This document shows, piece after piece, positions 1 through 64,000 of a stretch of 64,000 bases of DNA. A program made the position numbers and the translations under genes. This stretch comes from an uncultured SAR86 cluster bacterium (GTDB lineage Bacteria > Pseudomonadota > Gammaproteobacteria > Magnimaribacterales > Magnimaribacteraceae), in assembly GCA_902604855.1 (NCBI GenBank), contig CACLAF010000004.1:62001-126000 (forward strand), written 5' to 3'. Positions within the stretch are counted from its first letter, which is position 1, and each line of letters opens with the position of its first letter. The notes beneath the pieces are model-generated. The model was not told where the DNA came from, made no database searches, and worked only from the letters and a program-made list of their open reading frames with translations.

Positions 1-2
1 TA

Positions 3-32
3 CAAGAACTAAATGAGGAATACTCAGCTTAA
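3..32 (+). CDS. possible C-terminal tail of a gene entering from the left
   Basis: The third forward frame reads nine sense codons (QELNEEYSA) and ends in TAA at 30-32; the other two forward frames stop sooner. It would converge on the DoxX gene with an 18-nt gap, the spacing style seen elsewhere here. Too short to identify, and it may be chance. Confidence 0.2.
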   Translation, partial: QELNEEYSA

Positions 33-50
33 GCTGCAATCTTAAAAATT

Positions 51-494
51 TTAGTTATTGCCCCTGATAGCGTAGAAAGTTCCCAATAGCAAAAGAAATA
101 ATTGCTCGCTGGCAAAGAGAACAGATCCTCTCTCTCCGAAAAATATTCCCCAATCCGAGTGGGCTATTAACAAAGCGAATATCATTATCACCCCTATTGC
201 TCCACCAGATACTCTAGTTACTAGGTGGCCTAGCTGGACCATTGGCTTAGCCAAAATTCCACCTACTATTATTCCTAATCCAGCCAATATTTCTCCCCAT
301 GCAACTAAGTATGCAGATGCCTCTGCAAGAGGAACTCCCTTAGAGTCTAGATAACCTATAAAACCATCAGAAATAGGTAATTTTCCATATCCATGTAAAA
401 AGAAAGCTATACCAAGGCCTAGCCTTAAAAGCCAATCAGCAATGCCACTTAAAGGCGCTGCGATTCCGTCAAAAAAGTTATTTATTTTTTCCAT
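51..494 (-). CDS. DoxX family membrane protein
   Basis: A 147-residue integral membrane protein of the DoxX/MauD-like family. Four hydrophobic segments are visible at about residues 21-38, 62-82, 97-112 and 131-144. The first carries the HGYGK element typical of DoxX proteins, followed by the loop leading to helix two. DoxX proteins are small four-helix inner-membrane proteins linked in various bacteria to thiosulfate or quinone redox processes and oxidative-stress complexes; the specific partner cannot be read here. It starts at ATG 494 and lies 28 nt downstream of the saccharopine-dehydrogenase-like gene on the same strand, so it is probably the last gene of that transcript. Confidence 0.85.
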   Translation of the reverse strand: MEKINNFFDGIAAPLSGIADWLLRLGLGIAFFLHGYGKLPISDGFIGYLDSKGVPLAEASAYLVAWGEILAGLGIIVGGILAKPMVQLGHLVTRVSGGAIGVIMIFALLIAHSDWGIFFGERGSVLFASEQLFLLLLGTFYAIRGNN

Positions 495-522
495 TTGTTT
501 ACTCTACATTCAATAAATTTAA

Positions 523-1722
523 TTACCAACTTCTAAATATATTAACCATTTCTGGACCATTTGTATTGATATCTTCATCGTAATCCAGGGCATCACTCAT
601 ACCATTAAGTTCTTTAAAAAAATCATAAGGATTTATGGCTCCCTCAGGAGCAAAAACTCCTTTTCTTTGAATTTTTCCATCTATTAAAAGTTTTAAGCCA
701 CAAGCCAGGGGAATACCCGTAGCTTCACCCATACTTATCAGGCCAGAGGATTTGAATGTTGCTGTGCATGCTGCCTGTTGACCATCTTTCTTTCCTGAGG
801 CTACCGCATACAGAGGAGGAGGATCTTCAGAATTTGCACTACTTAGATCAATACCATTTTCTATTCCCGACTCCTCTAGTTCTTTCCTTTTATCTGAAGA
901 TAGATTCTGGACAATACTTGCAGCTTTTTCTACAGAGATAATTTTCCAATCGACAAGTTTCATAATCCATTTGAGTAAACCGAAGCCACTGCCGTGAGCT
1001 AAATTAATGCTATTTTTGATCGAATCAAAGTGATGAGGAAAAGTAATCGCTTCTGGATGTCCAAAAATACGAGGTTTAAAGTTATTAAAACCAGGTAAAT
1101 CGACTTCAATTTCTTTCAATGGCTTGACCATCTTTGCCTCACCTTTATCTTGTATTCTGACCTTTCCAGTCATTTGCTGAACGGCATGAATCATGGCGGC
1201 ATTCAGTCCAGATTGGGATGATTCTTCCTCTGGCGCAGCACCATCCATAGTCCAGCCAGTATAAAGTGTCTCAGTTTCATCTAATTCTTGTATCGCAGTA
1301 GCTCCAAGCATATTTGTAAGACCTGGACTTGCACCCATTCCAAGAATCGCTGTTATTGAGTTACTTTCTGCCTTTTCGTGTAACGCAAGCATTTCTAGGG
1401 TCGGCTCCCAGTCGTCATTTATATCAAGGTAGTGGCAGGATTTATCAATAGCAGCTTCTAAAATAGGAGGTCCATATTTATAGAAGGGGCCTACGGTGTT
1501 TATAACCACATCTACTTTTTCCATTTCCGACTTTAGTGCATTAGTATCCGTTACATCCAAACCAATACCTGAAACTTTTTCGTTCATAGATGTCGCAAAT
1601 GCTATTGCAGCATCAGCATTGATGTCAGCAACAATTACCTCACTAACATTATCAAAGGCCATACAGGTTGCGACGGCAAATCTACCCATTCCGCCACTTC
1701 CACCAAGAGCTAATACCTTCAC
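523..1722 (-). CDS. saccharopine dehydrogenase family NAD(P)-binding protein
   Basis: A 399-residue Rossmann-fold oxidoreductase. The N-terminus has the dinucleotide-binding motif GGSGGMGRFAV at residues 8-18, an acidic residue at the end of the second strand (ADINAD, about 32-37), and the INTVGPF element near 75-81 that is characteristic of saccharopine-dehydrogenase-like proteins. These enzymes reduce or oxidise a substrate carbonyl or imine, but the family is too varied to assign saccharopine itself. The start codon is GTG at 1722. It begins 9 nt after the ABM-domain gene on the same strand, so the two are probably cotranscribed with DoxX downstream. Confidence 0.8.
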   Translation of the reverse strand: MKVLALGGSGGMGRFAVATCMAFDNVSEVIVADINADAAIAFATSMNEKVSGIGLDVTDTNALKSEMEKVDVVINTVGPFYKYGPPILEAAIDKSCHYLDINDDWEPTLEMLALHEKAESNSITAILGMGASPGLTNMLGATAIQELDETETLYTGWTMDGAAPEEESSQSGLNAAMIHAVQQMTGKVRIQDKGEAKMVKPLKEIEVDLPGFNNFKPRIFGHPEAITFPHHFDSIKNSINLAHGSGFGLLKWIMKLVDWKIISVEKAASIVQNLSSDKRKELEESGIENGIDLSSANSEDPPPLYAVASGKKDGQQAACTATFKSSGLISMGEATGIPLACGLKLLIDGKIQRKGVFAPEGAINPYDFFKELNGMSDALDYDEDINTNGPEMVNIFRSW

Positions 1723-1731
1723 GAATTTATT

Positions 1732-2025
1732 TTATGTTTTGATGATGTCAAATATTCTAATTGACGGTGCTGCTTCACAAAGAGCCGTAACAGCATCTAA
1801 AGTACCATCATCTGTTCTAAATTGAAGATATTTATCATAATGTTCTTTACTATCCCATACTTCAGTAAAGACCCAGTTGTTTGGATTTTCTGTATTGTAG
1901 GTAAGGTCAATTCCCTGGCACCCATCATAGGCTCTAGTTACCTTAAAGGCTTCAGTGCAAATACCGGTAAAGTTATCCTTTTCACCTTCTTTGAGGGTTC
2001 CTTCTAACAAGACACTAACTGTCAT
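1732..2025 (-). CDS. antibiotic biosynthesis monooxygenase (ABM) domain protein
   Basis: A 97-residue single-domain protein with the ferredoxin-like alpha/beta pattern of the ABM family. Conserved features include the FTEVWDSKEHYDKYL segment (about residues 52-66), where a tryptophan and a histidine are usual, and the preceding strand. ABM proteins are small dimeric cofactor-independent oxygenases or heme-degrading enzymes; many remain uncharacterised. ATG start at 2025 with an AAGGAG-type ribosome site just upstream (minus strand). It lies first in the short run ABM, saccharopine-like, DoxX. Function beyond the fold is not assignable. Confidence 0.75.
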   Translation of the reverse strand: MTVSVLLEGTLKEGEKDNFTGICTEAFKVTRAYDGCQGIDLTYNTENPNNWVFTEVWDSKEHYDKYLQFRTDDGTLDAVTALCEAAPSIRIFDIIKT

Positions 2026-2050
2026 ATTGATCTCCTTTTAATTAAGCTTC

Positions 2051-2085
2051 TTATGTTATCAGACCTTTAGCCACGAATAACATAA
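2051..2085. repeat. 9-bp perfect inverted repeat between two minus-strand genes
   Basis: TTATGTTAT (2051-2059) and ATAACATAA (2077-2085) are exact reverse complements separated by 17 nt. No U-tract follows on either strand, so it is not a standard terminator. It lies just after the Met-rich outer-membrane gene and before the ABM gene, where an operator or transcript-end hairpin would sit. Confidence 0.5.
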
Positions 2086-2087
2086 AC

Positions 2088-3146
2088 CTAAAAAGAAACA
2101 TGGTATCCTGCCTGCAATCCCCAGTTCATTCCCATTTGAGGACCATGTAAATCTTGCGAGATAGGTTTATATAATTCTAATCCAACACTGCCTTTCGGCA
2201 ACATAATATTTAAACCTATCCCAGAAGTTAAAATTTTACCACCATAGTTTAAAGGGTTAGCGGTTTGGACAGGAGCGTTTATATTTTTATTGTTCCCTTT
2301 TATTGATTCAATATCTTGAAATTTCAATCTTAATGACCAAGCAGTAATCTGATTTAGATCTCTTTGTAACCAGAGGTTAGTTTCATAAGAATCGCCAAAA
2401 TTCCATTGATCATTCCTAATGTTAATTCTAGATTTTATTTGACTTCCAAATTTCCATATCTCGTAAGTTTTTGAATAAGTAAGTGCACTCAGGAGGGTGT
2501 ACGACTTATCTCCTAATTGCATCCCGTAAGGAAGTATCATCTCATTAATAGCTCCCATTGGTGTAAGCACATTATCTCTCAGATCATTTTTACCACTACT
2601 ATTTTCCAAACCAAGTTGAGCATGAAATTTAGATCCATCTCTATCTAAGATTTTGAAGAGTAGTGACAAACTAACAGAAGACAATCCAGAAGATCTCGTT
2701 GAGAAATCTCCAACTACATCTCTTGCCATCATTGGTTTATAAGTCCTTAGATCCATAGATTTCTGTTCTAGCATGATCATGCCCATTAAGGTAATGTAAT
2801 CAGAAGGGGCATACATCCCACCAAGCATAATCATATCCATATCCATATCCTGTGGCACAACGCTTAGATTTTTAGGCATACCAGTAGGGTTGGGAAGCTC
2901 CAAAATATGCAGATCCATTAATTTATTAGTACCAAGATAATTATGGTTCATATACATTTTCATATACCTAATAGATATCATTGATTCACCCTTGCGATGA
3001 AAATGATCTCCCATTAACCCTATTGGCCCATGCATCTTAGCGCTATGATTTTTCATATGATCCATATGATCCTTATGATTCATAGGTTCAGCAGAAATAT
3101 TTATCGAAAAAACTAGAAATAGAGAGAAATAAAATGACTTAGACAT
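2088..3146 (-). CDS. Met/His-rich outer-membrane beta-barrel protein (transporter-like)
   Basis: A 352-residue protein with a signal peptide (about residues 1-19, cleavage near SAEP). The mature N-terminus is unusually rich in Met and His (HKDHMDHMKNHSAKMHGP), and a second methionine cluster (MDMDMIMLGGM) lies around residues 103-113. The rest alternates polar and hydrophobic residues and ends in aromatic Phe, as outer-membrane barrels do. It resembles the family annotated simply as 'transporter' near the MetA-pathway/phenol-degradation barrel group, often found beside copper-handling genes. Copper or another soft metal is the likely ligand (inference). The Met clusters are encoded by short hexamer repeats, but these keep the frame. 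It starts at ATG 3146, 8 nt after typA. Confidence 0.7.
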   Translation of the reverse strand: MSKSFYFSLFLVFSINISAEPMNHKDHMDHMKNHSAKMHGPIGLMGDHFHRKGESMISIRYMKMYMNHNYLGTNKLMDLHILELPNPTGMPKNLSVVPQDMDMDMIMLGGMYAPSDYITLMGMIMLEQKSMDLRTYKPMMARDVVGDFSTRSSGLSSVSLSLLFKILDRDGSKFHAQLGLENSSGKNDLRDNVLTPMGAINEMILPYGMQLGDKSYTLLSALTYSKTYEIWKFGSQIKSRINIRNDQWNFGDSYETNLWLQRDLNQITAWSLRLKFQDIESIKGNNKNINAPVQTANPLNYGGKILTSGIGLNIMLPKGSVGLELYKPISQDLHGPQMGMNWGLQAGYHVSF

Positions 3147-3154
3147 AACAGATA

Positions 3155-4939
3155 TTATCTAATATCTTTTTTCCTTAATCTAATGGATTTTGGCGTAACT
3201 TCTACAAGCTCATCATCTTCTACGAATTCTAATGCTTGCTCTAATGTATGCTCGATATGAGGCGTCAGTATGAGGTTTTCATCAGTCCCTGCAGCTCGAA
3301 TATTTGTTAATTGCTTGGCTTTAGTCGGATTAACTGGCAAGTCGTTATCTCTTGAATGAAGGCCTACTATTTGACCAATGTAAACTTCGGTTCCATGACC
3401 AAGAAACATCCTGCCTCTCTCTTGCAAATTGAACAGTGAATAAGCAAGCGTTTTGCCAGCTGCCATAGAGACCAGCACCCCATTTTGTCTTTTGGCCAAT
3501 TCTCCATCCTTTGCTTTCCCATAATGATCAAAAACACTAGTCATAATTCCAGTGCCACTGGTCATTGTTAAAAAACTTGATCTAAAACCGATCATTCCCC
3601 TTGATGGGGCCAAGAATTCTAACTTAATTCTTCCTTTTCCATCAGGTTCCATATTTTGTAAATCAGCTTTCCTTTGCCCCATTTCTTCCATTACAGCACC
3701 TTGGTGCTGATCTTCTATATCAATTACTATTTGCTCATAAGGTTCGTGTATTTCACCGTTCACTTCCTTTTGAATAACTTCTGGCTTGGAAACACCTAAT
3801 TCATAATCTTCGCGTCGCATATTTTCTATCAAGACTGATAGATGCAGTTCACCACGTCCAGAAACTTTAAATTTATCTGGAGAATCGCCTTGCTCTACTC
3901 TTAAAGCAACATTATGAATTAACTCTTGCTCAAGTCGTTCTTTCAAGTTTCTTGAGGAAATATATTTCCCCTCCCTCCCTGCAAAAGGAGAATTATTTAC
4001 TTGAAAGGTCATACTCACCGTAGGTTCGTCAACACTAAGAGGTGGCAAAGCCTCAATTTTTTCTGGGCTACATATAGTGTCAGAAATATTGAGTTTATCT
4101 ATTCCTGTAATACAAATAATATCGCCTGCTTGCGCTTCAGGCACTTCAACTCTTTCAAGTCCGTTATAGCCCATAACTTGTAAAACTTTACCTCTTCGCT
4201 CCGAATTATTAGAATCTATTACAGCAACCTGTTCGTTAGGTTTGATTTTCCCTCTTTTTATTCTGCCAATTCCAATCACACCAACGTAGCTGCTGTAATC
4301 AAGAGCACTAATCTGCATTTGAAGAGGGCCATCATCATTTACCTCTGGAGGATTGACTTTCTCTATAATCAGATCCATCAAAGGAGACATATCTTCAGAC
4401 ATCTTTTCTTCATCTAAGCTAGCAACCCCATTAAGGGCTGAGGCATAAATAACTGGAAAATCTAACTGATCATCATTGCCGCCCAGTCTATCAAATAGAT
4501 CAAATACTTGATCTAAGACCCAATCTGGTCTGGCTCCTGGTCTGTCTACTTTATTTATAACTAAAATAGGGTTAAGCCCCTGGTCAAAAGCTTTCTGAGT
4601 CACAAATCGTGTTTGAGGCATTGGTCCATCCACTGCGTCAACAAGTAGCAAAACAGAATCAACCATTGAAAGAACTCTTTCAACTTCACCTCCAAAGTCA
4701 GCATGACCTGGAGTATCAACTATATTTATTCTGTGATCTTTCCACTCTATAGCAGTATTTTTTGCAAGAATAGTAATTCCCCTCTCTTTTTCTTGATCAT
4801 CGGAATCCATAATTCTTTCAGAATCCATATTTTTTCTATCAAGAGTTCCTGACTGCTGAAGTAATTTATCAACAATAGTAGTTTTCCCATGATCTACATG
4901 GGCAATAATGGCTACATTTCTGAGTTTTTGAGTCGACAT
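3155..4939 (-). CDS. typA: translational GTPase TypA/BipA
   Basis: A 594-residue ribosome-binding GTPase, close to the family's usual length of about 600. G-domain motifs are intact: AHVDHGKTT at the start (G1), DTPGHADF near residue 75 (G3) and NKVD near 130 (G4). Domain II and the EF-G-like domains III and V follow, then the TypA-specific C-terminal domain. TypA acts in ribosome assembly and stress or cold adaptation. A TATAAT-like element lies about 20 nt upstream of the ATG on the minus strand, between typA and the Sel1 gene, so typA may have its own promoter. Confidence 0.97.
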   Translation of the reverse strand: MSTQKLRNVAIIAHVDHGKTTIVDKLLQQSGTLDRKNMDSERIMDSDDQEKERGITILAKNTAIEWKDHRINIVDTPGHADFGGEVERVLSMVDSVLLLVDAVDGPMPQTRFVTQKAFDQGLNPILVINKVDRPGARPDWVLDQVFDLFDRLGGNDDQLDFPVIYASALNGVASLDEEKMSEDMSPLMDLIIEKVNPPEVNDDGPLQMQISALDYSSYVGVIGIGRIKRGKIKPNEQVAVIDSNNSERRGKVLQVMGYNGLERVEVPEAQAGDIICITGIDKLNISDTICSPEKIEALPPLSVDEPTVSMTFQVNNSPFAGREGKYISSRNLKERLEQELIHNVALRVEQGDSPDKFKVSGRGELHLSVLIENMRREDYELGVSKPEVIQKEVNGEIHEPYEQIVIDIEDQHQGAVMEEMGQRKADLQNMEPDGKGRIKLEFLAPSRGMIGFRSSFLTMTSGTGIMTSVFDHYGKAKDGELAKRQNGVLVSMAAGKTLAYSLFNLQERGRMFLGHGTEVYIGQIVGLHSRDNDLPVNPTKAKQLTNIRAAGTDENLILTPHIEHTLEQALEFVEDDELVEVTPKSIRLRKKDIR

Positions 4940-4957
4940 CGCTTTAGGAAAGCCGCG

Positions 4958-4986
4958 ATTATAAGCTTTTATATAGAATCTTCTAT
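4958..4986 (-). promoter_or_regulatory. possible typA promoter -10 and adjacent palindrome
   Basis: On the minus strand TATAAT occupies 4963-4958, about 19 nt before the typA start codon. Immediately upstream is the palindrome ATAGAA-TC-TTCTAT (4973-4986), which reaches into the stop codon of the Sel1 gene. No good -35 hexamer is visible, so the promoter call is weak. Confidence 0.3.
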
Positions 4987-5447
4987 TAGTTTTTTGAGAT
5001 CATTGAATGACTCAAAGGCTCTGGACAGCAAAATTTTACAAGAGCCTCTTTTAGATCGAGATTATCAGCTTTTCTTAGCTTATCTAAAAATTCCTTTGCA
5101 TGCTTATTACCTCGTTCTTCTGCAACTAGAAAATACTCTAATGCAAGCCCAGGATTGGGATCGGTATTGATACCATCAACATAAAATATTGCTATATTGA
5201 ATGGAGCTTTAGAATGACCTTGTTCATTAGCACGCTGGTACCAATACACTGCTTTTTCAACGTCCTTATTTATGCCTCTTCCAATTGCGTAATTTACACC
5301 TGTGTTGTACTGGGAAACAGAAATTCCTTGAGTTGCAAGTGAAAGGTCATAAACAAAATCATCTTTATCACTTACTGCTATTAGTTGAAGACAAAAGAAA
5401 GCTAATAGAAAAAAAATTGTTTTTTTAGAGTGCCCTTTTTTTAACAA
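4986..5447 (-). CDS. exported Sel1-repeat (TPR-like) protein
   Basis: A 153-residue protein with an N-terminal signal peptide (lysines followed by IFFLLAFFCLQLIAV, about residues 10-25). Two Sel1-type helical repeats follow. The first includes YNTGVNYAIGRGINKD and AVYWYQRANEQGH, the second AFYVDGI-type spacing and ALEYFLVAEERGN. Sel1 repeats mediate protein-protein contacts; small periplasmic examples are common but rarely have a known role. The C-terminus carries a CC pair. It lies 6 nt after the quinone oxidoreductase gene and 46 nt before typA on the same strand. Confidence 0.75.
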   Translation of the reverse strand: MLKKGHSKKTIFFLLAFFCLQLIAVSDKDDFVYDLSLATQGISVSQYNTGVNYAIGRGINKDVEKAVYWYQRANEQGHSKAPFNIAIFYVDGINTDPNPGLALEYFLVAEERGNKHAKEFLDKLRKADNLDLKEALVKFCCPEPLSHSMISKN

Positions 5448-5453
5448 AAGCCT

Positions 5454-6446
5454 TTATTCCATGCACACGACAACTTTTCCTAGAACTTTCCTATCTTCCA
5501 AAGTTTTTATAGCTGTTGCTGATTCATCAAGTGCATAGGTCTCTGTGACAAAGGGTTTAATTTTCCCCTCCGCATGAAGGTCAAATAGTTCTTTGAAGTT
5601 TTGTTGGTTCTCAGCATATTCTACTCCCGCAAACTGACCCCAGAAAACACCAACTATTTGACACTCTTTTAACAAAGTAAGATTTAAAGGCATTTTTGGA
5701 ATACCAGCCGTGAAACCTATAACAAGATATTTTCCATGTCTTGCAATCGCTCTCAATGCAGGCTCAGCATAATCTCCACCTACAAGATCATAAATCATAT
5801 CTACTCCACCACCAGTTACTTCTTTGATTTGATCAGAGAATTTTTTTTGAAGATCTCTGTCCATTTCCCTTTCATAAATGATTCCTTCATCTGCACCTTC
5901 TTTTTTGCAGAGATCAATTTTCTCTTGAGAAGAAGCTGCGGCAATAACTTTTGCGCCCATTGCTTTTGCAATATGAATTGCAGTAATGCCAAGACCGCCA
6001 CCGGCTCCAAGAACTAAAACTGATTGTCCGGCTTTAAGCTCACCTCTTTGTTTGAAAGCATGGTAAGTAGTTCCATAATTAAGTGGAAACCCAGCCGCCG
6101 TATTGAAGTCCATTGTTTCTGGTAAAGGCATCAATTGTTGTTCGAGATAAACCCCTTTTTCTCGTAAACCTCCTGATCCTATGCTGCCCATTACTCTGTC
6201 TCCTTCCTTGTGCATGGTTACGCCTTCGCCAACGGCAGATACAACACCTGAAATTTCACTTCCTGGGCTAAAGGGAAAAGGGGGTTTAAACTGGTACAAA
6301 CCTTGAACTATAAGTACATCAGGAAAGCTTATTCCTGTTGCTTTAATGTCAACAACCACCTGTCCAGGGCCCGCAATCGGATCATCAATCTCTTCAACTT
6401 GATGTGAGTCCACTGGTCCGAACTCTTTACATAGAAATGCTTTCAT
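5454..6446 (-). CDS. NADPH:quinone oxidoreductase family (zinc-independent MDR) protein
   Basis: A 330-residue medium-chain dehydrogenase/reductase. The GroES-like N-terminal domain carries GISFPDVLIVQGLY (about residues 37-50) and the SPGSEISGVV segment. The NADP-binding motif LGAGGGLGITAIHIAKAMGA follows near residues 146-165, with the AAASS element that suits NADPH. The catalytic zinc ligands of alcohol dehydrogenases are missing, as expected for quinone oxidoreductases. It reduces quinones or enones with NADPH in the cytoplasm; the physiological substrate is unknown. It lies in the minus-strand run downstream of gshA, which could suggest a redox-stress theme. Confidence 0.88.
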   Translation of the reverse strand: MKAFLCKEFGPVDSHQVEEIDDPIAGPGQVVVDIKATGISFPDVLIVQGLYQFKPPFPFSPGSEISGVVSAVGEGVTMHKEGDRVMGSIGSGGLREKGVYLEQQLMPLPETMDFNTAAGFPLNYGTTYHAFKQRGELKAGQSVLVLGAGGGLGITAIHIAKAMGAKVIAAASSQEKIDLCKKEGADEGIIYEREMDRDLQKKFSDQIKEVTGGGVDMIYDLVGGDYAEPALRAIARHGKYLVIGFTAGIPKMPLNLTLLKECQIVGVFWGQFAGVEYAENQQNFKELFDLHAEGKIKPFVTETYALDESATAIKTLEDRKVLGKVVVCME

Positions 6447-6501
6447 AAAATGGTCCTTATTAAATATCTAAGTGATTAAATTAACGCTAAAATAAAAAAC
6501 G

Positions 6502-8058
6502 TCAAGAAATCTTATTTAAAAAATCTTTTAAATAACCTTCGAAGTTTTCCTGATTACTTTCTTCAATTTCTTTTGCTGCTTCAAGAGAATCTTGAGAGGT
6601 TGTTGTGAAAAAATACTCATCATCTGTTGCAAGACTATCCATATGTTCTTTATGAAGAAGTGACATCTTCATTCCATATTCTTGTAAGGTCATATCATTG
6701 GTTTGGACCTCTTCTAACAAGGATCCACTTAAAGATTTATCAAGGTTATTTATGACTTCTTTTTGATTAGCAAGAGTGTCAGTCCACTTACTATCACCTT
6801 GAGATACTTCCTTACGCATGAATTCAGCGATATCTTGCATTCCATCGAGTATTCTCGCAGCCTCTTCTCTGATGCTTATTTTACCTTCAAGTGTTGTGAT
6901 AGATGCCTCAGAACTTCTTCCTTCATTTACGATTGTTTTGTGGGTCTTAAATAGTTCATTCGACTCAGATTCTGTTATGTCTGGGCTATCAGAAAGTAAG
7001 CAAAACAATATTAATAGATCTAAGAAATATATTTGTTCTTCAGATATACCAACAAAGGCTTTTGGGTTGAGGTCTATGCATCTTAGTTCAAGATAATCTA
7101 TTCCTTCATTGTTTAAAACATTTATAGGCCTTTCTCCAGTTGGGCAAACTCTTTTTGGCCTAATCGTACTGTAATATTCATTTTCAATTTGAATAATAGA
7201 ATCATTCAATTGAATTCTTTGGTTGTCCTTAAACTCGCCTAGTTTTTTATAATCTTTGTAGGATGTTTTCAAAGCATTTTTTAAATCTAAGGTATATTGA
7301 TCTATAGAGTTGTACGAAATGTTAAGGCTATCCTGAGCATGACTTATATAGCCTAGGTCTCCCATTCTTAATGAAGTGGCATAGGGCTTGAAAAGATCCT
7401 CAGTATTAAGATCATCCATATTATGACTCCTATTTTCTGCAAAAGACTTGTTTGCTATAGGAGAAGATCCAAATAACAGAAGATATAGCCAGCCATATCT
7501 TCGGAAGTTCCTCGCAATACCTAAATAAACCTCATTTTTGAATTTTTTTAAATCAACAGAATTGATATCAGCAAAAATTTGCAAAAATTTATCTGAAAAT
7601 GAGAAGTTATAATGAATTCCCGCTATAGCCTGCATCATACTTCCATATCTATGAGATAAACCTCTTCTGTATATGGTTTTCATCATACCTTGATTAGAAG
7701 TCCCGTAGTTTCCAATAGGTATATCGTCCTCAGAATCTATGAAACAAGGCATGCTTAGAGGCCAAAGGGATTCACCTTCTAGATTTTGATTCACAAAAAT
7801 ATGTAAATCACTTAGAAATTTCAAACATTCTGAAGCACTATTGAAAGTCGGGGTCACTAATTCCAGCAAAGCTTCTGAAAAATCAGTAGTTATATATGGG
7901 TTAGTTAAAGCTGATCCTAATCCTAATGGATGAGGTGTTTGTGAGATTTTTCCAGATGTATCGACTCTAAGGCTCTCCCTCTCTATGCCCCTATTTATGA
8001 AATTGAGTTCTGAGGATACTTTTGATTTCTTTATCTCATCTAAAGAAAATCTGATCAT
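6502..8058 (-). CDS. gshA: glutamate-cysteine ligase (proteobacterial type)
   Basis: A 518-residue enzyme for the first step of glutathione synthesis, joining glutamate and cysteine with ATP. The hallmark N-terminal segment RGIERESLRV is present near residue 24, followed by TTDFSEALLELVTP, the glutamate-binding region. GIHYNFSF (about 145-152) and YLELRCIDLNP (about 324-334) are also typical of the GshA class found in gammaproteobacteria. Length agrees with E. coli GshA. It starts at ATG 8058, 6 nt downstream of pckA. No gshB is present in this window. Confidence 0.97.
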   Translation of the reverse strand: MIRFSLDEIKKSKVSSELNFINRGIERESLRVDTSGKISQTPHPLGLGSALTNPYITTDFSEALLELVTPTFNSASECLKFLSDLHIFVNQNLEGESLWPLSMPCFIDSEDDIPIGNYGTSNQGMMKTIYRRGLSHRYGSMMQAIAGIHYNFSFSDKFLQIFADINSVDLKKFKNEVYLGIARNFRRYGWLYLLLFGSSPIANKSFAENRSHNMDDLNTEDLFKPYATSLRMGDLGYISHAQDSLNISYNSIDQYTLDLKNALKTSYKDYKKLGEFKDNQRIQLNDSIIQIENEYYSTIRPKRVCPTGERPINVLNNEGIDYLELRCIDLNPKAFVGISEEQIYFLDLLILFCLLSDSPDITESESNELFKTHKTIVNEGRSSEASITTLEGKISIREEAARILDGMQDIAEFMRKEVSQGDSKWTDTLANQKEVINNLDKSLSGSLLEEVQTNDMTLQEYGMKMSLLHKEHMDSLATDDEYFFTTTSQDSLEAAKEIEESNQENFEGYLKDFLNKIS

Positions 8059-8064
8059 TTGATC

Positions 8065-9594
8065 TTACCTTGGTCCAGCGTCAACTATAGATTGTGATAC
8101 GTCAAACTTCTTAAAGTTTTCTTTAAATTGATTCACTAGTTTATTTTCATATTCCGCATAAGATGATGGATCTTTCCAATTTTTTATGGGATTGAGAAGC
8201 TTGCTATCCACTCCTTCAACACTCAATGGGACATCTAGATTCATTCCTTCTATGGTTTCAGTATCAGCACCGACTAAATCACCCGACTGAATTGCAGAGA
8301 TAATTGATCGAGTTACGGGTATATCGAACCGGTTACCTATTCCGTAGGGCCCTCCCGTCCATCCTGTATTGACTAAATATACTTTACTATCAAATTCTTC
8401 TATTCTTTTCATCAAAAGGTCAGCGTAAACACCTGCAGCTCTTGGAAAAAAGGGAGCTCCATAGCAAGTTGAGAAAGTGGTCTTGAATGCTTCTGTAGAA
8501 CCAACTTCTGTTGAACCAATCGCAGCAGTATATCCGCTTAAAAAGTGATAAGCAGCAGCCTCTTTGCTTAAAATTGATACGGGAGGTATTACTCCAGATA
8601 AATCACAGGTAAGGAATATAACTGCATTAGGTTCTCCACCTGAATTTTCATCTGCTCTTTTTTCTATGTGTTCTCTTGGATAAACAACTCGAGTATTTTC
8701 AGTTAGGGAGGAATCAGAAAAATCTGGATCTTTTGATTCCGAATCGATGACCACATTTTCCATTACGCTACCTCTTTTTATGGCATCCCAAATGACAGGT
8801 TCATTTTTTTTGGTGAGGTTAATACATTTTGCATAGCAACCTCCTTCAAAATTGAATACTGTACCTGGACCCCATCCATGTTCGTCATCACCTATTAAGT
8901 CTCTTTCTGGATCCGCTGAAAGAGTTGTCTTGCCGGTACCCGATAAACCAAAGAATAAGCAAACTTCTCCGCTAGATCCAACATTAGAAGCACAGTGCAT
9001 TGGAAGAACGTCTTTTTCAGGTAGTAAGAAATTTTGAACAGCAAACATAGATTTTTTCATCTCTCCTGCATAAGGCATTCCCGCTAACAAGACCTTCTTT
9101 CTTGTGAAGTCTAATAAAACGACGCCATCACTATTGGTGCCATCTCTTTCTGGATCGCATTCAAATAAAGGTGCACTCATAATCTCCCAGTTGTCTTTAC
9201 CTCCAGGGTTAAATTCATCAGGTCTTATGAACATTTGCTTACCAAAAAGATTATGCCAAGCCCATTCTGTTCTGATTTTTACTGGTACATAGTAATCAGG
9301 ATGCTCTCCGACATGCAAAGAGCTAACAAATGTATCTTTTTGGTTCATGTATTCTTCAACTTTATTCCAAATATTTATAAATGCTTCGCTGTCGAATGGT
9401 TTGTTGACCTGTCCCCAATCAACAGAATTGATCGTTATATCATCCTTAACTATAAATCTATCAAGCGGACTTCTTCCGGTTCTATGGCCAGTTTTTACAA
9501 GCAGCGCACCATTAGAAGCTATTTCGCCTTCACCTCTTTCAAGAGCGGCATTAATAAGTTCTTCGACGGTTAGATTTTCGTGAATTGATGACAT
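8065..9594 (-). CDS. pckA: phosphoenolpyruvate carboxykinase (ATP)
   Basis: A 509-residue gluconeogenic enzyme converting oxaloacetate and ATP to phosphoenolpyruvate, CO2 and ADP. The ATP-type P-loop [20 protein letters not shown] lies near residues 218-237, followed by the DDEHGW kinase-2/metal motif. [10 protein letters not shown] (about 38-47), the oxaloacetate-binding arginine region, is also intact. Its presence beside class I aldolase, pgk and tkt elsewhere in the window fits growth on non-sugar carbon. An AAGGA ribosome site lies just before ATG 9594 on the minus strand. Confidence 0.97.
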
Positions 9595-9620
9595 TAAGAA
9601 TCCTTTTTAAATAGCGGGGT

Positions 9621-9626
9621 ATTATA
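9621..9626 (-). promoter_or_regulatory. possible -10 element upstream of pckA
   Basis: TATAAT on the minus strand (plus-strand attata) about 27 nt before the pckA start codon, inside the 43-nt gap that separates pckA from dsbB. A matching -35 is not obvious. Confidence 0.3.
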
Positions 9627-9637
9627 TAGATTATATT

Positions 9638-10159
9638 TTAATTATGAGAATGAATTTCATTTACCTTTTTAAAGATAAATGCACAGTAAATCAATAAAAA
9701 ACTGAGCGAAATTAATACCCAACCAGGAATACTAATACCCATAAAAGTCCATAAAATTTCAGCACAATTTCCATCACCAGTAAAAGCTAAGATTAATATT
9801 TCTAAAAAGGGCAACGTAGAAAAAAGGTATTCCATATCGGGTGCGCAGCTCGGGACTAAATCTGCTGGAAGGCTTTGCAAGTAAAGCTGTCTTATTGAGA
9901 GAAAAGCGCCACTAAGAATGGATACAAAAATTGAAGAAAGGATGATTTTATAGGTCAAGATTTTCTTGGGGTTAATTATCATCCCCAAGCCGGCAAGGAT
10001 GCCAAATATAATCACAGAACCTCTTTGCATATAACAAAGTATGCAGGGCTTTAATCCCAGATAATGCTCCATATATAAGGCTACAAGAATCATTCCTGTA
10101 GATGCGATTAAAAAAAGTAAGAATGTTCTTCTTGGATTTTTGGTAATTAGTTCTATCAA
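9638..10159 (-). CDS. dsbB: disulfide bond formation protein DsbB
   Basis: A 173-residue inner-membrane protein that reoxidises DsbA using quinone. The first catalytic pair is C39-x-x-C42 in KPCILCYMQR, right after the first helix, with the conserved arginine behind it. The second pair is C105 and C132 in the second periplasmic loop, and four hydrophobic segments are visible. The start is TTG at 10159, whose TGA overlap with the polA stop (TTGA) suggests translational coupling. The N-terminal length agrees with known DsbB, supporting this start. A DsbA-like protein is encoded at 15099-15749. Confidence 0.92.
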   Translation of the reverse strand: MIELITKNPRRTFLLFLIASTGMILVALYMEHYLGLKPCILCYMQRGSVIIFGILAGLGMIINPKKILTYKIILSSIFVSILSGAFLSIRQLYLQSLPADLVPSCAPDMEYLFSTLPFLEILILAFTGDGNCAEILWTFMGISIPGWVLISLSFLLIYCAFIFKKVNEIHSHN

Positions 10160-12840
10160 TGCGCCTGATCCCAGTTATCTCCAATTCCAATATCTATTTC
10201 TAGCGGGACATCCAGATTTGCTGCTCCCATCATAGAATCCGTTATTAGACTTACGATCTTATCTATTTCATCTTTTGGAGTGTCTAATATTAGTTCATCA
10301 TGAACTTGAAGAATTAGTTTTGCCTCACTTTTTTCCATTTTTATAGCTTTATGCATATTTATCATAGCTATTTTCATTATGTCTGCAGCAGTTCCTTGTA
10401 CGGGTGCATTTATCGCTGCTCGTTCTGAAGCTTGCCGTCTCATTGCATTGGTTGCATTAATATCTCTTAGATAAAGTCTTCTACCAAACAATGTTTCTAC
10501 ATAACCATTCTGACTGGCAAATTCTTTGGTGGATTCCATATATTTCTTAACATCTGGATATTTTTCAAAGTACATGGCCATATATTCAGCGGCTAAATTT
10601 CTAGAAATACCCAGCTGTTTTCCAAGACCAAAAGCAGATATCCCATAGATTAAACCAAAATTAATTGCTTTAGCATTTCTGCGAAGATCTGACGTTACGT
10701 CTTTAATACTGACATCAAATACTTCACTTGCAGTCTTGCTATGAACATCCTCTCCTTCTCGGAAGGCTTCTAGAAGTCCTGCATCTTTCGACATGTGAGC
10801 CATTACACGAAGCTCTATTTGAGAATAGTCAGCTGATATAAACTTATTTCCTTTAGAAGGTTCAAAGGCCTGCCTAATTCGTCTCCCATCTTCTGTTCTT
10901 ATTGGAATATTCTGTAAATTAGGATCCGAAGAAGATAGTCTCCCAGTTGTAGTTACTGCTTGATGAAATGAAGTATGCACTTTACCAGTAGATTGAGATA
11001 CCTGATTAGGTAGCTTATCAGTATAAGTTGATTTAAGTTTGCTTAATGTTCTGTGCTCCAAGAGAACTTTGGGCAATTCATACTCCTCTGCGAGTTCAGC
11101 AAGCACCTTTTCATCTGTTGATGGTTGACCTCCCGGTGTTTTCTTTATGATTCTGTACTTTAATTTTTCAAAGAATATTTCCCTAAGTTGTTTAGTGGAG
11201 CCGAGATTGAATTCCTCACCTGCAAGTTGGTAAGCCTTTTCTTCTAAATTCTTTATTCTACTTTCTAGATCCTTAGATTGAGAGTTAAGAATCTTGGAAT
11301 TTAATATAGCGCCGTTTTGTTCCATTTCGGATAATACTTCTATCAACGGAATTTCAATTTCATCATTGAGTTTATTTAGAGAGTCTTCACCTTCTAATCT
11401 AGGATTTAATTCTTCATATAGTCGCAGAGTAATATCTGCATCCTCTGCCGCATAATTTGTAGCTGCCTCAATAGGGACCTTATCGAAGGTAATCTGCTTA
11501 ACACCTTTACCAGCTACATCTTCAAAAGTAGAGGTTTTGTAATTTAGATAATAGGAAGACAAAGCATCTAGATTGTGTCGGGTTGCTGAAGCGTCCAAGA
11601 CATAACTCATCATCATGGTGTCATTTTTTATCGAAGCAATATCAACTCCATACTTTGCTAAAACGTTCCTGTCGAACTTTATATTTTGACCTATGATCTT
11701 ATTTGAAGAACCTTCAAGAAGAGGTCTAAGCTCTTTAAGAACAATATCCAAATCTAGTTGATCTACTGAATCATCATCATGCTTTAGTGGTATATAGTAA
11801 GCTTCACCTGCTTGGTAACTTAAAGAGATACCAACTAACTCCGTATCCATATAGTCTAATCCAGTGGTTTCTGTATCAAGAGCAATAGTTTTAGCTTTCG
11901 AAGCTTTTTTTATTAATTCTTTTAAAGCTTTCTCAGTTGAGATACAAACATAAGAAGAATTGACCTCTGGTTTAACTATTTTTTTTTCAGGGACTTCTTG
12001 TAGCCAAGAATTAAATTCTAACTCTTTATAAACTTCAAAAAGCTTTTCTGCATCGGATTCTGAAACTGCTAGATCCTCTATACCTATTTCTAAAGGAACA
12101 TCTGTTTTTATTTTTACCAGCTCGTGAGCCAGATCAAGGGTCTCTATAGAAGATCTGAGGTTCTCTCCAACCTTACCGCCTATAGATTCAGCGTTCTTTT
12201 TTATACCTTCAATATTCTTATATTCATTAAGCCACTTAACCGCTGTTTTTGGTCCAACCTTGTCAACTCCAGGAACATTATCAGACTTATCCCCTATAAG
12301 TGCTAAGTAGTCAGTTATGAGCTCCGGTCCAACTCCAAATTTATTCATTACTCCATTTTCATCAAGCAACTCTCCTGACATTGTGTTTACAACGCTTACA
12401 TTGTCACAGACCAGTTGGGTCATATCTTTGTCACCAGTAGAGATCACAGTATTCAATTTTTTTTGTCTTGCTTGTTCGGCAAGTGTTCCAATGACATCAT
12501 CAGCCTCTACCCCAGGAATCATAATAAGCTTTATGCCCATCAACGAAATGATGCGATGAATTGGTTCAATTTGTTGGACTAAATCCTCCGGCATAGGAGG
12601 CCTATTTGCTTTGTATTCAGAATACATGTCATGCCTAAAGGTTTTTCCTTTTGCATCAAATACCACTGCTAATGGACTATCAGGATGATCAATAAGCACT
12701 CTTTTTATCATGCTTATAACACCTTTAATCGCTCCAGTGGGTTGATTCTTACTTGTCGTTAGAGGTGGCAGTGCGTGATAAGCTCGATATAAATATGAAG
12801 AGCCATCTACAAGGATTATTGGATCTTTCTCTTCACTCAT
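10156..12840 (-). CDS. polA: DNA polymerase I
   Basis: An 894-residue three-domain polymerase. The N-terminal 5'-3' exonuclease domain starts with the DGSSYLYRAYHALPPL segment. The 3'-5' proofreading domain keeps its catalytic D-x-E (DTETTGL, near residue 322) and so looks active. The polymerase domain has motif A (ADYSQIELR), motif B (RRNAKAINFGLIYG) and motif C (QVHDELIL). It fills gaps in repair and removes Okazaki RNA primers. Its start overlaps the FkbM gene's end by 8 nt, and its stop overlaps the dsbB start. Confidence 0.98.
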   Translation of the reverse strand: MSEEKDPIILVDGSSYLYRAYHALPPLTTSKNQPTGAIKGVISMIKRVLIDHPDSPLAVVFDAKGKTFRHDMYSEYKANRPPMPEDLVQQIEPIHRIISLMGIKLIMIPGVEADDVIGTLAEQARQKKLNTVISTGDKDMTQLVCDNVSVVNTMSGELLDENGVMNKFGVGPELITDYLALIGDKSDNVPGVDKVGPKTAVKWLNEYKNIEGIKKNAESIGGKVGENLRSSIETLDLAHELVKIKTDVPLEIGIEDLAVSESDAEKLFEVYKELEFNSWLQEVPEKKIVKPEVNSSYVCISTEKALKELIKKASKAKTIALDTETTGLDYMDTELVGISLSYQAGEAYYIPLKHDDDSVDQLDLDIVLKELRPLLEGSSNKIIGQNIKFDRNVLAKYGVDIASIKNDTMMMSYVLDASATRHNLDALSSYYLNYKTSTFEDVAGKGVKQITFDKVPIEAATNYAAEDADITLRLYEELNPRLEGEDSLNKLNDEIEIPLIEVLSEMEQNGAILNSKILNSQSKDLESRIKNLEEKAYQLAGEEFNLGSTKQLREIFFEKLKYRIIKKTPGGQPSTDEKVLAELAEEYELPKVLLEHRTLSKLKSTYTDKLPNQVSQSTGKVHTSFHQAVTTTGRLSSSDPNLQNIPIRTEDGRRIRQAFEPSKGNKFISADYSQIELRVMAHMSKDAGLLEAFREGEDVHSKTASEVFDVSIKDVTSDLRRNAKAINFGLIYGISAFGLGKQLGISRNLAAEYMAMYFEKYPDVKKYMESTKEFASQNGYVETLFGRRLYLRDINATNAMRRQASERAAINAPVQGTAADIMKIAMINMHKAIKMEKSEAKLILQVHDELILDTPKDEIDKIVSLITDSMMGAANLDVPLEIDIGIGDNWDQAH

Positions 12841-13519
12841 TAGAATATTTTCTCAAGTAAAGTCTGTTTCTTCTAGAGCCCTTATTTCTCCAACTTAATT
12901 CTTCTTCAAGTCCCGCCATAGAAATAATATTTTCTATCTTCTCAAGATTTTCATCAAGATTGATGCCTTCCATTTCAACTAGGATACTATCAACTTCAGA
13001 CAAAATATTCGAAGCGCCTTCCAGTATTTCAAGTTCCTTGCCATCAACATCAAGTTTTATATGATTTGGGGAAGGAACTCCTTCAATTTGATTAAGATCG
13101 TCTAGTTTAATTGCAATTACAGATTGGAATCCATTTACATCAAACTCTCCAAATTGATTTGAACTTGATCCAATACTATTGTGCGATGCACCTGCACTTG
13201 TATCTTTCATGAATAGATTCAGTAAATTAGTTTTGTTACTACCTGCAAAGCAAAGTGCTTGTATGTATTCATCTAATCCATTCAATCTTATATTGGCATT
13301 CAAAGTAGCATATGACTCTGCAGAGGGTTCGAGGGACAAGACTTTATTTCTTTTCTCTAAAGCGGCATAAAGACTGAAAACGCCTATATTAGCTCCTATA
13401 TCCCATAAAACTTCTTGATCTTTTAATGTAGTTCTAATCCACTCAAATGTTTCAGGCTCACTTCTATTAGATGCGGGGTCTTGTGGCACTGATCCTGGTG
13501 AGTCAACTCTAAACTTCAA
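12833..13519 (-). CDS. FkbM family methyltransferase, N-terminus disrupted
   Basis: The 228 residues shown start at a TTG (13519) and carry the SAM-binding motif LWDIGANIGVFSLYAA (about residues 38-53), the EPSAESYATL strand, and the KLDVDGKELEILEG segment typical of FkbM O-methyltransferases. The family normally has about 50-70 more residues before the motif. In-frame coding of good quality does continue upstream (ITDRG, LVESFKETQE, VKKFSSLLTL) to a TAG at 13681-13679, but it holds no ATG, GTG or TTG. An ATG at 13743 lies in the neighbouring frame. One extra A in the AAAAA run (plus-strand T run 13674-13678) would join them into a 303-residue protein. So this is either a frameshifted gene, an assembly error, or slippage. 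Confidence 0.75.
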   Translation of the reverse strand: MKFRVDSPGSVPQDPASNRSEPETFEWIRTTLKDQEVLWDIGANIGVFSLYAALEKRNKVLSLEPSAESYATLNANIRLNGLDEYIQALCFAGSNKTNLLNLFMKDTSAGASHNSIGSSSNQFGEFDVNGFQSVIAIKLDDLNQIEGVPSPNHIKLDVDGKELEILEGASNILSEVDSILVEMEGINLDENLEKIENIISMAGLEEELSWRNKGSRRNRLYLRKYSNE

Positions 13520-13614
13520 GACACCTCGATCAGTGATAATTTCTTGAGTCTCCTTGAAGGACTCTACAAGTCTTGCATTAGTTTTTATTTTAGTTCTCTT
13601 GTTTGCACCCAGCG

Positions 13615-13743
13615 TTAGGAGAGAACTAAACTTTTTAACGATTTGTGATCTTGTTTTGCTGATATCAATTTCCTTTTTCTAATTTTACCTACAAAAAAGT
13701 TAAAAAAAAAATTAAAAAATTTGAACTTTAATAAATTTTGCAT
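13615..13743 (-). other. out-of-frame 5' segment of the FkbM gene
   Basis: A 42-codon reading frame from ATG 13743 to TAA 13617-13615, beginning MQNLLKFKFFNFFFNFF and continuing VGKIRK before leaving the FkbM frame. It is unlikely to be a separate gene: it meets the FkbM frame in a -1 relation exactly at an A5 run. The Phe-rich start is encoded by T-runs of up to ten on the minus strand, also prone to length errors, though those runs are not where the frame must change. Confidence 0.5.
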
Positions 13744-13781
13744 GTCTCAAAGATATTGGAAAAAATAATCCTGACTTCCAT

Positions 13782-13818
13782 AAAGCTTCGAGCAACCCCA
13801 AATGTTCGGAGCTTTTTT
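13782..13818 (+). terminator. strong hairpin with U-tract on the plus strand
   Basis: Plus-strand arms 13782-13794 and 13803-13815 pair over 13 positions including two G-U pairs, with an 8-nt loop, and run into six T residues (13813-13818). On the minus strand the same positions give two A-C mismatches, so pairing is better in plus-strand RNA. The tail overlaps the stop codon of engB. No plus-strand gene precedes it; it may serve minus-strand engB less efficiently. Confidence 0.55.
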
Positions 13819-14416
13819 AATTCATCTCATTAATCTTTTCAAGAACAAGGTTTATTCCTGTCTTCTTGGTTGCAGAAACTGGAATTATAAAATGTTTGGT
13901 TGATAATTTATTTAACTCTTTAGTAGCTTTTAATACAGTCTGGGCAATCTGACTCTTTGACAACTTATCTGCTTTATTTAGAAGTAAGATCATCGGGAGG
14001 TCTTTACTTTCGCACCAATCTATAAGGCTTTCATCATCTTCTTTAAGTGGATGTCTTATATCCATTATGATGCATAGTGCATTGAGACATTGTCTGGTCA
14101 TCAGATATCTTTCTATTTCTTGACCCCAAGAAGCCCTCATTTTTTTTGAGACTTTTGCATATCCGTAACCAGGTAAATCGATAATCTTAAATTCAGAGTT
14201 TGATTTAATCTCAAAAACATTTATTGACTGAGTCCTTCCAGGTGTTTTACTAGTTTTTGCCAGTTTTTTATTGTTGGTAAGTGCATTTAGTATGCTGGAC
14301 TTCCCACAATTAGACCGTCCACAAAATGCAATTTCGGACCCTTGATCTACTGGAAGATCTTTTGTACTTGGATAACTGCCAATGAATTTTGCGTTGTTAA
14401 AATATGTCTTATCCAT
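13817..14416 (-). CDS. engB: ribosome biogenesis GTP-binding protein EngB/YsxC/YihA
   Basis: A 199-residue GTPase needed for 50S subunit assembly. Motifs are GRSNCGKSS (G1, about residues 33-41), the TPGRTQSIN switch I, DLPGYGYAKV (G3) and NKADK (G4). Length is normal for the family. It is transcribed away from cytochrome c4, which starts 81 nt upstream on the other strand, a neighbour arrangement also common in other gammaproteobacteria. Its stop lies inside a hairpin/T-tract structure. Confidence 0.96.
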   Translation of the reverse strand: MDKTYFNNAKFIGSYPSTKDLPVDQGSEIAFCGRSNCGKSSILNALTNNKKLAKTSKTPGRTQSINVFEIKSNSEFKIIDLPGYGYAKVSKKMRASWGQEIERYLMTRQCLNALCIIMDIRHPLKEDDESLIDWCESKDLPMILLLNKADKLSKSQIAQTVLKATKELNKLSTKHFIIPVSATKKTGINLVLEKINEMN

Positions 14417-14453
14417 AGGAGTTTTTAATTTAGTATCGCCAGATTCCTTAGTA

Positions 14454-14459
14454 TATAAT
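14454..14459 (+). promoter_or_regulatory. likely -10 of the cytochrome c4 gene
   Basis: Perfect TATAAT 38 nt before the cytochrome start, in the 81-nt divergent gap with engB. The -35 region (TAGTAT at 17-nt spacing) is poor. A GGCGCGCC palindrome lies just downstream at about 14462-14469, in the predicted leader. Confidence 0.4.
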
Positions 14460-14497
14460 GTCGGCGCGCCACATCATATTTAAAGATAAATTCTTAA

Positions 14498-15094
14498 ATG
14501 AGATTAACGAATTTAATAATCACAACTGCAGCAATTCTGCTCTTAGGAGCTGGAGACCCTAACGCTGGAAAGGATAAAGTTGCAGTCTGTGCAGGTTGTC
14601 ATGGACTAGATGGCAATAGCCTTGTCGGCATCTGGCCTTCTTTAGCAGGGCAGAATCAAAATTATCTTTTAAAGCAGCTTAGATTAGTAAAGACAGGTGA
14701 AAGAGAAATTGCTTCTATGATTGGTCTATTGGATAACCTAGATGATTCTGATCTTCAAGACATTGCCGCCTTTTATGAATCTAATGTTAATACTGTGGGC
14801 ACAGTAGACGAGGATAAGGTAGAGCTAGGAAGAAAATTATATTACGCAGGTAATCTTGAAAAGGGTGTCCCCGCTTGTTCAGCCTGCCATTCACCTAAAG
14901 GATTAGGAAATGGTCCTGCTGCATACCCTTTACTAAGCGGGCAACAGCCTGAGTATGTTGCAAAGGCATTAAAAGATTACAGATCAGGAGCAAGAATTAA
15001 TCAAGATCCTTCAAAAATTATGGCTGCGATTGCTTATAAATTAGATGATGATGAGATTGACGCCTTATCTAGTTTTGTGCATGGTTTATACTAA
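14498..15094 (+). CDS. cytochrome c4 (diheme periplasmic cytochrome c)
   Basis: A 198-residue exported protein with a short signal peptide (about residues 1-20). Two heme c attachment sites, C31-AGC-H35 and C127-SAC-H131, sit in two tandem class I cytochrome domains of roughly equal size, the layout of cytochrome c4. These proteins carry electrons from the bc1 complex to terminal oxidases at the periplasmic face of the membrane. The next gene, a DsbA-like oxidoreductase, starts 4 nt after its stop. The same c4-dsbA pairing next to engB occurs in many gammaproteobacteria. Confidence 0.92.
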   Translation: MRLTNLIITTAAILLLGAGDPNAGKDKVAVCAGCHGLDGNSLVGIWPSLAGQNQNYLLKQLRLVKTGEREIASMIGLLDNLDDSDLQDIAAFYESNVNTVGTVDEDKVELGRKLYYAGNLEKGVPACSACHSPKGLGNGPAAYPLLSGQQPEYVAKALKDYRSGARINQDPSKIMAAIAYKLDDDEIDALSSFVHGLY

Positions 15095-15098
15095 TAAA

Positions 15099-15749
15099 AT
15101 GTTCCGTAACCAGTTTCTTCTTTTTTCCCTCTTAATTGCTTTACTTAGTTGCTCTAATGATGATCAAACAACTTTCGAATCTGGCAATGGAGAGAGGTTT
15201 AGAGCAGGAGTGCATTATGAACTATTAGATAATCCTACAAAAGTTCGGGATCCATCCAAAATAGAAGTAACAGAAGTATTCTGGTTTGGATGTAATCATT
15301 GTTATGCTCTCGAGCCCTACATAGCAAGATGGAAAAGAGATATTCCTCTTGATGTAACTTTCATAAAATCTCCAGCTACTTGGAATGACATGCTGAAAAC
15401 TCATGCAAGAATTTATTACACTGCTAAAGCTCTCGGCATTGAACAGCAGTTTGTTCCAGCTGCCTTCAATACTATTCAAAATGAAGGAAAAATGCTTACA
15501 GGAAATACTGAGCTTGAGTATTACTTTAGAGGATTCGATGTGGAGAAAGATCGATACAAAGCAGTTTCTACCTCTTTTGGGGTAAGGAATGCGGTTGATC
15601 AGGCAGATAAAAAAATGAAAGATTGGAAGGTAACGGGGGTGCCGTCACTTGTGGTAAATGGAAAATATAAAGTTGCTGCATCTAGGTCTGTTCGTACAGA
15701 CGAGTTGTTTGATGTTGTAGATTTTCTCATTGAAAAGGAGAGAAATTAA
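15099..15749 (+). CDS. dsbA: DsbA-like thiol:disulfide interchange protein
   Basis: A 216-residue thioredoxin-fold protein. The active site is C65-N-H-C68 in FWFGCNHCYALEPY, and the cis-proline loop is GVPSLVVNGKY near the C-terminus. The N-terminus is hydrophobic and ends at LLSC (C18), a fair lipobox, so it may be a membrane-anchored lipoprotein and not fully soluble. I start at ATG 15099, because a longer frame (15045) would run back through the cytochrome gene and add an unlikely N-terminus. It introduces disulfides in exported proteins and would be reoxidised by DsbB (9638-10159). Confidence 0.88.
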   Translation: MFRNQFLLFSLLIALLSCSNDDQTTFESGNGERFRAGVHYELLDNPTKVRDPSKIEVTEVFWFGCNHCYALEPYIARWKRDIPLDVTFIKSPATWNDMLKTHARIYYTAKALGIEQQFVPAAFNTIQNEGKMLTGNTELEYYFRGFDVEKDRYKAVSTSFGVRNAVDQADKKMKDWKVTGVPSLVVNGKYKVAASRSVRTDELFDVVDFLIEKERN

Positions 15750-15766
15750 AATCTCTCCCTCTAAAA

Positions 15767-16588
15767 TTGAACAAATTCCCTATTTCTCCGCTCTTTATTC
15801 CTGCTAACAAACTTGATTGGATCGAGAAAACCTTTCAAAAAGGTACCGATAGCATAATTATCGATCTAGAGGATTCCATTTCAGAGAATCAGAAAGATCA
15901 GGCTAGAGAAGATCTATATTCTCACCTTAAAAAAAATAGTCATGATGGCGAATTAATAATAAGAGTTAACCCAGTTGATGATAAGTTTGGTCAAGAGGAT
16001 ATAAAATTACTTTCAAGCACTGATCTTTCGGTGAGTGCCTTTATGCTTCCAAAAATTGAAGACTGCTCTTTGATTGATAATCTGCCAGAGATCAACATTA
16101 TTGCATTATTAGAAACCCCAAATGCAATAAATAATATTTCTCTAATAGCTAGAGATAAGAAAGTTAAAGGTTTGGCATTAGGTGGTGCTGATCTAAGTGC
16201 TAGCCTTGGTTCTACTATGGACTGGGACTCTCTTTTGTATGCAAGATCAAAGATAGTACTAGAATCAGCAATCAACAACCTTTTTTCCATTGATAGTCCA
16301 TTTATGGATATAGATAACTTGGATAAGTTGCAGGAAGAAAGTAAAAAAGCCAAAGCACTAGGCTTCAATGGAAAAGCAGCCATACACCCCAATCAACTTG
16401 ATATTATCAAGAGTTCTTTTCTACCGGATGAGGAAGAAATAAATGAAGCTAAGGAAATCATAAAAGCCTTTAAAAAATCTTCATCCGCTGTCATGGCTTT
16501 TAATGGCAGGATGATTGATCAACCTATAATATTATCTATGGAAAAAAGATTAAGACTTGTAGGCATTGATCCAAAGAATATAGACTAA
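15767..16588 (+). CDS. HpcH/HpaI aldolase / CitE-like lyase
   Basis: A 273-residue TIM-barrel enzyme of the citrate-lyase-beta/malyl-CoA-lyase family. It has SPLFIPANKLDWIEK at the start, IIIDLEDSI (Mg-binding region), the substrate arginine in LIIRVNP, ALLETPNAI with the metal-binding glutamate, and GGADLSASLG with the metal-binding aspartate. Such enzymes cleave or form C-C bonds in beta-hydroxyacyl-CoA compounds, often malyl- or citramalyl-CoA. The start is taken as TTG 15767; a better ribosome site (AAGGAG, 15735-15740) lies farther upstream with no standard start in frame, so the N-terminus is uncertain. It is followed after 7 nt by a MaoC hydratase. Confidence 0.82.
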   Translation: MNKFPISPLFIPANKLDWIEKTFQKGTDSIIIDLEDSISENQKDQAREDLYSHLKKNSHDGELIIRVNPVDDKFGQEDIKLLSSTDLSVSAFMLPKIEDCSLIDNLPEINIIALLETPNAINNISLIARDKKVKGLALGGADLSASLGSTMDWDSLLYARSKIVLESAINNLFSIDSPFMDIDNLDKLQEESKKAKALGFNGKAAIHPNQLDIIKSSFLPDEEEINEAKEIIKAFKKSSSAVMAFNGRMIDQPIILSMEKRLRLVGIDPKNID

Positions 16589-16595
16589 AAATATT

Positions 16596-17114
16596 ATGGT
16601 AAAAAAAATGAAAGAAATATCACCTGGCCGCTATAGAGAATCGTTTGGTAGATATTATGAAGAATTTGTTGTTGGGGATATTTATGAACATAGACCCGGC
16701 AGAACAATTACCCAATCAGATAATATTTGGTTTACTCTTTTAACAATGAATCAACATCCTTTACACATTGATGATGAGTATGGAAAGGGTACAGAGTTTG
16801 GCAAGACTTTGGTAGTTAGCCCTTTTACAGTTGCATTGATGGTGGGAATGAGCGTGAGTGATGTCAGTCAAAAAACAGTAGCTAACTTAGGCTGGACAGA
16901 TATTAAAATGACTCATCCTCTTTATGTGGGCGATACACTTTATGCTGAATCTGAAGTAATTGAAAAAAGAGAGTCTAAATCAAGACCAGATGAAGGAATA
17001 GTTACTGTTAAAACAATTGGTAAAAATCAAGATGGAATCGAAGTCGCTTCATTTATAAGATCAGCCCTTATTCCAAAAGATGGAAAAGCCGTAGAAGACA
17101 AAATTGACTACTAA
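16596..17114 (+). CDS. MaoC family (hotdog) dehydratase
   Basis: A 172-residue hotdog-fold protein. The MaoC signature is visible: RTITQSDNIWFTLLTMNQHPLHIDDEY contains the catalytic Asp/His pair region (about residues 36-62). GKTLVVSPFTVALMVGM follows, which packs against the acyl chain, and the GDTLYAESEV strand comes later. These enzymes hydrate enoyl-CoA thioesters; close relatives act on mesaconyl-type CoA esters beside CitE-like lyases. The tight pairing with the CitE-like gene (7-nt gap) suggests that a hydratase and a lyase act in succession. That order is an inference. Confidence 0.85.
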   Translation: MVKKMKEISPGRYRESFGRYYEEFVVGDIYEHRPGRTITQSDNIWFTLLTMNQHPLHIDDEYGKGTEFGKTLVVSPFTVALMVGMSVSDVSQKTVANLGWTDIKMTHPLYVGDTLYAESEVIEKRESKSRPDEGIVTVKTIGKNQDGIEVASFIRSALIPKDGKAVEDKIDY

Positions 17115-17176
17115 CTTTATATTGTAAGACTCTCATGTTTTCCCAATTTTTGCGGAAATATATAAAAAGAAATCCC

Positions 17177-17182
17177 TATAAT
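17177..17182 (+). promoter_or_regulatory. possible -10 upstream of the carotenoid oxygenase
   Basis: TATAAT 50 nt before the ATG, in a 117-nt gap after the MaoC gene. The -35 is not convincing. A good ribosome site (AGGGGA) lies 6 nt before ATG 17232. The gap otherwise shows only AT-rich sequence. Confidence 0.3.
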
Positions 17183-17231
17183 AAACTCCTTTTTTTTGCT
17201 ATAACTATCTTCAACTTATAGGGGAAAAGTT

Positions 17232-18581
17232 ATGGGTGATATTTCAAGTACAGAAAAAAAATTACATTGGCATCTGCAAGGTAATTGGGCACCTGTTGAA
17301 AAAGAACTAACTGAGTCTGAGCTTCAAGTAAAAGGCGAAATTCCAAAAGATCTTTCAGGTTTATTTGTAAGAAACGGTTTTAATCCTGTATCAGGATATA
17401 GTGATCATTGGTTCTTCGGGAATGGCATGCTTCATGGAGTTTATCTTGAAAATGGCAGAGCCTCCTACAGGAATAGATATGTTAGAACTCCTTATTACGA
17501 AGATGATCTAAATGTGATGTCATCATTTGGAGACCTTGCCGCTTCTCCAGCAAATACACACATTGTTAACCATGCCGGAAAATTACTTGCTTTAGAGGAA
17601 ACATCTTTACCTTGGAAGCTTAATAAAGATTTAGACACCATAGGTGTAGAAGATTTCAATGGAAAATTAGATACGGCTATGACAGCTCATCCAAGGGTAT
17701 GTCCTGAAACAGGAGAGATGCTTTTCTTTGGTTATTCTATGTTTAGTGAGCCTTATTTAAATTATTACAGAGTTAGTAAAGAGGGTATTTTAGTTCAATC
17801 TGAGGCCATAGAACTGCCCAGACCCGTGATGATGCATGATTGGAATATTACCAGAAACTATGTTGTTTTCATGGATTTACCAATAGTTTCAGATATGGAT
17901 TTAGCTGCCACAACCGGCTCTCCATTTGGCTTTAAACCGGAGTGTGGAGCACGATTAGGAGTAATGCCCAGAGCTGGAAATAACTCGGATATTAGATGGT
18001 TTGACATAGACCCTTGTTTCGTTTTTCACAGCTTCAATTCATTTGAAGTGGGCAATAAAATAATCTTGTACGTATCAAGACAACAAGAAGCCATGGTAGG
18101 AGGATTTAAGGATATTTATGGAGGAGAAACCACTGTTGCAAGGTTATGGCGTTGGGTAATAGACTTGGAAAAAGGGAAAGTTTCAGAAGAGCAATTAGAT
18201 GATGGTGCGTGCGATTTTCCTAGAATTAATGATAATAGAATAGGGCTCTCTTCTGAATTTGGTTATTGTATGCAGTTAAAAACAGATGTTGAAGACTTAA
18301 CTTTTGGAGAGAATTTATATAAATATCATTTAGACTCTGGTAAAAGAACTGATCATCATTTAGGTAAAAATGTTGCTGGAGGAGAACCGGTTTTTGCACC
18401 TAAACCCGGATCTCCCAAAGAAGATGAAGGCTGGATTTTATCGCTAGTTCATGAAAGAGAAACTAGACAATCAAAGCTCGTGGTGATTGATGCAGAAGCA
18501 TTTGATCAAGAGCCAGTAGCTGAGGTTATGATTCCTCAGAGAGTTCCCTATGGAGCGCACGGAAGTTGGATTCAAAGTTAA
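17232..18581 (+). CDS. carotenoid oxygenase (RPE65/lignostilbene dioxygenase) family protein
   Basis: A 449-residue seven-bladed propeller-type dioxygenase. The four iron-ligand histidines can all be placed: H153 (TAHPRV), H202 (MMHDWNIT), H266 (FVFHSFNSFE) and H443 (YGAHGSW), so the enzyme looks active. The N-terminal GLFVRNGFNP and WFFGNGMLHG elements are also typical. The family cleaves a C=C bond in carotenoids, apocarotenoids or stilbenes. No carotenoid synthesis or rhodopsin gene lies nearby, and the next genes are an acyl-CoA ligase and a nitroreductase, so a catabolic role on a stilbene-like or apocarotenoid substrate is more likely (inference). Confidence 0.9.
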   Translation: MGDISSTEKKLHWHLQGNWAPVEKELTESELQVKGEIPKDLSGLFVRNGFNPVSGYSDHWFFGNGMLHGVYLENGRASYRNRYVRTPYYEDDLNVMSSFGDLAASPANTHIVNHAGKLLALEETSLPWKLNKDLDTIGVEDFNGKLDTAMTAHPRVCPETGEMLFFGYSMFSEPYLNYYRVSKEGILVQSEAIELPRPVMMHDWNITRNYVVFMDLPIVSDMDLAATTGSPFGFKPECGARLGVMPRAGNNSDIRWFDIDPCFVFHSFNSFEVGNKIILYVSRQQEAMVGGFKDIYGGETTVARLWRWVIDLEKGKVSEEQLDDGACDFPRINDNRIGLSSEFGYCMQLKTDVEDLTFGENLYKYHLDSGKRTDHHLGKNVAGGEPVFAPKPGSPKEDEGWILSLVHERETRQSKLVVIDAEAFDQEPVAEVMIPQRVPYGAHGSWIQS

Positions 18582-18595
18582 GTTAGGAGGTTATT

Positions 18596-20227
18596 TTGGA
18601 AGCGCACTACGCAACAATATTTGAGAAAAACGCGGATGTCATACCCGATAGACCAGCTTTAATTTGCGGTGATGATGTAATAACATGGAAGGAATATGAT
18701 GATAGGGCTGCGAGGTTAGCCAGCATGCTCACAAGCCATGGTCTAGGTCCTGATTCGAAAGTTGGACTATATCTTCATAATTCCAATGAATATCTTGAAG
18801 CTCATTACGCTTCATTTAAGATTTCTGGAGTACCTATAAATGTAAATTACAGATACAAAGAGGAAGAGCTTATTTATTTATTAGATAACTCTGACTCTGA
18901 AGCTGTTTTTTTTCAAGGATGCTATAAAGAACAAATATCTAAAATCAAAGATAAGCTTCCCAAGGTCAAGGTATATATCCAAATACAAGATGGAAATGAT
19001 CAGCTTGATTTTGCTGAAAATTACGATGGAGTAATACAAAATCATGAGCCAATGGAACGTTACGAAAGATCTGAAGATAACATCTATATGCTTTACACTG
19101 GTGGAACTACTGGAATGCCTAAAGGTGTAATGTATACCCATGGAGGGCATGTGAGGTCTTTACTTAACACAGCAGGTGCATGGGGGCTCGTGCCAGTTGA
19201 TAAGCCTTTAGAAATAGAAGATATACACAAAGAAGTCTTAAAATTATCTGAAGAGGATAACTTAACAGTTAATATTCCGGGATGCCCTCTTATGCATGGA
19301 ACAGGAATGTGGCTTGGTGCTTTAATCCCACATTTAGTGGGTGGATGTGCAGTGACAATATCTCAACTAGGTTTCGATCCTAATCATTTTTTTAGAGAAG
19401 CAGAACGAACCAAAGCAACAAATTTGGTTATAGTTGGAGATGCTTTTGCAAAGCCTATGGTGGATGCTTTAGATCATGCTTTAGATGAGGGAAGACCTTA
19501 TAAACTAGACACTATTAACTCAATTGTTTCCAGCGGAGTTATGTGGAGTTCTGAGGTTAAACAAGGACTACTTAAGCATCATGCGTTTGATCTGGTTGAT
19601 GCAATGGGATCAACTGAAGGAGGCATGGGATCTTCAAGGACTTCTAGAGATTCCTCACCTGAAACGGCAAAATTTCAGCTTAATCCAGGAGTAATCGTGA
19701 TTACAGATGAAGGAGAGCATGTGTTACCAGGATCAGGAGTTATTGGAAAAATAGGCACAAGTGGACTTGTCCCAGAGGGTTATTATAAGGATCCAAAAAA
19801 ATCTGCCGAAACTTTTAAAGATTTTGAAGGAAAGAGATATAGCTTCCCTGGAGATTATGCTACCGTTGAGGAGGATGGCTCTATAACTTTATTAGGAAGA
19901 GGAAGTAACTGCATTAATACCGCGGGAGAAAAAGTCTATCCCGAAGAGGTTGAGGAGGCAATAAAACGAAATGACTCTATATATGACTGTCTTGTTGTTG
20001 GCTTAGCGGACGATAGGTTTGGTCAGAAAGTCGTCGCCTTAGCATCATTTATTGAAGGTCAAGAAATAGAGGAGCAAGATCTCATTTCGTCCACTAGAGA
20101 ATATTTGGCAGGATACAAATTGCCAAAACAAGTATTATTTGTAGCGGAAGTCATGAGAGCACCTAATGGAAAGGCTAACTATAAATGGGCTAAAGAAACT
20201 GCAGAAAAAGAACTAGGACAAGACTAG
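18596..20227 (+). CDS. AMP-binding acyl-CoA synthetase/ligase
   Basis: A 543-residue member of the ANL superfamily. The P-loop YTGGTTGMPKGVMYTH, the AMGSTEGG adenine-binding turn, the PGDYATVEEDGSITLLGRG hinge and the C-terminal catalytic lysine region (APNGKANYKW) are intact, so it should adenylate a carboxylic acid and transfer it to CoA. The start is TTG 18596, supported by a full AGGAGG ribosome site at 18585-18590, and no ATG lies near. Just downstream of the carotenoid oxygenase (14-nt gap), it may activate the acid produced after oxidative cleavage (inference). Confidence 0.9.
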   Translation: MEAHYATIFEKNADVIPDRPALICGDDVITWKEYDDRAARLASMLTSHGLGPDSKVGLYLHNSNEYLEAHYASFKISGVPINVNYRYKEEELIYLLDNSDSEAVFFQGCYKEQISKIKDKLPKVKVYIQIQDGNDQLDFAENYDGVIQNHEPMERYERSEDNIYMLYTGGTTGMPKGVMYTHGGHVRSLLNTAGAWGLVPVDKPLEIEDIHKEVLKLSEEDNLTVNIPGCPLMHGTGMWLGALIPHLVGGCAVTISQLGFDPNHFFREAERTKATNLVIVGDAFAKPMVDALDHALDEGRPYKLDTINSIVSSGVMWSSEVKQGLLKHHAFDLVDAMGSTEGGMGSSRTSRDSSPETAKFQLNPGVIVITDEGEHVLPGSGVIGKIGTSGLVPEGYYKDPKKSAETFKDFEGKRYSFPGDYATVEEDGSITLLGRGSNCINTAGEKVYPEEVEEAIKRNDSIYDCLVVGLADDRFGQKVVALASFIEGQEIEEQDLISSTREYLAGYKLPKQVLFVAEVMRAPNGKANYKWAKETAEKELGQD

Positions 20228-20230
20228 ATA

Positions 20231-20887
20231 ATGAAAGTATCTGAAGCAGTATATTCAAGACAATCAATCAGAGCTTTTACTGATCAAGAAGTTCCTGATA
20301 GCTTAATTCAAGAACTATTAGAAAAATCATCGAGAGCTGCATCGGGAGGAAATCTCCAGCCTTGGAAAATATTCATCATCAATAATTCGACTATGTCGAA
20401 ATTTTTGAAGTTTCAGGAGGAATGGACTGATCCCGAGACACCTGCTTATGACATTTATCCAGAAAACCTTACCGAACCCTATAAGACTTCAAGATATGAA
20501 GTAGGTGCACAAATGTATTCTATCCTTGAAATAGGCAGGGAGGATAAAGAGGGAAGATTTAAACAAATGTTAGAAAACTTTAAATTTTTTGGTGCGCCCT
20601 CTGCTTTCTTTTGTTTTGTTGATAGACAGATGGGGAGGCCACAATGGTCAGATCTTGGAATGTTTCTTCAAACTTTTATGCTCTTAGCCCTAGAAGCAGG
20701 CCTAGATACATGTCCTCAAGAGGCTTGGGCAATTAAACAGGAAAGTGTAACTTCATTCGTGAAAGCACCTGACGAACTTATGCTATTTTGTGGAATGGCA
20801 ATCGGATATAGAGATAAGAACGCTAAAATAAATGAATTAAGAACAGAGCGTAGACCGTTTAAAGATTGGGCGACCTTTGTTGATTGA
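20231..20887 (+). CDS. nitroreductase family protein
   Basis: A 218-residue FMN-dependent NAD(P)H oxidoreductase. It has the N-terminal SRQSIRAFTDQEVP (FMN phosphate region), RAASGGNLQPW, and the C-terminal CPQEAW and ELRTERRP elements usual in this family. Natural substrates range from nitroaromatics to quinones and enones. It begins 3 nt after the acyl-CoA ligase and converges on the ThDP enzyme with only 3 nt between stops. A degraded homologue of its last 60 residues lies at 37067-37247, after the Baeyer-Villiger monooxygenase, so the family is linked to this catabolic block twice. Confidence 0.9.
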   Translation: MKVSEAVYSRQSIRAFTDQEVPDSLIQELLEKSSRAASGGNLQPWKIFIINNSTMSKFLKFQEEWTDPETPAYDIYPENLTEPYKTSRYEVGAQMYSILEIGREDKEGRFKQMLENFKFFGAPSAFFCFVDRQMGRPQWSDLGMFLQTFMLLALEAGLDTCPQEAWAIKQESVTSFVKAPDELMLFCGMAIGYRDKNAKINELRTERRPFKDWATFVD

Positions 20888-20890
20888 TAT

Positions 20891-22438
20891 TTAGACGACT
20901 ATTTCAATCAAGCTTGGCCCATCTGTGTTAAGACCTTCTTGAAAGGATTTTTTAAATTCATCAACTGTTAGAGTTCTTTTAGCCGGTACCCCTAAAGATT
21001 TTGATAATGAAACCCAGTCAATCTCAGGATTGTCCATTGATAGCATGGATTTTGCCCTATCTCCTGTCTTAAGGGCACCAACTCTCTCCAATTCAACCTG
21101 TAAAATCGCATAAGATTTGTTGGAAAAAATAACATTCGTCACATTCAAACTTTCTCTAGCTTGAGTCCATAGAGACTGAATGGTGTACATGGCTCCCCCG
21201 TCCCCTTGAAGACATACTACTGGCCTATCTGGTGCAGCAACTGCAGCTCCAGTTGCTACTGGAATGCCTTGTCCAATTGAGCCACCTGTTATCGAGAGCC
21301 AATCACAAGGTTTGGCATCCCAAACATGAGAAGCAAAGATGAAACCCGAAGTTCCTGCTTCATTTGATACTATGGTATCTTCAGGAAGTAAACTTGCCAT
21401 TAATGGACCCAAATTATCTACTGACAAATCTCCACTTTGAGGAACATCAATGGCTCCAGAAGGTATGAATCTCTTATCAATTTTTTTACCTTTGCATAAA
21501 TCATTTAGACAATTAAGAGCATACTTACCATCTTGATAGACATTTGCGACTTCTATAAGTTTTGCTCCGTCAGGTGAAAGAAAGCTTTTTTTCCCAGGGT
21601 ATGCAAAAAACGATACGGGAGGTCTTGTACCTACAAAAACTATATTTTCTATCCCGGATAAATACTCCTCTGCCATTTCAGCGAAATAAGGTATATTTTG
21701 CACTTTAGTCAGCCCACAGCCTCTTCTATGTTTTTTTGTTAGAGTATCAGTAGCTAGCCTGCAGTTAGTTGCTGTAGCTATTTTTCCTGCCAAGGTAAGG
21801 GACTCTTCATCTAAAAAATCACCACCTAGAAAGAGCATTGACTGCTTGTTGGAACTTAAAGCTTTAAATGCCTCTTCAATTTTTTGATCATCCACCTTCT
21901 CAGGACCTTCAGCTTGCACTAGCGGACCTTCGCTATCTGTTTCACCCCATGCGCAGTCAGCAGGAACAATAATGGTTGAGATCTGACCTGGAAATTTATG
22001 AGCTTGTCTCCATCCTTCAGCCCCAACTAGACAAAGATCATTAGGACTTTCGCTTCTTCCTACCCAATCAGAACTGGCTTTGGCAAGACCGTCTAAATCA
22101 GATGTCAATGGTGCGTTATGTTGTAAATGATAGGTAGCATGATCACCGACAATATTTAACATAGGTGTAACTGCTTTTTTTGCGTTATGAATGTTTGGGA
22201 TAGCATTACCAAGCCCTGGGCCAAGGTGTAAAAGATTGGCAGCCGCTTTTCCTGATACTCTGGAGTAACCATCTGCAGCGCCAGAAACAACTCCCTCAAA
22301 CAAACCAAGAATTGGTCTAACTTCAGGATGGTGATCAATTGCAGCTACAAGATGCATTTCAGATGTCCCAGGATTTGCAAAAACAACTTCTAGACCGTTT
22401 TTGATAAGAGTTTTTAATAAGGCATCGGCAGCATTCAT
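20891..22438 (-). CDS. ThDP-dependent enzyme (acetolactate synthase large subunit/benzoylformate decarboxylase-like)
   Basis: A 515-residue thiamine diphosphate enzyme. The N-terminal Pyr domain has NPGTSEMHLVAAID and the catalytic glutamate E48 in GLFEGVVSG. The C-terminal PP domain has the GDGGAMYTIQSLWTQA motif with the later asparagine (IFSNKSYAIL). It is shorter than biosynthetic IlvB (about 570) and lacks an obvious ilvN partner, so it may be a 2-oxoacid decarboxylase or carboligase rather than a branched-chain enzyme. As the last gene of the nine-gene TetR-led run it could act late in the pathway. Substrate is not readable from the sequence. Confidence 0.82.
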   Translation of the reverse strand: MNAADALLKTLIKNGLEVVFANPGTSEMHLVAAIDHHPEVRPILGLFEGVVSGAADGYSRVSGKAAANLLHLGPGLGNAIPNIHNAKKAVTPMLNIVGDHATYHLQHNAPLTSDLDGLAKASSDWVGRSESPNDLCLVGAEGWRQAHKFPGQISTIIVPADCAWGETDSEGPLVQAEGPEKVDDQKIEEAFKALSSNKQSMLFLGGDFLDEESLTLAGKIATATNCRLATDTLTKKHRRGCGLTKVQNIPYFAEMAEEYLSGIENIVFVGTRPPVSFFAYPGKKSFLSPDGAKLIEVANVYQDGKYALNCLNDLCKGKKIDKRFIPSGAIDVPQSGDLSVDNLGPLMASLLPEDTIVSNEAGTSGFIFASHVWDAKPCDWLSITGGSIGQGIPVATGAAVAAPDRPVVCLQGDGGAMYTIQSLWTQARESLNVTNVIFSNKSYAILQVELERVGALKTGDRAKSMLSMDNPEIDWVSLSKSLGVPAKRTLTVDEFKKSFQEGLNTDGPSLIEIVV

Positions 22439-22480
22439 GGTAGTTTCGTTCGATATTTAATTAATCATTCTAGACTATTC

Positions 22481-23404
22481 TTATCCAGAAATATCTTTAA
22501 GTTCTTGTTCATAGTTTTTATAACTATCTTTTAAGAAAGCTTGGTTGAGTAAGCATTCTGCAACAAGAATATTCTCATTATCGTAAACGGAAGTCATACA
22601 CCAGTAAGTTTCAACTCTTTTACTTTGACTGAGTGCAATAATCTCCTTTTTAATTTGATATTCCTCATCCACGAAAAGAGGACCATTGAAGAGTTTAATT
22701 TCTTGATTAGCAAATAAACCAATAACTGGACCTTTGACTGAAAAATTGGACGGATTTCCTGAAAAGTTTGTTAAGACACTTATCATTTCAATTGGAATAA
22801 TAGGTTTTTTCCAGGGGGATTTGTTTCCATTTTCTTCCGTATACCATTCATCAAGTTCCGTAATAACCGCCAGCTTATCATTCAAAGTAAAGGGATAGAG
22901 ATCACCCATGTGTTGATCAAATCCCATCTTCACTTTTACTCTTTTATTACTCTTTAGTCCTTCCTTAATATCTGAAAGGATAACTAATTTTTCTGGCTTA
23001 TCTAATTTAGACATCAAGGAATCGAGCGCACTAGTTTCATGCTTTGGCCCTATTCCTGCCGTTCCCGAAAGAACATAAGTTCCATCTTCTTTTTCCATCC
23101 AGATGTCAGTGATTTTTGAATCTTTTTTTGGTAATTTAACAAATGCTTTAACTCTCTCACCTTCGAATACCATATTTTTATAATGTACGCTTATGCATCC
23201 ACTAATAAACCACTCATCTTTAAAGATTTTCTTTAATAATGGAACAAACTGACTTAGATGAGTGCAGCCTTCTATTGGTGCTCCAGAGAATCCAAGACTT
23301 TCAGCCATATCTTCGTCATGCAATGATTTATGACCATCATACTTTTGGTCATGAAGAAGTTGTTTTGGCTCTAAGAAATCACCACTTATGTAATCAATAA
23401 CCAT
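22481..23404 (-). CDS. hotdog-fold (MaoC-like) protein of unknown specificity
   Basis: A 307-residue protein I recognise only by fold. The HDEDMAESLGFSGAPIEGCT segment (about residues 28-47) is the hotdog-type binding loop, and ISGCISVHYKNMVFEGERV follows like the second strand of a MaoC domain. The length suggests two hotdog repeats. Such proteins hydrate or hydrolyse acyl-CoA thioesters. It sits 3 nt after the enoyl-CoA hydratase gene in the TetR-led run, consistent with CoA chemistry. It may be a hydratase or a binding protein; the catalytic residues are not clear. Confidence 0.6.
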   Translation of the reverse strand: MVIDYISGDFLEPKQLLHDQKYDGHKSLHDEDMAESLGFSGAPIEGCTHLSQFVPLLKKIFKDEWFISGCISVHYKNMVFEGERVKAFVKLPKKDSKITDIWMEKEDGTYVLSGTAGIGPKHETSALDSLMSKLDKPEKLVILSDIKEGLKSNKRVKVKMGFDQHMGDLYPFTLNDKLAVITELDEWYTEENGNKSPWKKPIIPIEMISVLTNFSGNPSNFSVKGPVIGLFANQEIKLFNGPLFVDEEYQIKKEIIALSQSKRVETYWCMTSVYDNENILVAECLLNQAFLKDSYKNYEQELKDISG

Positions 23405-23407
23405 TTT

Positions 23408-24205
23408 TTATTTATTTTTTAATCTAGCTGACTTGAAATCAGGCTCTCTTTTTTCAATGAAAGAACTTATGGCCTCTTTGTGCTCTTCAGTCGTGTAGCA
23501 TTCTTGCAATGCTTCTTGCTCTCTTTTTTGAATAAGCTCGATATCGGTTTCACTTCCATTAATACTTAGAAGTTCTTTAATATGTTTTATTGAAATTTGC
23601 GGGTTTTCGCCCATTGCCTTTGCATAGGAAATTGCTTCATTCATCAAATTCTCTTTATTTGTAACCCTGTCAATCAGACCCAATTCTTTAGCTTCCTTTG
23701 CAAGCAAGGTCCTTCCTGAGAGCATAATTTCACTGGCATTGCCAAAACCTACTCTTGTTTGGAGAAAATGGGAACTCGCCAGTTCTGGTACAAGACCCAT
23801 TTTAGAAAACCTCATGCTAAGCTTTGCTTCATCAGAGGCTAGTAGAAAATCCATAGGAAGAATCTTGGTTAGCCCAACTCCAATGGCTGCACCATTAACT
23901 GCAGCTACAGTAGGTTTTGACTTTCTAATTAGTTTTACCCAATTACTCATGATGTTACTATTTTCAACCTCCTTTCCTTCAGATTTTTTTTTGAAGAAAC
24001 CTTCTATATCAGCACCCGCACAGAATCCTCTTCCTTCTCCAGAAATTACTATTGCTGTAATATCCTCATCATTATTTGCTTGCACTATTGCATCTGTTAA
24101 TTCTCTTCCCATTAAAGGATTCCAAGCATTTAACTTTTCCGGTCTATTCATTTTTAAAACTTGTACAGTGTCAATTGTTTCCGTAATAATTGTTTCGTAT
24201 TTCAT
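23408..24205 (-). CDS. enoyl-CoA hydratase/isomerase family protein
   Basis: A 265-residue crotonase-fold protein. VLKMNRPEKLNAWNPLMG and the oxyanion-hole segment VISGEGRGFCAGADIEGF (about residues 52-69) are clear, and VAAVNGAAIGVGL supplies the second oxyanion-hole glycine. The residues near SKMGLVPE are consistent with an active hydratase or isomerase. It acts on cytoplasmic CoA thioesters. It lies between the transporter and the hotdog gene in the minus-strand run and probably takes part in beta-oxidation-like shortening of the catabolite. Confidence 0.88.
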   Translation of the reverse strand: MKYETIITETIDTVQVLKMNRPEKLNAWNPLMGRELTDAIVQANNDEDITAIVISGEGRGFCAGADIEGFFKKKSEGKEVENSNIMSNWVKLIRKSKPTVAAVNGAAIGVGLTKILPMDFLLASDEAKLSMRFSKMGLVPELASSHFLQTRVGFGNASEIMLSGRTLLAKEAKELGLIDRVTNKENLMNEAISYAKAMGENPQISIKHIKELLSINGSETDIELIQKREQEALQECYTTEEHKEAISSFIEKREPDFKSARLKNK

Positions 24206-24233
24206 TCTTTTTAATTCCTTAATTTTTATAAAT

Positions 24234-25631
24234 TTATGATTTACTAGCCATCCTTTTTACTTTTCTGTCTATGTAACCCCTAATTTTTATTTGTCTTTCT
24301 TCAGTTAGAGGGTATTTCCAAATAAAAGGAAGAGTAGATATCTTAAATAAACTTGGCACAACTGAGTACATTATCGCTAAACCTAAAATTGCTATATTGC
24401 TATTTCCATTAATTGTTTCTCTCAGAGATGGGTCTGCAGTAGGATCAAATCCAAACAAATCTATGACTGTAAGGGCAATAAATAGAGCAATTGCTGCAGC
24501 TCCTTTTTGAACAATTCCCCAAGCTGAAAAGTACAATCCTGACCTTTCTTGACCACTTCTGATGGTATCTATATCTATCACATCAGCTGCCATTGAAGTC
24601 GCCAGGAACACCAAAGCTCCAGAAGCCATACCTTTTAAAACTTGAAGGGTTAAGAAAAAGAATAAGGCTTGTTCAGGTACAAAGTAGAGTAGGGGCATGC
24701 AGAATGCCCATCCAGAAAACCAAAGTATAGAGTAGACTAAAGCTTTATGCTTACCAACTTTAGCGGCTATTCTTTTCCAAATTGGTATACATATTACAGA
24801 TGTGGCAATTGATAATAATATCGCGATAGAATAATAAGATTCAGCGTTTACTACATGCTTAACAAAAAAGAACGATAGTGCACCGTCCATAGAAATACCC
24901 AAAACACTCCCAGTAAAGCCAATAAGGATTCTGACGTATGGGCCATTCTTAAGAACAAATTTAAGGCTTCTAAAATATTCCCTGAGAGTTATCGCCTTCT
25001 TACGAAGACTTTGCGGAGGGTCATCTGGAACAAACCAAAACGCCCCAAATATAACTATTGGAATCGAAGAAATAACTACTATTGCCTCAAAGGTAAGTAT
25101 TGATTTCATTTCAACTATATCAAAATATGAAAGCAATATTGGAAGAGATACTGCAACAATTGTCCCTATATAACCAACCTGTTCCCTCAAAGCAGTGATT
25201 TTTGAGCGTTCATTATAGTCGCTCGATAATTCTGCTCCCCAAGAAGCAAAAGGAATTTGGATGATCGTAAAGGCAAGGTATATACCCATTATACTAAGCA
25301 GAAAATACACCAAGTCTGGTTGATTGGGAGGGATGAATAAAAAGTATGTAGAGATTGCAAGAAGAGGAGAACCTACCAATATCCAGGGTTTTCTTCTACC
25401 AAGGCTTATTTTTGTTCTATCGGATATTAGGCCAATCAAGGGATCTGTGAAGACATCAGATAATCTTGCTAGCATAAGAATAAAGCCCATACTTGCAAGG
25501 CTTAATCCTAATTCTCCATAAAGCGGAGGTATAAAAAGCACCAGAGGCAGGCCAACTACAGCTAAAGGAAAATTAATTGACGAGTAAAAGAATAATTGAG
25601 TCTTCTTTAGTTTAGATTCCTTTTCAGACAT
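24234..25631 (-). CDS. GPH-type MFS symporter
   Basis: A 465-residue transporter with twelve predicted helices. MARLSDVFTDPLIGLISDRT lies between helices two and three and holds the conserved aspartates of the glycoside-pentoside-hexuronide/cation symporter family; LGRRKPWILVG follows at the loop. It probably moves a solute across the inner membrane with H+ or Na+. The start is moved to ATG 25631, since an upstream GTG only adds one residue. In this run it is the only inner-membrane transporter, the natural partner of the divergent TonB receptor. Whether the substrate is a sugar is doubtful given the oxidative enzymes around it. Confidence 0.85.
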   Translation of the reverse strand: MSEKESKLKKTQLFFYSSINFPLAVVGLPLVLFIPPLYGELGLSLASMGFILMLARLSDVFTDPLIGLISDRTKISLGRRKPWILVGSPLLAISTYFLFIPPNQPDLVYFLLSIMGIYLAFTIIQIPFASWGAELSSDYNERSKITALREQVGYIGTIVAVSLPILLSYFDIVEMKSILTFEAIVVISSIPIVIFGAFWFVPDDPPQSLRKKAITLREYFRSLKFVLKNGPYVRILIGFTGSVLGISMDGALSFFFVKHVVNAESYYSIAILLSIATSVICIPIWKRIAAKVGKHKALVYSILWFSGWAFCMPLLYFVPEQALFFFLTLQVLKGMASGALVFLATSMAADVIDIDTIRSGQERSGLYFSAWGIVQKGAAAIALFIALTVIDLFGFDPTADPSLRETINGNSNIAILGLAIMYSVVPSLFKISTLPFIWKYPLTEERQIKIRGYIDRKVKRMASKS

Positions 25632-25654
25632 CACGAATTTTTTAATCTTGAGAT

Positions 25655-26803
25655 TTATTCTTGCATAAATTCATGCAACCTCTCATATCCTTCAATGAAA
25701 TCTTTTTTAAATTCTTGAACCACATCGCTGGCTGAAATACTGTGTTTTAAGAGACCTACTCCTTGACCAACCCAGTAGGTGACAAGTTCCTTGGCCCCTT
25801 CATGTCCACCTTCAGCAAGCTTAAAAGCTTTTATTAGTGGAGGGTCAGTAACCATAGTTTGAAGTGGCATAGGTAATGGTTCAAGAGCATCTGGAGCTTC
25901 CCAGGCCTCTGTCCAAGAAGACACTAATTGTCTTGAATGTTTTCCTGTTCTGCTTTTAGATCTTATTGTTTGGTTAGAGTTCGCTGCAATCATTTTTTCC
26001 TTTAAGACAAGTGGTAATTCTGATTCTATTGTTGTGAGCCAAACCGATCCACACCATGCACCAGCAGCACCCATGGCCATTGCAGCAGCCATTTGCTGAC
26101 CATTCATTATTCCTCCAGCCGCTAGTATCGGAATGTCACCATATGGCTTTACAGCTTCGAAAATTTCTGGAACGAGAACCATTGTACTTACATCTCCTGT
26201 GTGTCCACCTGCTTCTGTTCCAGAGGCAATTAGAAGATCAACCCCCGCTTCTGCTTGTTTTACGGCATGCTTTGAAGATCCAATCATGGCACCAACTTTA
26301 ATTCCTTTCTCCTTAGCTAATTCTAGAAGCCAAAAGGGAGGTACACCTAAAGCATTCACTATTAATGAAATAGGATGTGTCAGAGCAATATCAACTATAT
26401 TCTTGGAGCCTTCTTCCTTAGTATTTTTCGCTAAACCCATCCCCCTTTCGTCATCATGTTCAAAAGACCTAAAATCTGAGCCATCTATACCATGCTTATC
26501 TAGTATGTCAGCTCTAAAATCGCCATATTCTTTTGGAATCATTGCCTTAAGTTTTTCTGAATCAAAATCTTCATCCTGTGCAAGTGATTTATTTGGTATA
26601 AGCAGATCAACCCCATAAGGCTTTCCACTTATTTGGTCATCAATCCATTTGAGATCTATTTCAAACTGCTCAACCGAGAGACCTCCTGCCGCGTAAACAC
26701 CAAATCCACCTGCTTTTGAAACAGCCACAACCACATCTCTGCAATGTGTAAATGCAAATAAAGGGAATTCAATATCAAACATTTTTGTAAGCTGCGTATT
26801 CAT
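25655..26803 (-). CDS. nitronate monooxygenase/2-nitropropane dioxygenase-like flavoprotein
   Basis: A 382-residue TIM-barrel FMN enzyme. SGTEAGGHTGDVSTMVLVPE (about residues 194-213) and IPILAAGGIMNGQQMAAAMA hold the FMN phosphate-binding glycines, and the AGGFGVYAAGG element is near the start. Relatives oxidise alkyl nitronates or act as NADH:quinone reductases; annotation as a nitronate monooxygenase is common but often untested. It lies between the GMC oxidoreductase and the transporter (10-nt gap from GMC). With two nitroreductase-family sequences in the block, nitro chemistry is conceivable but not shown. Confidence 0.82.
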   Translation of the reverse strand: MNTQLTKMFDIEFPLFAFTHCRDVVVAVSKAGGFGVYAAGGLSVEQFEIDLKWIDDQISGKPYGVDLLIPNKSLAQDEDFDSEKLKAMIPKEYGDFRADILDKHGIDGSDFRSFEHDDERGMGLAKNTKEEGSKNIVDIALTHPISLIVNALGVPPFWLLELAKEKGIKVGAMIGSSKHAVKQAEAGVDLLIASGTEAGGHTGDVSTMVLVPEIFEAVKPYGDIPILAAGGIMNGQQMAAAMAMGAAGAWCGSVWLTTIESELPLVLKEKMIAANSNQTIRSKSRTGKHSRQLVSSWTEAWEAPDALEPLPMPLQTMVTDPPLIKAFKLAEGGHEGAKELVTYWVGQGVGLLKHSISASDVVQEFKKDFIEGYERLHEFMQE

Positions 26804-26813
26804 CTATATATCC

Positions 26814-28439
26814 TTAATTGATTGCATGTATATGATCAGAGATTTTTTCCGCGATCATCATGGTCGGGGCATCTGTGTTTCCCCCTATTAGGGTAGGCAT
26901 GAGTGAAGCATCAACAACTCTCAAGCCATTTACTTTTCTTACTTGTCCATATTCATTAGTCACAGCCATTTCATCCATTCCCATTTTGCAAGTGCCGACC
27001 GGGTGATAAAGAGTTTCTGCAGTATTTCTAATATATTCATCTAAAGAATTATCATCTGTAATATCAAGATTTTCTTTTGGCCGGATTCTCACACCACGAT
27101 ATTCATCAAACGCTTCTTGCATGAAAATCTCGTGTGCCACTCTTAATCCATTTCTAGTGTCTACAAGGTCCTGTTGTTCGGAGAAATAATTAGGATAAAT
27201 TAATGGGGGATCTTCTGGATCTTTACTTCTCAGAGTAACGTAGCCTCTGCTTTGTGGTCTTAAGGTGTAAAGACCTACTGCAAATCTATGATCTTTTGGA
27301 ATACCTTCTCTGCCATGATCATCGTCTAAAGCGACAGATACATAAAATAACTGTAGATCAGGAATATCTTTTTCCGGACTTGATTTAAGAAAAGCTCCTG
27401 CTCCACAAGGTGGATTGGCAGCGTCACCTTTTCGAAAAAATAGATATTGTAGTCCTGCCAATGCCATTCTTACTCTAGATGCCGATCTATGGAGTGTAAC
27501 TGGTTTAATTGATTCAAATTGTGTAGAAACAGCAATATGATCTTGTAAATTTTTACCAACACCTTCGAGATTACATAAAGTTTTTATTCCAAGATTTGAG
27601 AGCTCGCTAGTGTCTCCTATTCCGCTTCTCATCAGTATCATAGGGGAGCAAAGAGCTCCACTACATAAGATAATTTCTTTGTTTGCAAAAGCGGTAAAAT
27701 TCTTCCCTTTTTTTTGAAATTCAATTCCTATAGCCTTCTTACCATCCATTATGACTTTATCCACAGTCACATTTAGTTGCGTTTCCAGATTTTTTCTTTT
27801 GAGGGCTGGATGAAGATAGGCTTTTGAGGCACTGCATCGGCTTGCTCCTAACATAGTATGTTCATATCGTGAAACCCCTTCTTGGTATTTTCCATTAAAA
27901 TCTTCCGTAAAAGGATGGCCTGCTTGTTGGCCCGCCTCAATGAACTTATCTAGCAGTAAATCATCCGTTCTTTTTGCCCTCGTAACCGAAAGAGGTCCAT
28001 CAAAACCATGATATTCGGAGGAATTTTCACCTTGAAAAGATTCTGATTTTTTAAAATATGGCAGTACATCCTCGTAAGACCAACCAGAATTACCTAACTG
28101 CCCCCAAAGATTATAATCAAATGCATGACCTCTAATATATATCATTCCATTGATCGATGATGAGCCTCCCCATCCTTTGCCCCTAGGCCAATACATTTTC
28201 CTATTAGACAATCCTTCCTGTGCTTGCGTTTCGTATGCATAGTTATACTTATTTGCTCCTGAAACTAGCTGCGAGTAACCTGAAGGCATATTTATAAATA
28301 GACTTTTATCTTTGCCACCACTCTCCATTAATAAAACATTATTTTTTGTGTTTTCTGTAAGTCTGTTTGCCAATACACAACCTGCACTGCCTGCTCCAAC
28401 AATTATATAATCTGGGTAATTTTGGTCGCTACTTTTCAT
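26814..28439 (-). CDS. GMC family (choline/alcohol dehydrogenase-like) oxidoreductase
   Basis: A 541-residue FAD enzyme when started at ATG 28439. The ADP-binding motif IIVGAGSAGCVLANRL lies at residues 12-27, the GMC signature GKGWGGSSSINGMIYIRGH follows, and the C-terminal catalytic histidine is in LYHPVGTCKMG with VVDASLMPTLIGGN after it. It oxidises a primary or secondary alcohol and passes electrons to a quinone or oxygen. An upstream TTG-rich extension (to 28457) would overlap the SCP2-like gene and has no family support. Downstream of the enolase-superfamily enzyme, it could oxidise a hydroxylated intermediate. Confidence 0.9.
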   Translation of the reverse strand: MKSSDQNYPDYIIVGAGSAGCVLANRLTENTKNNVLLMESGGKDKSLFINMPSGYSQLVSGANKYNYAYETQAQEGLSNRKMYWPRGKGWGGSSSINGMIYIRGHAFDYNLWGQLGNSGWSYEDVLPYFKKSESFQGENSSEYHGFDGPLSVTRAKRTDDLLLDKFIEAGQQAGHPFTEDFNGKYQEGVSRYEHTMLGASRCSASKAYLHPALKRKNLETQLNVTVDKVIMDGKKAIGIEFQKKGKNFTAFANKEIILCSGALCSPMILMRSGIGDTSELSNLGIKTLCNLEGVGKNLQDHIAVSTQFESIKPVTLHRSASRVRMALAGLQYLFFRKGDAANPPCGAGAFLKSSPEKDIPDLQLFYVSVALDDDHGREGIPKDHRFAVGLYTLRPQSRGYVTLRSKDPEDPPLIYPNYFSEQQDLVDTRNGLRVAHEIFMQEAFDEYRGVRIRPKENLDITDDNSLDEYIRNTAETLYHPVGTCKMGMDEMAVTNEYGQVRKVNGLRVVDASLMPTLIGGNTDAPTMMIAEKISDHIHAIN

Positions 28440-28440
28440 T

Positions 28441-28860
28441 TTATAAAGTAAAAGCAACCATTCGATTATGAAATTCAGTTATATAACTTGGACTAGATGC
28501 CAAATCACCTTCTACCTTTTCATATGGATCAGGATCTCTTTTTGGTGGATTTTCTGAGTATTCTTTGATTAATTCAGGCGTATAAAAAATGTAGGCACTT
28601 TTCAATGCAGAAGCATAACTTGCCTGAATTTTCACATCAGCACTTTCATACTGACCTAGATTTACTTGAGCTGATTTTCCATCAATCAAAATATGGTAGT
28701 AAACAAAACCATTCTCATCCGAGATTTCTGTGGGAGATTCTGCTAAAGCTTCAGAGACGCTAAATCTTTTACCTTCTTCTCCATTTTTACCTACTATATC
28801 TTTTAAAACAGAGTCAGCTTTTTTTATCCATTCTTTGCTCAAGAAAACTACTTTCGTCAT
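28441..28860 (-). CDS. small SCP2-like protein of unknown function
   Basis: A 139-residue soluble protein, no signal peptide or membrane segment. The segment VNLGQYESADVKIQASYASA resembles the middle of SCP2 sterol-carrier domains, where a DVxI strand precedes a helix, but the match is weak and the domain is short. SCP2-like proteins bind hydrophobic ligands such as sterols or acyl-CoA. It lies between the enolase-superfamily enzyme and the GMC oxidoreductase with gaps of 12 and 1 nt. A carrier for a hydrophobic pathway intermediate is a reasonable guess only. Confidence 0.5.
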   Translation of the reverse strand: MTKVVFLSKEWIKKADSVLKDIVGKNGEEGKRFSVSEALAESPTEISDENGFVYYHILIDGKSAQVNLGQYESADVKIQASYASALKSAYIFYTPELIKEYSENPPKRDPDPYEKVEGDLASSPSYITEFHNRMVAFTL

Positions 28861-28872
28861 TTGTATTATTTT

Positions 28873-30072
28873 TTAAATTTTGATCTTAGGTGGACGTGCT
28901 CTCACTGCTTCTTCATTTACATCCATCCCCCATCCTGGCTTCTGATTTAAAACGAGTTCACCATTTTCAATACATAATGGCTCAGTAAAGAATTCTGACA
29001 TCCATGGAACCTCATCAATATCTATTTCCATCAATTGAAGGTTTGGAATAACTGCCGAAAAATGTCCATGCATCATCGTACAAAGATGCGACGTATAGTT
29101 ATGAGGAGAAACATTTAAATCAAATACATCAGCAAGTGATGCAATTTTCAAAGCTTCTGAGAATCCATTCCATGCAACATCCACCAGCGGAATATCCAGT
29201 GAATTATTCATAAAGAAATGTTTATAATTTTTAGCTGTGCATATGAACTCACTGCCCCCTATGGTGGTTGGTGATTTTTTTCTTATTTCGCTCATAACAA
29301 CTGGATCGAATAAGTCAATTTCGAGCCACCTTAAATTTAACTCTCCAAGAGCTTCAGCGATTCTAGTTACTCCATTAGCCTTGAAATTTGAATTCAAATC
29401 TAAAATTAGATCAAATTCATTACCCACTGCATCTCGTAAGGAACTCATTTGGTCAACAATATAATTTAACATCTTAGGCTCAAGATTAAGCTCAGGACCC
29501 CCAGGATGAACTCCATAAGCAGGATAGAAAGATTTACCTCCCTCGTCATCAAAATAAATAATTTTTGTCTTTAAAGCTTTATATCCAGCCTCCCTAACTT
29601 CTATTGCATGATTTGTATAATCCTTTTGAGAACTTATTACTGGTTCATCTACTATTTTGGAATAAGGCGGAAAGCGATTGCTACCAAAGTGGGACCAATA
29701 CAATGGTATTTTAGTCCTTATTGGACCTCCAAAAAGGCTATAAACAGGAACCCCGAGATCTTTTGCGGTTATATCAACAAGACAATTCTGAATTGCACCA
29801 ATAGCCTGATGGTTTAAACCTGCTTGTGATTGTCTAATGCCTGTAATTAAGTCATTATTTATTTTCTCTATCTCTCTAGGATCATTTCCGATCAAGCTCT
29901 TCATCATTGCATGTATTAAGGAATCAAGCCCCATTCTTTTATTAAGCTCAAAACCCACAAATTCAGACCATCCAACGATATTTGAATCTGTTTCTATTTT
30001 TAAAAAGGATATTGATTGGAATCCCTGACCTGTTGCATCTGCATGCAGTGTTTCAAAACTTTTGATCTTCAT
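28873..30072 (-). CDS. mandelate racemase/muconate lactonizing enzyme family protein
   Basis: A 399-residue enolase-superfamily enzyme. The catalytic K168-x-K170 (ALKTKI), the three metal ligands D225 (ILDLNSN), E251 (RWLEIDLF) and E275 (GGSEFI), and the D298/H324 dyad (DVAW and VSPHNY) are all present, the arrangement of the mandelate racemase subgroup. These enzymes abstract a proton next to a carboxylate and dehydrate or epimerise the substrate; many are acid-sugar dehydratases. It is the second gene of the TetR-led run, 5 nt after the regulator. The substrate is unknown. Confidence 0.9.
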   Translation of the reverse strand: MKIKSFETLHADATGQGFQSISFLKIETDSNIVGWSEFVGFELNKRMGLDSLIHAMMKSLIGNDPREIEKINNDLITGIRQSQAGLNHQAIGAIQNCLVDITAKDLGVPVYSLFGGPIRTKIPLYWSHFGSNRFPPYSKIVDEPVISSQKDYTNHAIEVREAGYKALKTKIIYFDDEGGKSFYPAYGVHPGGPELNLEPKMLNYIVDQMSSLRDAVGNEFDLILDLNSNFKANGVTRIAEALGELNLRWLEIDLFDPVVMSEIRKKSPTTIGGSEFICTAKNYKHFFMNNSLDIPLVDVAWNGFSEALKIASLADVFDLNVSPHNYTSHLCTMMHGHFSAVIPNLQLMEIDIDEVPWMSEFFTEPLCIENGELVLNQKPGWGMDVNEEAVRARPPKIKI

Positions 30073-30077
30073 TGATT

Positions 30078-30698
30078 CTAGTTACTAGATTGAACTAAAT
30101 TTATTAATTTAAACGTTTGACTTAGCATTTTTTGAGAAGACTCAACTAAATTAAATCTTCCACCGGATCTTATCCATGCCTCTGTATTGTGGGTATTAGT
30201 GGTATAAATTAAATTGGCAATTAACTTGGGCATTAAGTCTTTCTCTTTATCCATTGATAGGTCCAATGCGATGTTGAACTTCAAGATTTCAATGTATTCA
30301 TTTCCAATAGCAAGTTGAAGTTGTGTAAGTTGTTCGCTTTGGGAAAGACTGTCAACCGTTTCAAGAAAAAACTCACCTTGTTCGAAACTAGATATTTCTT
30401 CTGCTTTTTCTAAGACGTATGATTTCCAGATTTCAAAGGTATCAATTTTGCGATTTTTCATTAATTCCCTCAAAGCTTCACAAGAGGCAGAGGAGGCCAG
30501 AGAGAATTTTGTTGGAAAGTGTTTATAGAGAGTTTGAACATGGATTCCAGCTTCATCGGCGACATTCTGCATTGTTAGGTTTCTGTAGCCATTTTCGTTG
30601 AGAAGTCTATTACAAGTTTTTACTAATACCGCTCTGGTATTATTTCTTCTCTTTTCTCTGAGAGGATAAATTTTTTTTGTATTAACGATTTGTGTCAT
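30078..30698 (-). CDS. TetR/AcrR family transcriptional regulator
   Basis: A 206-residue repressor. The N-terminal helix-turn-helix reads NLTMQNVADEAGIHVQTLYKHFPTKFSL (about residues 39-66), with YKHFPTK as the classic TetR recognition-helix ending. The C-terminal part is the ligand-binding helical domain, dissimilar to well-known members. It lies at the hinge between the divergent TonB-receptor gene and the nine-gene minus-strand run that it heads, and probably represses both. A palindromic AT-rich site is in the 110-nt gap. The inducer may be the pathway substrate. Confidence 0.9.
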   Translation of the reverse strand: MTQIVNTKKIYPLREKRRNNTRAVLVKTCNRLLNENGYRNLTMQNVADEAGIHVQTLYKHFPTKFSLASSASCEALRELMKNRKIDTFEIWKSYVLEKAEEISSFEQGEFFLETVDSLSQSEQLTQLQLAIGNEYIEILKFNIALDLSMDKEKDLMPKLIANLIYTTNTHNTEAWIRSGGRFNLVESSQKMLSQTFKLINLVQSSN

Positions 30699-30719
30699 CT
30701 TTATAAACTTAACTATTAG

Positions 30720-30749
30720 GTATAGAAACTATATTAATATATCATATAC
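30720..30749. promoter_or_regulatory. candidate TetR operator in the divergent promoter
   Basis: TATATTAATATA (30730-30741) is a perfect 12-bp palindrome flanked by GTATA (30720-30724) and TATAC (30745-30749). This nested symmetric site sits between the TetR and TonB-receptor starts. AT-rich sequence makes short palindromes easy to find, so binding is unproven. Confidence 0.45.
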
Positions 30750-30808
30750 TATTAGCAAAAATAATTAACATAAACTCTGTTTCTAATTTTTAACACTGGG
30801 GAAAAAAA

Positions 30809-33115
30809 ATGAATAAAGTAATCAAAATCTTTTACATGTTGTTATTAGGAACAACAGTAAGCTTTTTTCAGGCAGATGAATCTAATGAAGAATCTGCAGA
30901 AGAATCAATTGATGAAGTTATAGTAACAGCAACCTATAGAGAAACGAATCTTATGGATACTGCTGTATCTATGACCGTCATTTCCGATGATCTGGCTGAG
31001 AATATGGGCGCTCAAAGTATGGAAGGCCTCCATACAGCAGTTCCAGGTTTAACAATGACTGGTAGCTCAAATGGCACAAATAGATATTCTATAAGAGGGA
31101 TTTCATCTCAATCTGGAGAGAATGTATATCAATTAACTGGAGCATCTGTAGGCGTGTATATTGATAATGTGCCTGTTACTTCAGCAATGGGACCAAATAG
31201 GCAATCTAACGGAGTGCTTTTTGATATTAATAGAGTAGAGGTTCTTAAAGGGCCGCAGGGAACTCTATTTGGAGAAGGATCTCAAGGAGGAACTATAAGA
31301 TTTATCTATAATCAGCCTGATTTATCTGGACTTGATTATGCTTATAATACATCTATTGCTTCAATGGATGAGGCTGATGATCTGGCCGCAAGAATTGATT
31401 TTATGGTTAATATGCCTTTAAATGATAATTCCGCAATTCGCTTAGTTGGTTGGTCTTCGGCAACGCCAGGATTCATCGATAATTTTAATCCTGTTGAGGA
31501 TGATATAAATTCTGCAGAATCAAATGGATTAAGAGCTACACTACTTTATGAGGTAGATGAAACTTTGTCATTAACTGCGACTTATCACCATTCTTCACAA
31601 GAATCTGATGGAGCTGAGAGTACAACTGAGGCGTTTGTTTCTAATGCCGTTAGATATCCTGGTGTCACACCAATGTCTGAAGATGCAACTGATATTTTTA
31701 GTTTAGTGATAGAAAAAGATTTAGGTTGGGCAGAATTTACATCAATTTCATCTTATACAGATCGTGAACTAAATGAAATCCAAGAAGGACCTGCATCAAC
31801 TCTTGCAGTATTTGATTTTTATTATAACGGGTCAGGAGAACCTGGAACTTCAGATCATCCTTACTGTGCTGCAGGAGCTGCTTTTGGCCTATGCCCAGGG
31901 TTTCCAGGACTTTATAATCTTACTTTAGGAGCAGGGACAACGATAGGTGATGGATATAATCTGCAAGCTGCCAATAGTTACAACGACTATATAAGTGAAA
32001 GAAAAACTCAAGAATTTAGACTAGTTTCCCCTGCTGATGAACGCTTGAGATGGACAGTAGGTGCTTTCTGGAAAGATAGTGAAGAAGATATCAAATCGCA
32101 ACAAAAGGCAGCTTACTACCCTGATAGAGAAGCTGTAGTCAAGCCTTTAATGGACCCTTTATGGGTGGTTCCAGCAAATACTCATGTTGACTCCTTAGAA
32201 GAAACAGCCTTTTTTGGTGAATTGAGTTACAACATTATAGAAAACCTGGAGGCAACAGTAGGGTTTAGGACTTCTGATCTAGAGCAATCTTTTACAACAT
32301 CGACAGTGGGTACAGATGATTCTCCAACTTCAGAAAAGTTTGTACTATCTTGGACAGCTTCTGATGATTTGTTGATTTACGGAAGTTACGCAAGTGGTTT
32401 CAGAATAGGAAACTTTGATAATGGACTGCTAAATTCAATTCAGCAATACGAAGGCTTTGCCGGCACTGGACCGACAACTGATGCTTTGAGGCAGTCCTTA
32501 CTTTTTGAAGGTGATGAACTTGAAAATGTCGAGCTAGGAGTTAAAACTACTTTGATGGATGGAATGGTTATGATTCAAGCTTCAGTTTATCAAATGGATT
32601 GGAATGATATGATTCAATTAGTGGCCAATCCCTTAAATCCTGGTCAGTTCTATAATGATAATAGTGGTGGAGCTGAAATAGATGGCGCTGAACTGGATAT
32701 AACAGCCTATGTTACTGATCGTCTGACTATGAGATTGGCTGCTGACTATAATGATTCTGAAGTTTTATCAGCTGATGGAACATCCGTTACCGAATTAGTT
32801 TATGCTCCAGATGAAAGTTTTTATGTCTCCATGGATTATTCTTTCCCCACAGATAATTCTTGGTCAGTTGATATGCATCTAGATTTCTCCGAGGTTGCAG
32901 AGCAATATGGAGATGTAGCTAACACAGTGATTATCCCGAAATATAATTTATTAAATGGAAGAGTTACTCTTCGTAGCCCAGACCAGAAGTGGAGGGTTGC
33001 TATGTTCTCAACAAATATGGCCGGTAAAGAGATACAAAGAGGAAAGGATACTCTTGGGAATCTCTACTGGTTTAATCCAAAACAAATTGGTCTTGAGTTC
33101 GGTTATAATTTTTAG
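30809..33115 (+). CDS. TonB-dependent outer-membrane receptor
   Basis: A 768-residue receptor with a signal peptide (about residues 1-21), a TonB box (EVIVTATY, about 36-43), a plug domain (SMTVISDDLAE through RVEVLKGPQGTLFG and SQGGTIRF), and a large barrel ending in Phe. The plug motif EVLKGPQGTLFGEG is typical of the receptors in sphingomonads and SAR86 that take up organic substrates. No iron-siderophore marker is visible and the operon is oxidative, so an organic ligand is more likely than iron (inference). A GGGGA ribosome site precedes ATG 30809. No TonB/ExbBD is in the window. Confidence 0.95.
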   Translation: MNKVIKIFYMLLLGTTVSFFQADESNEESAEESIDEVIVTATYRETNLMDTAVSMTVISDDLAENMGAQSMEGLHTAVPGLTMTGSSNGTNRYSIRGISSQSGENVYQLTGASVGVYIDNVPVTSAMGPNRQSNGVLFDINRVEVLKGPQGTLFGEGSQGGTIRFIYNQPDLSGLDYAYNTSIASMDEADDLAARIDFMVNMPLNDNSAIRLVGWSSATPGFIDNFNPVEDDINSAESNGLRATLLYEVDETLSLTATYHHSSQESDGAESTTEAFVSNAVRYPGVTPMSEDATDIFSLVIEKDLGWAEFTSISSYTDRELNEIQEGPASTLAVFDFYYNGSGEPGTSDHPYCAAGAAFGLCPGFPGLYNLTLGAGTTIGDGYNLQAANSYNDYISERKTQEFRLVSPADERLRWTVGAFWKDSEEDIKSQQKAAYYPDREAVVKPLMDPLWVVPANTHVDSLEETAFFGELSYNIIENLEATVGFRTSDLEQSFTTSTVGTDDSPTSEKFVLSWTASDDLLIYGSYASGFRIGNFDNGLLNSIQQYEGFAGTGPTTDALRQSLLFEGDELENVELGVKTTLMDGMVMIQASVYQMDWNDMIQLVANPLNPGQFYNDNSGGAEIDGAELDITAYVTDRLTMRLAADYNDSEVLSADGTSVTELVYAPDESFYVSMDYSFPTDNSWSVDMHLDFSEVAEQYGDVANTVIIPKYNLLNGRVTLRSPDQKWRVAMFSTNMAGKEIQRGKDTLGNLYWFNPKQIGLEFGYNF

Positions 33116-33128
33116 ATAATTATATTTT

Positions 33129-34022
33129 ATGTCGGAAGCTACAAAAAAGATGGATAAGAGAGAGCCGATAGTGGTTCCGCCTATAGATAATCTACTTTAT
33201 GACACCAATCCTCCTGAAGTTATTTCAGATGAATTGAGGCCGGTGCTTGAAGATCTTGGTTTAGTTGATGTTTGCCATAAGCTTGCTAAAGAAGGATGGG
33301 CTGTTATTGAAGATGCTGCTTCGCCAGAATTTAACGAACGTCTTAGGAATGCAATTATAGACTCTGTGGACGGACTAGATACTGTAGCGGCATCTCCAGC
33401 TAAGGCTGCTGGGAAAAATATGAATCTTCGAGAAGATCCAGTATTTGGTGAAGCGGCTCTCAATCCAAAAATCTTAGCTGTTGCTGAATTTTCAGTTGGC
33501 AGAGGCTTCCTCTTTAGTCAAATGACAACTTCTGTGAAGTGTCAGGGAGCAAAAGGAATAGCATTGCACTGTGATAATAATTGGCTACCTGCCCCGTTTC
33601 CTGAGCATAATATGATAACGACTTTTTGTTGGGCTTGTGATGATTTCAACAAAGAGAATGGAGCAACTTCCGTCATCCCTGGTACGCAAATTCTCAAAAG
33701 ACATCCTAATGAAGAAGAATCTAATGATCTTGGAGGTTCTGTTGCAATAGAGTGTTCAGCAGGGTCGATTGCACTTTGGGACGGTAATATTTGGCATGCT
33801 GCTTATGATCGAGATACCCCTGGCGCAAGAGTAGTAGCGCACATGAGTTATAGCCGTCTAGCAATGCGACCCGTAGAGGATTACTCGAATGAAGCTGATA
33901 TGTTAATTGAAAGACATGGAGGCAGAATGGCGCAATTGTTGGGCAAGGAAGACGCACTTTTTGAATCTGAAGGGTTTGGATATACACAGATGATTCCTAC
34001 ATTCAATAACGCTAAGCGTTAA
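33129..34022 (+). CDS. phytanoyl-CoA dioxygenase (PhyH) family protein
   Basis: A 297-residue Fe(II)/2-oxoglutarate oxygenase. The iron-binding facial triad is H147-C-D149 (ALHCDNNW) and H223 (NIWHAAYD), with R234 (PGARVV) placed to bind 2-oxoglutarate, so it looks catalytic. PhyH proteins hydroxylate acyl-CoA or free hydrophobic substrates; substrates of marine members are mostly unknown. It is encoded 13 nt after the TonB receptor and before the esterase and the Baeyer-Villiger enzyme, so it may install a hydroxyl on the imported compound. Confidence 0.9.
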   Translation: MSEATKKMDKREPIVVPPIDNLLYDTNPPEVISDELRPVLEDLGLVDVCHKLAKEGWAVIEDAASPEFNERLRNAIIDSVDGLDTVAASPAKAAGKNMNLREDPVFGEAALNPKILAVAEFSVGRGFLFSQMTTSVKCQGAKGIALHCDNNWLPAPFPEHNMITTFCWACDDFNKENGATSVIPGTQILKRHPNEEESNDLGGSVAIECSAGSIALWDGNIWHAAYDRDTPGARVVAHMSYSRLAMRPVEDYSNEADMLIERHGGRMAQLLGKEDALFESEGFGYTQMIPTFNNAKR

Positions 34023-34069
34023 TAATAAAAAGCTATTTATTGCGCTTTAGATTTTTTACAGATAAAAAT

Positions 34070-35242
34070 ATGGAAATAAACGGACACTGTGACGAAAATT
34101 TTTCTTCAGTTATAAAAGTTTTTGAAGACAATTTTAAAAATCACGATGAAGTTGGCGCTTCTTTTGCTGCATCTGTAGAAGGAGAGATGGTTGTGGATAT
34201 ATGGGCCGGTCATCTTGAAAGAGAAAAAATTAATCCCTGGAATTCAGACACAATAGTCTCGACTGCGTCTATTACAAAAACTATGGCAGCCATAAGTGCT
34301 TTAATATTAGCTGATAAGGGTGAGTTGGACCTTGATGCACCAGTAATAGATTATTGGCCTGAATTCGCGGTCAATGGCAAAGAACATGTCTTAGTGAAAC
34401 ATTTTTTATGCCATTCAGCAGGCTTACCAGGCCTGAGCAAACAGTATAAATTAAAAGAGATGATGGATTGGGATTTGATGTGTTCTGATTTAGCCAGTCA
34501 GAAGTTGTGGTGGAATGCTGGAGAAAAATGCGGCTATCACACTATGACTTCGGGTTTTCTTATAGGAGAGGTTATCAGAAGAGTATCTGGAAAGACTGTG
34601 GGAGCTTATTTCAATGACGAAGTTTCTTCAAAACTAGATGCTGAATTCTATATAGGAACTCCTGAAGAGCATCATCATAGAGTAGGGAACATGATTCCAC
34701 CGCATGCAGGCGAAATGGAATCCATCGAAGAGTTGAATCATCATTTAGATTTTACCCCTGGCTCTGTAAATATGAGGGTAATGGAAAATTATGACTTTGA
34801 AGAGGACCATCAAGCAATCATGGCCACACCAGAATGGTGGAAGGCGGAAATTCCAGCAGGTAATGGAATGAGTAATGCTCGTGGAGTAGTTAGAGCTCAA
34901 ACAGCTATAGCAAATAAAGGTAAAGCTTTTGGAGTACAACTTATTTCAGAGGAAACTTGCAAAAGAGCAAATGAAGTACAAATTTCTGGTATAGATGAAT
35001 TGATTGGTATTCCTATGACTTATTGCATGGGCTATGCTCAAAGAGATGAACCTTTCGGTGTTTTTGGAGATCCAAAGACTACTATCCATTGGGGTGGTAA
35101 TGGGGGATCCTCAGTCGTCATTGATATAGAAGCTAAACTGTGTTTTTCATATGTCATGAATCGAATGTCTGGCCAAATGTTAGGCGATAAACGTGCGAAT
35201 AATCTCGGATATGCCTTATACGAAGGTTTAAATCCTAATTAA
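34070..35242 (+). CDS. serine hydrolase of the beta-lactamase/family VIII esterase type
   Basis: A 390-residue cytoplasmic hydrolase. The nucleophile motif S67-I-T-K70 (SxxK), the Y156-H-T motif in the place of Y-x-N, and a late HWGGNGGS element replace the class C beta-lactamase KTG triad, as in family VIII esterases. I start at ATG 34070 because the family begins with an IxGxCD-type segment (MEINGHCDENF); the upstream TTG (34040) adds ten unlikely residues. There is no signal peptide, unlike true beta-lactamases. Directly upstream of a Baeyer-Villiger monooxygenase (5-nt gap), it probably hydrolyses the resulting ester or lactone (inference). Confidence 0.87.
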   Translation: MEINGHCDENFSSVIKVFEDNFKNHDEVGASFAASVEGEMVVDIWAGHLEREKINPWNSDTIVSTASITKTMAAISALILADKGELDLDAPVIDYWPEFAVNGKEHVLVKHFLCHSAGLPGLSKQYKLKEMMDWDLMCSDLASQKLWWNAGEKCGYHTMTSGFLIGEVIRRVSGKTVGAYFNDEVSSKLDAEFYIGTPEEHHHRVGNMIPPHAGEMESIEELNHHLDFTPGSVNMRVMENYDFEEDHQAIMATPEWWKAEIPAGNGMSNARGVVRAQTAIANKGKAFGVQLISEETCKRANEVQISGIDELIGIPMTYCMGYAQRDEPFGVFGDPKTTIHWGGNGGSSVVIDIEAKLCFSYVMNRMSGQMLGDKRANNLGYALYEGLNPN

Positions 35243-35247
35243 AGGAC

Positions 35248-37047
35248 ATGGGCAATCAAGTTTATACCGAAGAAAAACTTAAAGAGGTAAGAAGGAAATA
35301 TCTCGAGGAAAGAGATAAACGACTGAGACCAGATGCTAATCAACAATGGCATGAAACATCAGGTGATTTTTCTTATTTTGTAGAAGATCCCTACGTAGAG
35401 CACAAAGAATCTAGAGATGCTTTCAATAAAAAGCACCAAGTTGTAATAATAGGAGCTGGGTTTGGCGGCATGTTGGCAGCTGCCAGGCTTATTGAGGCAG
35501 GTTTTGATGATATTTTAATTATTGAGAAAGCAGGAGGTTTTGGTGGAACTTGGTATTGGAATCGATATCCTGGAGCTTATTGTGATGTCGAATCATATGT
35601 ATATTTGCCTATGCTTGAGGAGACGGGCTTTATTCCAAAAGAGAAATACACAAATGCGACAGAATGTCTGGAATATTGCAATATCTTAGCTAGAAAATAT
35701 GGATTGTTTGAAAAAACAATTTTCCAAACAGAAGTTGTTTCAAATCAATGGAAAGAAGAGACGAAAGAATGGTTAGTAGAAACAGATAGGCAAGATAAAA
35801 TTTCAGCACAGTATGTTGTCCATTCCAATGGTCCTTTAAATAGACCTAAACTTCCGGGAATTAAGGGCATAAATGATTTTCGTGGTCATACATTTCACAC
35901 AAGCAGATGGGATTATGAATACACTGGAGGAAGCCATTCAGGCGACCTATCTAATCTAAAAGATAAATGCGTAGCAGTAATTGGAACTGGTGCAACAGCC
36001 ATTCAATGTATACCTCATATTGGTTCCTCAGCTAAAGAACTCTATGTATTTCAGCGAACTCCTTCAGCAGTGGATATAAGAAACAATAGTTTGACCGATG
36101 TTAACTGGCTTCAAAATCAGGAACCGGGATGGCAAGCAAAGAGAAGAAGAAATTATGAATCGATTATTAGTGGTTTACCTGTAGAAGAGGATCTTGTAGA
36201 TGATGGATGGACAGAAGCTTTCAAAGATCTATTTGCATTTATGCAAGATAGTGAACTTTTGAAATCAGGTGCTGATGGTATAGGCAAGGCTATGGAAATT
36301 GCAGATCTAAAGAAGATGGAAAAAATAAGAAAGCTTGCTTCCGATCTGTTGGAAGATCAAGAAACAGCTGAAAATCTAAAACCTTACTATAGATGGCTTT
36401 GTAAAAGACCTTGTTTCAATGATGACTACTTAAAAACATATAATTTACCCAACGCTCATCTAGTAGATACAAATGGTAAGGGAGTAGATGAGATCACCCC
36501 AAAAGGAATAGTTGCAAATGGAATTGAATATAAAGTTGATTGTATTGTTTTTGCTACTGGCTTCGAAGTGGGTACTGATTACACGCGAAGGGCAGGCTAC
36601 GATATTTTTGGTAGAGATGGGCTGCCGATAGAAGATAAATTCAGTATGACAAAAGGCTATGAGTCACTGTTTGGTTTGCACGCAAAAGAATTCCCTAATG
36701 CATTCTTTTTTGGAATTGGACAAACAGGTTTCTCCTCTACCTATACATACGCTCTAGACGAACAGGCAATTCACTTAGCTTATATATTAAAAAAGGCGGA
36801 AGAAAGGGGAGCAGTAACAATAGAACCGAACCAAGAATCTATAGACGAATGGGTCCGAACAATAATTGAGAAAGCACGTATTTCTAAGGAATTCCAAGAA
36901 CAATGTACGCCTGGGTATTACAATTTAGAGGGTGCTGTCAACCAATTACCACAAAATAATACTTATGGTGGGGGTCCTATAGAATTTTTTGATCTTATGG
37001 AAGAGTGGAGAAGTGAAGGAAGCCTCAAAGGACTTGAACTCAAATAA
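35248..37047 (+). CDS. Baeyer-Villiger (class B flavin) monooxygenase
   Basis: A 599-residue FAD/NADPH monooxygenase. The first Rossmann motif GAGFGG is near residues 69-74, the second GTGATAIQ near 246-253. Between them lies the type I Baeyer-Villiger fingerprint FRGHTFHTSRWD (F211, G213, H217, W221, D222), which distinguishes these enzymes from ordinary flavin monooxygenases. It inserts oxygen next to a ketone to give an ester or lactone. A long N-terminal extension before the FAD domain suits the cyclohexanone/steroid-type members. A good AAAGGA ribosome site precedes ATG 35248. The next esterase-ready product is expected to meet the preceding gene's hydrolase. Confidence 0.92.
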   Translation: MGNQVYTEEKLKEVRRKYLEERDKRLRPDANQQWHETSGDFSYFVEDPYVEHKESRDAFNKKHQVVIIGAGFGGMLAAARLIEAGFDDILIIEKAGGFGGTWYWNRYPGAYCDVESYVYLPMLEETGFIPKEKYTNATECLEYCNILARKYGLFEKTIFQTEVVSNQWKEETKEWLVETDRQDKISAQYVVHSNGPLNRPKLPGIKGINDFRGHTFHTSRWDYEYTGGSHSGDLSNLKDKCVAVIGTGATAIQCIPHIGSSAKELYVFQRTPSAVDIRNNSLTDVNWLQNQEPGWQAKRRRNYESIISGLPVEEDLVDDGWTEAFKDLFAFMQDSELLKSGADGIGKAMEIADLKKMEKIRKLASDLLEDQETAENLKPYYRWLCKRPCFNDDYLKTYNLPNAHLVDTNGKGVDEITPKGIVANGIEYKVDCIVFATGFEVGTDYTRRAGYDIFGRDGLPIEDKFSMTKGYESLFGLHAKEFPNAFFFGIGQTGFSSTYTYALDEQAIHLAYILKKAEERGAVTIEPNQESIDEWVRTIIEKARISKEFQEQCTPGYYNLEGAVNQLPQNNTYGGGPIEFFDLMEEWRSEGSLKGLELK

Positions 37048-37066
37048 TCAATTTAATTATAAATTT

Positions 37067-37247
37067 TCCTGTAATTAAGAAGTTTGGTCACTTAATCAAT
37101 AGAATGAACAAGATTTACTAGCAGTACCAGAAGATGAAATGCTTTTTTGTTGCAATGCTATAGGTTTTAAATACCACAGAATCTATAAATGAATTAAGAA
37201 CTAACAGGAGACCAATAGATACTCGGGCTAATTTTTTAAATAAATAG
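37067..37247 (+). pseudogene. decayed C-terminal remnant of a nitroreductase gene
   Basis: This plus-strand stretch aligns without gaps to the last part of the nitroreductase at 20231-20887, starting at a Cys (TGT 37070). The frame reads CN*EVWSLNQ*NEQ, then LLAVPEDEMLFCCNAIGFK, against the intact CPQEAWAIKQ and FVKAPDELMLFCGMAIGYR. Two in-frame stops interrupt it (TAA 37076-37078, where the intact gene has Gln, and TAG 37100-37102), and near 37185 about two bases are missing. It continues in another frame as NELRTNRRPIDTRANFLNK to TAG 37245-37247, against NELRTERRP in the intact gene. About 23 of 54 aligned positions agree. The N-terminal two thirds are gone. Confidence 0.8.
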
Positions 37248-37251
37248 TCTA

Positions 37252-38892
37252 CTAAGCTGAATGTCTGAGCACCTGACCTGCACGAGCGCTAGTTGGTTCT
37301 CCATCAAGGACATTAACTTGGCCATTTACAATCGTTGCCTTGAAGCCCCGAGACTTCTGAATGTATCTTGGTGCTTCTCCAGGGAAATCATTCACTAATA
37401 CAGGTTGTAACTCTGTCACCTCTTCTGGCCTAAAGACATTAATATCTGCTTTCATCCCTGCTTTTAGAGTACCTCGATCTTTCAGGCCAATCACTGCAGC
37501 CGGATCAGCTGTCATTCTCTTGATGGCTTGTGGAAGTGTAAATACACCAGTCTTGCGAACATAATGAGAAAGTATGAAACTTGCCCATCCACCATCCATA
37601 ATTTGAGAAACATGCGCTCCTACATCACCAAGTCCAGGTATTAGATTTTCACTAGAGAAGAGATCTCCTTGCTCTTTGAGATTGGTACCAAACATGCGCC
37701 AGTTGAAAAGACCACGACCTTGACTATCTCTTGTTAGCCGTAAAAAAGTTTCAGACCAGTGCTCAGAAGCAGATTTTGATAATTCGATCAGATTTTGTGC
37801 AGAGTTGTGATCGGGTATATCTTCTGAGCCAAGGAAATAGACTTTTTGTAAAGGAATCTGGCAAGATTTCGGTTCCCGAGCTTCTGCTACTAATGCCTCA
37901 CAAAAGGTTTCATCATTGATGGCTTTTAATCTACCCTCAAAGTCTTTTTCTCGTAACACATCCCATGTTAGTCCTTGAATAGGCAGCCCAGCTTGGAGAC
38001 CGAACATATAACCAGATCCACGTGTATGACTGGTACCGGTGATACTGCGCCCCTCTGTATTCATTTCATCAAGATTCATTGCAGCCTTAGTTCCCGATCC
38101 TTCTTCTCCTGAACAACCATAGCTAAATAAGACTCTACTACCTTCGGTCTCAGCCACTGACTTCATTACTTCAGCATCTGCACCAACAAGCTGCATTAAG
38201 CCATCTCGAGGTCCGACAACCTTTGCAATTTCAACAAGCTCAGAACATTCTGCAAAGGTTCCTGGAATTGAACGGCCATCCGGAGCTTTGTGCGGTTCGT
38301 AACGATTAGTTGAAAATCCAACGGCACCATCTTCTATTGCCTTTTCTACAATGTCAGCCATCTGTTGCTTTTCAGCTTCAGTTGCTTGCTCATCAAACGA
38401 TCGATCGCCCATGACGTAATAGCGAACAGCACAATGACCAACGAGACCTGCAACATTCAGAGAAGGTTTAAGTTCTTCCAACATATCGAGGTATTGACCA
38501 TAGTGCTCCCAATTCCAAGGAAGTCCGGAGAGAATGGCTTGCTTAGGAATATCCTCTACCGTTTCCATCATACCAGCAAGAATTTCTACATCATCAGGTT
38601 TACAAGGAGCAAAAGTGAGTCCACAGTTTCCAATCAAAGCCGTGGTAACACCATGCCAACAAATAGGAGTCATTTGAGGATCCCAGCCAATTTGGGCATC
38701 CAGGTGAGTATGGATATCAACAAAGCCAGGGGAAACTGTCATACCTTCAGCATCAATAATCTCAGCTGCCTCTCCATTTACTTCCCCAATTTCAGTTATA
38801 AGTCCATCTTTGATTGCGATGTCTCCAGAATAAGCATCTGAGCCAGTTCCATCTATGATATTTCCATTTTTTATTATTAGATCATGTTGCAT
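37252..38892 (-). CDS. D-aminoacylase/N-acyl-D-amino-acid deacylase family amidohydrolase
   Basis: A 546-residue metal-dependent amidohydrolase. The motif H61-T-H63-LD in SPGFVDIHTHLDAQIGWD gives the first two metal ligands, and GNCGLTFAPCKPDD holds the metal-ligand cysteine region characteristic of D-aminoacylases. AGLVGHCAVR and IMDGGWASFILSHYVR-type later segments follow. The family hydrolyses N-acyl-D-amino acids, cyclic imides or hydantoin-like ring amides; marine members are often assigned only broadly. It has a GAAGGGG ribosome site before ATG 38892. Its base composition looks slightly more GC-rich by eye than its neighbours. It converges on the nitroreductase remnant with 4 nt between stop and stop. 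Confidence 0.88.
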   Translation of the reverse strand: MQHDLIIKNGNIIDGTGSDAYSGDIAIKDGLITEIGEVNGEAAEIIDAEGMTVSPGFVDIHTHLDAQIGWDPQMTPICWHGVTTALIGNCGLTFAPCKPDDVEILAGMMETVEDIPKQAILSGLPWNWEHYGQYLDMLEELKPSLNVAGLVGHCAVRYYVMGDRSFDEQATEAEKQQMADIVEKAIEDGAVGFSTNRYEPHKAPDGRSIPGTFAECSELVEIAKVVGPRDGLMQLVGADAEVMKSVAETEGSRVLFSYGCSGEEGSGTKAAMNLDEMNTEGRSITGTSHTRGSGYMFGLQAGLPIQGLTWDVLREKDFEGRLKAINDETFCEALVAEAREPKSCQIPLQKVYFLGSEDIPDHNSAQNLIELSKSASEHWSETFLRLTRDSQGRGLFNWRMFGTNLKEQGDLFSSENLIPGLGDVGAHVSQIMDGGWASFILSHYVRKTGVFTLPQAIKRMTADPAAVIGLKDRGTLKAGMKADINVFRPEEVTELQPVLVNDFPGEAPRYIQKSRGFKATIVNGQVNVLDGEPTSARAGQVLRHSA

Positions 38893-38956
38893 AATTTACC
38901 CCTTCAAAACGTAGTATATACAAAGAAAGTAAACTCACTCCAGCAAAAAAAAGGGT

Positions 38957-38982
38957 AAAAAACTAACTTTTTTAAAAAGTTA
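38957..38982 (-). terminator. rho-independent terminator after tRNA-Arg
   Basis: On the minus strand the 9-nt arms TAACTTTTT and AAAAAGTTA (plus-strand 38964-38972 and 38974-38982) fold into an AT-rich hairpin followed by six U residues (minus strand, 38962-38957). It is 15 nt past the tRNA 3' end. Confidence 0.6.
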
Positions 38983-38996
38983 ATCATCATAATGAA

Positions 38997-39071
38997 TGGG
39001 CTAGACAGGATTTGAACCTGTGACCTTCTGCTCCGGAGGCAGACGCTCTATCCTAGCTGAGCTACTAGCCC
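38997..39071 (-). tRNA. tRNA-Arg (anticodon CCG)
   Basis: The 75-nt minus-strand sequence folds fully: 7-bp acceptor stem GGGCTAG/CTAGCCC, D-arm GCTC/GAGC, anticodon stem TCTGC/GCAGA with loop CTCCGGA (anticodon CCG, reads CGG), T-arm ACAGG/CCTGT with TTCAAAT, and discriminator A. The 3' CCA is not encoded (the next bases are TTC), so it must be added by the CCA-adding enzyme. It is the only tRNA gene I found. Confidence 0.97.
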
Positions 39072-39074
39072 AAA

Positions 39075-39091
39075 ATAGATTATATATCTAT
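39075..39091. promoter_or_regulatory. palindrome with TATAAT between tRNA-Arg and the acyl-CoA dehydrogenase
   Basis: ATAGAT-TATAT-ATCTAT (39075-39091) is a perfect inverted repeat with a 5-nt centre. The minus strand contains TATAAT (39084-39079) about 8 nt before the mature tRNA 5' end, a possible -10, though transcription would then start almost at the mature end. Its position between two divergent genes fits a promoter region. Confidence 0.35.
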
Positions 39092-39158
39092 CTCAATATC
39101 TATTTTATTAATACACCAGCCCTGATATTATGCCCCTTCTTTTAGTCGTGGAGTAAAT

Positions 39159-40340
39159 ATGGCAAGTAATTCTTGGCAATCAATTAATTGGAAGGACCCT
39201 TTTTTGCTTGAGCAGCAGCTCTCTGATGACCAAAGAATGGTGAGAGATACTGCAAATCAGTTCGCTCAAGAAAAACTTTTGCCAAGAGTGAGAGATGCTT
39301 TTAGAAGCGAGGAAACTGATCCTGGAATATTTAAAGAAATGGGCTCTGTAGGCTTATTGGGTTCAACTATACAAGGCTATGATTGCCCGGGTGTTGATTA
39401 TATGAGTTATGGGCTAATTGCGAGGGAGATCGAAAGAGTTGATTCTGGCTATAGATCTATGATGAGCGTTCAATCCTCTTTAGTTATGTATCCAATTTAT
39501 GCTTTTGGCTCTGAAGAACAAAGAGAGATATATCTACCATCCTTAGCCAAAGGTGAAAAGATTGGTTGCTTTGGTTTGACAGAACCAGACTATGGATCAG
39601 ATGCTGGCGGTTTAATAACAAGAGCAAAGAGTGTCGATGGTGGATACTCATTAAGTGGTGCAAAAATGTGGATATCAAATAGTCCTATAGCAGACGTTTT
39701 TGTTGTTTGGGCCAAGAATGATGAGGGAAAAATAAAAGGATTTATTCTTGAAAAAGGAATGGAAGGACTTAGTGCCCCAAAGATAGAAGGAAAATTAGCA
39801 TTGAGGGCCTCTGTTACCGGTCAGATAGTTATGGATGAAGTATTTGTTGAAGAGAGTCAGATGCTTCCAAACATTGAAGGTCTCAAAGGACCATTCAGTT
39901 GCTTAAATAATGCAAGATACGGAATCGCTTGGGGAGCTCTAGGTGCAGCCGAAACCTGCTGGTATACTGCTCGGGATTACGTAATGGATAGAAAACAATT
40001 TGATAGGCCTCTTGGCTCTAATCAAATTATTCAATTAAAGTTAGCTGATATGCAGACTGACATAAGTATTGGATTACAAGGATGCTATCGCGCAGGCCAG
40101 TTAATGAATGACAACAATATCTCTCCTGAATTAATTTCACTTATTAAACGGAACTCAACCGGCAAAGCACTTGAGATAGCTAGAAAATCTAGAGATATGC
40201 TTGGAGGAAATGGAATATCAGATGAGTATCCAATTATGAGGCATATGGTAAATTTAGAAGTTGTAAATACTTACGAGGGAACTAGCGATATACACGCCTT
40301 AATCTTGGGACGCACACAAACAGATATACCTGCGTTTTAG
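39159..40340 (+). CDS. acyl-CoA dehydrogenase of the glutaryl-CoA dehydrogenase type
   Basis: A 393-residue FAD acyl-CoA dehydrogenase. [17 protein letters not shown] (flavin-binding signature), the segment [10 protein letters not shown] and the catalytic base region [16 protein letters not shown] near the C-terminus (Glu about residue 373) match the glutaryl-CoA dehydrogenase subgroup, which oxidises and decarboxylates glutaryl-CoA from lysine or tryptophan breakdown. Length agrees with this group. No electron-transfer flavoprotein or CoA-transferase gene is adjacent. A GGAG ribosome site sits before ATG 39159. Subgroup assignment is from motifs only; another short-chain specificity remains possible. 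Confidence 0.88.
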
Positions 40341-40413
40341 TCCTATTTTTCAAGACTACCAAGTTTTATTGTTTTATAATGCAGCCCGCTCGATCTTCAG
40401 AAATCTATAATAT

Positions 40414-41001
40414 ATGAAATATTCAAAATTCTTCTTGATACTTACAATCGGTTTTGTGTTGAGCCTTAGTGCCTCAGAAGCAAAAAAGGCAATTGAAATG
40501 AGGATTGCTCCTGTAGGATCTATTTGCTTAGAAGGACAGGACTGCGGCTCGGCTGCTCCTGCAGCTTCTCAAGCAATGGCTCCTGTAAATGATTTGCCCA
40601 AAATTGAGCTATCTGAAGGATCAGAACATATTATCAAAATGTTAAATTCAGGTGTCGATGGAACTATGGTTTTTGAACCTGCTGTGATCAAAGTCTCTGT
40701 AGGCGACACAATTCACTTTAAAGCTACTGATCTTTCTCATAACTCTGCTTCTATGTCTGGGATGATTCCTACTGGAGCTGATAGTTGGGCTGGCGCTCTG
40801 AGTCAGGATATTTCAGTGAAACTAAATGAAGAAGGAATTTATGTGTACCAGTGCGATCCTCACGTAATGATGGCTATGGTCGGTGTTATACAAGTTGGTG
40901 AAGCTGTTAACATGGCAGAAGTAAAAGAGGCGGCTTCCAATCAAAAAGCAACTTTTATTATGAATGGTACGAGACTAGAGCAATATCTTTCTCAGCTTTA
41001 G
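40414..41001 (+). CDS. exported pseudoazurin-type cupredoxin with cytochrome-c5-like N-terminal linker
   Basis: A 195-residue protein with a signal peptide (about residues 1-20). Residues 28-60 (RIAPVGSICLEGQDCGSA, then Ala-rich) resemble the linker that precedes the heme domain in cytochrome c5 proteins. Residues about 68-165 form a pseudoazurin domain. The type 1 copper ligands fit the pseudoazurin spacing: H109 (DLSHNS), C147 (YQCDPH), H150 and M155, with Cys+3=His and Cys+8=Met. It would carry electrons in the periplasm. A TATAAT lies at 40375-40380. Its stop overlaps that of the convergent HAD gene by 4 nt. Confidence 0.85.
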   Translation: MKYSKFFLILTIGFVLSLSASEAKKAIEMRIAPVGSICLEGQDCGSAAPAASQAMAPVNDLPKIELSEGSEHIIKMLNSGVDGTMVFEPAVIKVSVGDTIHFKATDLSHNSASMSGMIPTGADSWAGALSQDISVKLNEEGIYVYQCDPHVMMAMVGVIQVGEAVNMAEVKEAASNQKATFIMNGTRLEQYLSQL

Positions 41002-41690
41002 ATAGTTTTCAGCAAGGTAGGTAATTCTCTCCAATCAGAAAAACTAGGCACCTGAATATCTAATTCTAACTCTCCTTCATTTTCATTGAACCATATAGGC
41101 TTGCAGCCAAAATCGTAACTAGCCTGCACATCATTGATTGGATGGTCTCCAATATGGCATATTTCTTTAGCTTCCAGACCTGTAGCTTCTAGTGCTGCTT
41201 CAAACATTTCTGGATTGGGTTTATGAGTATTTAGCTCTGCCGGAGAAAGGATGTAGTCAAAATAATCTGATATCCCGATCATATCAAGGTCAGCATTTCC
41301 ATTTGTTATGACTCCTAGAGAGTAGTCATCTTTTAATATATCCAGAGTTGAGATCACATGATCATAGAAAGTTACATTATTTCGTCCTTCAAAGAATATT
41401 TTGAATGCTCCTTCAGCCATGCTTTGCGATTCATCATTGTTATATCCAGATCTTATGCTGGCATCATAGAATATCTTGAGTCTAAGTTCAGATAATCTAT
41501 TAATTAAACTCGGATCAGTTCTTAAAAGTTTATCTCTTATCTCTATACTCACTTCTTTAGTTAGGGAGTTTAGGACCCCTGGATAATTATCCTTAATCCA
41601 ATTCCTAGAATTTTTTTCAGCCTCCATAATAGTCGGCATAAGAGGCCAAAAAGTATCATCTAGATCAAAAGATATTGATTTAATTGTCAT
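40998..41690 (-). CDS. yigB: HAD family hydrolase, YigB-like
   Basis: A 230-residue phosphatase of the haloacid dehalogenase fold. Motif I is FDLDDTFWP (nucleophile D then acid-base D), motif II VITNGNA, and motif IV HIGDHPINDV. The start is ATG 41690, preceded by a perfect GGAG ribosome site six bases upstream, which overlaps the xerC end by 11 nt; a longer frame to 41729 lacks support. In E. coli the same position after xerC is held by YigB, a flavin-pathway phosphatase. The synteny supports this name; the substrate here is inferred. Confidence 0.85.
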   Translation of the reverse strand: MTIKSISFDLDDTFWPLMPTIMEAEKNSRNWIKDNYPGVLNSLTKEVSIEIRDKLLRTDPSLINRLSELRLKIFYDASIRSGYNNDESQSMAEGAFKIFFEGRNNVTFYDHVISTLDILKDDYSLGVITNGNADLDMIGISDYFDYILSPAELNTHKPNPEMFEAALEATGLEAKEICHIGDHPINDVQASYDFGCKPIWFNENEGELELDIQVPSFSDWRELPTLLKTI

Positions 41691-42591
41691 TCTTAGCTCC
41701 TTTTTTTGCTCGTGGGTGGGCTTTGTCATAAACCTTAGAGAGATGTTGAAAGTCCAATTTTGTATATATTTGTGTAGTACCGATATCTGAATGGCCGAGC
41801 ATTTCTTGAACTGCCCTCAAGTCTCCACTTGATTCGAGTACATGACTTGCAAAAGAATGTCTTAACATGTGAGGATTAATTCCTGGAAGACCCCTTTGAA
41901 GACATAATTTTTCAAGTCTAAGTTGAATAGACCTTGCAGAAATACGGCTTCCCTTATTATTTAGAAATAATGCATTCGTCTGAGTCTCTTTAGATTCTAA
42001 TAATTCATTTCTATAAATAATCCAATCTCTTAATGACTGAATAGCTTTTGTTCCAACTGGAACCATACGAGTTTTATTTCCTTTTCCAGTTACCACACAT
42101 GTTCTTTCCTTAAGATCAACTTCTTCAAGGTCTAACTTACATATTTCCGACAACCGTAATCCAGAAGAATATAAAAGCTCTGCGATTGCTTTATCTCTTA
42201 TTTCTATCATTCCTTTTGGTTTAAAGTCTAAAAGTCTCTGAACTAAATCAGCATCCATTGCCTTAGGAAGAAGCTGAGCCGATTTAGGTGAAACGATATT
42301 TTTTGCAGGATTCAACTTAATTTTTCCTTCAGTAAGCAAATGTTCATGAAAAGTTCTACATGAAGACAATAATCTTTGAATGCTCCTAGGGCTTAAACCT
42401 CTTCGCCTTTCGCTATTGATAAAAGTTCTTATGTCATGTTCATTTACATTTTTCCAATCTTGTCTGTCATTAGTGGAAAGATATTCAGATAGCTTTTCTA
42501 AATCTCTTTGATAACCTTTAAGGGTGTGCGGTGAATATTGTTTTACCGATTCTAAGTATGATAGAAAAACTTTTATTTCAGCAACAAGCAT
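41680..42591 (-). CDS. xerC: tyrosine recombinase XerC
   Basis: A 303-residue site-specific recombinase. All catalytic residues are present: the first Arg in LLYSSGLRLSEI, H-x-x-R in PHMLRHSFASH, the later His in EMLGHSDIGTTQ, and the nucleophile Tyr in IYTKL. The N-terminal SAM-like DNA-binding domain spans about residues 1-90. Its normal job is resolving chromosome dimers at dif together with XerD. It lies in the conserved order dapF-DUF484-xerC-yigB, so it is a housekeeping recombinase and not a mobile-element integrase. It directly abuts the DUF484 gene. Confidence 0.96.
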   Translation of the reverse strand: MLVAEIKVFLSYLESVKQYSPHTLKGYQRDLEKLSEYLSTNDRQDWKNVNEHDIRTFINSERRRGLSPRSIQRLLSSCRTFHEHLLTEGKIKLNPAKNIVSPKSAQLLPKAMDADLVQRLLDFKPKGMIEIRDKAIAELLYSSGLRLSEICKLDLEEVDLKERTCVVTGKGNKTRMVPVGTKAIQSLRDWIIYRNELLESKETQTNALFLNNKGSRISARSIQLRLEKLCLQRGLPGINPHMLRHSFASHVLESSGDLRAVQEMLGHSDIGTTQIYTKLDFQHLSKVYDKAHPRAKKGAKNDN

Positions 42592-43254
42592 TTAAAAATT
42601 GTTTCTATCGATAAGTTTGGATAGGGTTTCTGCAACAAACTCTAGAAATAAAGAATCATTTTCTTTTGAATATGTATCTTCATTTTTAGAACCCAATGCA
42701 AGCATTCCAGGGCAATCAGTATTTTTAATGGGCACTAAAACACAATCTTTAATTTTTGTTTTTTTTTCAAAAATATAGTCCGATTCTTTTTTATCCAAGG
42801 TACCACAATATATGTCCGAAGCATTATATTTTTTTCCTATTTGTTTATGTGCTTGTTTGGCATCAAGAACTCTGCCTCTAGGTAAGTTAGGATTTTCTTT
42901 AAAGAAAACGACTTTACAGGCGTCAGCTTGAAATTTTTTTGAGAAAGAATTTTCCGTTGTTGCGATTACATCTGTTAAGTTTTTGCACACAATTAAATCT
43001 AAGATAAGTTCTTTAGTTTTTTCGAAAATACCTTCATTTGCTTTAGCTATTTCAAGCAATTCAAGTAAGTTTCCAGAGGTTGATTCGTAGTTCTTTCTAA
43101 GAACTTCAACTTGTTTTTGAATCAAAGAAACTGCTCCGCCAGTTTTATGAACTATCTCTATTGAATCTAATATATGGGAATTGCTCGAAAGGAAATCAGG
43201 GTTTAGGACTAGAAATTCTTCTACTTGTTTTGCATCAATGGATTTTTTTGACAT
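42592..43254 (-). CDS. DUF484 family protein
   Basis: A 220-residue protein with a GAF-like core. The N-terminal VEEFLVLNPDFLSSNSHIL segment (about residues 11-29) and the IQKQVEVLRKNYE helix are the family signature. DUF484 proteins regularly sit between dapF and xerC in gammaproteobacteria, as here, but their role is unknown. Its start shares one base with the dapF stop (TAATG), so translation is probably coupled. Confidence 0.9.
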   Translation of the reverse strand: MSKKSIDAKQVEEFLVLNPDFLSSNSHILDSIEIVHKTGGAVSLIQKQVEVLRKNYESTSGNLLELLEIAKANEGIFEKTKELILDLIVCKNLTDVIATTENSFSKKFQADACKVVFFKENPNLPRGRVLDAKQAHKQIGKKYNASDIYCGTLDKKESDYIFEKKTKIKDCVLVPIKNTDCPGMLALGSKNEDTYSKENDSLFLEFVAETLSKLIDRNNF

Positions 43255-44045
43255 TAAATTTTGATTTCTATTTCTTCTAAAAAAGTTGCAGAACCTTCAG
43301 CATATATTTTTCTTGATCCTATCTTGTAGTCTACCAAAATGCTTCCTTGTTTGAAGTTTACCTTTACCGGAGATGACATCGCTTTATTTAATATGCCTAT
43401 TACAGCAGCGGCGCAAGCCCCGCTGCCGCATGCCAAGGTCTCTCCAACACCTCTTTCGTAAACTTTTAGATTGATCTCATTATCATTAACTTTATTTGCT
43501 AAACCAAAGTTAACCCCATCGGGAAATAATTTATTAGTCTGTAGCTTTTCACCCATAACAGTGATATCTATTTTAGAACCTCTATCTTCAAATGTTACTC
43601 CGTGAGGATTGCCAAGTTCTATACAGTCTAGAAATAACTCTTGCCCTCCAATATCTAATGTAACCTGATTGATTTCTTCTAAAAACTCGAAAGAAGCCGA
43701 AAATTTATCTTCACTCAATGACTCTAGGTACCAGATACCTCCATCAGTATTAACTTTGACTTTTTTTGAAGCACATAAAGAGTAATCTTCTATAAATTTA
43801 GAAACACACCTTGCGCCATTGATGCAATTTGACGCAATAGAACCATCATTGTTAAATATTTTTGCATCGAAATCATTTTTAGGCTCTTTTGGAGGCAATA
43901 CCATTATCAGTTGATCAAAATCTATTTTGTGTTTTTGATATATCTTAAGTACATCTTCTGAGTTGATAGAAATATCATTTCTTAAAGAATCAATAATGGC
44001 AATGATATTCCCAAGTCCTGAGTAAATGTATAAGTCTATTGGCAT
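43254..44045 (-). CDS. dapF: diaminopimelate epimerase
   Basis: A 263-residue cofactor-free racemase that converts LL- to meso-diaminopimelate for lysine and peptidoglycan. The two catalytic cysteines are in NCINGARCVSKF (about residues 70-81) and ACGSGACAAAV (about 208-218). The PHGVTF strand is also present. Length is slightly below the E. coli protein (274). It follows lysA with a 6-nt gap and overlaps the DUF484 start by one base, in a lysine-synthesis operon. Confidence 0.96.
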   Translation of the reverse strand: MPIDLYIYSGLGNIIAIIDSLRNDISINSEDVLKIYQKHKIDFDQLIMVLPPKEPKNDFDAKIFNNDGSIASNCINGARCVSKFIEDYSLCASKKVKVNTDGGIWYLESLSEDKFSASFEFLEEINQVTLDIGGQELFLDCIELGNPHGVTFEDRGSKIDITVMGEKLQTNKLFPDGVNFGLANKVNDNEINLKVYERGVGETLACGSGACAAAVIGILNKAMSSPVKVNFKQGSILVDYKIGSRKIYAEGSATFLEEIEIKI

Positions 44046-44051
44046 GACTGA

Positions 44052-45275
44052 TTATGATTCTAAAGCTATGAGATCTTCAAATGTTTCTTTTCTTCTTATC
44101 ACTTCAATTTCACCATCCATGACAAGTAACTCCATAGGCTTAAGTCTAGAGTTATAGTTTGAACTCATAACAGAACCATAGGCACCTACATCCATGAAAG
44201 CAACAAAGTCATTTGGTAAAATTTTCAGATTCCGGTCTTTGGCTAGTATATCGCCAGTCTCACAAACTGGACCTGCTAAATCGTAAGTATCAGATGATAT
44301 TTCTTTATTTTCTAATTCTTTTACCTCATGCCAGGCTTCATATAAAGAGGGCCTAATCAAATCATTCATACCAGCATCAATAATTGCAAATTTTTTCCCA
44401 CCTGCATTTTTTATGTACTCTATCCTTGTGACAAGAATACCAGATGAACCAATTATAGATCTACCAGGTTCTAGTATTAACTTATACTCCTTACCTTCTA
44501 ATCTATTTTTTACTCCTGCCATTAAAATTCCTGGATCTCCTTCTTCTTCGTCTTTGTATCGGATACCAAGGCCACCACCAATATCTAAAAATTTAATGGT
44601 ATGCCCATTTAATGAAAGATTATTCGCAATTTCACTTATTACATCTAAACTTTTCAGAATTAGATTTTCATCAGAAATCTGAGAGCCTATGTGACAAGCG
44701 ACAGAAGTTATATTTACGAGTTTATTCTCTCTCGCTTCGTCTGATATTTTATTGACTGCTTCACTATCTAAACCAAATTTTGAAGTTCTTGATCCTGTTT
44801 CAATATATTTATGAGAGCCAATGGCTATATCGGGGTTAACTCTTAAAGCACAATTTACAGATTTATTAAGTTGTTCAGAAATTTTTGCTATTCTCTCGAA
44901 TTCACCATATGACTCTATATTAATAGAGAGGATATCGTTTTCTATTGCTAATTTTATTTCCTCATATGACTTCGCTACGCCAGAAAAAACAATTTTGTTC
45001 TTATCTGCACCGGCCGTCAGACAACGTTTGAGCTCATTTCCAGAAACTACATCAAATCCAGAACCAAGTTCAGATAATAATTTTAGAATGTGAAGATTAG
45101 AATTCGCTTTTACTGCATAACAAATCAGATCATTGTTGCCTAGTTCATTTTTGTACTTCTCAAAGTTATTTTTAATTTGCTCTGCAGAATAGATAAATAA
45201 GGGAGAGCCATATTCTCTTGCTAAATTAATAACAGGAATATTTTCAATACAAAGTTGTCCTTCAATATCTTTCAT
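44052..45275 (-). CDS. lysA: diaminopimelate decarboxylase
   Basis: A 407-residue PLP enzyme (alanine racemase-like TIM barrel plus C-terminal beta domain). The PLP lysine lies in YAVKANSN (about residues 54-61), with GGGLGIRY for phosphate binding, EPGRSIIGSSG for substrate, and GPVCETGD for the C-terminal cysteine/acid loop. It decarboxylates meso-diaminopimelate to lysine. It begins within the overlapping end of the small lipoprotein gene lptM and is followed by dapF. Confidence 0.97.
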   Translation of the reverse strand: MKDIEGQLCIENIPVINLAREYGSPLFIYSAEQIKNNFEKYKNELGNNDLICYAVKANSNLHILKLLSELGSGFDVVSGNELKRCLTAGADKNKIVFSGVAKSYEEIKLAIENDILSINIESYGEFERIAKISEQLNKSVNCALRVNPDIAIGSHKYIETGSRTSKFGLDSEAVNKISDEARENKLVNITSVACHIGSQISDENLILKSLDVISEIANNLSLNGHTIKFLDIGGGLGIRYKDEEEGDPGILMAGVKNRLEGKEYKLILEPGRSIIGSSGILVTRIEYIKNAGGKKFAIIDAGMNDLIRPSLYEAWHEVKELENKEISSDTYDLAGPVCETGDILAKDRNLKILPNDFVAFMDVGAYGSVMSSNYNSRLKPMELLVMDGEIEVIRRKETFEDLIALES

Positions 45276-45387
45276 AGTATGAAAAAAAAGTTTCAGGATT
45301 GTCTGGCAACCTTAAAGGAACTTTATTGCCACAGGAAGACAAGTTAAAAATAAACGACAATAGTAAGATTCTCATGCAAATATTCAT
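45262..45387 (-). CDS. lptM: LptM/YifL-type small lipoprotein
   Basis: A 41-residue lipoprotein from ATG 45387 to TGA 45264-45262, missed by the usual length cut-offs. It begins MNICMRILLLSFIFNL, has a lipobox LSSC with Cys at position 19, and continues GNKVPLRLPDN; LptM proteins have the pattern GC-G-x-K-G/V-PL-Y/R-x-P. LptM assists maturation of the lipopolysaccharide transporter LptD. The start codon overlaps the argH stop (ATGA), and the end overlaps the lysA start by 14 nt, suggesting coupled translation. The same order, lptM before lysA/dapF, is seen in other gammaproteobacteria. A second ATG at codon 5 is an alternative start. Confidence 0.88.
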   Translation of the reverse strand: MNICMRILLLSFIFNLSSCGNKVPLRLPDNPETFFSYYERY

Positions 45388-46790
45388 GATTGCTTCCTGA
45401 TTAATTCTTTCTTGGCTATTTTTATTTCTTTTTTAACTTGCGAGGGCGCCGTACCACCTACTTGTTGTCTGGATAATATTGTTTTCTGAGGATTCAGGTA
45501 ATTTGTAATGTCCTCGTTTATTATTTTAGAAAATTTTCTTAACTCAGAAATTTCCAATTCAAAGATTTGAACCTTCTTCTTTTCTGCATGTGCAACAATC
45601 TTACCCACTATTTCATGCGCCTTCCTAAATGCAATACCTTTTTCAACTAAATAGTCTGCTAAATCGGTAGCAGTTATTTGACCAGTAAAACAATCACTCT
45701 TCATTTTTTCAATATTAGGTTCCATCCCTTCAATTATTAGTGACAGTAATTCAAGACTATCTTTAGTGAAATCTAAACTACTAAAAATGTATTCCTTATC
45801 GTCTTGCAAATCCCTGTTATAAGTTAATGGAAGATTTTTCATCAATGACAGAAGCCCCATAAGATTAGCGATTGTTTTGGAGGCACCTCCTCTAATTAGT
45901 TCTGCCATATCAGGATTCTTTTTTTGAGGCATTATCGAAGAGCCCGTACACACTTCATCAGATAAATGGATATAACTAAATTGGCTTGAAGACCAAATTA
46001 TTATCTCCTCACAAATTCTTGAAAGATGGATTCCTAGTATTGATAAAGAAGAAGCTAACTCCAGAACAAAGTCTCTGTCACTCACTGCATCCATAGAATT
46101 TCTACTTATCTTTTCAAAGCCCAGCTTCTTAGCAAGAAATTTCCTATCTATATTGAATCTTGTTCCAGATATTGCTGCTGAACCTAATGGCATGACATCC
46201 ATTCTTTTTTTTACATCTTCTAACCTCGAATAATCTCTAGACAGCATTTCGAACCAGGCCATTAGGTGATGCCCAAAAGTCACAGGCTGTGCAATTTGAA
46301 GATGAGTTAGACCGGGCATTATAGTATCGGTATTTTCGTCAGCTTTTTTTAATAAAGATTTTTGAAGCAAGATAGTTAAGTTTAGAATCTCGTCTATTTG
46401 GTTCTTCAGAAATAGCCTTAAATCTGTTGCTACTTGATCATTTCTAGATCTGCCAGTATGAATTTTTTTTGCGGCTGTACCAGCAATTTTTACAAGCCTT
46501 GCCTCAATATTCATATGAACATCCTCTAGGCTTGGATCCCAATTAAATTTATCATGCTTTATCTCATCTAAAATCTTATTGAGACCTTTTTTTATTTTTT
46601 TTAGTTCAGAGGAATTTATTAAATTCGCCACATTTAGTATCTCGGCATATGCAATTGAACCTTGGATATCGACTTCAAAGAGTCTTTTATCTATATCAAT
46701 AGATGCAGAAAATGACTGAGCGAGATCGTCAGTCCCAGATTCAAATCTACCTCCCCATAGAGGATTTATTTCTTTTTCTTTTTTTGCCAT
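45384..46790 (-). CDS. argH: argininosuccinate lyase
   Basis: A 468-residue enzyme for the last step of arginine synthesis (argininosuccinate to arginine and fumarate). HTGRSRNDQVATDLRLFLK (about residues 112-130) and the fumarase-superfamily signature GSSIMPQKKNPD (about 285-296) are intact, with the catalytic serine in the latter. GLTHLQIAQPV is also typical. Length is normal. It is the first gene of the operon that continues with lptM, lysA, dapF, DUF484, xerC and yigB. A terminator of the preceding ahcY gene lies upstream. Confidence 0.97.
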   Translation of the reverse strand: MAKKEKEINPLWGGRFESGTDDLAQSFSASIDIDKRLFEVDIQGSIAYAEILNVANLINSSELKKIKKGLNKILDEIKHDKFNWDPSLEDVHMNIEARLVKIAGTAAKKIHTGRSRNDQVATDLRLFLKNQIDEILNLTILLQKSLLKKADENTDTIMPGLTHLQIAQPVTFGHHLMAWFEMLSRDYSRLEDVKKRMDVMPLGSAAISGTRFNIDRKFLAKKLGFEKISRNSMDAVSDRDFVLELASSLSILGIHLSRICEEIIIWSSSQFSYIHLSDEVCTGSSIMPQKKNPDMAELIRGGASKTIANLMGLLSLMKNLPLTYNRDLQDDKEYIFSSLDFTKDSLELLSLIIEGMEPNIEKMKSDCFTGQITATDLADYLVEKGIAFRKAHEIVGKIVAHAEKKKVQIFELEISELRKFSKIINEDITNYLNPQKTILSRQQVGGTAPSQVKKEIKIAKKELIRKQS

Positions 46791-46854
46791 AACATTATTT
46801 TTTCAGTTTACTAACTGTGCATCAACTATATGCAATGCTTAGTATAAAGCGGAG

Positions 46855-46881
46855 AAAACTCCAAAACTAAACATTTTGGAG
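46855..46881 (-). terminator. rho-independent terminator of ahcY
   Basis: On the minus strand CTCCAAAA and TTTTGGAG (plus-strand 46859-46866 and 46874-46881) form a perfect 8-bp stem around a 7-nt loop, followed by four U residues and more pyrimidines. It lies 22 nt after the ahcY stop and before argH, separating the two transcripts. Confidence 0.75.
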
Positions 46882-46902
46882 ATTTATCTTTGAATAATCA
46901 GA

Positions 46903-48300
46903 TTAGTATTTATATATTTCTGACTTGAAAGGCCCCTCTTCGGGTACATTGATGTATTCGGCTTGATCAGAAGATAGTTTAGTCATGACTCCGCCAAATC
47001 CTTCTACCATATAAGAAGCTACTTCTTCATCTAATTTCTTAGGTAATACTTCAACCCGGATAAGCTCTTGTTTCTTATCTTCATCATTAATTTGAGCAAA
47101 TTTCTTCTCGTATAGATACATTTGAGCAAGTACTTGATTTGCAAAAGAACCATCCATGATCCTTGACGGGTGACCTGTTGCATTGCCAAGGTTAACAAGT
47201 CGTCCTTCTGAGAGAAGAATAATGTAATCTTCGCTATCCATATCGGGTGTTTCTCCAGCTTTAGTGTCTCTAAAGATCTTATGAACTTGCGGTTTTACCT
47301 CTTCCCACTGCCATTCATCACGCATGTACTGTGTATCTATCTCTGTATCAAAATGACCAATATTGCAAACCACTGCTCCATTTTTCAAAGCTTTAAGCAT
47401 ATATTTATCACAAACTTTGTAGTTACCAGTTGTTGTGACAATTAGATCGGTATCCTCCATTAGAGGCTTATTCATTGAATCTTCAGAGTCTTTATTAATT
47501 CCATCTATATAAGGTGAAACAACCTCATAACCATCCATACAAGCTTGCATGGCACAAATCGGATCTATTTCAGTGACTCTAACCACCATTCCTTCCTGTT
47601 TAAGACTTTGTGCAGATCCCTTACCTACATCTCCATATCCAATTACCAGGGCTTTTCTACCAGCGAGAAACATATCTGTTCCTCTTTTTATACCATCATT
47701 TAAGCTATGCCTTGTTCCATATTTATTGTCAGCCTTTGATTTAGTTACTGAGTCATTCACATTGATTGCCGGAACTTTCAGCTCGCCTTTTTCGATCATC
47801 TCATTAAGTCTTAAAACCCCAGTAGTTGTCTCTTCGGTTATGCCATGGATATTTTCGAGAATTTCAGGATATTTATCATGTGCCATGGAAGTAAGGTCAC
47901 CTCCATCATCAAGAATCATGTTTGCATCCCAAGGTTTTCCATCAGATAAAATTGTTTGCTCTATACACCAGTTAAACTCTTCTTCGGTTTGACCTTTCCA
48001 AGCAAATACTGGCACACCTGATTCAGCTATCGCTGCCGCCGCATGATCTTGAGTAGAAAAAATGTTGCATCCAGACCATCTGACTTCTGCACCTAATGCG
48101 GTTAAAGTTTCTATCAAAACTGCCGTTTGTATAGTCATATGTATACAACCTAAAATCTTAGCTCCCTTAAGAGGTTGTTCTTTTCCATATCTTTCTCTTA
48201 ATTTCATTAAGGCAGGCATCTCAGATTGGGCTATAACTATTTCCTTTCTTCCCCAATCTGCTAATTCCATATCAGCTACTTTGTAATCTTTATTACTCAT
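46903..48300 (-). CDS. ahcY: adenosylhomocysteinase
   Basis: A 465-residue NAD-dependent enzyme that splits S-adenosylhomocysteine to adenosine and homocysteine. The Rossmann motif [20 protein letters not shown] (about residues 220-239) is intact, as is the [16 protein letters not shown] segment with the substrate-binding lysine and NAD contact. The C-terminal tail ends in KYxY-like residues (SEIYKY). It starts 5 nt after metK, so SAM synthesis and its product's recycling are cotranscribed. No SAH riboswitch is visible in that gap; the operon leader is before metK. Confidence 0.97.
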
Positions 48301-48305
48301 AATAT

Positions 48306-49463
48306 TTATCCTTTTAATGCTTCGACTTTATCTGTTTTTTCCCAAGTAAATGCTGCTTCTTCTCTTCCAAAGTGACCATAGGCCGCGGTAGATTGATAAA
48401 TCGGCCTTTTAAGATCAAGCATATTGATCAATTGCATAGGCCTCAGGTCAAAATGTTCTCTGATCAGATCAGAGATTTTTTTTTCATCAATTTTAGATGT
48501 TCCAAATGTATTAACACTTATTGAAGTTGGTTCGGCAACGCCGATTGCATAGGATACCTGAATCTCGCATCTATCAGCCAATCCAGCAGCTACGATATTT
48601 TTTGCTACGTATCTTCCGGCATAAGCAGCAGATCTATCTACTTTAGAAGGATCCTTTCCTGAAAAAGCACCTCCTCCATGTCTTGCCATACCACCATAGG
48701 TATCAACGATGATTTTTCTACCAGTGAGTCCACAGTCTCCAACTGGACCGCCTATTTCAAACCTTCCTGTCGGATTGATGAAATATTTTGTATCTTCATT
48801 TAACCAATTAGAAGGAAGAATAGGTTTGATAATTTCTTCCATGATACCTTCCTTTAGGTCTTTTTGAGAAACGTCAGGATCATGTTGAGTTGATAATACA
48901 ACAGCAGAAATAGATTGAGGTTTGCCATCCTCCCCGTAAACGAAACTTACTTGGCTTTTAGCATCTGGTCTTAGCCAGGATAATTTATTACTTTTTCTAC
49001 TAAAAGCTTGTTGCTCAACAAGTCTGTGAGAGTAAGTAATTGGAGCTGGCATTAATACCTCTGTTTCATTTGTTGCATAGCCAAACATTAAGCCTTGGTC
49101 TCCAGCACCTTGTTCTAAATCCTCACCTTCACCTTCATTAACACCTTGAGCAATGTCTTGAGATTGCTTACCAATGGCATTAACTACTTTACATGTATTC
49201 CCATCACAACCAACATCAATACTGTCATAGCCTATATCGAGAATAACTTTTCTTGTGAGGGCTTCTAAGTCTGGTTCAGATCCACTTGTTATTTCCCCAG
49301 CGAGAACAACTAAGTTATCTTTTACTAGGGTTTCGCAGGCAACTCTTGATTCAGGATCATCTTTGAGCATTGCATCAAGTACAGCATCAGAAATTTGATC
49401 TGCCATTTTATCTGGATGTCCTTCTGAAACAGATTCAGAAGTAAATATTTTATATTCAGACAT
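48306..49463 (-). CDS. metK: S-adenosylmethionine synthetase
   Basis: A 385-residue enzyme forming SAM from methionine and ATP. Signature segments are [19 protein letters not shown] (about residues 14-32), [15 protein letters not shown] (about 116-130) and [19 protein letters not shown] (about 260-278). Length is as in E. coli. It is divergent from tkt, the same order as in Pseudomonas. A GGAG ribosome site lies 5 nt before the ATG and can pair with a nearby CTCC. Confidence 0.98.
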
Positions 49464-49468
49464 ATTGT

Positions 49469-49484
49469 CTCCATTACCAAGGAG
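49469..49484 (-). promoter_or_regulatory. small hairpin over the metK ribosome site
   Basis: On the minus strand CTCC (49484-49481) and GGAG (49472-49469) can pair across an 8-nt loop; the GGAG is the metK Shine-Dalgarno. With only 4 pairs the hairpin is weak and may not affect translation. The rest of the 128-nt metK-tkt gap is AT-rich and probably holds both divergent promoters; I could not place them. Confidence 0.25.
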
Positions 49485-49591
49485 CGCGTATTTTACACAA
49501 AACTATTATTTTTAAAGAAAAAAACTGTCTTTTTATTAGTATTTCTATATACATAAAAAAACATTTCGGCGACAATAAGTTGCCCAAAAAA

Positions 49592-51580
49592 ATGAGTAAA
49601 ATTTCAAGCTCCCAATCAGCAAATGCCCTAAGAATTTTGGCATTAGACTCTGTGAAACAGGCGAATTCTGGCCATTCCGGTATGCCCATGGGTATGGCAG
49701 ATATCGCTGAAGTGCTTTGGCAGAATCATTTAATACATAATCCTGGAAATCCTAACTGGTTTAATAGAGACAGATTTGTGTTGTCGAATGGCCATGGGTC
49801 TATGCTTATATACGGACTTTTGCATCTCACAGGTTATGATTTATCTATCCAAGACTTAAAAGATTTTAGACAGTTGCATTCAAAAACTGCTGGCCACCCG
49901 GAATTTGGAATAACACCAGGTGTAGAAACTACTACTGGACCATTAGGACAAGGTATTGCTAATGCAGTAGGAATGGCCATAGCTGAAAAAACTCTGGCAT
50001 CTAAATTCAATACTGAAAAACATAAAATCATTGACCATATGACTTATGTATTTACTGGAGATGGTTGTTTAATGGAAGGTATATCTCATGAAGCTTGTTC
50101 TTTGGCTGGAACGCTCGGTCTTGGAAACTTAGTAATTTTATATGACGATAATGATATTTCTATAGATGGTAATGTAGAAGGATGGTTCACTGAGGATATA
50201 CCAAAAAGGTTTGAATCCTATGGATGGAAAGTTATACCGAATATAAACGGACATAATTTCGAAGAAATAGATCAGGCTATCATTCAAGCAAAATCTAATG
50301 ATGATAAACCTACTCTGATATGTTGTAAGACGGTAATTGGAAAAGGATCACCAAATATGTCAGGAACAGCGGCTGCCCATGGAGCCATTTTAGATCCTGA
50401 TGAGATCGTATTAATTAGAAAAGAATTAAATTGGCCCAATGATCCTTTTGATATACCGCAAGAAGTTTATGAGGACTGGGATGCAAGAAATACAGGAAAT
50501 CAGAAAGAGGAAGACTGGAATAAAATAGTTGAAGAATATGCTTCCGAAAATCCAGAATTATCAAGTGAATTAAAAAGATTGATTGCAGGTGATTTACCAG
50601 ATCGAATCGAGGATACTATTTACACCTTCATTGGAGAAGTTCAAAAAGATCTACCCAAGATGGCTACAAGAGTTTCTTCTCAAAAAGTTTTAAATATTTT
50701 GGGCCCTCTAATACCAGAATTATTAGGTGGATCAGCAGACCTTACAGGCTCGAATAATACAAATTGGGAGGGAACTAAAGAAATAAGAGCAAATGACTTT
50801 TCTGGAAACTATATTAACTATGGTGTCAGAGAGTTCGGAATGACTGGTATTATGAATGGTTTAGTTTTGCATGGTGGTGTAAGAGCCTACGGGGGAACTT
50901 TTTTAACATTCTTAGATTATGCTAGAAACGCAGTAAGAATGGCTGCTTTAATGAAGATACAGACAATACTTGTTTATTCTCATGATTCAATAGGAGTTGG
51001 AGAAGATGGCCCTACTCATCAACCTGTTGAACATTTAACAAGCTTAAGGACTACTCCTAATCTAGAGACATGGAGGCCTTGCGATACTTCTGAGACAGCT
51101 ATTTCGTGGTTAGCTGCTCTAGAAAATACAGATAAACCCACGGCACTAATATTATCTAGACAAGGGCTTCCAAACTTCGAAAGAAGTAAAGATCAGATTG
51201 ATTCTATTAAGAAAGGTGCTTACATAATTTGGGAGCCTGAAGTAGAACCTGAACTAATTTTCATCGCTACTGGTTCAGAAGTAGAGCTTGCAATGTCGGT
51301 GGCTAAGGAAGTGAGAGACAGGACTTCAGTTAGGGTTGTTTCGATGCCCTGCACAGAAAGATTCGATTCTCAATCGGAAGATTACAAAGAATCTATTCTT
51401 GGTAAAGGGATTAAAAGAGTTACTATTGAGGCTTCACAATCTGATTGGTGGAGAAAATATGTTGGACTTGAAGGGGATGTCATAGGAATGGATTCCTTCG
51501 GTGAATCAGCTCCAGGAAATATACTTTTTGAGCATTTTGGATTTACGAAAGAACAAATTATTTCAAAACTCGGTCTGTAG
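49592..51580 (+). CDS. tkt: transketolase
   Basis: A 662-residue ThDP enzyme of the pentose-phosphate pathway. [16 protein letters not shown] (about residues 26-41), [18 protein letters not shown] (ThDP site, about 155-172), the [10 protein letters not shown] loop and GVREFGM near the middle are all standard. Length agrees with other transketolases. I start at ATG 49592 (MSKISSS), because the longer TTG start adds four residues with no ribosome site. It heads tkt-pgk-fba; epd or gapA, found between tkt and pgk in some relatives, is absent. Confidence 0.97.
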
Positions 51581-51582
51581 AA

Positions 51583-52737
51583 ATGCAATATAAAAGTCTT
51601 AATGAGGTAGACTTACGCAACAAGACTGTTTTATTACGATCAGATCTTAATACTCCCATTGAGAATGGTTTAGTTACTAATAATGAACGGATCCTCAGAT
51701 CACTACCGACCCTAAATTTTATTATTGATGCTGGTGCTAGATTAGTAATCATGAGTCATTTAGGCAGGCCAGAAGAGAATGACAAATTTCAAGAGGAATT
51801 TTCTCTATTACCGGTCGTTAATGAAATGGAGAACTTATTAAACAAAAAAATTATGTTTTATAACTTAGGTGAGTTCGAAAAATTAGATAAAATCCCGAAA
51901 ATTTCAGTTATTGAAAATACTCGATTTTGTATTGGTGAGAAGTCTAATGATATAGATTTATCAAAGAGATTGGCCGGATTAGGAGATTTAATTGTAATGG
52001 ATGCATTTGCCACTTCACATAGAGCTCATGCCTCTACAGCGGGTGTAATAACTTTTTCTAATGATGCATGTGCAGGTTTATTGTTAGATGAGGAATTAAA
52101 TGCTTTATCGAAAGTAAAAGAAAACTCGAAAAATTCAGTAGCAATTCTTGGCGGTGCAAAAATATCTACCAAACTTACTCTTATAGATTCCCTATCTAAA
52201 TCCATGGATAAGATTATATTAGGAGGAGGAATAGCTAACACCCTCATAGCAGCAAAGGGCAATGAAGTTGGCAAGTCTTTAGTTGAAGAGTCCATGCTAC
52301 CAGAAGCAGCAAAACTGTTAGGAAATCCTAAAATAATAGTTCCTCATCTCGTTATAGTTTCGGATAATCCTGACAAACCTGGCAGACTTACCTCTATAGA
52401 TTCTATAGAAAAAAACGAAGCAATTTTTGATGTTTCACCTGAATCGTATGCCGATTTGGAGACAATTTTAGTGAATGCGGGAACTATTCTGTGGAATGGC
52501 CCGCTTGGATTCTTTGAAAAGGAAAATTTTGATAAGGGTACTATAAAAATAGCTAAAATGATTTGTTCCTCAAAGGGCTTTTCAGTTGCCGGAGGAGGCG
52601 ATACCATCGCTGCTGCACAAAAGGCTGGAGTCTTGAGCAAACTGGATTATGTTTCTACAGCAGGTGGGGCATTCTTAGAATTTATGGAAGGAAAAAAACT
52701 TCCTGGAGTTGAGGCTTTGATAGATAAAGTAAATTAA
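51583..52737 (+). CDS. pgk: phosphoglycerate kinase
   Basis: A 384-residue glycolytic kinase interconverting 1,3-bisphosphoglycerate and 3-phosphoglycerate with ATP. RSDLNTPIENG (about residues 20-30), SHLGRPEE, and ILGGAKISTK (substrate helix) are clear in the N-domain. NGPLGFFEKENFDKGT and AGGGDTIAA form the nucleotide-binding C-domain. The start is two nucleotides after the tkt stop, so the pair is cotranscribed. Confidence 0.98.
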   Translation: MQYKSLNEVDLRNKTVLLRSDLNTPIENGLVTNNERILRSLPTLNFIIDAGARLVIMSHLGRPEENDKFQEEFSLLPVVNEMENLLNKKIMFYNLGEFEKLDKIPKISVIENTRFCIGEKSNDIDLSKRLAGLGDLIVMDAFATSHRAHASTAGVITFSNDACAGLLLDEELNALSKVKENSKNSVAILGGAKISTKLTLIDSLSKSMDKIILGGGIANTLIAAKGNEVGKSLVEESMLPEAAKLLGNPKIIVPHLVIVSDNPDKPGRLTSIDSIEKNEAIFDVSPESYADLETILVNAGTILWNGPLGFFEKENFDKGTIKIAKMICSSKGFSVAGGGDTIAAAQKAGVLSKLDYVSTAGGAFLEFMEGKKLPGVEALIDKVN

Positions 52738-52757
52738 ACTTATAAGTGGAGAGAAAA

Positions 52758-53768
52758 ATGAATTTTAATAGTTTAAGTGAAATGGCAAGTTACATAGTTT
52801 CAGATGGAAAAGGAATACTTGCTGCTGATGAAAGCAATCCTACGTGCACCAAACGATTTGATTCAATAGGAGTAGAGTCCACAGAGGATAATAGAAGAGA
52901 CTATAGGGAGTTACTTTTTAGATCTGAGGGCATGAAAGGAAATATAGGAGGAGTAATATTATTTGATGAGACTATTCGTCAAAATGCCGCTGATGGTACT
53001 TCATTGGTAGATATTATAACTAGCCAAGGTTCCGTACCAGGTATCAAGGTTGATAAAGGTCTGCAACAAATAGGTGATACCGAGGAGAGTCTTACACAGG
53101 GACTAGAGGGTCTTGATGAAAGACTAAAAGAATACTATGAAATTGGTGCTAAGTTTACTAAGTGGAGAGCAGTTATTAATATTGGAGAAGGCATGCCCTC
53201 CTCTGGGGCTATTTCGGCTAATATGGAAGCTCTTGCTGAATATGCAAAAATTGTTCAAAACAATAATATGGTTCCAATGGTAGAGCCTGAAGTATTGATG
53301 GATGGAAACCATTCAATAGATGATTGTTTTGAGGCCACTTCCCGTTGCTTAGATACTTTATTTGCTTGCCTTTTGGATAAAGAAGTAGATATAGAAGGAA
53401 CTATTTTAAAACCTAATATGGTTACATCTGGATCTAATAATTCTGATCAGGCCAATGTTGAGGAGGTTGCACAAAAGACTATTGATTGTCTGAAGGCTTA
53501 CGTACCTGATGACTTACCAGGCGTTACATTTTTATCAGGTGGACAGTCTGATATAGACGCCACCGCCCACTTGGATGCAATGAACAAGATTGGAGGATTT
53601 AATTGGAAATTAAGTTTCTCTTATGGAAGGGCACTTCAGCAATCTGCACTAAAGGCCTGGATGGGTAAGAAAGAAAATGCAATTCTGGCTCAACAGGCTC
53701 TATCTCACAGAGCGTTGATGAATAAGCTTGCTTCTGAAGGCAAGTGGGATATTTCTCTAGAAAACTAA
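52758..53768 (+). CDS. fba: class I fructose-bisphosphate aldolase
   Basis: A 336-residue Schiff-base aldolase. GKGILAADESNPTCTKRF (about residues 14-31) and KFTKWRAVI (about 134-142), the substrate-binding lysine region, are class I hallmarks; the lysine in GTILKPNMV (about 219-227) forms the Schiff base, and FLSGGQSD follows. I start at ATG 52758 with GGAG just upstream, and not at the earlier GTG. Most gammaproteobacteria with a tkt-pgk-fba arrangement carry a class II, metal-dependent enzyme here, so a class I gene is notable. It may work mainly toward gluconeogenesis, together with pckA. Confidence 0.95.
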   Translation: MNFNSLSEMASYIVSDGKGILAADESNPTCTKRFDSIGVESTEDNRRDYRELLFRSEGMKGNIGGVILFDETIRQNAADGTSLVDIITSQGSVPGIKVDKGLQQIGDTEESLTQGLEGLDERLKEYYEIGAKFTKWRAVINIGEGMPSSGAISANMEALAEYAKIVQNNNMVPMVEPEVLMDGNHSIDDCFEATSRCLDTLFACLLDKEVDIEGTILKPNMVTSGSNNSDQANVEEVAQKTIDCLKAYVPDDLPGVTFLSGGQSDIDATAHLDAMNKIGGFNWKLSFSYGRALQQSALKAWMGKKENAILAQQALSHRALMNKLASEGKWDISLEN

Positions 53769-54206
53769 TTGAAACTTCTCATTCAAAGAGTTTCAACTGC
53801 ATCAGTTGAAGTTGATAATAAAATTGTCAGTTCAATTCAGCAAGGAGTTATGGCACTTGTAGGTTTTGATAAACACGATAACACGGAGAGTTTAGTATCT
53901 ATGGCCGAGAAGCTATTAAATTTTAAAATCTTCAATGATCATAATGGAAAAATATCTAGAAGTATCTTAGAGACAAATCATCAGTTATTAGTTGTTCCTC
54001 AAGTAACTTTGTCTGTTGCAACAAATAAGGGAAGCAAACCTAGTTTTTCAAAAGCAGCAGACCCCAAAAGAAGCTTTCATTTCTTTCAAGAGTTTATTGA
54101 GATAATAAGAAGAAAGAAAATTGAATGTGAGATAGGTAGCTTTGGTTCAGACATGTCAGTACGGTTAGTAAATGACGGACCAGTTACATTTTGGTTTGAA
54201 AATTAA
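53769..54206 (+). CDS. dtd: D-aminoacyl-tRNA deacylase
   Basis: A 145-residue editing enzyme that removes D-amino acids from tRNA. The N-terminus KLLIQRVSTASVEVD (about residues 2-16) and the LLVVPQVTLSVATNKG segment with SxQxT-like chemistry (here PQVTLS) are typical, as is the C-terminal NDGPVTFWFE with the GP element. The start is TTG 53769, directly after the fba stop, and the N-terminal length fits. It converges on the aminotransferase gene. Confidence 0.92.
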   Translation: MKLLIQRVSTASVEVDNKIVSSIQQGVMALVGFDKHDNTESLVSMAEKLLNFKIFNDHNGKISRSILETNHQLLVVPQVTLSVATNKGSKPSFSKAADPKRSFHFFQEFIEIIRRKKIECEIGSFGSDMSVRLVNDGPVTFWFEN

Positions 54207-54215
54207 TTCCAATTA

Positions 54216-55397
54216 TTAACTCATTCTATCAAGTACTCTCGGTAGTGCTCTAATGTATTGTTTTACATCTGCTATTTTGCCAGTACTTACTCGAGACCAA
54301 TTTACATAGTCTTGATATATTCCTCTAATAAGCACTCTTTCCTTTTCCATTTCTTTTCTAAATTCTTCTGCGTTCAAAGATCCAAGATCTACGTACATGA
54401 AATTGGTGCTTGTTGATAGGGGTTTGAGGCCATTTTCTTTAACAGCATCTTGCAGCATATCTCTCGCTTCGACGATTTTTTCCTTTGAGTATTTTAAAAA
54501 TTTCTCGTCATTATATGAAGCTATAGCGGCAGCTACTCCCGCCTGATTTAAGGAGTAATCACCTAAACCGAAGGAGGATATCTTCTCTATCATTTCTGGA
54601 TCTGCAATCAAATAACCTACCCTCATTCCGGCAAGTCCATAGATTTTAGAGAAAGTTCTTGCAACTACTACGTTGTAACCTTCTTTTATCAAAGGAATCA
54701 TAGTATTTGCATCAGGATCATCTGTTAACTCGTTATAAGCCTCATCAATTAATACAATCGTTTTCTTTGATGCTTTTTTACAGAAAGACTTAAGTGCTTT
54801 GGGAGAGAGGGGAAGACCCGTAGGATTATTTGGATTCGTAACCTGTACCATCCCAGTAGTTGAAGTAATTTTGTTATACATTTTATCGAGGTCTATTGCT
54901 AAATCAGCTGTTTTATCTAATCTTTCAATCCCATACTCACTATTCATGCTCCCCATTTTTGATGTTGTGTCCCAAAAAAGGTCGGGACCTAAAATATGTC
55001 CTTCTTGAGTAACTTTTGTTGCTAGCCATTGCAAAGGGGCACTAGAACCAGAACCAATAATTATATGCTCTGGTGTAACATTATTTCTTTCGGCGATCAT
55101 TTGCTTAAGTCTTGGCACTTCTTGCACATAGTAAGACCCCATTTTTATGGCCTCTTCCATAGCTCTTAGAGCTAAAGGACTTGGACCATATGGATTCTCA
55201 TTAGCATTCAATTTAGCTACTCCAAATGCCGGACCATAACTAATATTTTGTGCATTACTTGGAACGATCCTTGGAATACTGCCTATTACACTATTCGTTT
55301 TTGAACTCTGACCTATTACTGGTGCAGCTATAACTGAGCCAGCTGTAAACAAGGCTCCTTTCAATAATGTTCTTCTTGATATTGCATTGTTTTTCAT
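54216..55397 (-). CDS. Tat-signal class I/II (HisC-like) aminotransferase
   Basis: A 393-residue PLP aminotransferase. Residues 7-13, SRRTLLK, with a following hydrophobic stretch, form a twin-arginine signal, so the folded enzyme is probably exported. LNANENPYGPSPLA and the YNELTDD-type motif are HisC-like; the PLP lysine is in RTFSKIYGLAGMRVGYL. I start at ATG 55397, five bases after a GGAG site; a longer frame (to 55442) would overlap the next gene. Exported aminotransferases are unusual. It is in the same stretch as a TSUP permease and tatABC, though separate from the tat operon. Confidence 0.88.
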   Translation of the reverse strand: MKNNAISRRTLLKGALFTAGSVIAAPVIGQSSKTNSVIGSIPRIVPSNAQNISYGPAFGVAKLNANENPYGPSPLALRAMEEAIKMGSYYVQEVPRLKQMIAERNNVTPEHIIIGSGSSAPLQWLATKVTQEGHILGPDLFWDTTSKMGSMNSEYGIERLDKTADLAIDLDKMYNKITSTTGMVQVTNPNNPTGLPLSPKALKSFCKKASKKTIVLIDEAYNELTDDPDANTMIPLIKEGYNVVVARTFSKIYGLAGMRVGYLIADPEMIEKISSFGLGDYSLNQAGVAAAIASYNDEKFLKYSKEKIVEARDMLQDAVKENGLKPLSTSTNFMYVDLGSLNAEEFRKEMEKERVLIRGIYQDYVNWSRVSTGKIADVKQYIRALPRVLDRMS

Positions 55398-55408
55398 ATT
55401 TTCTCCTA

Positions 55409-56254
55409 TTAAATTATTGACGAGGAAAGACTTGCTTTCCAAAACATTCCTGACGAGACTAAAAGTAAATAAAGACCAAAAAGCCTTTTCAATTTATTCT
55501 CTTCAAGATTATGAGCCCATTCGACTCCTATTGGTGCAGTTAAAATAGACACTAAACTTATTATCAATACAGCTGGAATATTAATAAATCCAAGTGATCC
55601 AAAAGGGAGGTCTGTTTTATTGAAGCCTAAAATAAGAAAACCTAAAGCACCAACTAGGCCAATTATCAAACCTACACCCGATGCAGTTGCAACTGCCTGA
55701 TAAATTGGTCTTTTACATACAGACATTGTTATGACGGTTATTGTGCCGCCAGCAATTCCAAGTAGTGCAGAAAAACCTCCAAGGAATGATACTAGACCGG
55801 CACGGGCGAAACCAACAGGCATATCTCTTTGTTTCATAGCAGTTTGGTCCAATATTTTTGGGAAGAGGAAGTAGATTCCATAGAACAATACACCCCAAGC
55901 AAATATGAGATATAACTCTTCAGCTTGAGAGTATGAAGCAATAAAAATTCCAATAATGACCCCTATTACTAACCATGGTGCCCACGCCTTTAAAACTAAA
56001 AAATCAACAGCACCTTTTTTATTATGCGACATTAGTGCTCTTGCCGATGAAAATATAATACAAGCAAGAGAAGTCCCAACAGCCACGAATATTAGGTTTT
56101 CAGATTCGATATCTAGTATCGAAAAAAGTAAAACAAGAGCAGGGACCACTGCAAATCCGCCGCCATTTCCAAAAAGGCCTGCTGTGAGTCCAGCTACGGC
56201 ACCGGCAGTTATAAGTAAAACTAGTAATCCAAAAATTTCCAAAAGTTGCTCCAA
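55409..56254 (-). CDS. TauE/SafE (TSUP) family permease
   Basis: A 281-residue integral membrane protein with about eight helices. The N-terminal GLTAGLFGNGGGFAVVPAL (about residues 22-40) and the repeated GGFSALLGIAGGTITV near residue 160 are the glycine-rich repeats of TSUP transporters. The family exports sulfite, sulfoacetate or similar anions; the substrate is not assignable. The start is TTG 56254; no good ribosome site is visible, and an upstream GTG is in the wrong frame. Confidence 0.85.
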   Translation of the reverse strand: MEQLLEIFGLLVLLITAGAVAGLTAGLFGNGGGFAVVPALVLLFSILDIESENLIFVAVGTSLACIIFSSARALMSHNKKGAVDFLVLKAWAPWLVIGVIIGIFIASYSQAEELYLIFAWGVLFYGIYFLFPKILDQTAMKQRDMPVGFARAGLVSFLGGFSALLGIAGGTITVITMSVCKRPIYQAVATASGVGLIIGLVGALGFLILGFNKTDLPFGSLGFINIPAVLIISLVSILTAPIGVEWAHNLEENKLKRLFGLYLLLVSSGMFWKASLSSSII

Positions 56255-56258
56255 ACAC

Positions 56259-56272
56259 GCATAATTTTATGC
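56259..56272. repeat. 14-bp palindrome before the TSUP start
   Basis: GCATAATTTTATGC, symmetric except for the two central bases, lies 5 nt upstream of the TSUP start codon. It could be an operator or part of the transcript leader. Confidence 0.35.
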
Positions 56273-56310
56273 AATCCGTATGCCATATATCTGACTTCAT
56301 ATGAAACATT

Positions 56311-56348
56311 AAGGGTCATAAGAGTACTTTCTCGAAAAGAATGACCTT
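56311..56348 (-). terminator. possible terminator of the tat operon
   Basis: A hairpin with an 8-bp stem interrupted by one bulged base (AAGG-TCAT with ATGA-C-CCTT on the minus strand), enclosing a short inner stem. Its downstream tail AATGTTTC is only mildly U-rich. It lies 21 nt beyond the tatC stop. Confidence 0.3.
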
Positions 56349-56368
56349 TTATGAGGCTATTTTGCAAT

Positions 56369-57112
56369 CTATTCTCCTTCTTTCTTATCTTCTGTTACTG
56401 TTCTGCTTTCTAGAATTAATTTAGAAATTAACAGGCCTAATTCAAAAAGAAGCCAAGCCGGCACCGCAAGCAAAGTTTGAGAAATTACGTCTGGAGGAGT
56501 TATTAGCATACCAACTACAAAGCATCCTACTATTATGTAAGGTCTTTTTTTAGATAAGCTTGCTGATGTGGAAACTCCACTCCAAATTAAGAGAAATATT
56601 AAAATAGGGATTTCGAATGCAATGGCAAAAGCAAACATCATTCCAAGCACGAAACCTAGGTAACTATTAATATCTGTCATAACCAAAACACCTTCTGGAG
56701 CTGACGAAGTAAAGAAGCTAAAAACAATTGGTAAAATTAAAAAATAGGTAAAGACAATACCTAAATAGAAAAGTACAACACTTGAAAATAATAAAGAGAA
56801 GCTCAGATTCTTTTCTTGTTTGTACAAAGCTGGTGCTACGAACCCCCATATTTGAGAAAAAAAATAAGGCATGGAAATCATAAGTGAGACAAATAAAGTT
56901 AATTTTAGAGGCGCAAGGAATGGAGAGGCTACTTCAGTTGCAATCATGGATGAATTAGAAGGTAAGAATTTTTGCAAAGGCTCTGCCAAGAACTGATAAA
57001 TGTCATTAGAAAAATAAATGAGTAGAATAAAACAACTAGCTATAACTACTATTGATTTAACAAGTCTGACTCTTAGTTCTGTTAGATGATCAACAAGAGA
57101 GGCTTCTTCCAT
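56369..57112 (-). CDS. tatC: Sec-independent protein translocase TatC
   Basis: A 247-residue membrane protein, the core of the twin-arginine translocase receptor. HLTELRVRLVKS (about residues 9-20), with the glutamate that binds the signal, and the SPFLAPLKLT and FFSQIWGFVAPALY segments are standard. Six helices are visible. It is the last gene of tatA-tatB-tatC in that order, 4 nt after tatB. The Tat-signal aminotransferase nearby is a likely client. Confidence 0.97.
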   Translation of the reverse strand: MEEASLVDHLTELRVRLVKSIVVIASCFILLIYFSNDIYQFLAEPLQKFLPSNSSMIATEVASPFLAPLKLTLFVSLMISMPYFFSQIWGFVAPALYKQEKNLSFSLLFSSVVLFYLGIVFTYFLILPIVFSFFTSSAPEGVLVMTDINSYLGFVLGMMFAFAIAFEIPILIFLLIWSGVSTSASLSKKRPYIIVGCFVVGMLITPPDVISQTLLAVPAWLLFELGLLISKLILESRTVTEDKKEGE

Positions 57113-57116
57113 AAGA

Positions 57117-57344
57117 TTATCTTTCTTTAAGATCTTCTAATATTTCTTTATTTTTTTCATCAAGAAGGGCTTCTTCAAGGTTAAGCGTCTTTGATACTTC
57201 TTCCTTAGCTTCGTTGAATTGATCTTTTATCTTTCTTACTGTAACAAATATATATTTTAAGACTTCGGGTAATTTTTCTGGACCTATTAGAATAATTCCA
57301 ACAACGAAAATTATTAAAATTTCAAAAAAACCAACGTCGAACAT
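57117..57344 (-). CDS. tatB: Sec-independent protein translocase TatB
   Basis: A 75-residue protein, shorter than E. coli TatB (171), but with the N-terminal membrane helix and hinge FDVGFFEILIIFVVGIILIG followed by PEKLPEVLKYI, then an amphipathic helix. The glutamate in the helix (FFEIL) is the TatB hallmark. The start shares one base with the tatA stop (TAATG). Because it is short, it could also serve partly as a TatA-like component. Confidence 0.92.
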   Translation of the reverse strand: MFDVGFFEILIIFVVGIILIGPEKLPEVLKYIFVTVRKIKDQFNEAKEEVSKTLNLEEALLDEKNKEILEDLKER

Positions 57345-57505
57345 TATTTTTTGTCGTCTTCTTCATCAAGAGTTTTCCTAAAGCTTTTAATTGTATTGGC
57401 TAGGTCTGTACCTAAGTTTTTAATCCTTTTAGTGCCTCCAAACAGAAGCAACACAATCACTAAAATTATCAGTATTTGCCATATGCTAATTCCGCCTATA
57501 CCCAT
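57344..57505 (-). CDS. tatA: Sec-independent protein translocase TatA
   Basis: A 53-residue protein from ATG 57505 to TAA 57346-57344, too short for many gene callers. MGIGGISIWQILIILVIVLL is the N-terminal membrane helix, FGGTKRIKNLGTDL is the hinge and start of the amphipathic helix with the FG-x-KR element, and the tail is acidic and lysine-rich. It forms the translocation pore or patch. Its stop codon shares its last base with the tatB start, and hisE ends 10 nt upstream. Confidence 0.95.
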   Translation of the reverse strand: MGIGGISIWQILIILVIVLLLFGGTKRIKNLGTDLANTIKSFRKTLDEEDDKK

Positions 57506-57515
57506 TTATTTCTCC

Positions 57516-57851
57516 TTATTTTTTCTTTCTGGAACTCTTTTCTTTGTGCCCTGATATGCCGAGCCTATTATTTAGTTCCTCTAGAACATCGTCTATATGA
57601 ATACCTTCATTCAAAAGTAAGACCATAGTATGAAACCATAAATCTGCAGTTTCATGAATAATTTTTTTATTCTTATCGACCGACACATCATTTGTTGCTT
57701 CTAGTAGCTCGAGCGCCTCTTCGAGTATTTTCTCATTAATTTTTACCTTTCCCTGATCCAAAAGAGATTTTACATACGAGTCTTTAGATATTGAGCCAAC
57801 CCTTTTCTCCATTAAATTAAAGAGCTTTTTCAGCAAGTCTTGTTCGGCCAT
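57516..57851 (-). CDS. hisE: phosphoribosyl-ATP pyrophosphatase
   Basis: A 111-residue single-domain MazG-fold enzyme removing pyrophosphate from phosphoribosyl-ATP in histidine synthesis. KINEKILEEALELLEAT (about residues 36-52) holds the metal-binding EExxE pattern, and HETADLWFHTMVLL (about 65-78) the ExxD pattern. It is separate from HisI, and no hisI is present in this stretch; in Pseudomonas hisI lies between ubiB and hisE. It starts 1 nt after ubiB. Confidence 0.94.
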   Translation of the reverse strand: MAEQDLLKKLFNLMEKRVGSISKDSYVKSLLDQGKVKINEKILEEALELLEATNDVSVDKNKKIIHETADLWFHTMVLLLNEGIHIDDVLEELNNRLGISGHKEKSSRKKK

Positions 57852-57852
57852 T

Positions 57853-59406
57853 TTAGATAGATATAAATAAGAATAAACAAATGATTAAAACAATGAGGAT
57901 AATGCCATTATTTCTTCCTTGTATATAGATTTTTTGCATAAGCTGATTATGTCGTTCTTCATTTGCATTTTGATATTCTTCTAACCTTGAAACCTGTTCT
58001 ATAGCTGTATCTGCTATTTCGGGAAATTTCCTAGCCTTTTCAAACCAACTTAAGGAATTTCTCTTAGCCCACTCAGTTAATTTTTTAGGGTTATACCTCT
58101 CTGAAATCCAATTTTTTAAGAAAGGATTAGCTATAGACCAGAAATCTAAGGCTGGATAAAGTTGTTTACCTAAACCTTCAATATTCACTAATGTTTTCTG
58201 GAGAAGCATCAAGGATGGTTGCATCCTTAAATCAAATCTTCTGGCTGAATCAAATATAAATAGAAGCATCTCACCAAAGTTTATTTTTTCCATCGGCTGA
58301 TCAAAGATAGGTTCACATGCTGCCCTGATAGTGTTTTCTAGGTCACTTAACCTTGTGTCTGGATTCACCCATTTTGACTCAATTAATATGTTTGCAACTT
58401 CTTTAAAATCTCTTGCTATAACAGCAACTAACATTCTACCTATCTGATATTGCTCTTCTTCGCTTAGTGAACCAACAATTGCGTAGTCAACAGCAACATA
58501 TGCGGGGTCGGACGGATTTTTGGCGTCAATGAATATATTGCCAGGATGCATATCAGCATGGAAAAAATTATCAATAAACACTTGTTTTAGAAAAATCTCA
58601 ACACCTCTTTCTGCTACTAATCTTAAATCTACTCCAAGATCATTAAGGTTCTCTATGCGATCAACTGGAATACCCTCAATTTTTTCCATGACCAGTAAAT
58701 TTTCAGTACAGTAATCAAGATACACTTCAGGCACATAAAGGAGATTATTGCCCTCAAAGTTTCTTCTGGTTTGTTTAATATTCGATGACTCTAATCTCAT
58801 GTCTAGCTCTGCTAGAATTACAGCTTCGTACTCGTCCACTAATCTTGAAAGTTGTAATCTTTTCGCATCTTTAAATCGCCGCTCTGAAAATGCCGCAATT
58901 CTTTTCATAAGAGATACATCTGTCTGGATAATTTTTTTTATACCCGGTCTAACAACCTTAATCACAACTTCTTTGTTATTTTCTTTAAGTGTTGCCGAAT
59001 AAACCTGTGCAATCGATGCAGCTGCTAAAGGTGTGGGGTTAAAGTCTTTAAAGATTGAAATAATTTCACAATTTATCTCTTTTTCAATAATCTCAATGGC
59101 CTGCTTATCAGAGAAGTGAGGCAGATCGTCTTGAAGAACTTTTAGACTTTTAGCAATTTCTCCTGGAACTACATCTGGCCTTGTAGATAAAAGTTGACCA
59201 AACTTTATAAAGATAGGGCCTAAATCTTCTAATGCAAAACGAAGTCTTTCTCCGGGCCCTTTTTTCGATTGATAGAGACGCCATGGAGATATAAAAAGAA
59301 GAAGTGAAACGATTTTTGGCTTTGAGAATGTATCAACTTCCTTGTCTAGGCGAGCTTTTAACAAAGTATGAATGATTTTAAAGAGTCTGAGAGAATCTCT
59401 AAACAT
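57853..59406 (-). CDS. ubiB: ubiquinone biosynthesis protein kinase UbiB
   Basis: A 517-residue ABC1/ADCK-type protein kinase-like protein. The KxGQ motif FIKFGQLLSTRPDVVP is near residue 70, the ATP-site AAASIAQVYSA glycine-free A-rich loop near 130, then VVIKVVRPG with the lysine, and HADMHPGNIF plus VAVDYAIVG for the catalytic and metal segments. The C-terminus is a membrane helix (IILIVLIICLFLF). UbiB aids quinone precursor extraction and the hydroxylation complex. It overlaps ubiE by 8 nt, so the pair is coupled. Confidence 0.95.
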   Translation of the reverse strand: MFRDSLRLFKIIHTLLKARLDKEVDTFSKPKIVSLLLFISPWRLYQSKKGPGERLRFALEDLGPIFIKFGQLLSTRPDVVPGEIAKSLKVLQDDLPHFSDKQAIEIIEKEINCEIISIFKDFNPTPLAAASIAQVYSATLKENNKEVVIKVVRPGIKKIIQTDVSLMKRIAAFSERRFKDAKRLQLSRLVDEYEAVILAELDMRLESSNIKQTRRNFEGNNLLYVPEVYLDYCTENLLVMEKIEGIPVDRIENLNDLGVDLRLVAERGVEIFLKQVFIDNFFHADMHPGNIFIDAKNPSDPAYVAVDYAIVGSLSEEEQYQIGRMLVAVIARDFKEVANILIESKWVNPDTRLSDLENTIRAACEPIFDQPMEKINFGEMLLFIFDSARRFDLRMQPSLMLLQKTLVNIEGLGKQLYPALDFWSIANPFLKNWISERYNPKKLTEWAKRNSLSWFEKARKFPEIADTAIEQVSRLEEYQNANEERHNQLMQKIYIQGRNNGIILIVLIICLFLFISI

Positions 59407-60163
59407 CCAGCATTCCTTTTTGGCCAGAATGAATTGCCACTATGCCATTAGTTAAATTTTCATATCTACATTTTGAAAAGCCTGTATCTTCTAACATTTT
59501 TTTTAATTCTTCTTGAGTAGGATGCATCCTTATTGACTCGGCTAGATATCTATAGCTTTCTTCAGTTTGTGCAATAATCTCTCCAATCTTTGGTATAACT
59601 TCGAAAGAGAAAAGATCGTATATTTCTCTAAAAACTTCATTTTGTGGTTTTGAGAATTCTAAGATAATTAGTTTCCCACCCGGTTTTAATGCTTTGTAAA
59701 TAGATCCAAGAGCAGTTTCTTTGTCAGTAACATTTCTAAGCCCAAATGCTATTGTGATTAGATCAAATGTATTGTCTTTAAAAGGAAGAAATTGAGCATC
59801 TATTTGTGCTGCATGTACATCTTCTATACCTTCATCGATTAATCGGTTTCTTCCTTCATTTAACATTGAAGCATTGATATCACTGAGAATTAAAGTCCCT
59901 TTCTCAGAAATCTTATCTCGCATTAGCTTAACCATATCCCCCGTACCGCCTGCAAGATCTAGCACTATAAAGTCATCTTTAATTCCAGATGTCTCAATAG
60001 TTACTTTCTTCCAAAGTCTGTGTATCCCAAAGGACATAAGATCATTCATTAGGTCATAATTCTTTGAAACCGTATCAAAGACACTGCCTACAAGATCTGC
60101 CTTCTTATCAGAATCTACTTCTTTAAAACCAAAGCTCGTTTTATTTTTATTCTTTTCTTTCAT
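59399..60163 (-). CDS. ubiE: ubiquinone/menaquinone biosynthesis C-methyltransferase UbiE
   Basis: A 254-residue SAM methyltransferase. FDTVSKNYDLMNDLMSFGIH (about residues 28-47), LDLAGGTGDMV (SAM site) and AFGLRNVTDKETAL (about 144-157) are UbiE signatures; EFSKP follows near 178. It methylates the ubiquinone ring. In many gammaproteobacteria ubiJ lies between ubiE and ubiB, but here the two overlap directly, so ubiJ is missing from this place. Confidence 0.97.
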   Translation of the reverse strand: MKEKNKNKTSFGFKEVDSDKKADLVGSVFDTVSKNYDLMNDLMSFGIHRLWKKVTIETSGIKDDFIVLDLAGGTGDMVKLMRDKISEKGTLILSDINASMLNEGRNRLIDEGIEDVHAAQIDAQFLPFKDNTFDLITIAFGLRNVTDKETALGSIYKALKPGGKLIILEFSKPQNEVFREIYDLFSFEVIPKIGEIIAQTEESYRYLAESIRMHPTQEELKKMLEDTGFSKCRYENLTNGIVAIHSGQKGMLDV

Positions 60164-60195
60164 AAAAATGCTTGTGCATTTTATCTCATGCCGAA

Positions 60196-61041
60196 CTAAT
60201 TAACCTGTCTCCTAGATAATATTCTGTTTATAGACTTTAAATAAACATCTAAGCTTCTATTGAAACTATCTATTTGTTTTTCATTGTTTGATTTAAAGAC
60301 AAAGCTAATGATTTCTTGTGCAAGTAATTCATTCTTATCAATCTTTTCTCTAAACTTTTCTTCTCCTAGTTCTTCAAGAGAATCTAGGTATGCCGACATT
60401 TTTGCTTTGTAATCCGAAGACTTATTATTTTTTAGAAGTTGAATAAACTTCTCTATCCATTGTTCTTGAAGATTAGACCATTCTTCTCTTACTTCAATGT
60501 GATTCTCTAATTTCAAGTTTATTTCATCAATCTGATCATCTCTAAGTTTGACACCTACTCGATCAAATCCAGAAATATAGTTATCTATTAAGCTATAACC
60601 ATTCTCTAATCTCTCTTTTTTTCTTTTCTCTCTAAGCTCTCTGAAATGAGATCCTATTTCGTCTATTTGCACTTCATTTATTTCCTTAGTGAAGCTTATT
60701 ATGGGTGACTTGAAAAAGAAATTTGATCTTGTAAAAATTCTCTCTGCATCCTTATAAATAGAGTTAATTTCTTTCTCAGGATTTTGTAAGTTTATATTTT
60801 TTAATTTTTCTAGAATAACTTTTACTTTGCTAAGTTCATTTTCACTGAACCAATTTATAAATTCTGTTGAAATAATTTCTATTTCTTCATCTTGCTCTTG
60901 TGAGAAATTAGCAAATTCCTTGAAATAATCAGCCAAATAATTATCTAATCTCTCGTAGACCCATGATCCTGCAATTGAGCATGAACTCATTGAAAAGGTC
61001 ATTAGGGAAAGTAAACAAAACTTATAAATATTTCGAACCAT
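60196..61041 (-). CDS. DUF6279 family lipoprotein
   Basis: A 281-residue protein with a lipoprotein signal ending in MSSC (Cys about residue 20). The mature start SWVYERLDNYLADYFKEF resembles the DUF6279 N-terminus; the rest is charged and mainly helical, with several coiled stretches. I start at ATG 61041; one codon upstream is a GTG. It lies 32 nt before ubiE on the same strand and divergent from orn. Function is unknown. Confidence 0.75.
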   Translation of the reverse strand: MVRNIYKFCLLSLMTFSMSSCSIAGSWVYERLDNYLADYFKEFANFSQEQDEEIEIISTEFINWFSENELSKVKVILEKLKNINLQNPEKEINSIYKDAERIFTRSNFFFKSPIISFTKEINEVQIDEIGSHFRELREKRKKERLENGYSLIDNYISGFDRVGVKLRDDQIDEINLKLENHIEVREEWSNLQEQWIEKFIQLLKNNKSSDYKAKMSAYLDSLEELGEEKFREKIDKNELLAQEIISFVFKSNNEKQIDSFNRSLDVYLKSINRILSRRQVN

Positions 61042-61083
61042 CACTAGGGGTTATTGTAAATTGCAGTTAAAATTCTGTCGGAA

Positions 61084-61635
61084 ATGTCAGATAAAAAGAA
61101 ATATCCTACCCTAGTTTGGCTAGATTTAGAAATGACGGGTTTAGACCCAGATTCGGAAAGAGTCATTGAAATTGCCACAGCGATTACTAATCATGACCTA
61201 TCAGAAATAATTGAAGGACCAAACCTCGTGATTCAGCAACCAATGGAGTTCATTGACAATATGGATGACTGGAACACTAATCAGCATACAAAATCTGGAC
61301 TAGTTGAAAGCTTAAAAGTCACAAATATAACTATCGAAGAGGCACAGAAACAAACACTTGAATTTTTGTCTATGCATGCCGAGAAAGGAAGATCACCATT
61401 ATGTGGTAACTCTATTTCTCATGATAGGCGTTTTCTAAGAAGATATATGCCAGAGCTAGATGCTTTTTTTCATTACAGAAACGTTGACGTTAGCTCAATA
61501 AAAGAACTCATTAAGAGATGGAATCCCGAGCTGCTTGATGGTTTTAAAAAAAGTGGTGGACATAGAGCTATGGAAGATGTGCTTGAGTCCATTCAAGAGT
61601 TGAGGTTTTACCGAGATAAATTTTTTGTTCAATAA
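61084..61635 (+). CDS. orn: oligoribonuclease
   Basis: A 183-residue DEDDh exonuclease. VWLDLEMTGLD (Exo I), HDRRFLRRYMPE (Exo II) and HRAMEDV (Exo III, with the catalytic His) are intact. It degrades short RNAs to mononucleotides in the cytoplasm and is essential in many gammaproteobacteria. It converges on the DUF1820 gene with 2 nt between stops. Confidence 0.98.
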   Translation: MSDKKKYPTLVWLDLEMTGLDPDSERVIEIATAITNHDLSEIIEGPNLVIQQPMEFIDNMDDWNTNQHTKSGLVESLKVTNITIEEAQKQTLEFLSMHAEKGRSPLCGNSISHDRRFLRRYMPELDAFFHYRNVDVSSIKELIKRWNPELLDGFKKSGGHRAMEDVLESIQELRFYRDKFFVQ

Positions 61636-61637
61636 AT

Positions 61638-61964
61638 TTATTTATCAGGTCCTTGAAAAGCAGGATTGGAAATAGGCATAATTTTTGCCGAATCACTCGA
61701 AGTTATTTTTGCTGTACCCTTCTTATCTACTTCATCAATTCTCATTATGCAATTTATGGGTATATAACTTCTTTGAACACCTTTGAATTCGTTTTTTAGT
61801 TTTTCTTCACTTGTATCCACAACTATTTGCGACTTTTGATCGAATATATATTCCTCGACTTCTATAAATCCATACATGTCACTTTGGTAAATGGCCTCAG
61901 CATAAACCTCATAGACTTCACCCAATTGAACAAATACTACTTTGTAGATTCCTTTTTTTGCCAT
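61638..61964 (-). CDS. DUF1820 family protein
   Basis: A 108-residue soluble protein. GIYKVVFVQLGEVYEVYAEA (about residues 5-24), YQSDMYGFIEVEEYIFDQ and the VQRSYIPINCIMRIDEV segment match the DUF1820 family closely. The family is small, widespread in gammaproteobacteria and of unknown function. It sits between orn and miaB, divergent from miaB by 59 nt. Confidence 0.9.
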   Translation of the reverse strand: MAKKGIYKVVFVQLGEVYEVYAEAIYQSDMYGFIEVEEYIFDQKSQIVVDTSEEKLKNEFKGVQRSYIPINCIMRIDEVDKKGTAKITSSDSAKIMPISNPAFQGPDK

Positions 61965-62023
61965 TACAATCCCTGCCTTTTATAGATTTAAACTATAGTA
62001 CTCTTTAAAGATATTAAATATAT

Positions 62024-63349
62024 ATGGCCAAGAAACTTTTTATCAAGACCCACGGATGTCAAATGAACGAATATGACTCCGCAAGGATGCAAGACTTACT
62101 TGGTGATAGTCATGGGTTTGAAACTACACAAAATGAGGATGAAGCAGACCTGATACTTTTAAATACTTGTTCAATTCGTGAAAAAGCCCAAGAAAAAGTT
62201 TTTCATCAGTTAGGCAGATGGAAAAAATTAAAAGAAAAAAATCCTAATTTAAAAATAGGAGTTGGAGGTTGCGTAGCAAGTCAGGAAGGAGAGAATATAA
62301 TAAAGAGGGCGCCTCAAGTTGATTTAGTTTTCGGTCCTCAAACAATCCATAGAGTTCCTGATCTTTATAAAAATATTTCTGAAGCTAAGCCTGCTTCTGT
62401 GGATATAACCTTTCCAAAGACAGAAAAATTTGATTATCTTCCAGAACAAAATATTGATGGGCCAACTGCATTTGTTTCAATCATGGAAGGTTGCAATAAG
62501 TATTGCTCATTTTGTGTAGTACCTCACACAAGAGGTCATGAAATAAGCAGACCTATAGATGACATCCTCAAAGAAATTAAAGGATTGTCCTTGCAAGGTG
62601 TAAAAGAAATAAACTTGCTTGGCCAAAATGTTAATTCGTATCGAGATTCAAAGCTAAAGACAAAAGGACTTGGATTAACAAATTTGATAAGAGCCTCAGC
62701 TCAAATAGAAGGTATTCAAAGAATTCAATTTACAACCTCTCATCCTTTTGAGTTCGGTCAAGATCTAATTGACATATATTTAGAAGTGCCAGAGCTAATT
62801 AGTTATGTTCATCTGCCAGTCCAGAGTGGTTCGAATTCTATTTTAGAGAAGATGAGACGCAGACATACCAGAGACGAATACCTTGAGATAATTGAAAAAT
62901 TAAAAACCGTAAGAGAAGGCATTAGCATATCTTCTGACTTCATAGTTGGATTTCCTGGAGAAACTGAAGATGACTTCTTGGACACCTTGGATCTAGTTGA
63001 TCGGGTAGGTTATGATGAATCTTTTAGTTTTATTTATAGCCCACGTCCTAACACAACAGCAAAAGATTTGGAGGATGATGTACCTCTTGAAGAAAAGAAG
63101 AATAGGCTTTCAGTTCTTCAGCATAAATTAGAAAACTCAGCATTAAATATAAGTAGAAAAATGGTTGGTGAGACGAGAAAATGTCTCGTCACGGGAGTTT
63201 CCAAGAAGAATCCTGGAGAGTTTCAGGCTCGAACTGAAAATAATAAAGTGGTTATCTTTTCATGCTCAGACCAATCAATGATTGGTAAAATAGTCGATAT
63301 AGAAATTGTAGAAGCCAAAAATAAATCTTTACGAGGTGTAGCTGCATAG
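62024..63349 (+). CDS. miaB: tRNA-2-methylthio-N6-dimethylallyladenosine synthase
   Basis: A 441-residue radical-SAM methylthiotransferase. The N-terminal MTTase domain starts [14 protein letters not shown] with the first cluster cysteine; the other two are in NTCSIREKA and GGCVASQ. The radical-SAM cluster is [15 protein letters not shown] (about residues 152-166). A C-terminal TRAM domain follows. It modifies A37 of tRNAs reading UNN codons. A conserved order miaB then phoH/ybeZ follows after 17 nt. Confidence 0.98.
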
Positions 63350-63366
63350 CTCAATTAAATTATTTA

Positions 63367-64000
63367 ATGAAATTTCACTTAGAGCCTGTAAATCACGAAA
63401 AAATAAGTGACTTATGTGGGCCTACTAATTCAATTCTTAAGCAAATAGAAGAAGAACTGGGAATAAAAATCTTAAATAGAGGTGCAAGCTTTAGAATTAA
63501 AGGAGAAACCTCAAGCGCGCAGATAGCTAAAAATATTATCCTAAGAATTTATGATGATCTTGAAGAGAATAAAACTATTAGTTCAGAAGAAGTTCACTTA
63601 TATTTAAGAAAAGGAATGAATGATTTAAAAAATATTAAAAAAGAAACTTCAGCTAGACAGATAATTAAAACACCTAACCTGATAGTTGCAGCTAATTATG
63701 GCAGTCAAGAGCATTATGTTGAGACCATTAGAAAAAAGGTCTTAACTTTTGGAATAGGACCGGCTGGTACGGGAAAAACATTTTTAGCCGTAGCTCTAGC
63801 CGTGGAGCAGTTTACAAGAGGAGAAGTTGAAAAGATCTTGTTAGTGCGTCCTGCAGTGGAGGCTGGAGAAAAGCTTGGTTTTTTACCCGGTGACTTAAGC
63901 CAAAAAGTTGATCCTTACTTGAGACCTCTTTACGATGCGTTATTTCAGATGTTGGGCTACAAAGAAACTACTCAGCTTATAGAGCGAAACATAATTGAAG
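63367..64000 (+). CDS. phoH: PhoH family ATPase (YbeZ), truncated by the window edge
   Basis: The first 211 residues of a PhoH/YbeZ protein. The Walker A site is GPAGTGKT (residues 131-138), preceded by an N-terminal KH-like region (ILKQIEEELGIKILNRGA, about 23-40) and followed by LVRPAVEAGEKLGFLPGDL, a PhoH signature. PhoH proteins are RNA-linked ATPases, adjacent to miaB in many gammaproteobacteria and to ybeY. The reading frame stays open to the end of the window, so the C-terminal third is outside. Confidence 0.95.
   Translation, partial: MKFHLEPVNHEKISDLCGPTNSILKQIEEELGIKILNRGASFRIKGETSSAQIAKNIILRIYDDLEENKTISSEEVHLYLRKGMNDLKNIKKETSARQIIKTPNLIVAANYGSQEHYVETIRKKVLTFGIGPAGTGKTFLAVALAVEQFTRGEVEKILLVRPAVEAGEKLGFLPGDLSQKVDPYLRPLYDALFQMLGYKETTQLIERNIIE

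Follow-up and report, generated by a model that had tools for sequence, protein, structure and literature searches.

The window analysed here, a 64,000-nucleotide stretch of the draft genome of an uncultured SAR86 cluster bacterium (G000) of a kind common in the sea, contains a compact set of enzyme, transport and regulatory genes. This raises the question of whether the genes form one unit, what that unit may do, and how it came to lie in this genome, the last of which bears on how small genomes acquire whole pathways. With moderate confidence, we read the locus as a horizontally exchanged, TetR-controlled catabolic island for a hydrophobic compound.

Organization of the module

The initial annotation had described 13 genes in a TetR-centred divergent module, and the ORF list of the window confirms all of them with their coordinates and strands, namely nine on the minus strand and four on the plus strand. 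The tight packing claimed for the minus arm (gaps of 1-42 nt) is borne out as well, the measured intergenic gaps being 42, 3, 28, 20, 10, 1, 12 and 5 nt; the value of 1 nt holds if ATG 28439 is taken as the start of the GMC gene (the TTG start of the ORF tool, at 28457, gives a 17-nt overlap with the next gene). The divergent TetR and TonB receptor genes are separated by 110 nt. A Pfam family was assigned to 11 of the 13 genes, while the 307-aa protein HD307 and a 139-aa protein are matched neither by Pfam (threshold E 0.001) nor by NCBIfam (1e-5). The features of the locus are as follows.

17232-18581, plus: carotenoid/lignostilbene-type oxygenase (CCO, RPE65 family; Pfam RPE65, E 1.8e-121); putative left crossover within
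18596-20227, plus: AMP-forming acyl-CoA ligase (AMPlig; Pfam; NCBIfam PRK07798, 600 bits, cut-off 543); within the putatively imported segment
20231-20887, plus: nitroreductase-family gene (NTR), intact copy (Pfam Nitroreductase)
20891-22438, minus: ThDP enzyme (TPP), PRK07586 family, last minus-arm gene (Pfam; NCBIfam PRK07586)
22481-23404, minus: 307-aa double-hotdog protein (HD307), hydratase-2/MaoC-like predicted fold; no Pfam or NCBIfam match
23408-24205, minus: enoyl-CoA hydratase/isomerase (crotonase, ECH) family (Pfam ECH_1, E 1.6e-53)
24234-25634, minus: MFS_2/GPH-like cation symporter (Pfam MFS_2, E 1.3e-75; 169 bits under the GPH model, whose cut-off is 231)
25655-26803, minus: nitronate-monooxygenase/FabK-type FMN oxidoreductase (NMO; Pfam NMO, E 9.7e-45)
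26814-28439, minus: GMC (choline-dehydrogenase-like) FAD oxidoreductase (Pfam GMC N and C; PRK02106)
28441-28860, minus: 139-aa protein; no Pfam, NCBIfam or PDB sequence match
28873-30072, minus: enolase-superfamily MR/MLE enzyme (Pfam MR_MLE_C, E 3.8e-37)
30078-30698, minus: TetR-family regulator (Pfam TetR_N, E 1.2e-10)
30721-30733, no strand: candidate TetR operator TATAGAAACTATA between the arms, conserved in an otherwise diverged gap
30809-33115, plus: TonB-dependent outer-membrane receptor (Pfam plug and barrel)
33129-34022, plus: PhyH-family Fe(II)/2-oxoglutarate oxygenase (Pfam PhyH, E 6.2e-18; HxD at residue 147 by motif scan)
34040-35242, plus: beta-lactamase-fold serine esterase/hydrolase, LipL-like (Pfam, E 5e-54; SxxK, as SITK, at residue 77; LipL model below cut-off)
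35248-37047, plus: type I Baeyer-Villiger monooxygenase (BVMO; FxGxxxHxxxWD at residue 211; NF045818; PDB 5mq6)
37077-37247, plus: decayed 3'-end relic of a second nitroreductase gene, adjoining the amidohydrolase gene (nucleotide match to the G023/G024 gene)
37252-38892, minus: amidohydrolase (AmiH; Pfam); putative right crossover within
About 17900-37900 (approximate edges), no strand: segment putatively exchanged by homologous recombination (identity steps in the CCO and AmiH genes; conflict between the AMPlig and ACAD trees)

One CoA-ligase gene, AMPlig, thus sits within the putative segment and outside the 13 genes.

Enzyme families and proposed function

The BVMO carries FRGHTFHTSRWD at residue 211, which fits FxGxxxHxxxW(P/D), the pattern we take to be the type I Baeyer-Villiger fingerprint, and Rossmann motifs at residues 69 (GAGFGG) and 246 (GTGATA). 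Over nearly its whole length it resembles its best PDB sequence match, 5mq6 (430 bits), presumably a polycyclic ketone monooxygenase, and the PtlE neopentalenolactone D synthase model NF045818 (699.4 bits), yet the latter score lies below the equivalog cut-off of 1100. At least two more BVMO homologues, about 60% identical, are encoded on contig 13 of the same genome; the BVMO is therefore not unique to the module.

On its score against PRK07586 (663.5 bits, curated cut-off 363), TPP belongs to this ThDP family, with acetolactate synthase activity putative; its best solved chains are benzoylformate decarboxylases. The GMC enzyme exceeds the cut-off of the choline-dehydrogenase-like subfamily PRK02106 (652.3 bits, cut-off 605) and falls under that of the betA equivalog (567.8 bits, cut-off 732.1). 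For NMO, the best solved chain is the FabK-type reductase 5gvh, and the FabK equivalog cut-off is missed. The MR/MLE enzyme is placed in its superfamily by Pfam; all ten NCBIfam models listed for named MR/MLE enzymes score under their cut-offs. It has KTK at residue 168 and D/E/H positions that look intact by eye, which we take to be the enolase-superfamily residues; 2oo6, matched at 294 bits, has KTN at the place of KTK.

HD307 is predicted to adopt a double-hotdog fold of the hydratase-2/MaoC kind. The catalytic motif of such proteins is, as we understand it, GD-x-NP-x-H; the equivalent stretch of HD307, placed by eye in alignments A1 and A4, reads GHxSxHD, with the His retained and the Asp substituted. 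The 139-aa protein might, at a guess by eye, be SCP-like; its AF2 model is unusable (pLDDT 40.7).

From these families we infer that the module oxidatively degrades a hydrophobic compound by way of a ketone; the BVMO subgroup invites the guess of a terpenoid, a sterol fragment or a similar bulky ketone. The TonB receptor and the symporter would import the compound, PhyH and the GMC enzyme would hydroxylate and oxidize it to a ketone, and the BVMO would turn the ketone into an ester or lactone, to be opened by the beta-lactamase-fold esterase. The acid would then be activated with CoA, the co-imported AMPlig being a candidate ligase, and its chain might be shortened via the crotonase, the double-hotdog hydratase, the FMN oxidoreductase, the MR/MLE enzyme and the TPP enzyme. 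TetR would repress both arms until released by the substrate or an intermediate. The initial annotation had carried the pathway from import to central metabolism, a reach that is conjectural: the family scan points to neither a CoA ligase nor a thiolase in the set of 13, although AMPlig lies within the putative segment.

An alternative is that the genes take up and alter a siderophore or a signal compound, or detoxify, and do not serve carbon catabolism. Detoxification is often under the control of TetR regulators, and the best NCBIfam model of the TonB receptor is siderophore-type, at 99 bits under a cut-off of 223.5. The crotonase, the hydratase fold, the FabK-like reductase, the ThDP enzyme and the neighbouring CoA ligase nevertheless suit degradation, and no iron-release or efflux gene occurs among the 13 by family names; we consider this alternative unlikely.

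A second carrier and a candidate operator

In another draft genome of the order, G020, 17 ORFs of contig 16 match the window in order, 15 of them whole and the outermost pair truncated where the contig stops (both carriers are about 82-83% complete). Shared gene order in relatives was the check that had been set beforehand, its lack counting against the module; since G020 has the same order, that objection falls away, and because it is a separate assembly, the arrangement is more than chance. Nucleotide identity between the carriers is 74-92% over the module genes, except for the TetR gene (60%) and the 139-aa gene (71%), and is mostly 74-77% on the minus arm. The window's TetR is 58% identical to its G020 copy. 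Between the carriers, dS is 0.36-0.95 on the plus arm and runs from 1.54 to saturated on the minus arm. The lower plus-arm values suggest that the arms have partly separate histories and have not always travelled as one.

The divergent gap contains TATAGAAACTATA, a 13-bp inverted repeat conserved amid diverged surrounding sequence. In both carriers exact copies occur only at the module: one in G000 and two in G020, of which one sits between the divergent arms and the other ahead of the enzyme arm, in the 110-nt TetR-MRMLE interval; reversed controls gave 0. TATAGAAACTATA is matched in six of 224 loci, all six being the module itself. Looser forms show no enrichment: with up to one mismatch, TATAGNNNCTATA has 3 matches in the window versus 3.15 expected (one exact match, at 52395, lies outside the module), and a 15-mer with up to two mismatches has 1 versus 0.40 expected, a count reached in 31 of 100 shuffles. 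The case for the motif depends on exact copies that occupy corresponding sites in the two draft genomes. Scans for promoter-like (29 versus 53.7 in shuffles) and terminator-like sites (11 versus 12.9) were left unused because the counts are not above those of shuffles.

The initial interpretation stands in part. Control of both arms by the single TetR, with TATAGAAACTATA as its candidate operator, gains support from the two divergent operons around the gene, the repeat in their common gap and the second exact copy ahead of the G020 enzyme arm; the 13-bp site makes the idea testable. That the arms are separate systems, adjacent by chance, would accord with the difference in dS and with related BVMOs found elsewhere in the family without module neighbours. 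Against this, markers of both arms co-occur in the same two of 203 genomes of the order, and exact TATAGAAACTATA stands ahead of both arms in G020. We judge chance adjacency to be improbable.

Distribution of the module

The markers HD307 and MR/MLE have convincing matches in two of 203 genomes of the order (G000 and G020) and are absent from five close relatives of G000 (G022, G023, G024, G028 and G029). In a class sample, MR/MLE was matched at E<=1e-70 in one of 369 genomes, its own. The 139-aa protein is found in four of 35 family genomes, i.e. G000, G020 (69%), G003 (39%) and G004 (37%), with other surroundings in the last two, and its profile matches two of 398 in a phylum sample, the own genome and G871.

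Among the 21 of 35 family genomes in which the locus was read, eight have no insert, 11 have TPP only (one of them without AmiH) and two have TPP with the module. The locus holds alternative gene content between conserved flanks, as in replacement flexible genomic islands. The 13 genes had been taken as one unit, which needs amending: 12 genes and TPP form the arms, but 11 of the relatives read have TPP at this position and no module, and the unit that appears to have moved is larger (about 17.9-37.9 kb).

No conserved set of the 13 genes emerged beyond SAR86 in the loci covered. Among the best 80 of 577 confirmed hotdog-protein loci, only L097, G020's own contig, has the module. In these best 80 loci (4-21 kb, L097 included), genes at >=30% identity comprise ECH in 16, BVMO and TonB in five each, GMC in three, TPP in two, MFS_2, NMO, the 139-aa gene, MR/MLE, TetR and the esterase in one each, and PhyH in 0. 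A sphingomonad or plasmid origin was likewise rejected, since the 15-20 highest-ranking plasmid records listed for MR/MLE, NMO, TPP and BVMO are 30-49% identical. None of 12 opened plasmid loci (eight from those lists and four for the 139-aa and hotdog proteins) has the set, as judged by annotation, with BLAST for L088 only.

Probable import at the locus

Over 9.7 kb of the window (44052-53768), G000 is 93-95% identical in nucleotide sequence to the five close relatives and 76% (second piece, 70%) to G020. These relatives have nitroreductase and amidohydrolase genes 4 bp apart and no module. Against G024, G023 and G029 in 100-nt bins, identity on the left is 89-98% at 17.2-17.9 kb, 80-86% at 17.9-18.4 kb and 69-80% at 18.4-18.7 kb; on the right it is 73-83% at 37.05-37.45 kb and climbs to 96-100% at 38.05 kb. 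The edges are also seen in 250-nt bins, and nucleotide divergence is raised at both boundaries, as is looked for in replacement islands. Between the module and AmiH, positions 37077-37247 match the 3'-terminal 173 nt of the G023/G024 nitroreductase gene at 78% over the full length (E 4.6e-36), with all three forward frames broken and the 4-nt spacing to AmiH as in the native locus; among nitroreductases, it is closest to that of the close relatives without the module. This stretch is the scar of a decayed nitroreductase tail.

The intact NTR is 83% identical to that of G020 and 75-76% identical at the amino acid level to those of the five close relatives. In the AMPlig tree (20 rows, midpoint-rooted), G000 groups with G020 (100/100) and G006 (92/92), apart from 12 same-genus rows (93/97), while in the ACAD tree (18 rows, G020 absent) it groups with G023, G024, G028 and G029 (90/95); fork supports of 90-92 in these trees are moderate. 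The TPP tree joins G000 and G020 (100/100), with their position among genera without resolution. An unrooted FastTree concatenation placing both beside g6 was set aside because it mixed genes from inside and outside the segment.

By these comparisons, a segment of roughly 20 kb (module, AMPlig and NTR) is mosaic relative to the close relatives, with edges within two conserved genes, and seems to have entered recently from another, more distant lineage via homologous recombination. The gain is traceable because G000 has the block and five relatives, 93-95% identical to it over 9.7 kb, do not, with recombination edges visible. Among the genomes searched, no near-identical cluster or donor was found, the only other carrier being G020. 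Insertion by a mobile element was rejected, as family scans and the ORF list reveal no integrase or transposase among the segment genes. A tRNA-Arg at 38996 lies outside the segment, where the DNA is 95-99% identical to that of close relatives, and a phage-integrase-family gene (41680-42591) occurs in relatives as well.

If the common ancestor of the genus already carried the module and most lineages later dropped it, the locus having diverged in no more than the ordinary way, the shared position of the module in G000 and G020 would follow, and the minus-arm divergence does resemble that of the backbone stretch. Pure loss, however, leaves the mosaic flanks unexplained, as well as the clean 4-bp junction in the five module-less relatives, the unlikeness of their AMPlig and NTR to those of G000, and the closeness of the relic to their nitroreductase; we find this history quite improbable. 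An assembly or binning chimera, conceivable for a draft of 24 contigs (83% complete) whose identity to its sisters shifts within genes, is very unlikely, given that G020 has the same arrangement on one contig, the CCO and AmiH frames stay open across both edges, the shift is gradual, extending across several hundred bases, and the relic retains its native spacing to AmiH.

Relation to known systems

Exchange of an island by homologous recombination thus remains the reading we prefer. Replacement flexible genomic islands of aquatic prokaryotes, as described by Lopez-Perez et al. (2014, PMC4033161), are exchanged in this way, typically carry genes for exposed cell structures and have a link to phages. 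The SAR86 island is like these in its variable content between conserved flanks and its raised boundary divergence; it differs in encoding enzymes and transport, and in that the shared module is mostly 74-92% rather than near identical. Steroid and aromatic catabolism has been predicted across SAR86/Magnimaribacterales (PMC11582366), in genomes that likewise combine TonB receptors with genes for the breakdown of hydrophobic ring compounds. The gene sets described there (tesI-type, hsaA,C,D, fadD3, kshA and kstD) are unlike the present module, and a word search of the main text finds 'Baeyer' and 'genomic island' 0 times each.

A bolder version of the island reading is doubtful: that the locus is a complete TetR-gated uptake and Baeyer-Villiger pathway for a polycyclic or terpenoid ketone, spreading between SAR86 lineages as a cassette by fixed-site homologous recombination at the nitroreductase gene, with the arms re-exchanged separately and a hydratase family of altered catalytic motif.

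Plasmid pLA3 of Novosphingobium pentaromativorans US6-1 offers a partial parallel. MR/MLE, GMC, NMO, MFS_2 and the hotdog protein have no BLAST match in the pLA3 cluster, which differs in gene order and strands, with P450 and SDR genes instead. It does carry genes for 139-aa-like (32%), BVMO-like (31%), PhyH (31%) and serine hydrolase (24%) proteins, with TonB receptor and annotated TetR genes within 30 kb.

Gene content and proposed pathway

The initial annotation had placed a TetR-centred divergent module of 13 genes at 20891-37047, and an ORF check confirmed every gene at its claimed coordinates and strand. According to family scans, the minus arm comprises, in transcription order, TetR, MR/MLE, a 139-aa protein, GMC, an NMO/FabK-like protein, an MFS_2 symporter, crotonase, a 307-aa protein and a ThDP enzyme (TPP), while the plus arm comprises a TonB receptor, PhyH, a beta-lactamase-fold esterase and a Baeyer-Villiger monooxygenase (BVMO). 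The signature motifs of BVMO, esterase and PhyH were all found in a motif scan, and the MR/MLE enzyme gives an end-to-end alignment with 2oo6. The 307-aa protein (22481-23404; loci L097-L176) belongs to a widespread predicted double-hotdog family with at least 577 confirmed relatives, which has no match in Pfam or NCBIfam and carries GHxSxHD where the hydratase-2 motif is usual.

The genes may plausibly form a catabolic pathway. Import of a hydrophobic compound would fall to the TonB receptor and symporter, and PhyH and GMC would form a ketone from it; BVMO would then yield an ester or lactone to be opened by the esterase, and the resulting acid would be processed by the CoA ligase, crotonase, hotdog hydratase, FMN oxidoreductase, MR/MLE and TPP enzymes. 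The nearest solved BVMO structure is 5mq6, a polycyclic-ketone enzyme, and bulky ketones are for this reason our guess at the substrates. A carotenoid-oxygenase gene (17232-18581) adjoins the CoA ligase in the relatives' loci that reach that far, with or without the module; speculatively, the oxygenase products might serve as input to a ketone pathway. Steroid and aromatic catabolism has been predicted for SAR86 (PMC11582366); a word search of that article's main text found neither 'Baeyer' nor 'genomic island'.

Distribution of the module and state of the locus

Besides the window's draft genome (G000; 1.36 Mb, 24 contigs), only G020, a congeneric genome, was found to have the module, which there lies on a contig of 20,125 bp. 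Among 203 genomes of the order, these two carry both minus-arm markers (the 307-aa protein and MR/MLE); a third match to the 307-aa protein, in G074, has E 9.4e-4 across 87 residues only. Esterase matches at E<=1e-40 occur in 130 of the 203, with identity above 90% in G000 and G020 only; the next full-length match is at 40%, and partial matches reach 46%. BVMO homologues of a different group (pieces 55-69% identical) are present in 26 of 35 family genomes, G000 among them, and had unlike surroundings in the ten regions opened. A second BVMO of G000 (contig 13, L183:8782-10665), 58% identical and with relatives in 26 of the 35 family genomes, adjoins a 205-aa gene of TetR size.

No publication on such gene combinations was found by word search of the open-licence PMC literature. 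An Acuticoccus plasmid (L095:2173-4957) has adjacent genes annotated as nitronate monooxygenase, double-hotdog and enoyl-CoA hydratase, a minor part of the module, arranged differently. An independent cluster on pLA3 of Novosphingobium pentaromativorans US6-1 (L088) combines TetR, TonB receptor, BVMO-like, PhyH, serine hydrolase and 139-aa-like genes with P450 and SDR genes.

The module position was read in 21 of the 35 family genomes:

TPP and module: 2 (G000, G020)
Nitroreductase (NTR), TPP, then amidohydrolase (AmiH), without module: 11 (G011, G012, G013, G017, G018, G021, G025, G030, G031, G033, G034), AmiH being missing in G030
Neither TPP nor module: 8 (G005, G006, G008, G022, G023, G024, G028, G029)

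In several genomes TPP lies elsewhere; in G029, for example, L069:8155-16309 holds alcohol dehydrogenase, TPP and acyl-CoA dehydrogenase, then a metallo-beta-lactamase-fold gene and thiolase. The amidohydrolase gene of G022 (L219:1340-2976) is broken into two frames.

Evidence for a probable import

Over 44052-53768, identity of the window is 93-95% with G022, G023, G024, G028 and G029, and 76-78% with G020, G021 and G033 in the longest matches (70-73% in second pieces). The module is missing from the locus in the five close relatives, and both markers are absent genome-wide from all five, including G029, a single contig of 95% completeness. In 250-nt bins against G023, G024 and G029, identity is 88-99% at 13.0-18.0 kb, as far as the loci reach, and falls to 66-79% over the greater part of the CoA ligase and NTR. 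Past NTR, no counterpart exists until BVMO ends; identity then climbs within AmiH to 95-99% at 38.0 kb. In midpoint-rooted trees, where supports near 90 are moderate, the CoA ligase of G000 groups with G020 (100/100) and with the g4 genome G006 (92/92), outside 12 same-genus rows, and the acyl-CoA dehydrogenase just beyond the segment, in a tree without G020, groups with G023, G024, G028 and G029 (90/95).

The 171 nt between BVMO and AmiH are 75-78% identical to the last 173 nt of NTR in G023, G024, G028 and G029; the match runs end to end, spacing to AmiH is unchanged and all 3 forward frames are broken. With an intact NTR on one side and this relic on the other, the insert is therefore bracketed by NTR sequence. 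This would fit a history in which the insert recombined through NTR into a lineage that had the TPP-less NTR-AmiH arrangement and the larger segment was transferred afterwards, the order of the two steps being itself conjectural. TPP would have come in with the module in G000, though it stands module-free in other genomes. The G008 nitroreductase (L220:6820-7476) shares 88% identity with the window copy, compared with 75-80% for the same-genus copies read and 84% for G020, hinting at a g4-like donor.

On this sequence evidence the module appears to be a mosaic island acquired recently. Replacement islands are exchanged by homologous recombination, with divergence at their boundaries (PMC4033161); the present island looks like a variant of this known kind of genome flexibility, carrying catabolic cargo.

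Divergence of the two arms

Synonymous divergence of G000 from G020 ranges from 1.54 to saturation for CoA ligase, NTR and TPP as well as for the minus arm, and is lower in the plus arm (TonB 0.89, PhyH 0.36, esterase 0.95, BVMO 0.88). Base composition offers no simple reason for this difference, with GC3 at 0.20-0.31 across the minus arm and at 0.24-0.30 across the plus arm. Most probably the plus arm was exchanged between lineages later on.

A candidate operator

Little of the divergent gap is conserved between G000 and G020 beyond the stretch around GTATAGAAACTATAT. The 13-mer TATAGAAACTATA, two 5-bp arms flanking AAA, has one exact copy in the G000 draft and two in the G020 draft, and reversed-pattern controls gave 0 in each. 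The second G020 copy lies inside the TetR-MR/MLE gap, which is 110 nt there vs 5 nt in the window. Among 224 loci, the motif matched in 6, each the module itself. Looser searches of the window show no enrichment (3 matches vs 3.15 expected for TATAGNNNCTATA with at most one mismatch; 1 vs 0.40 for the 15-mer with two mismatches), so the operator case rests on exact copies at matching places in both genomes. These copies strengthen the earlier proposal of one repressor, and are the best evidence that a single regulator may control both arms through this candidate site. Outside the module, 52395-52407 contains one of the three TATAGNNNCTATA matches, an exact one, TATAGATTCTATA, an inverted repeat with the candidate-operator arms and a different spacer.
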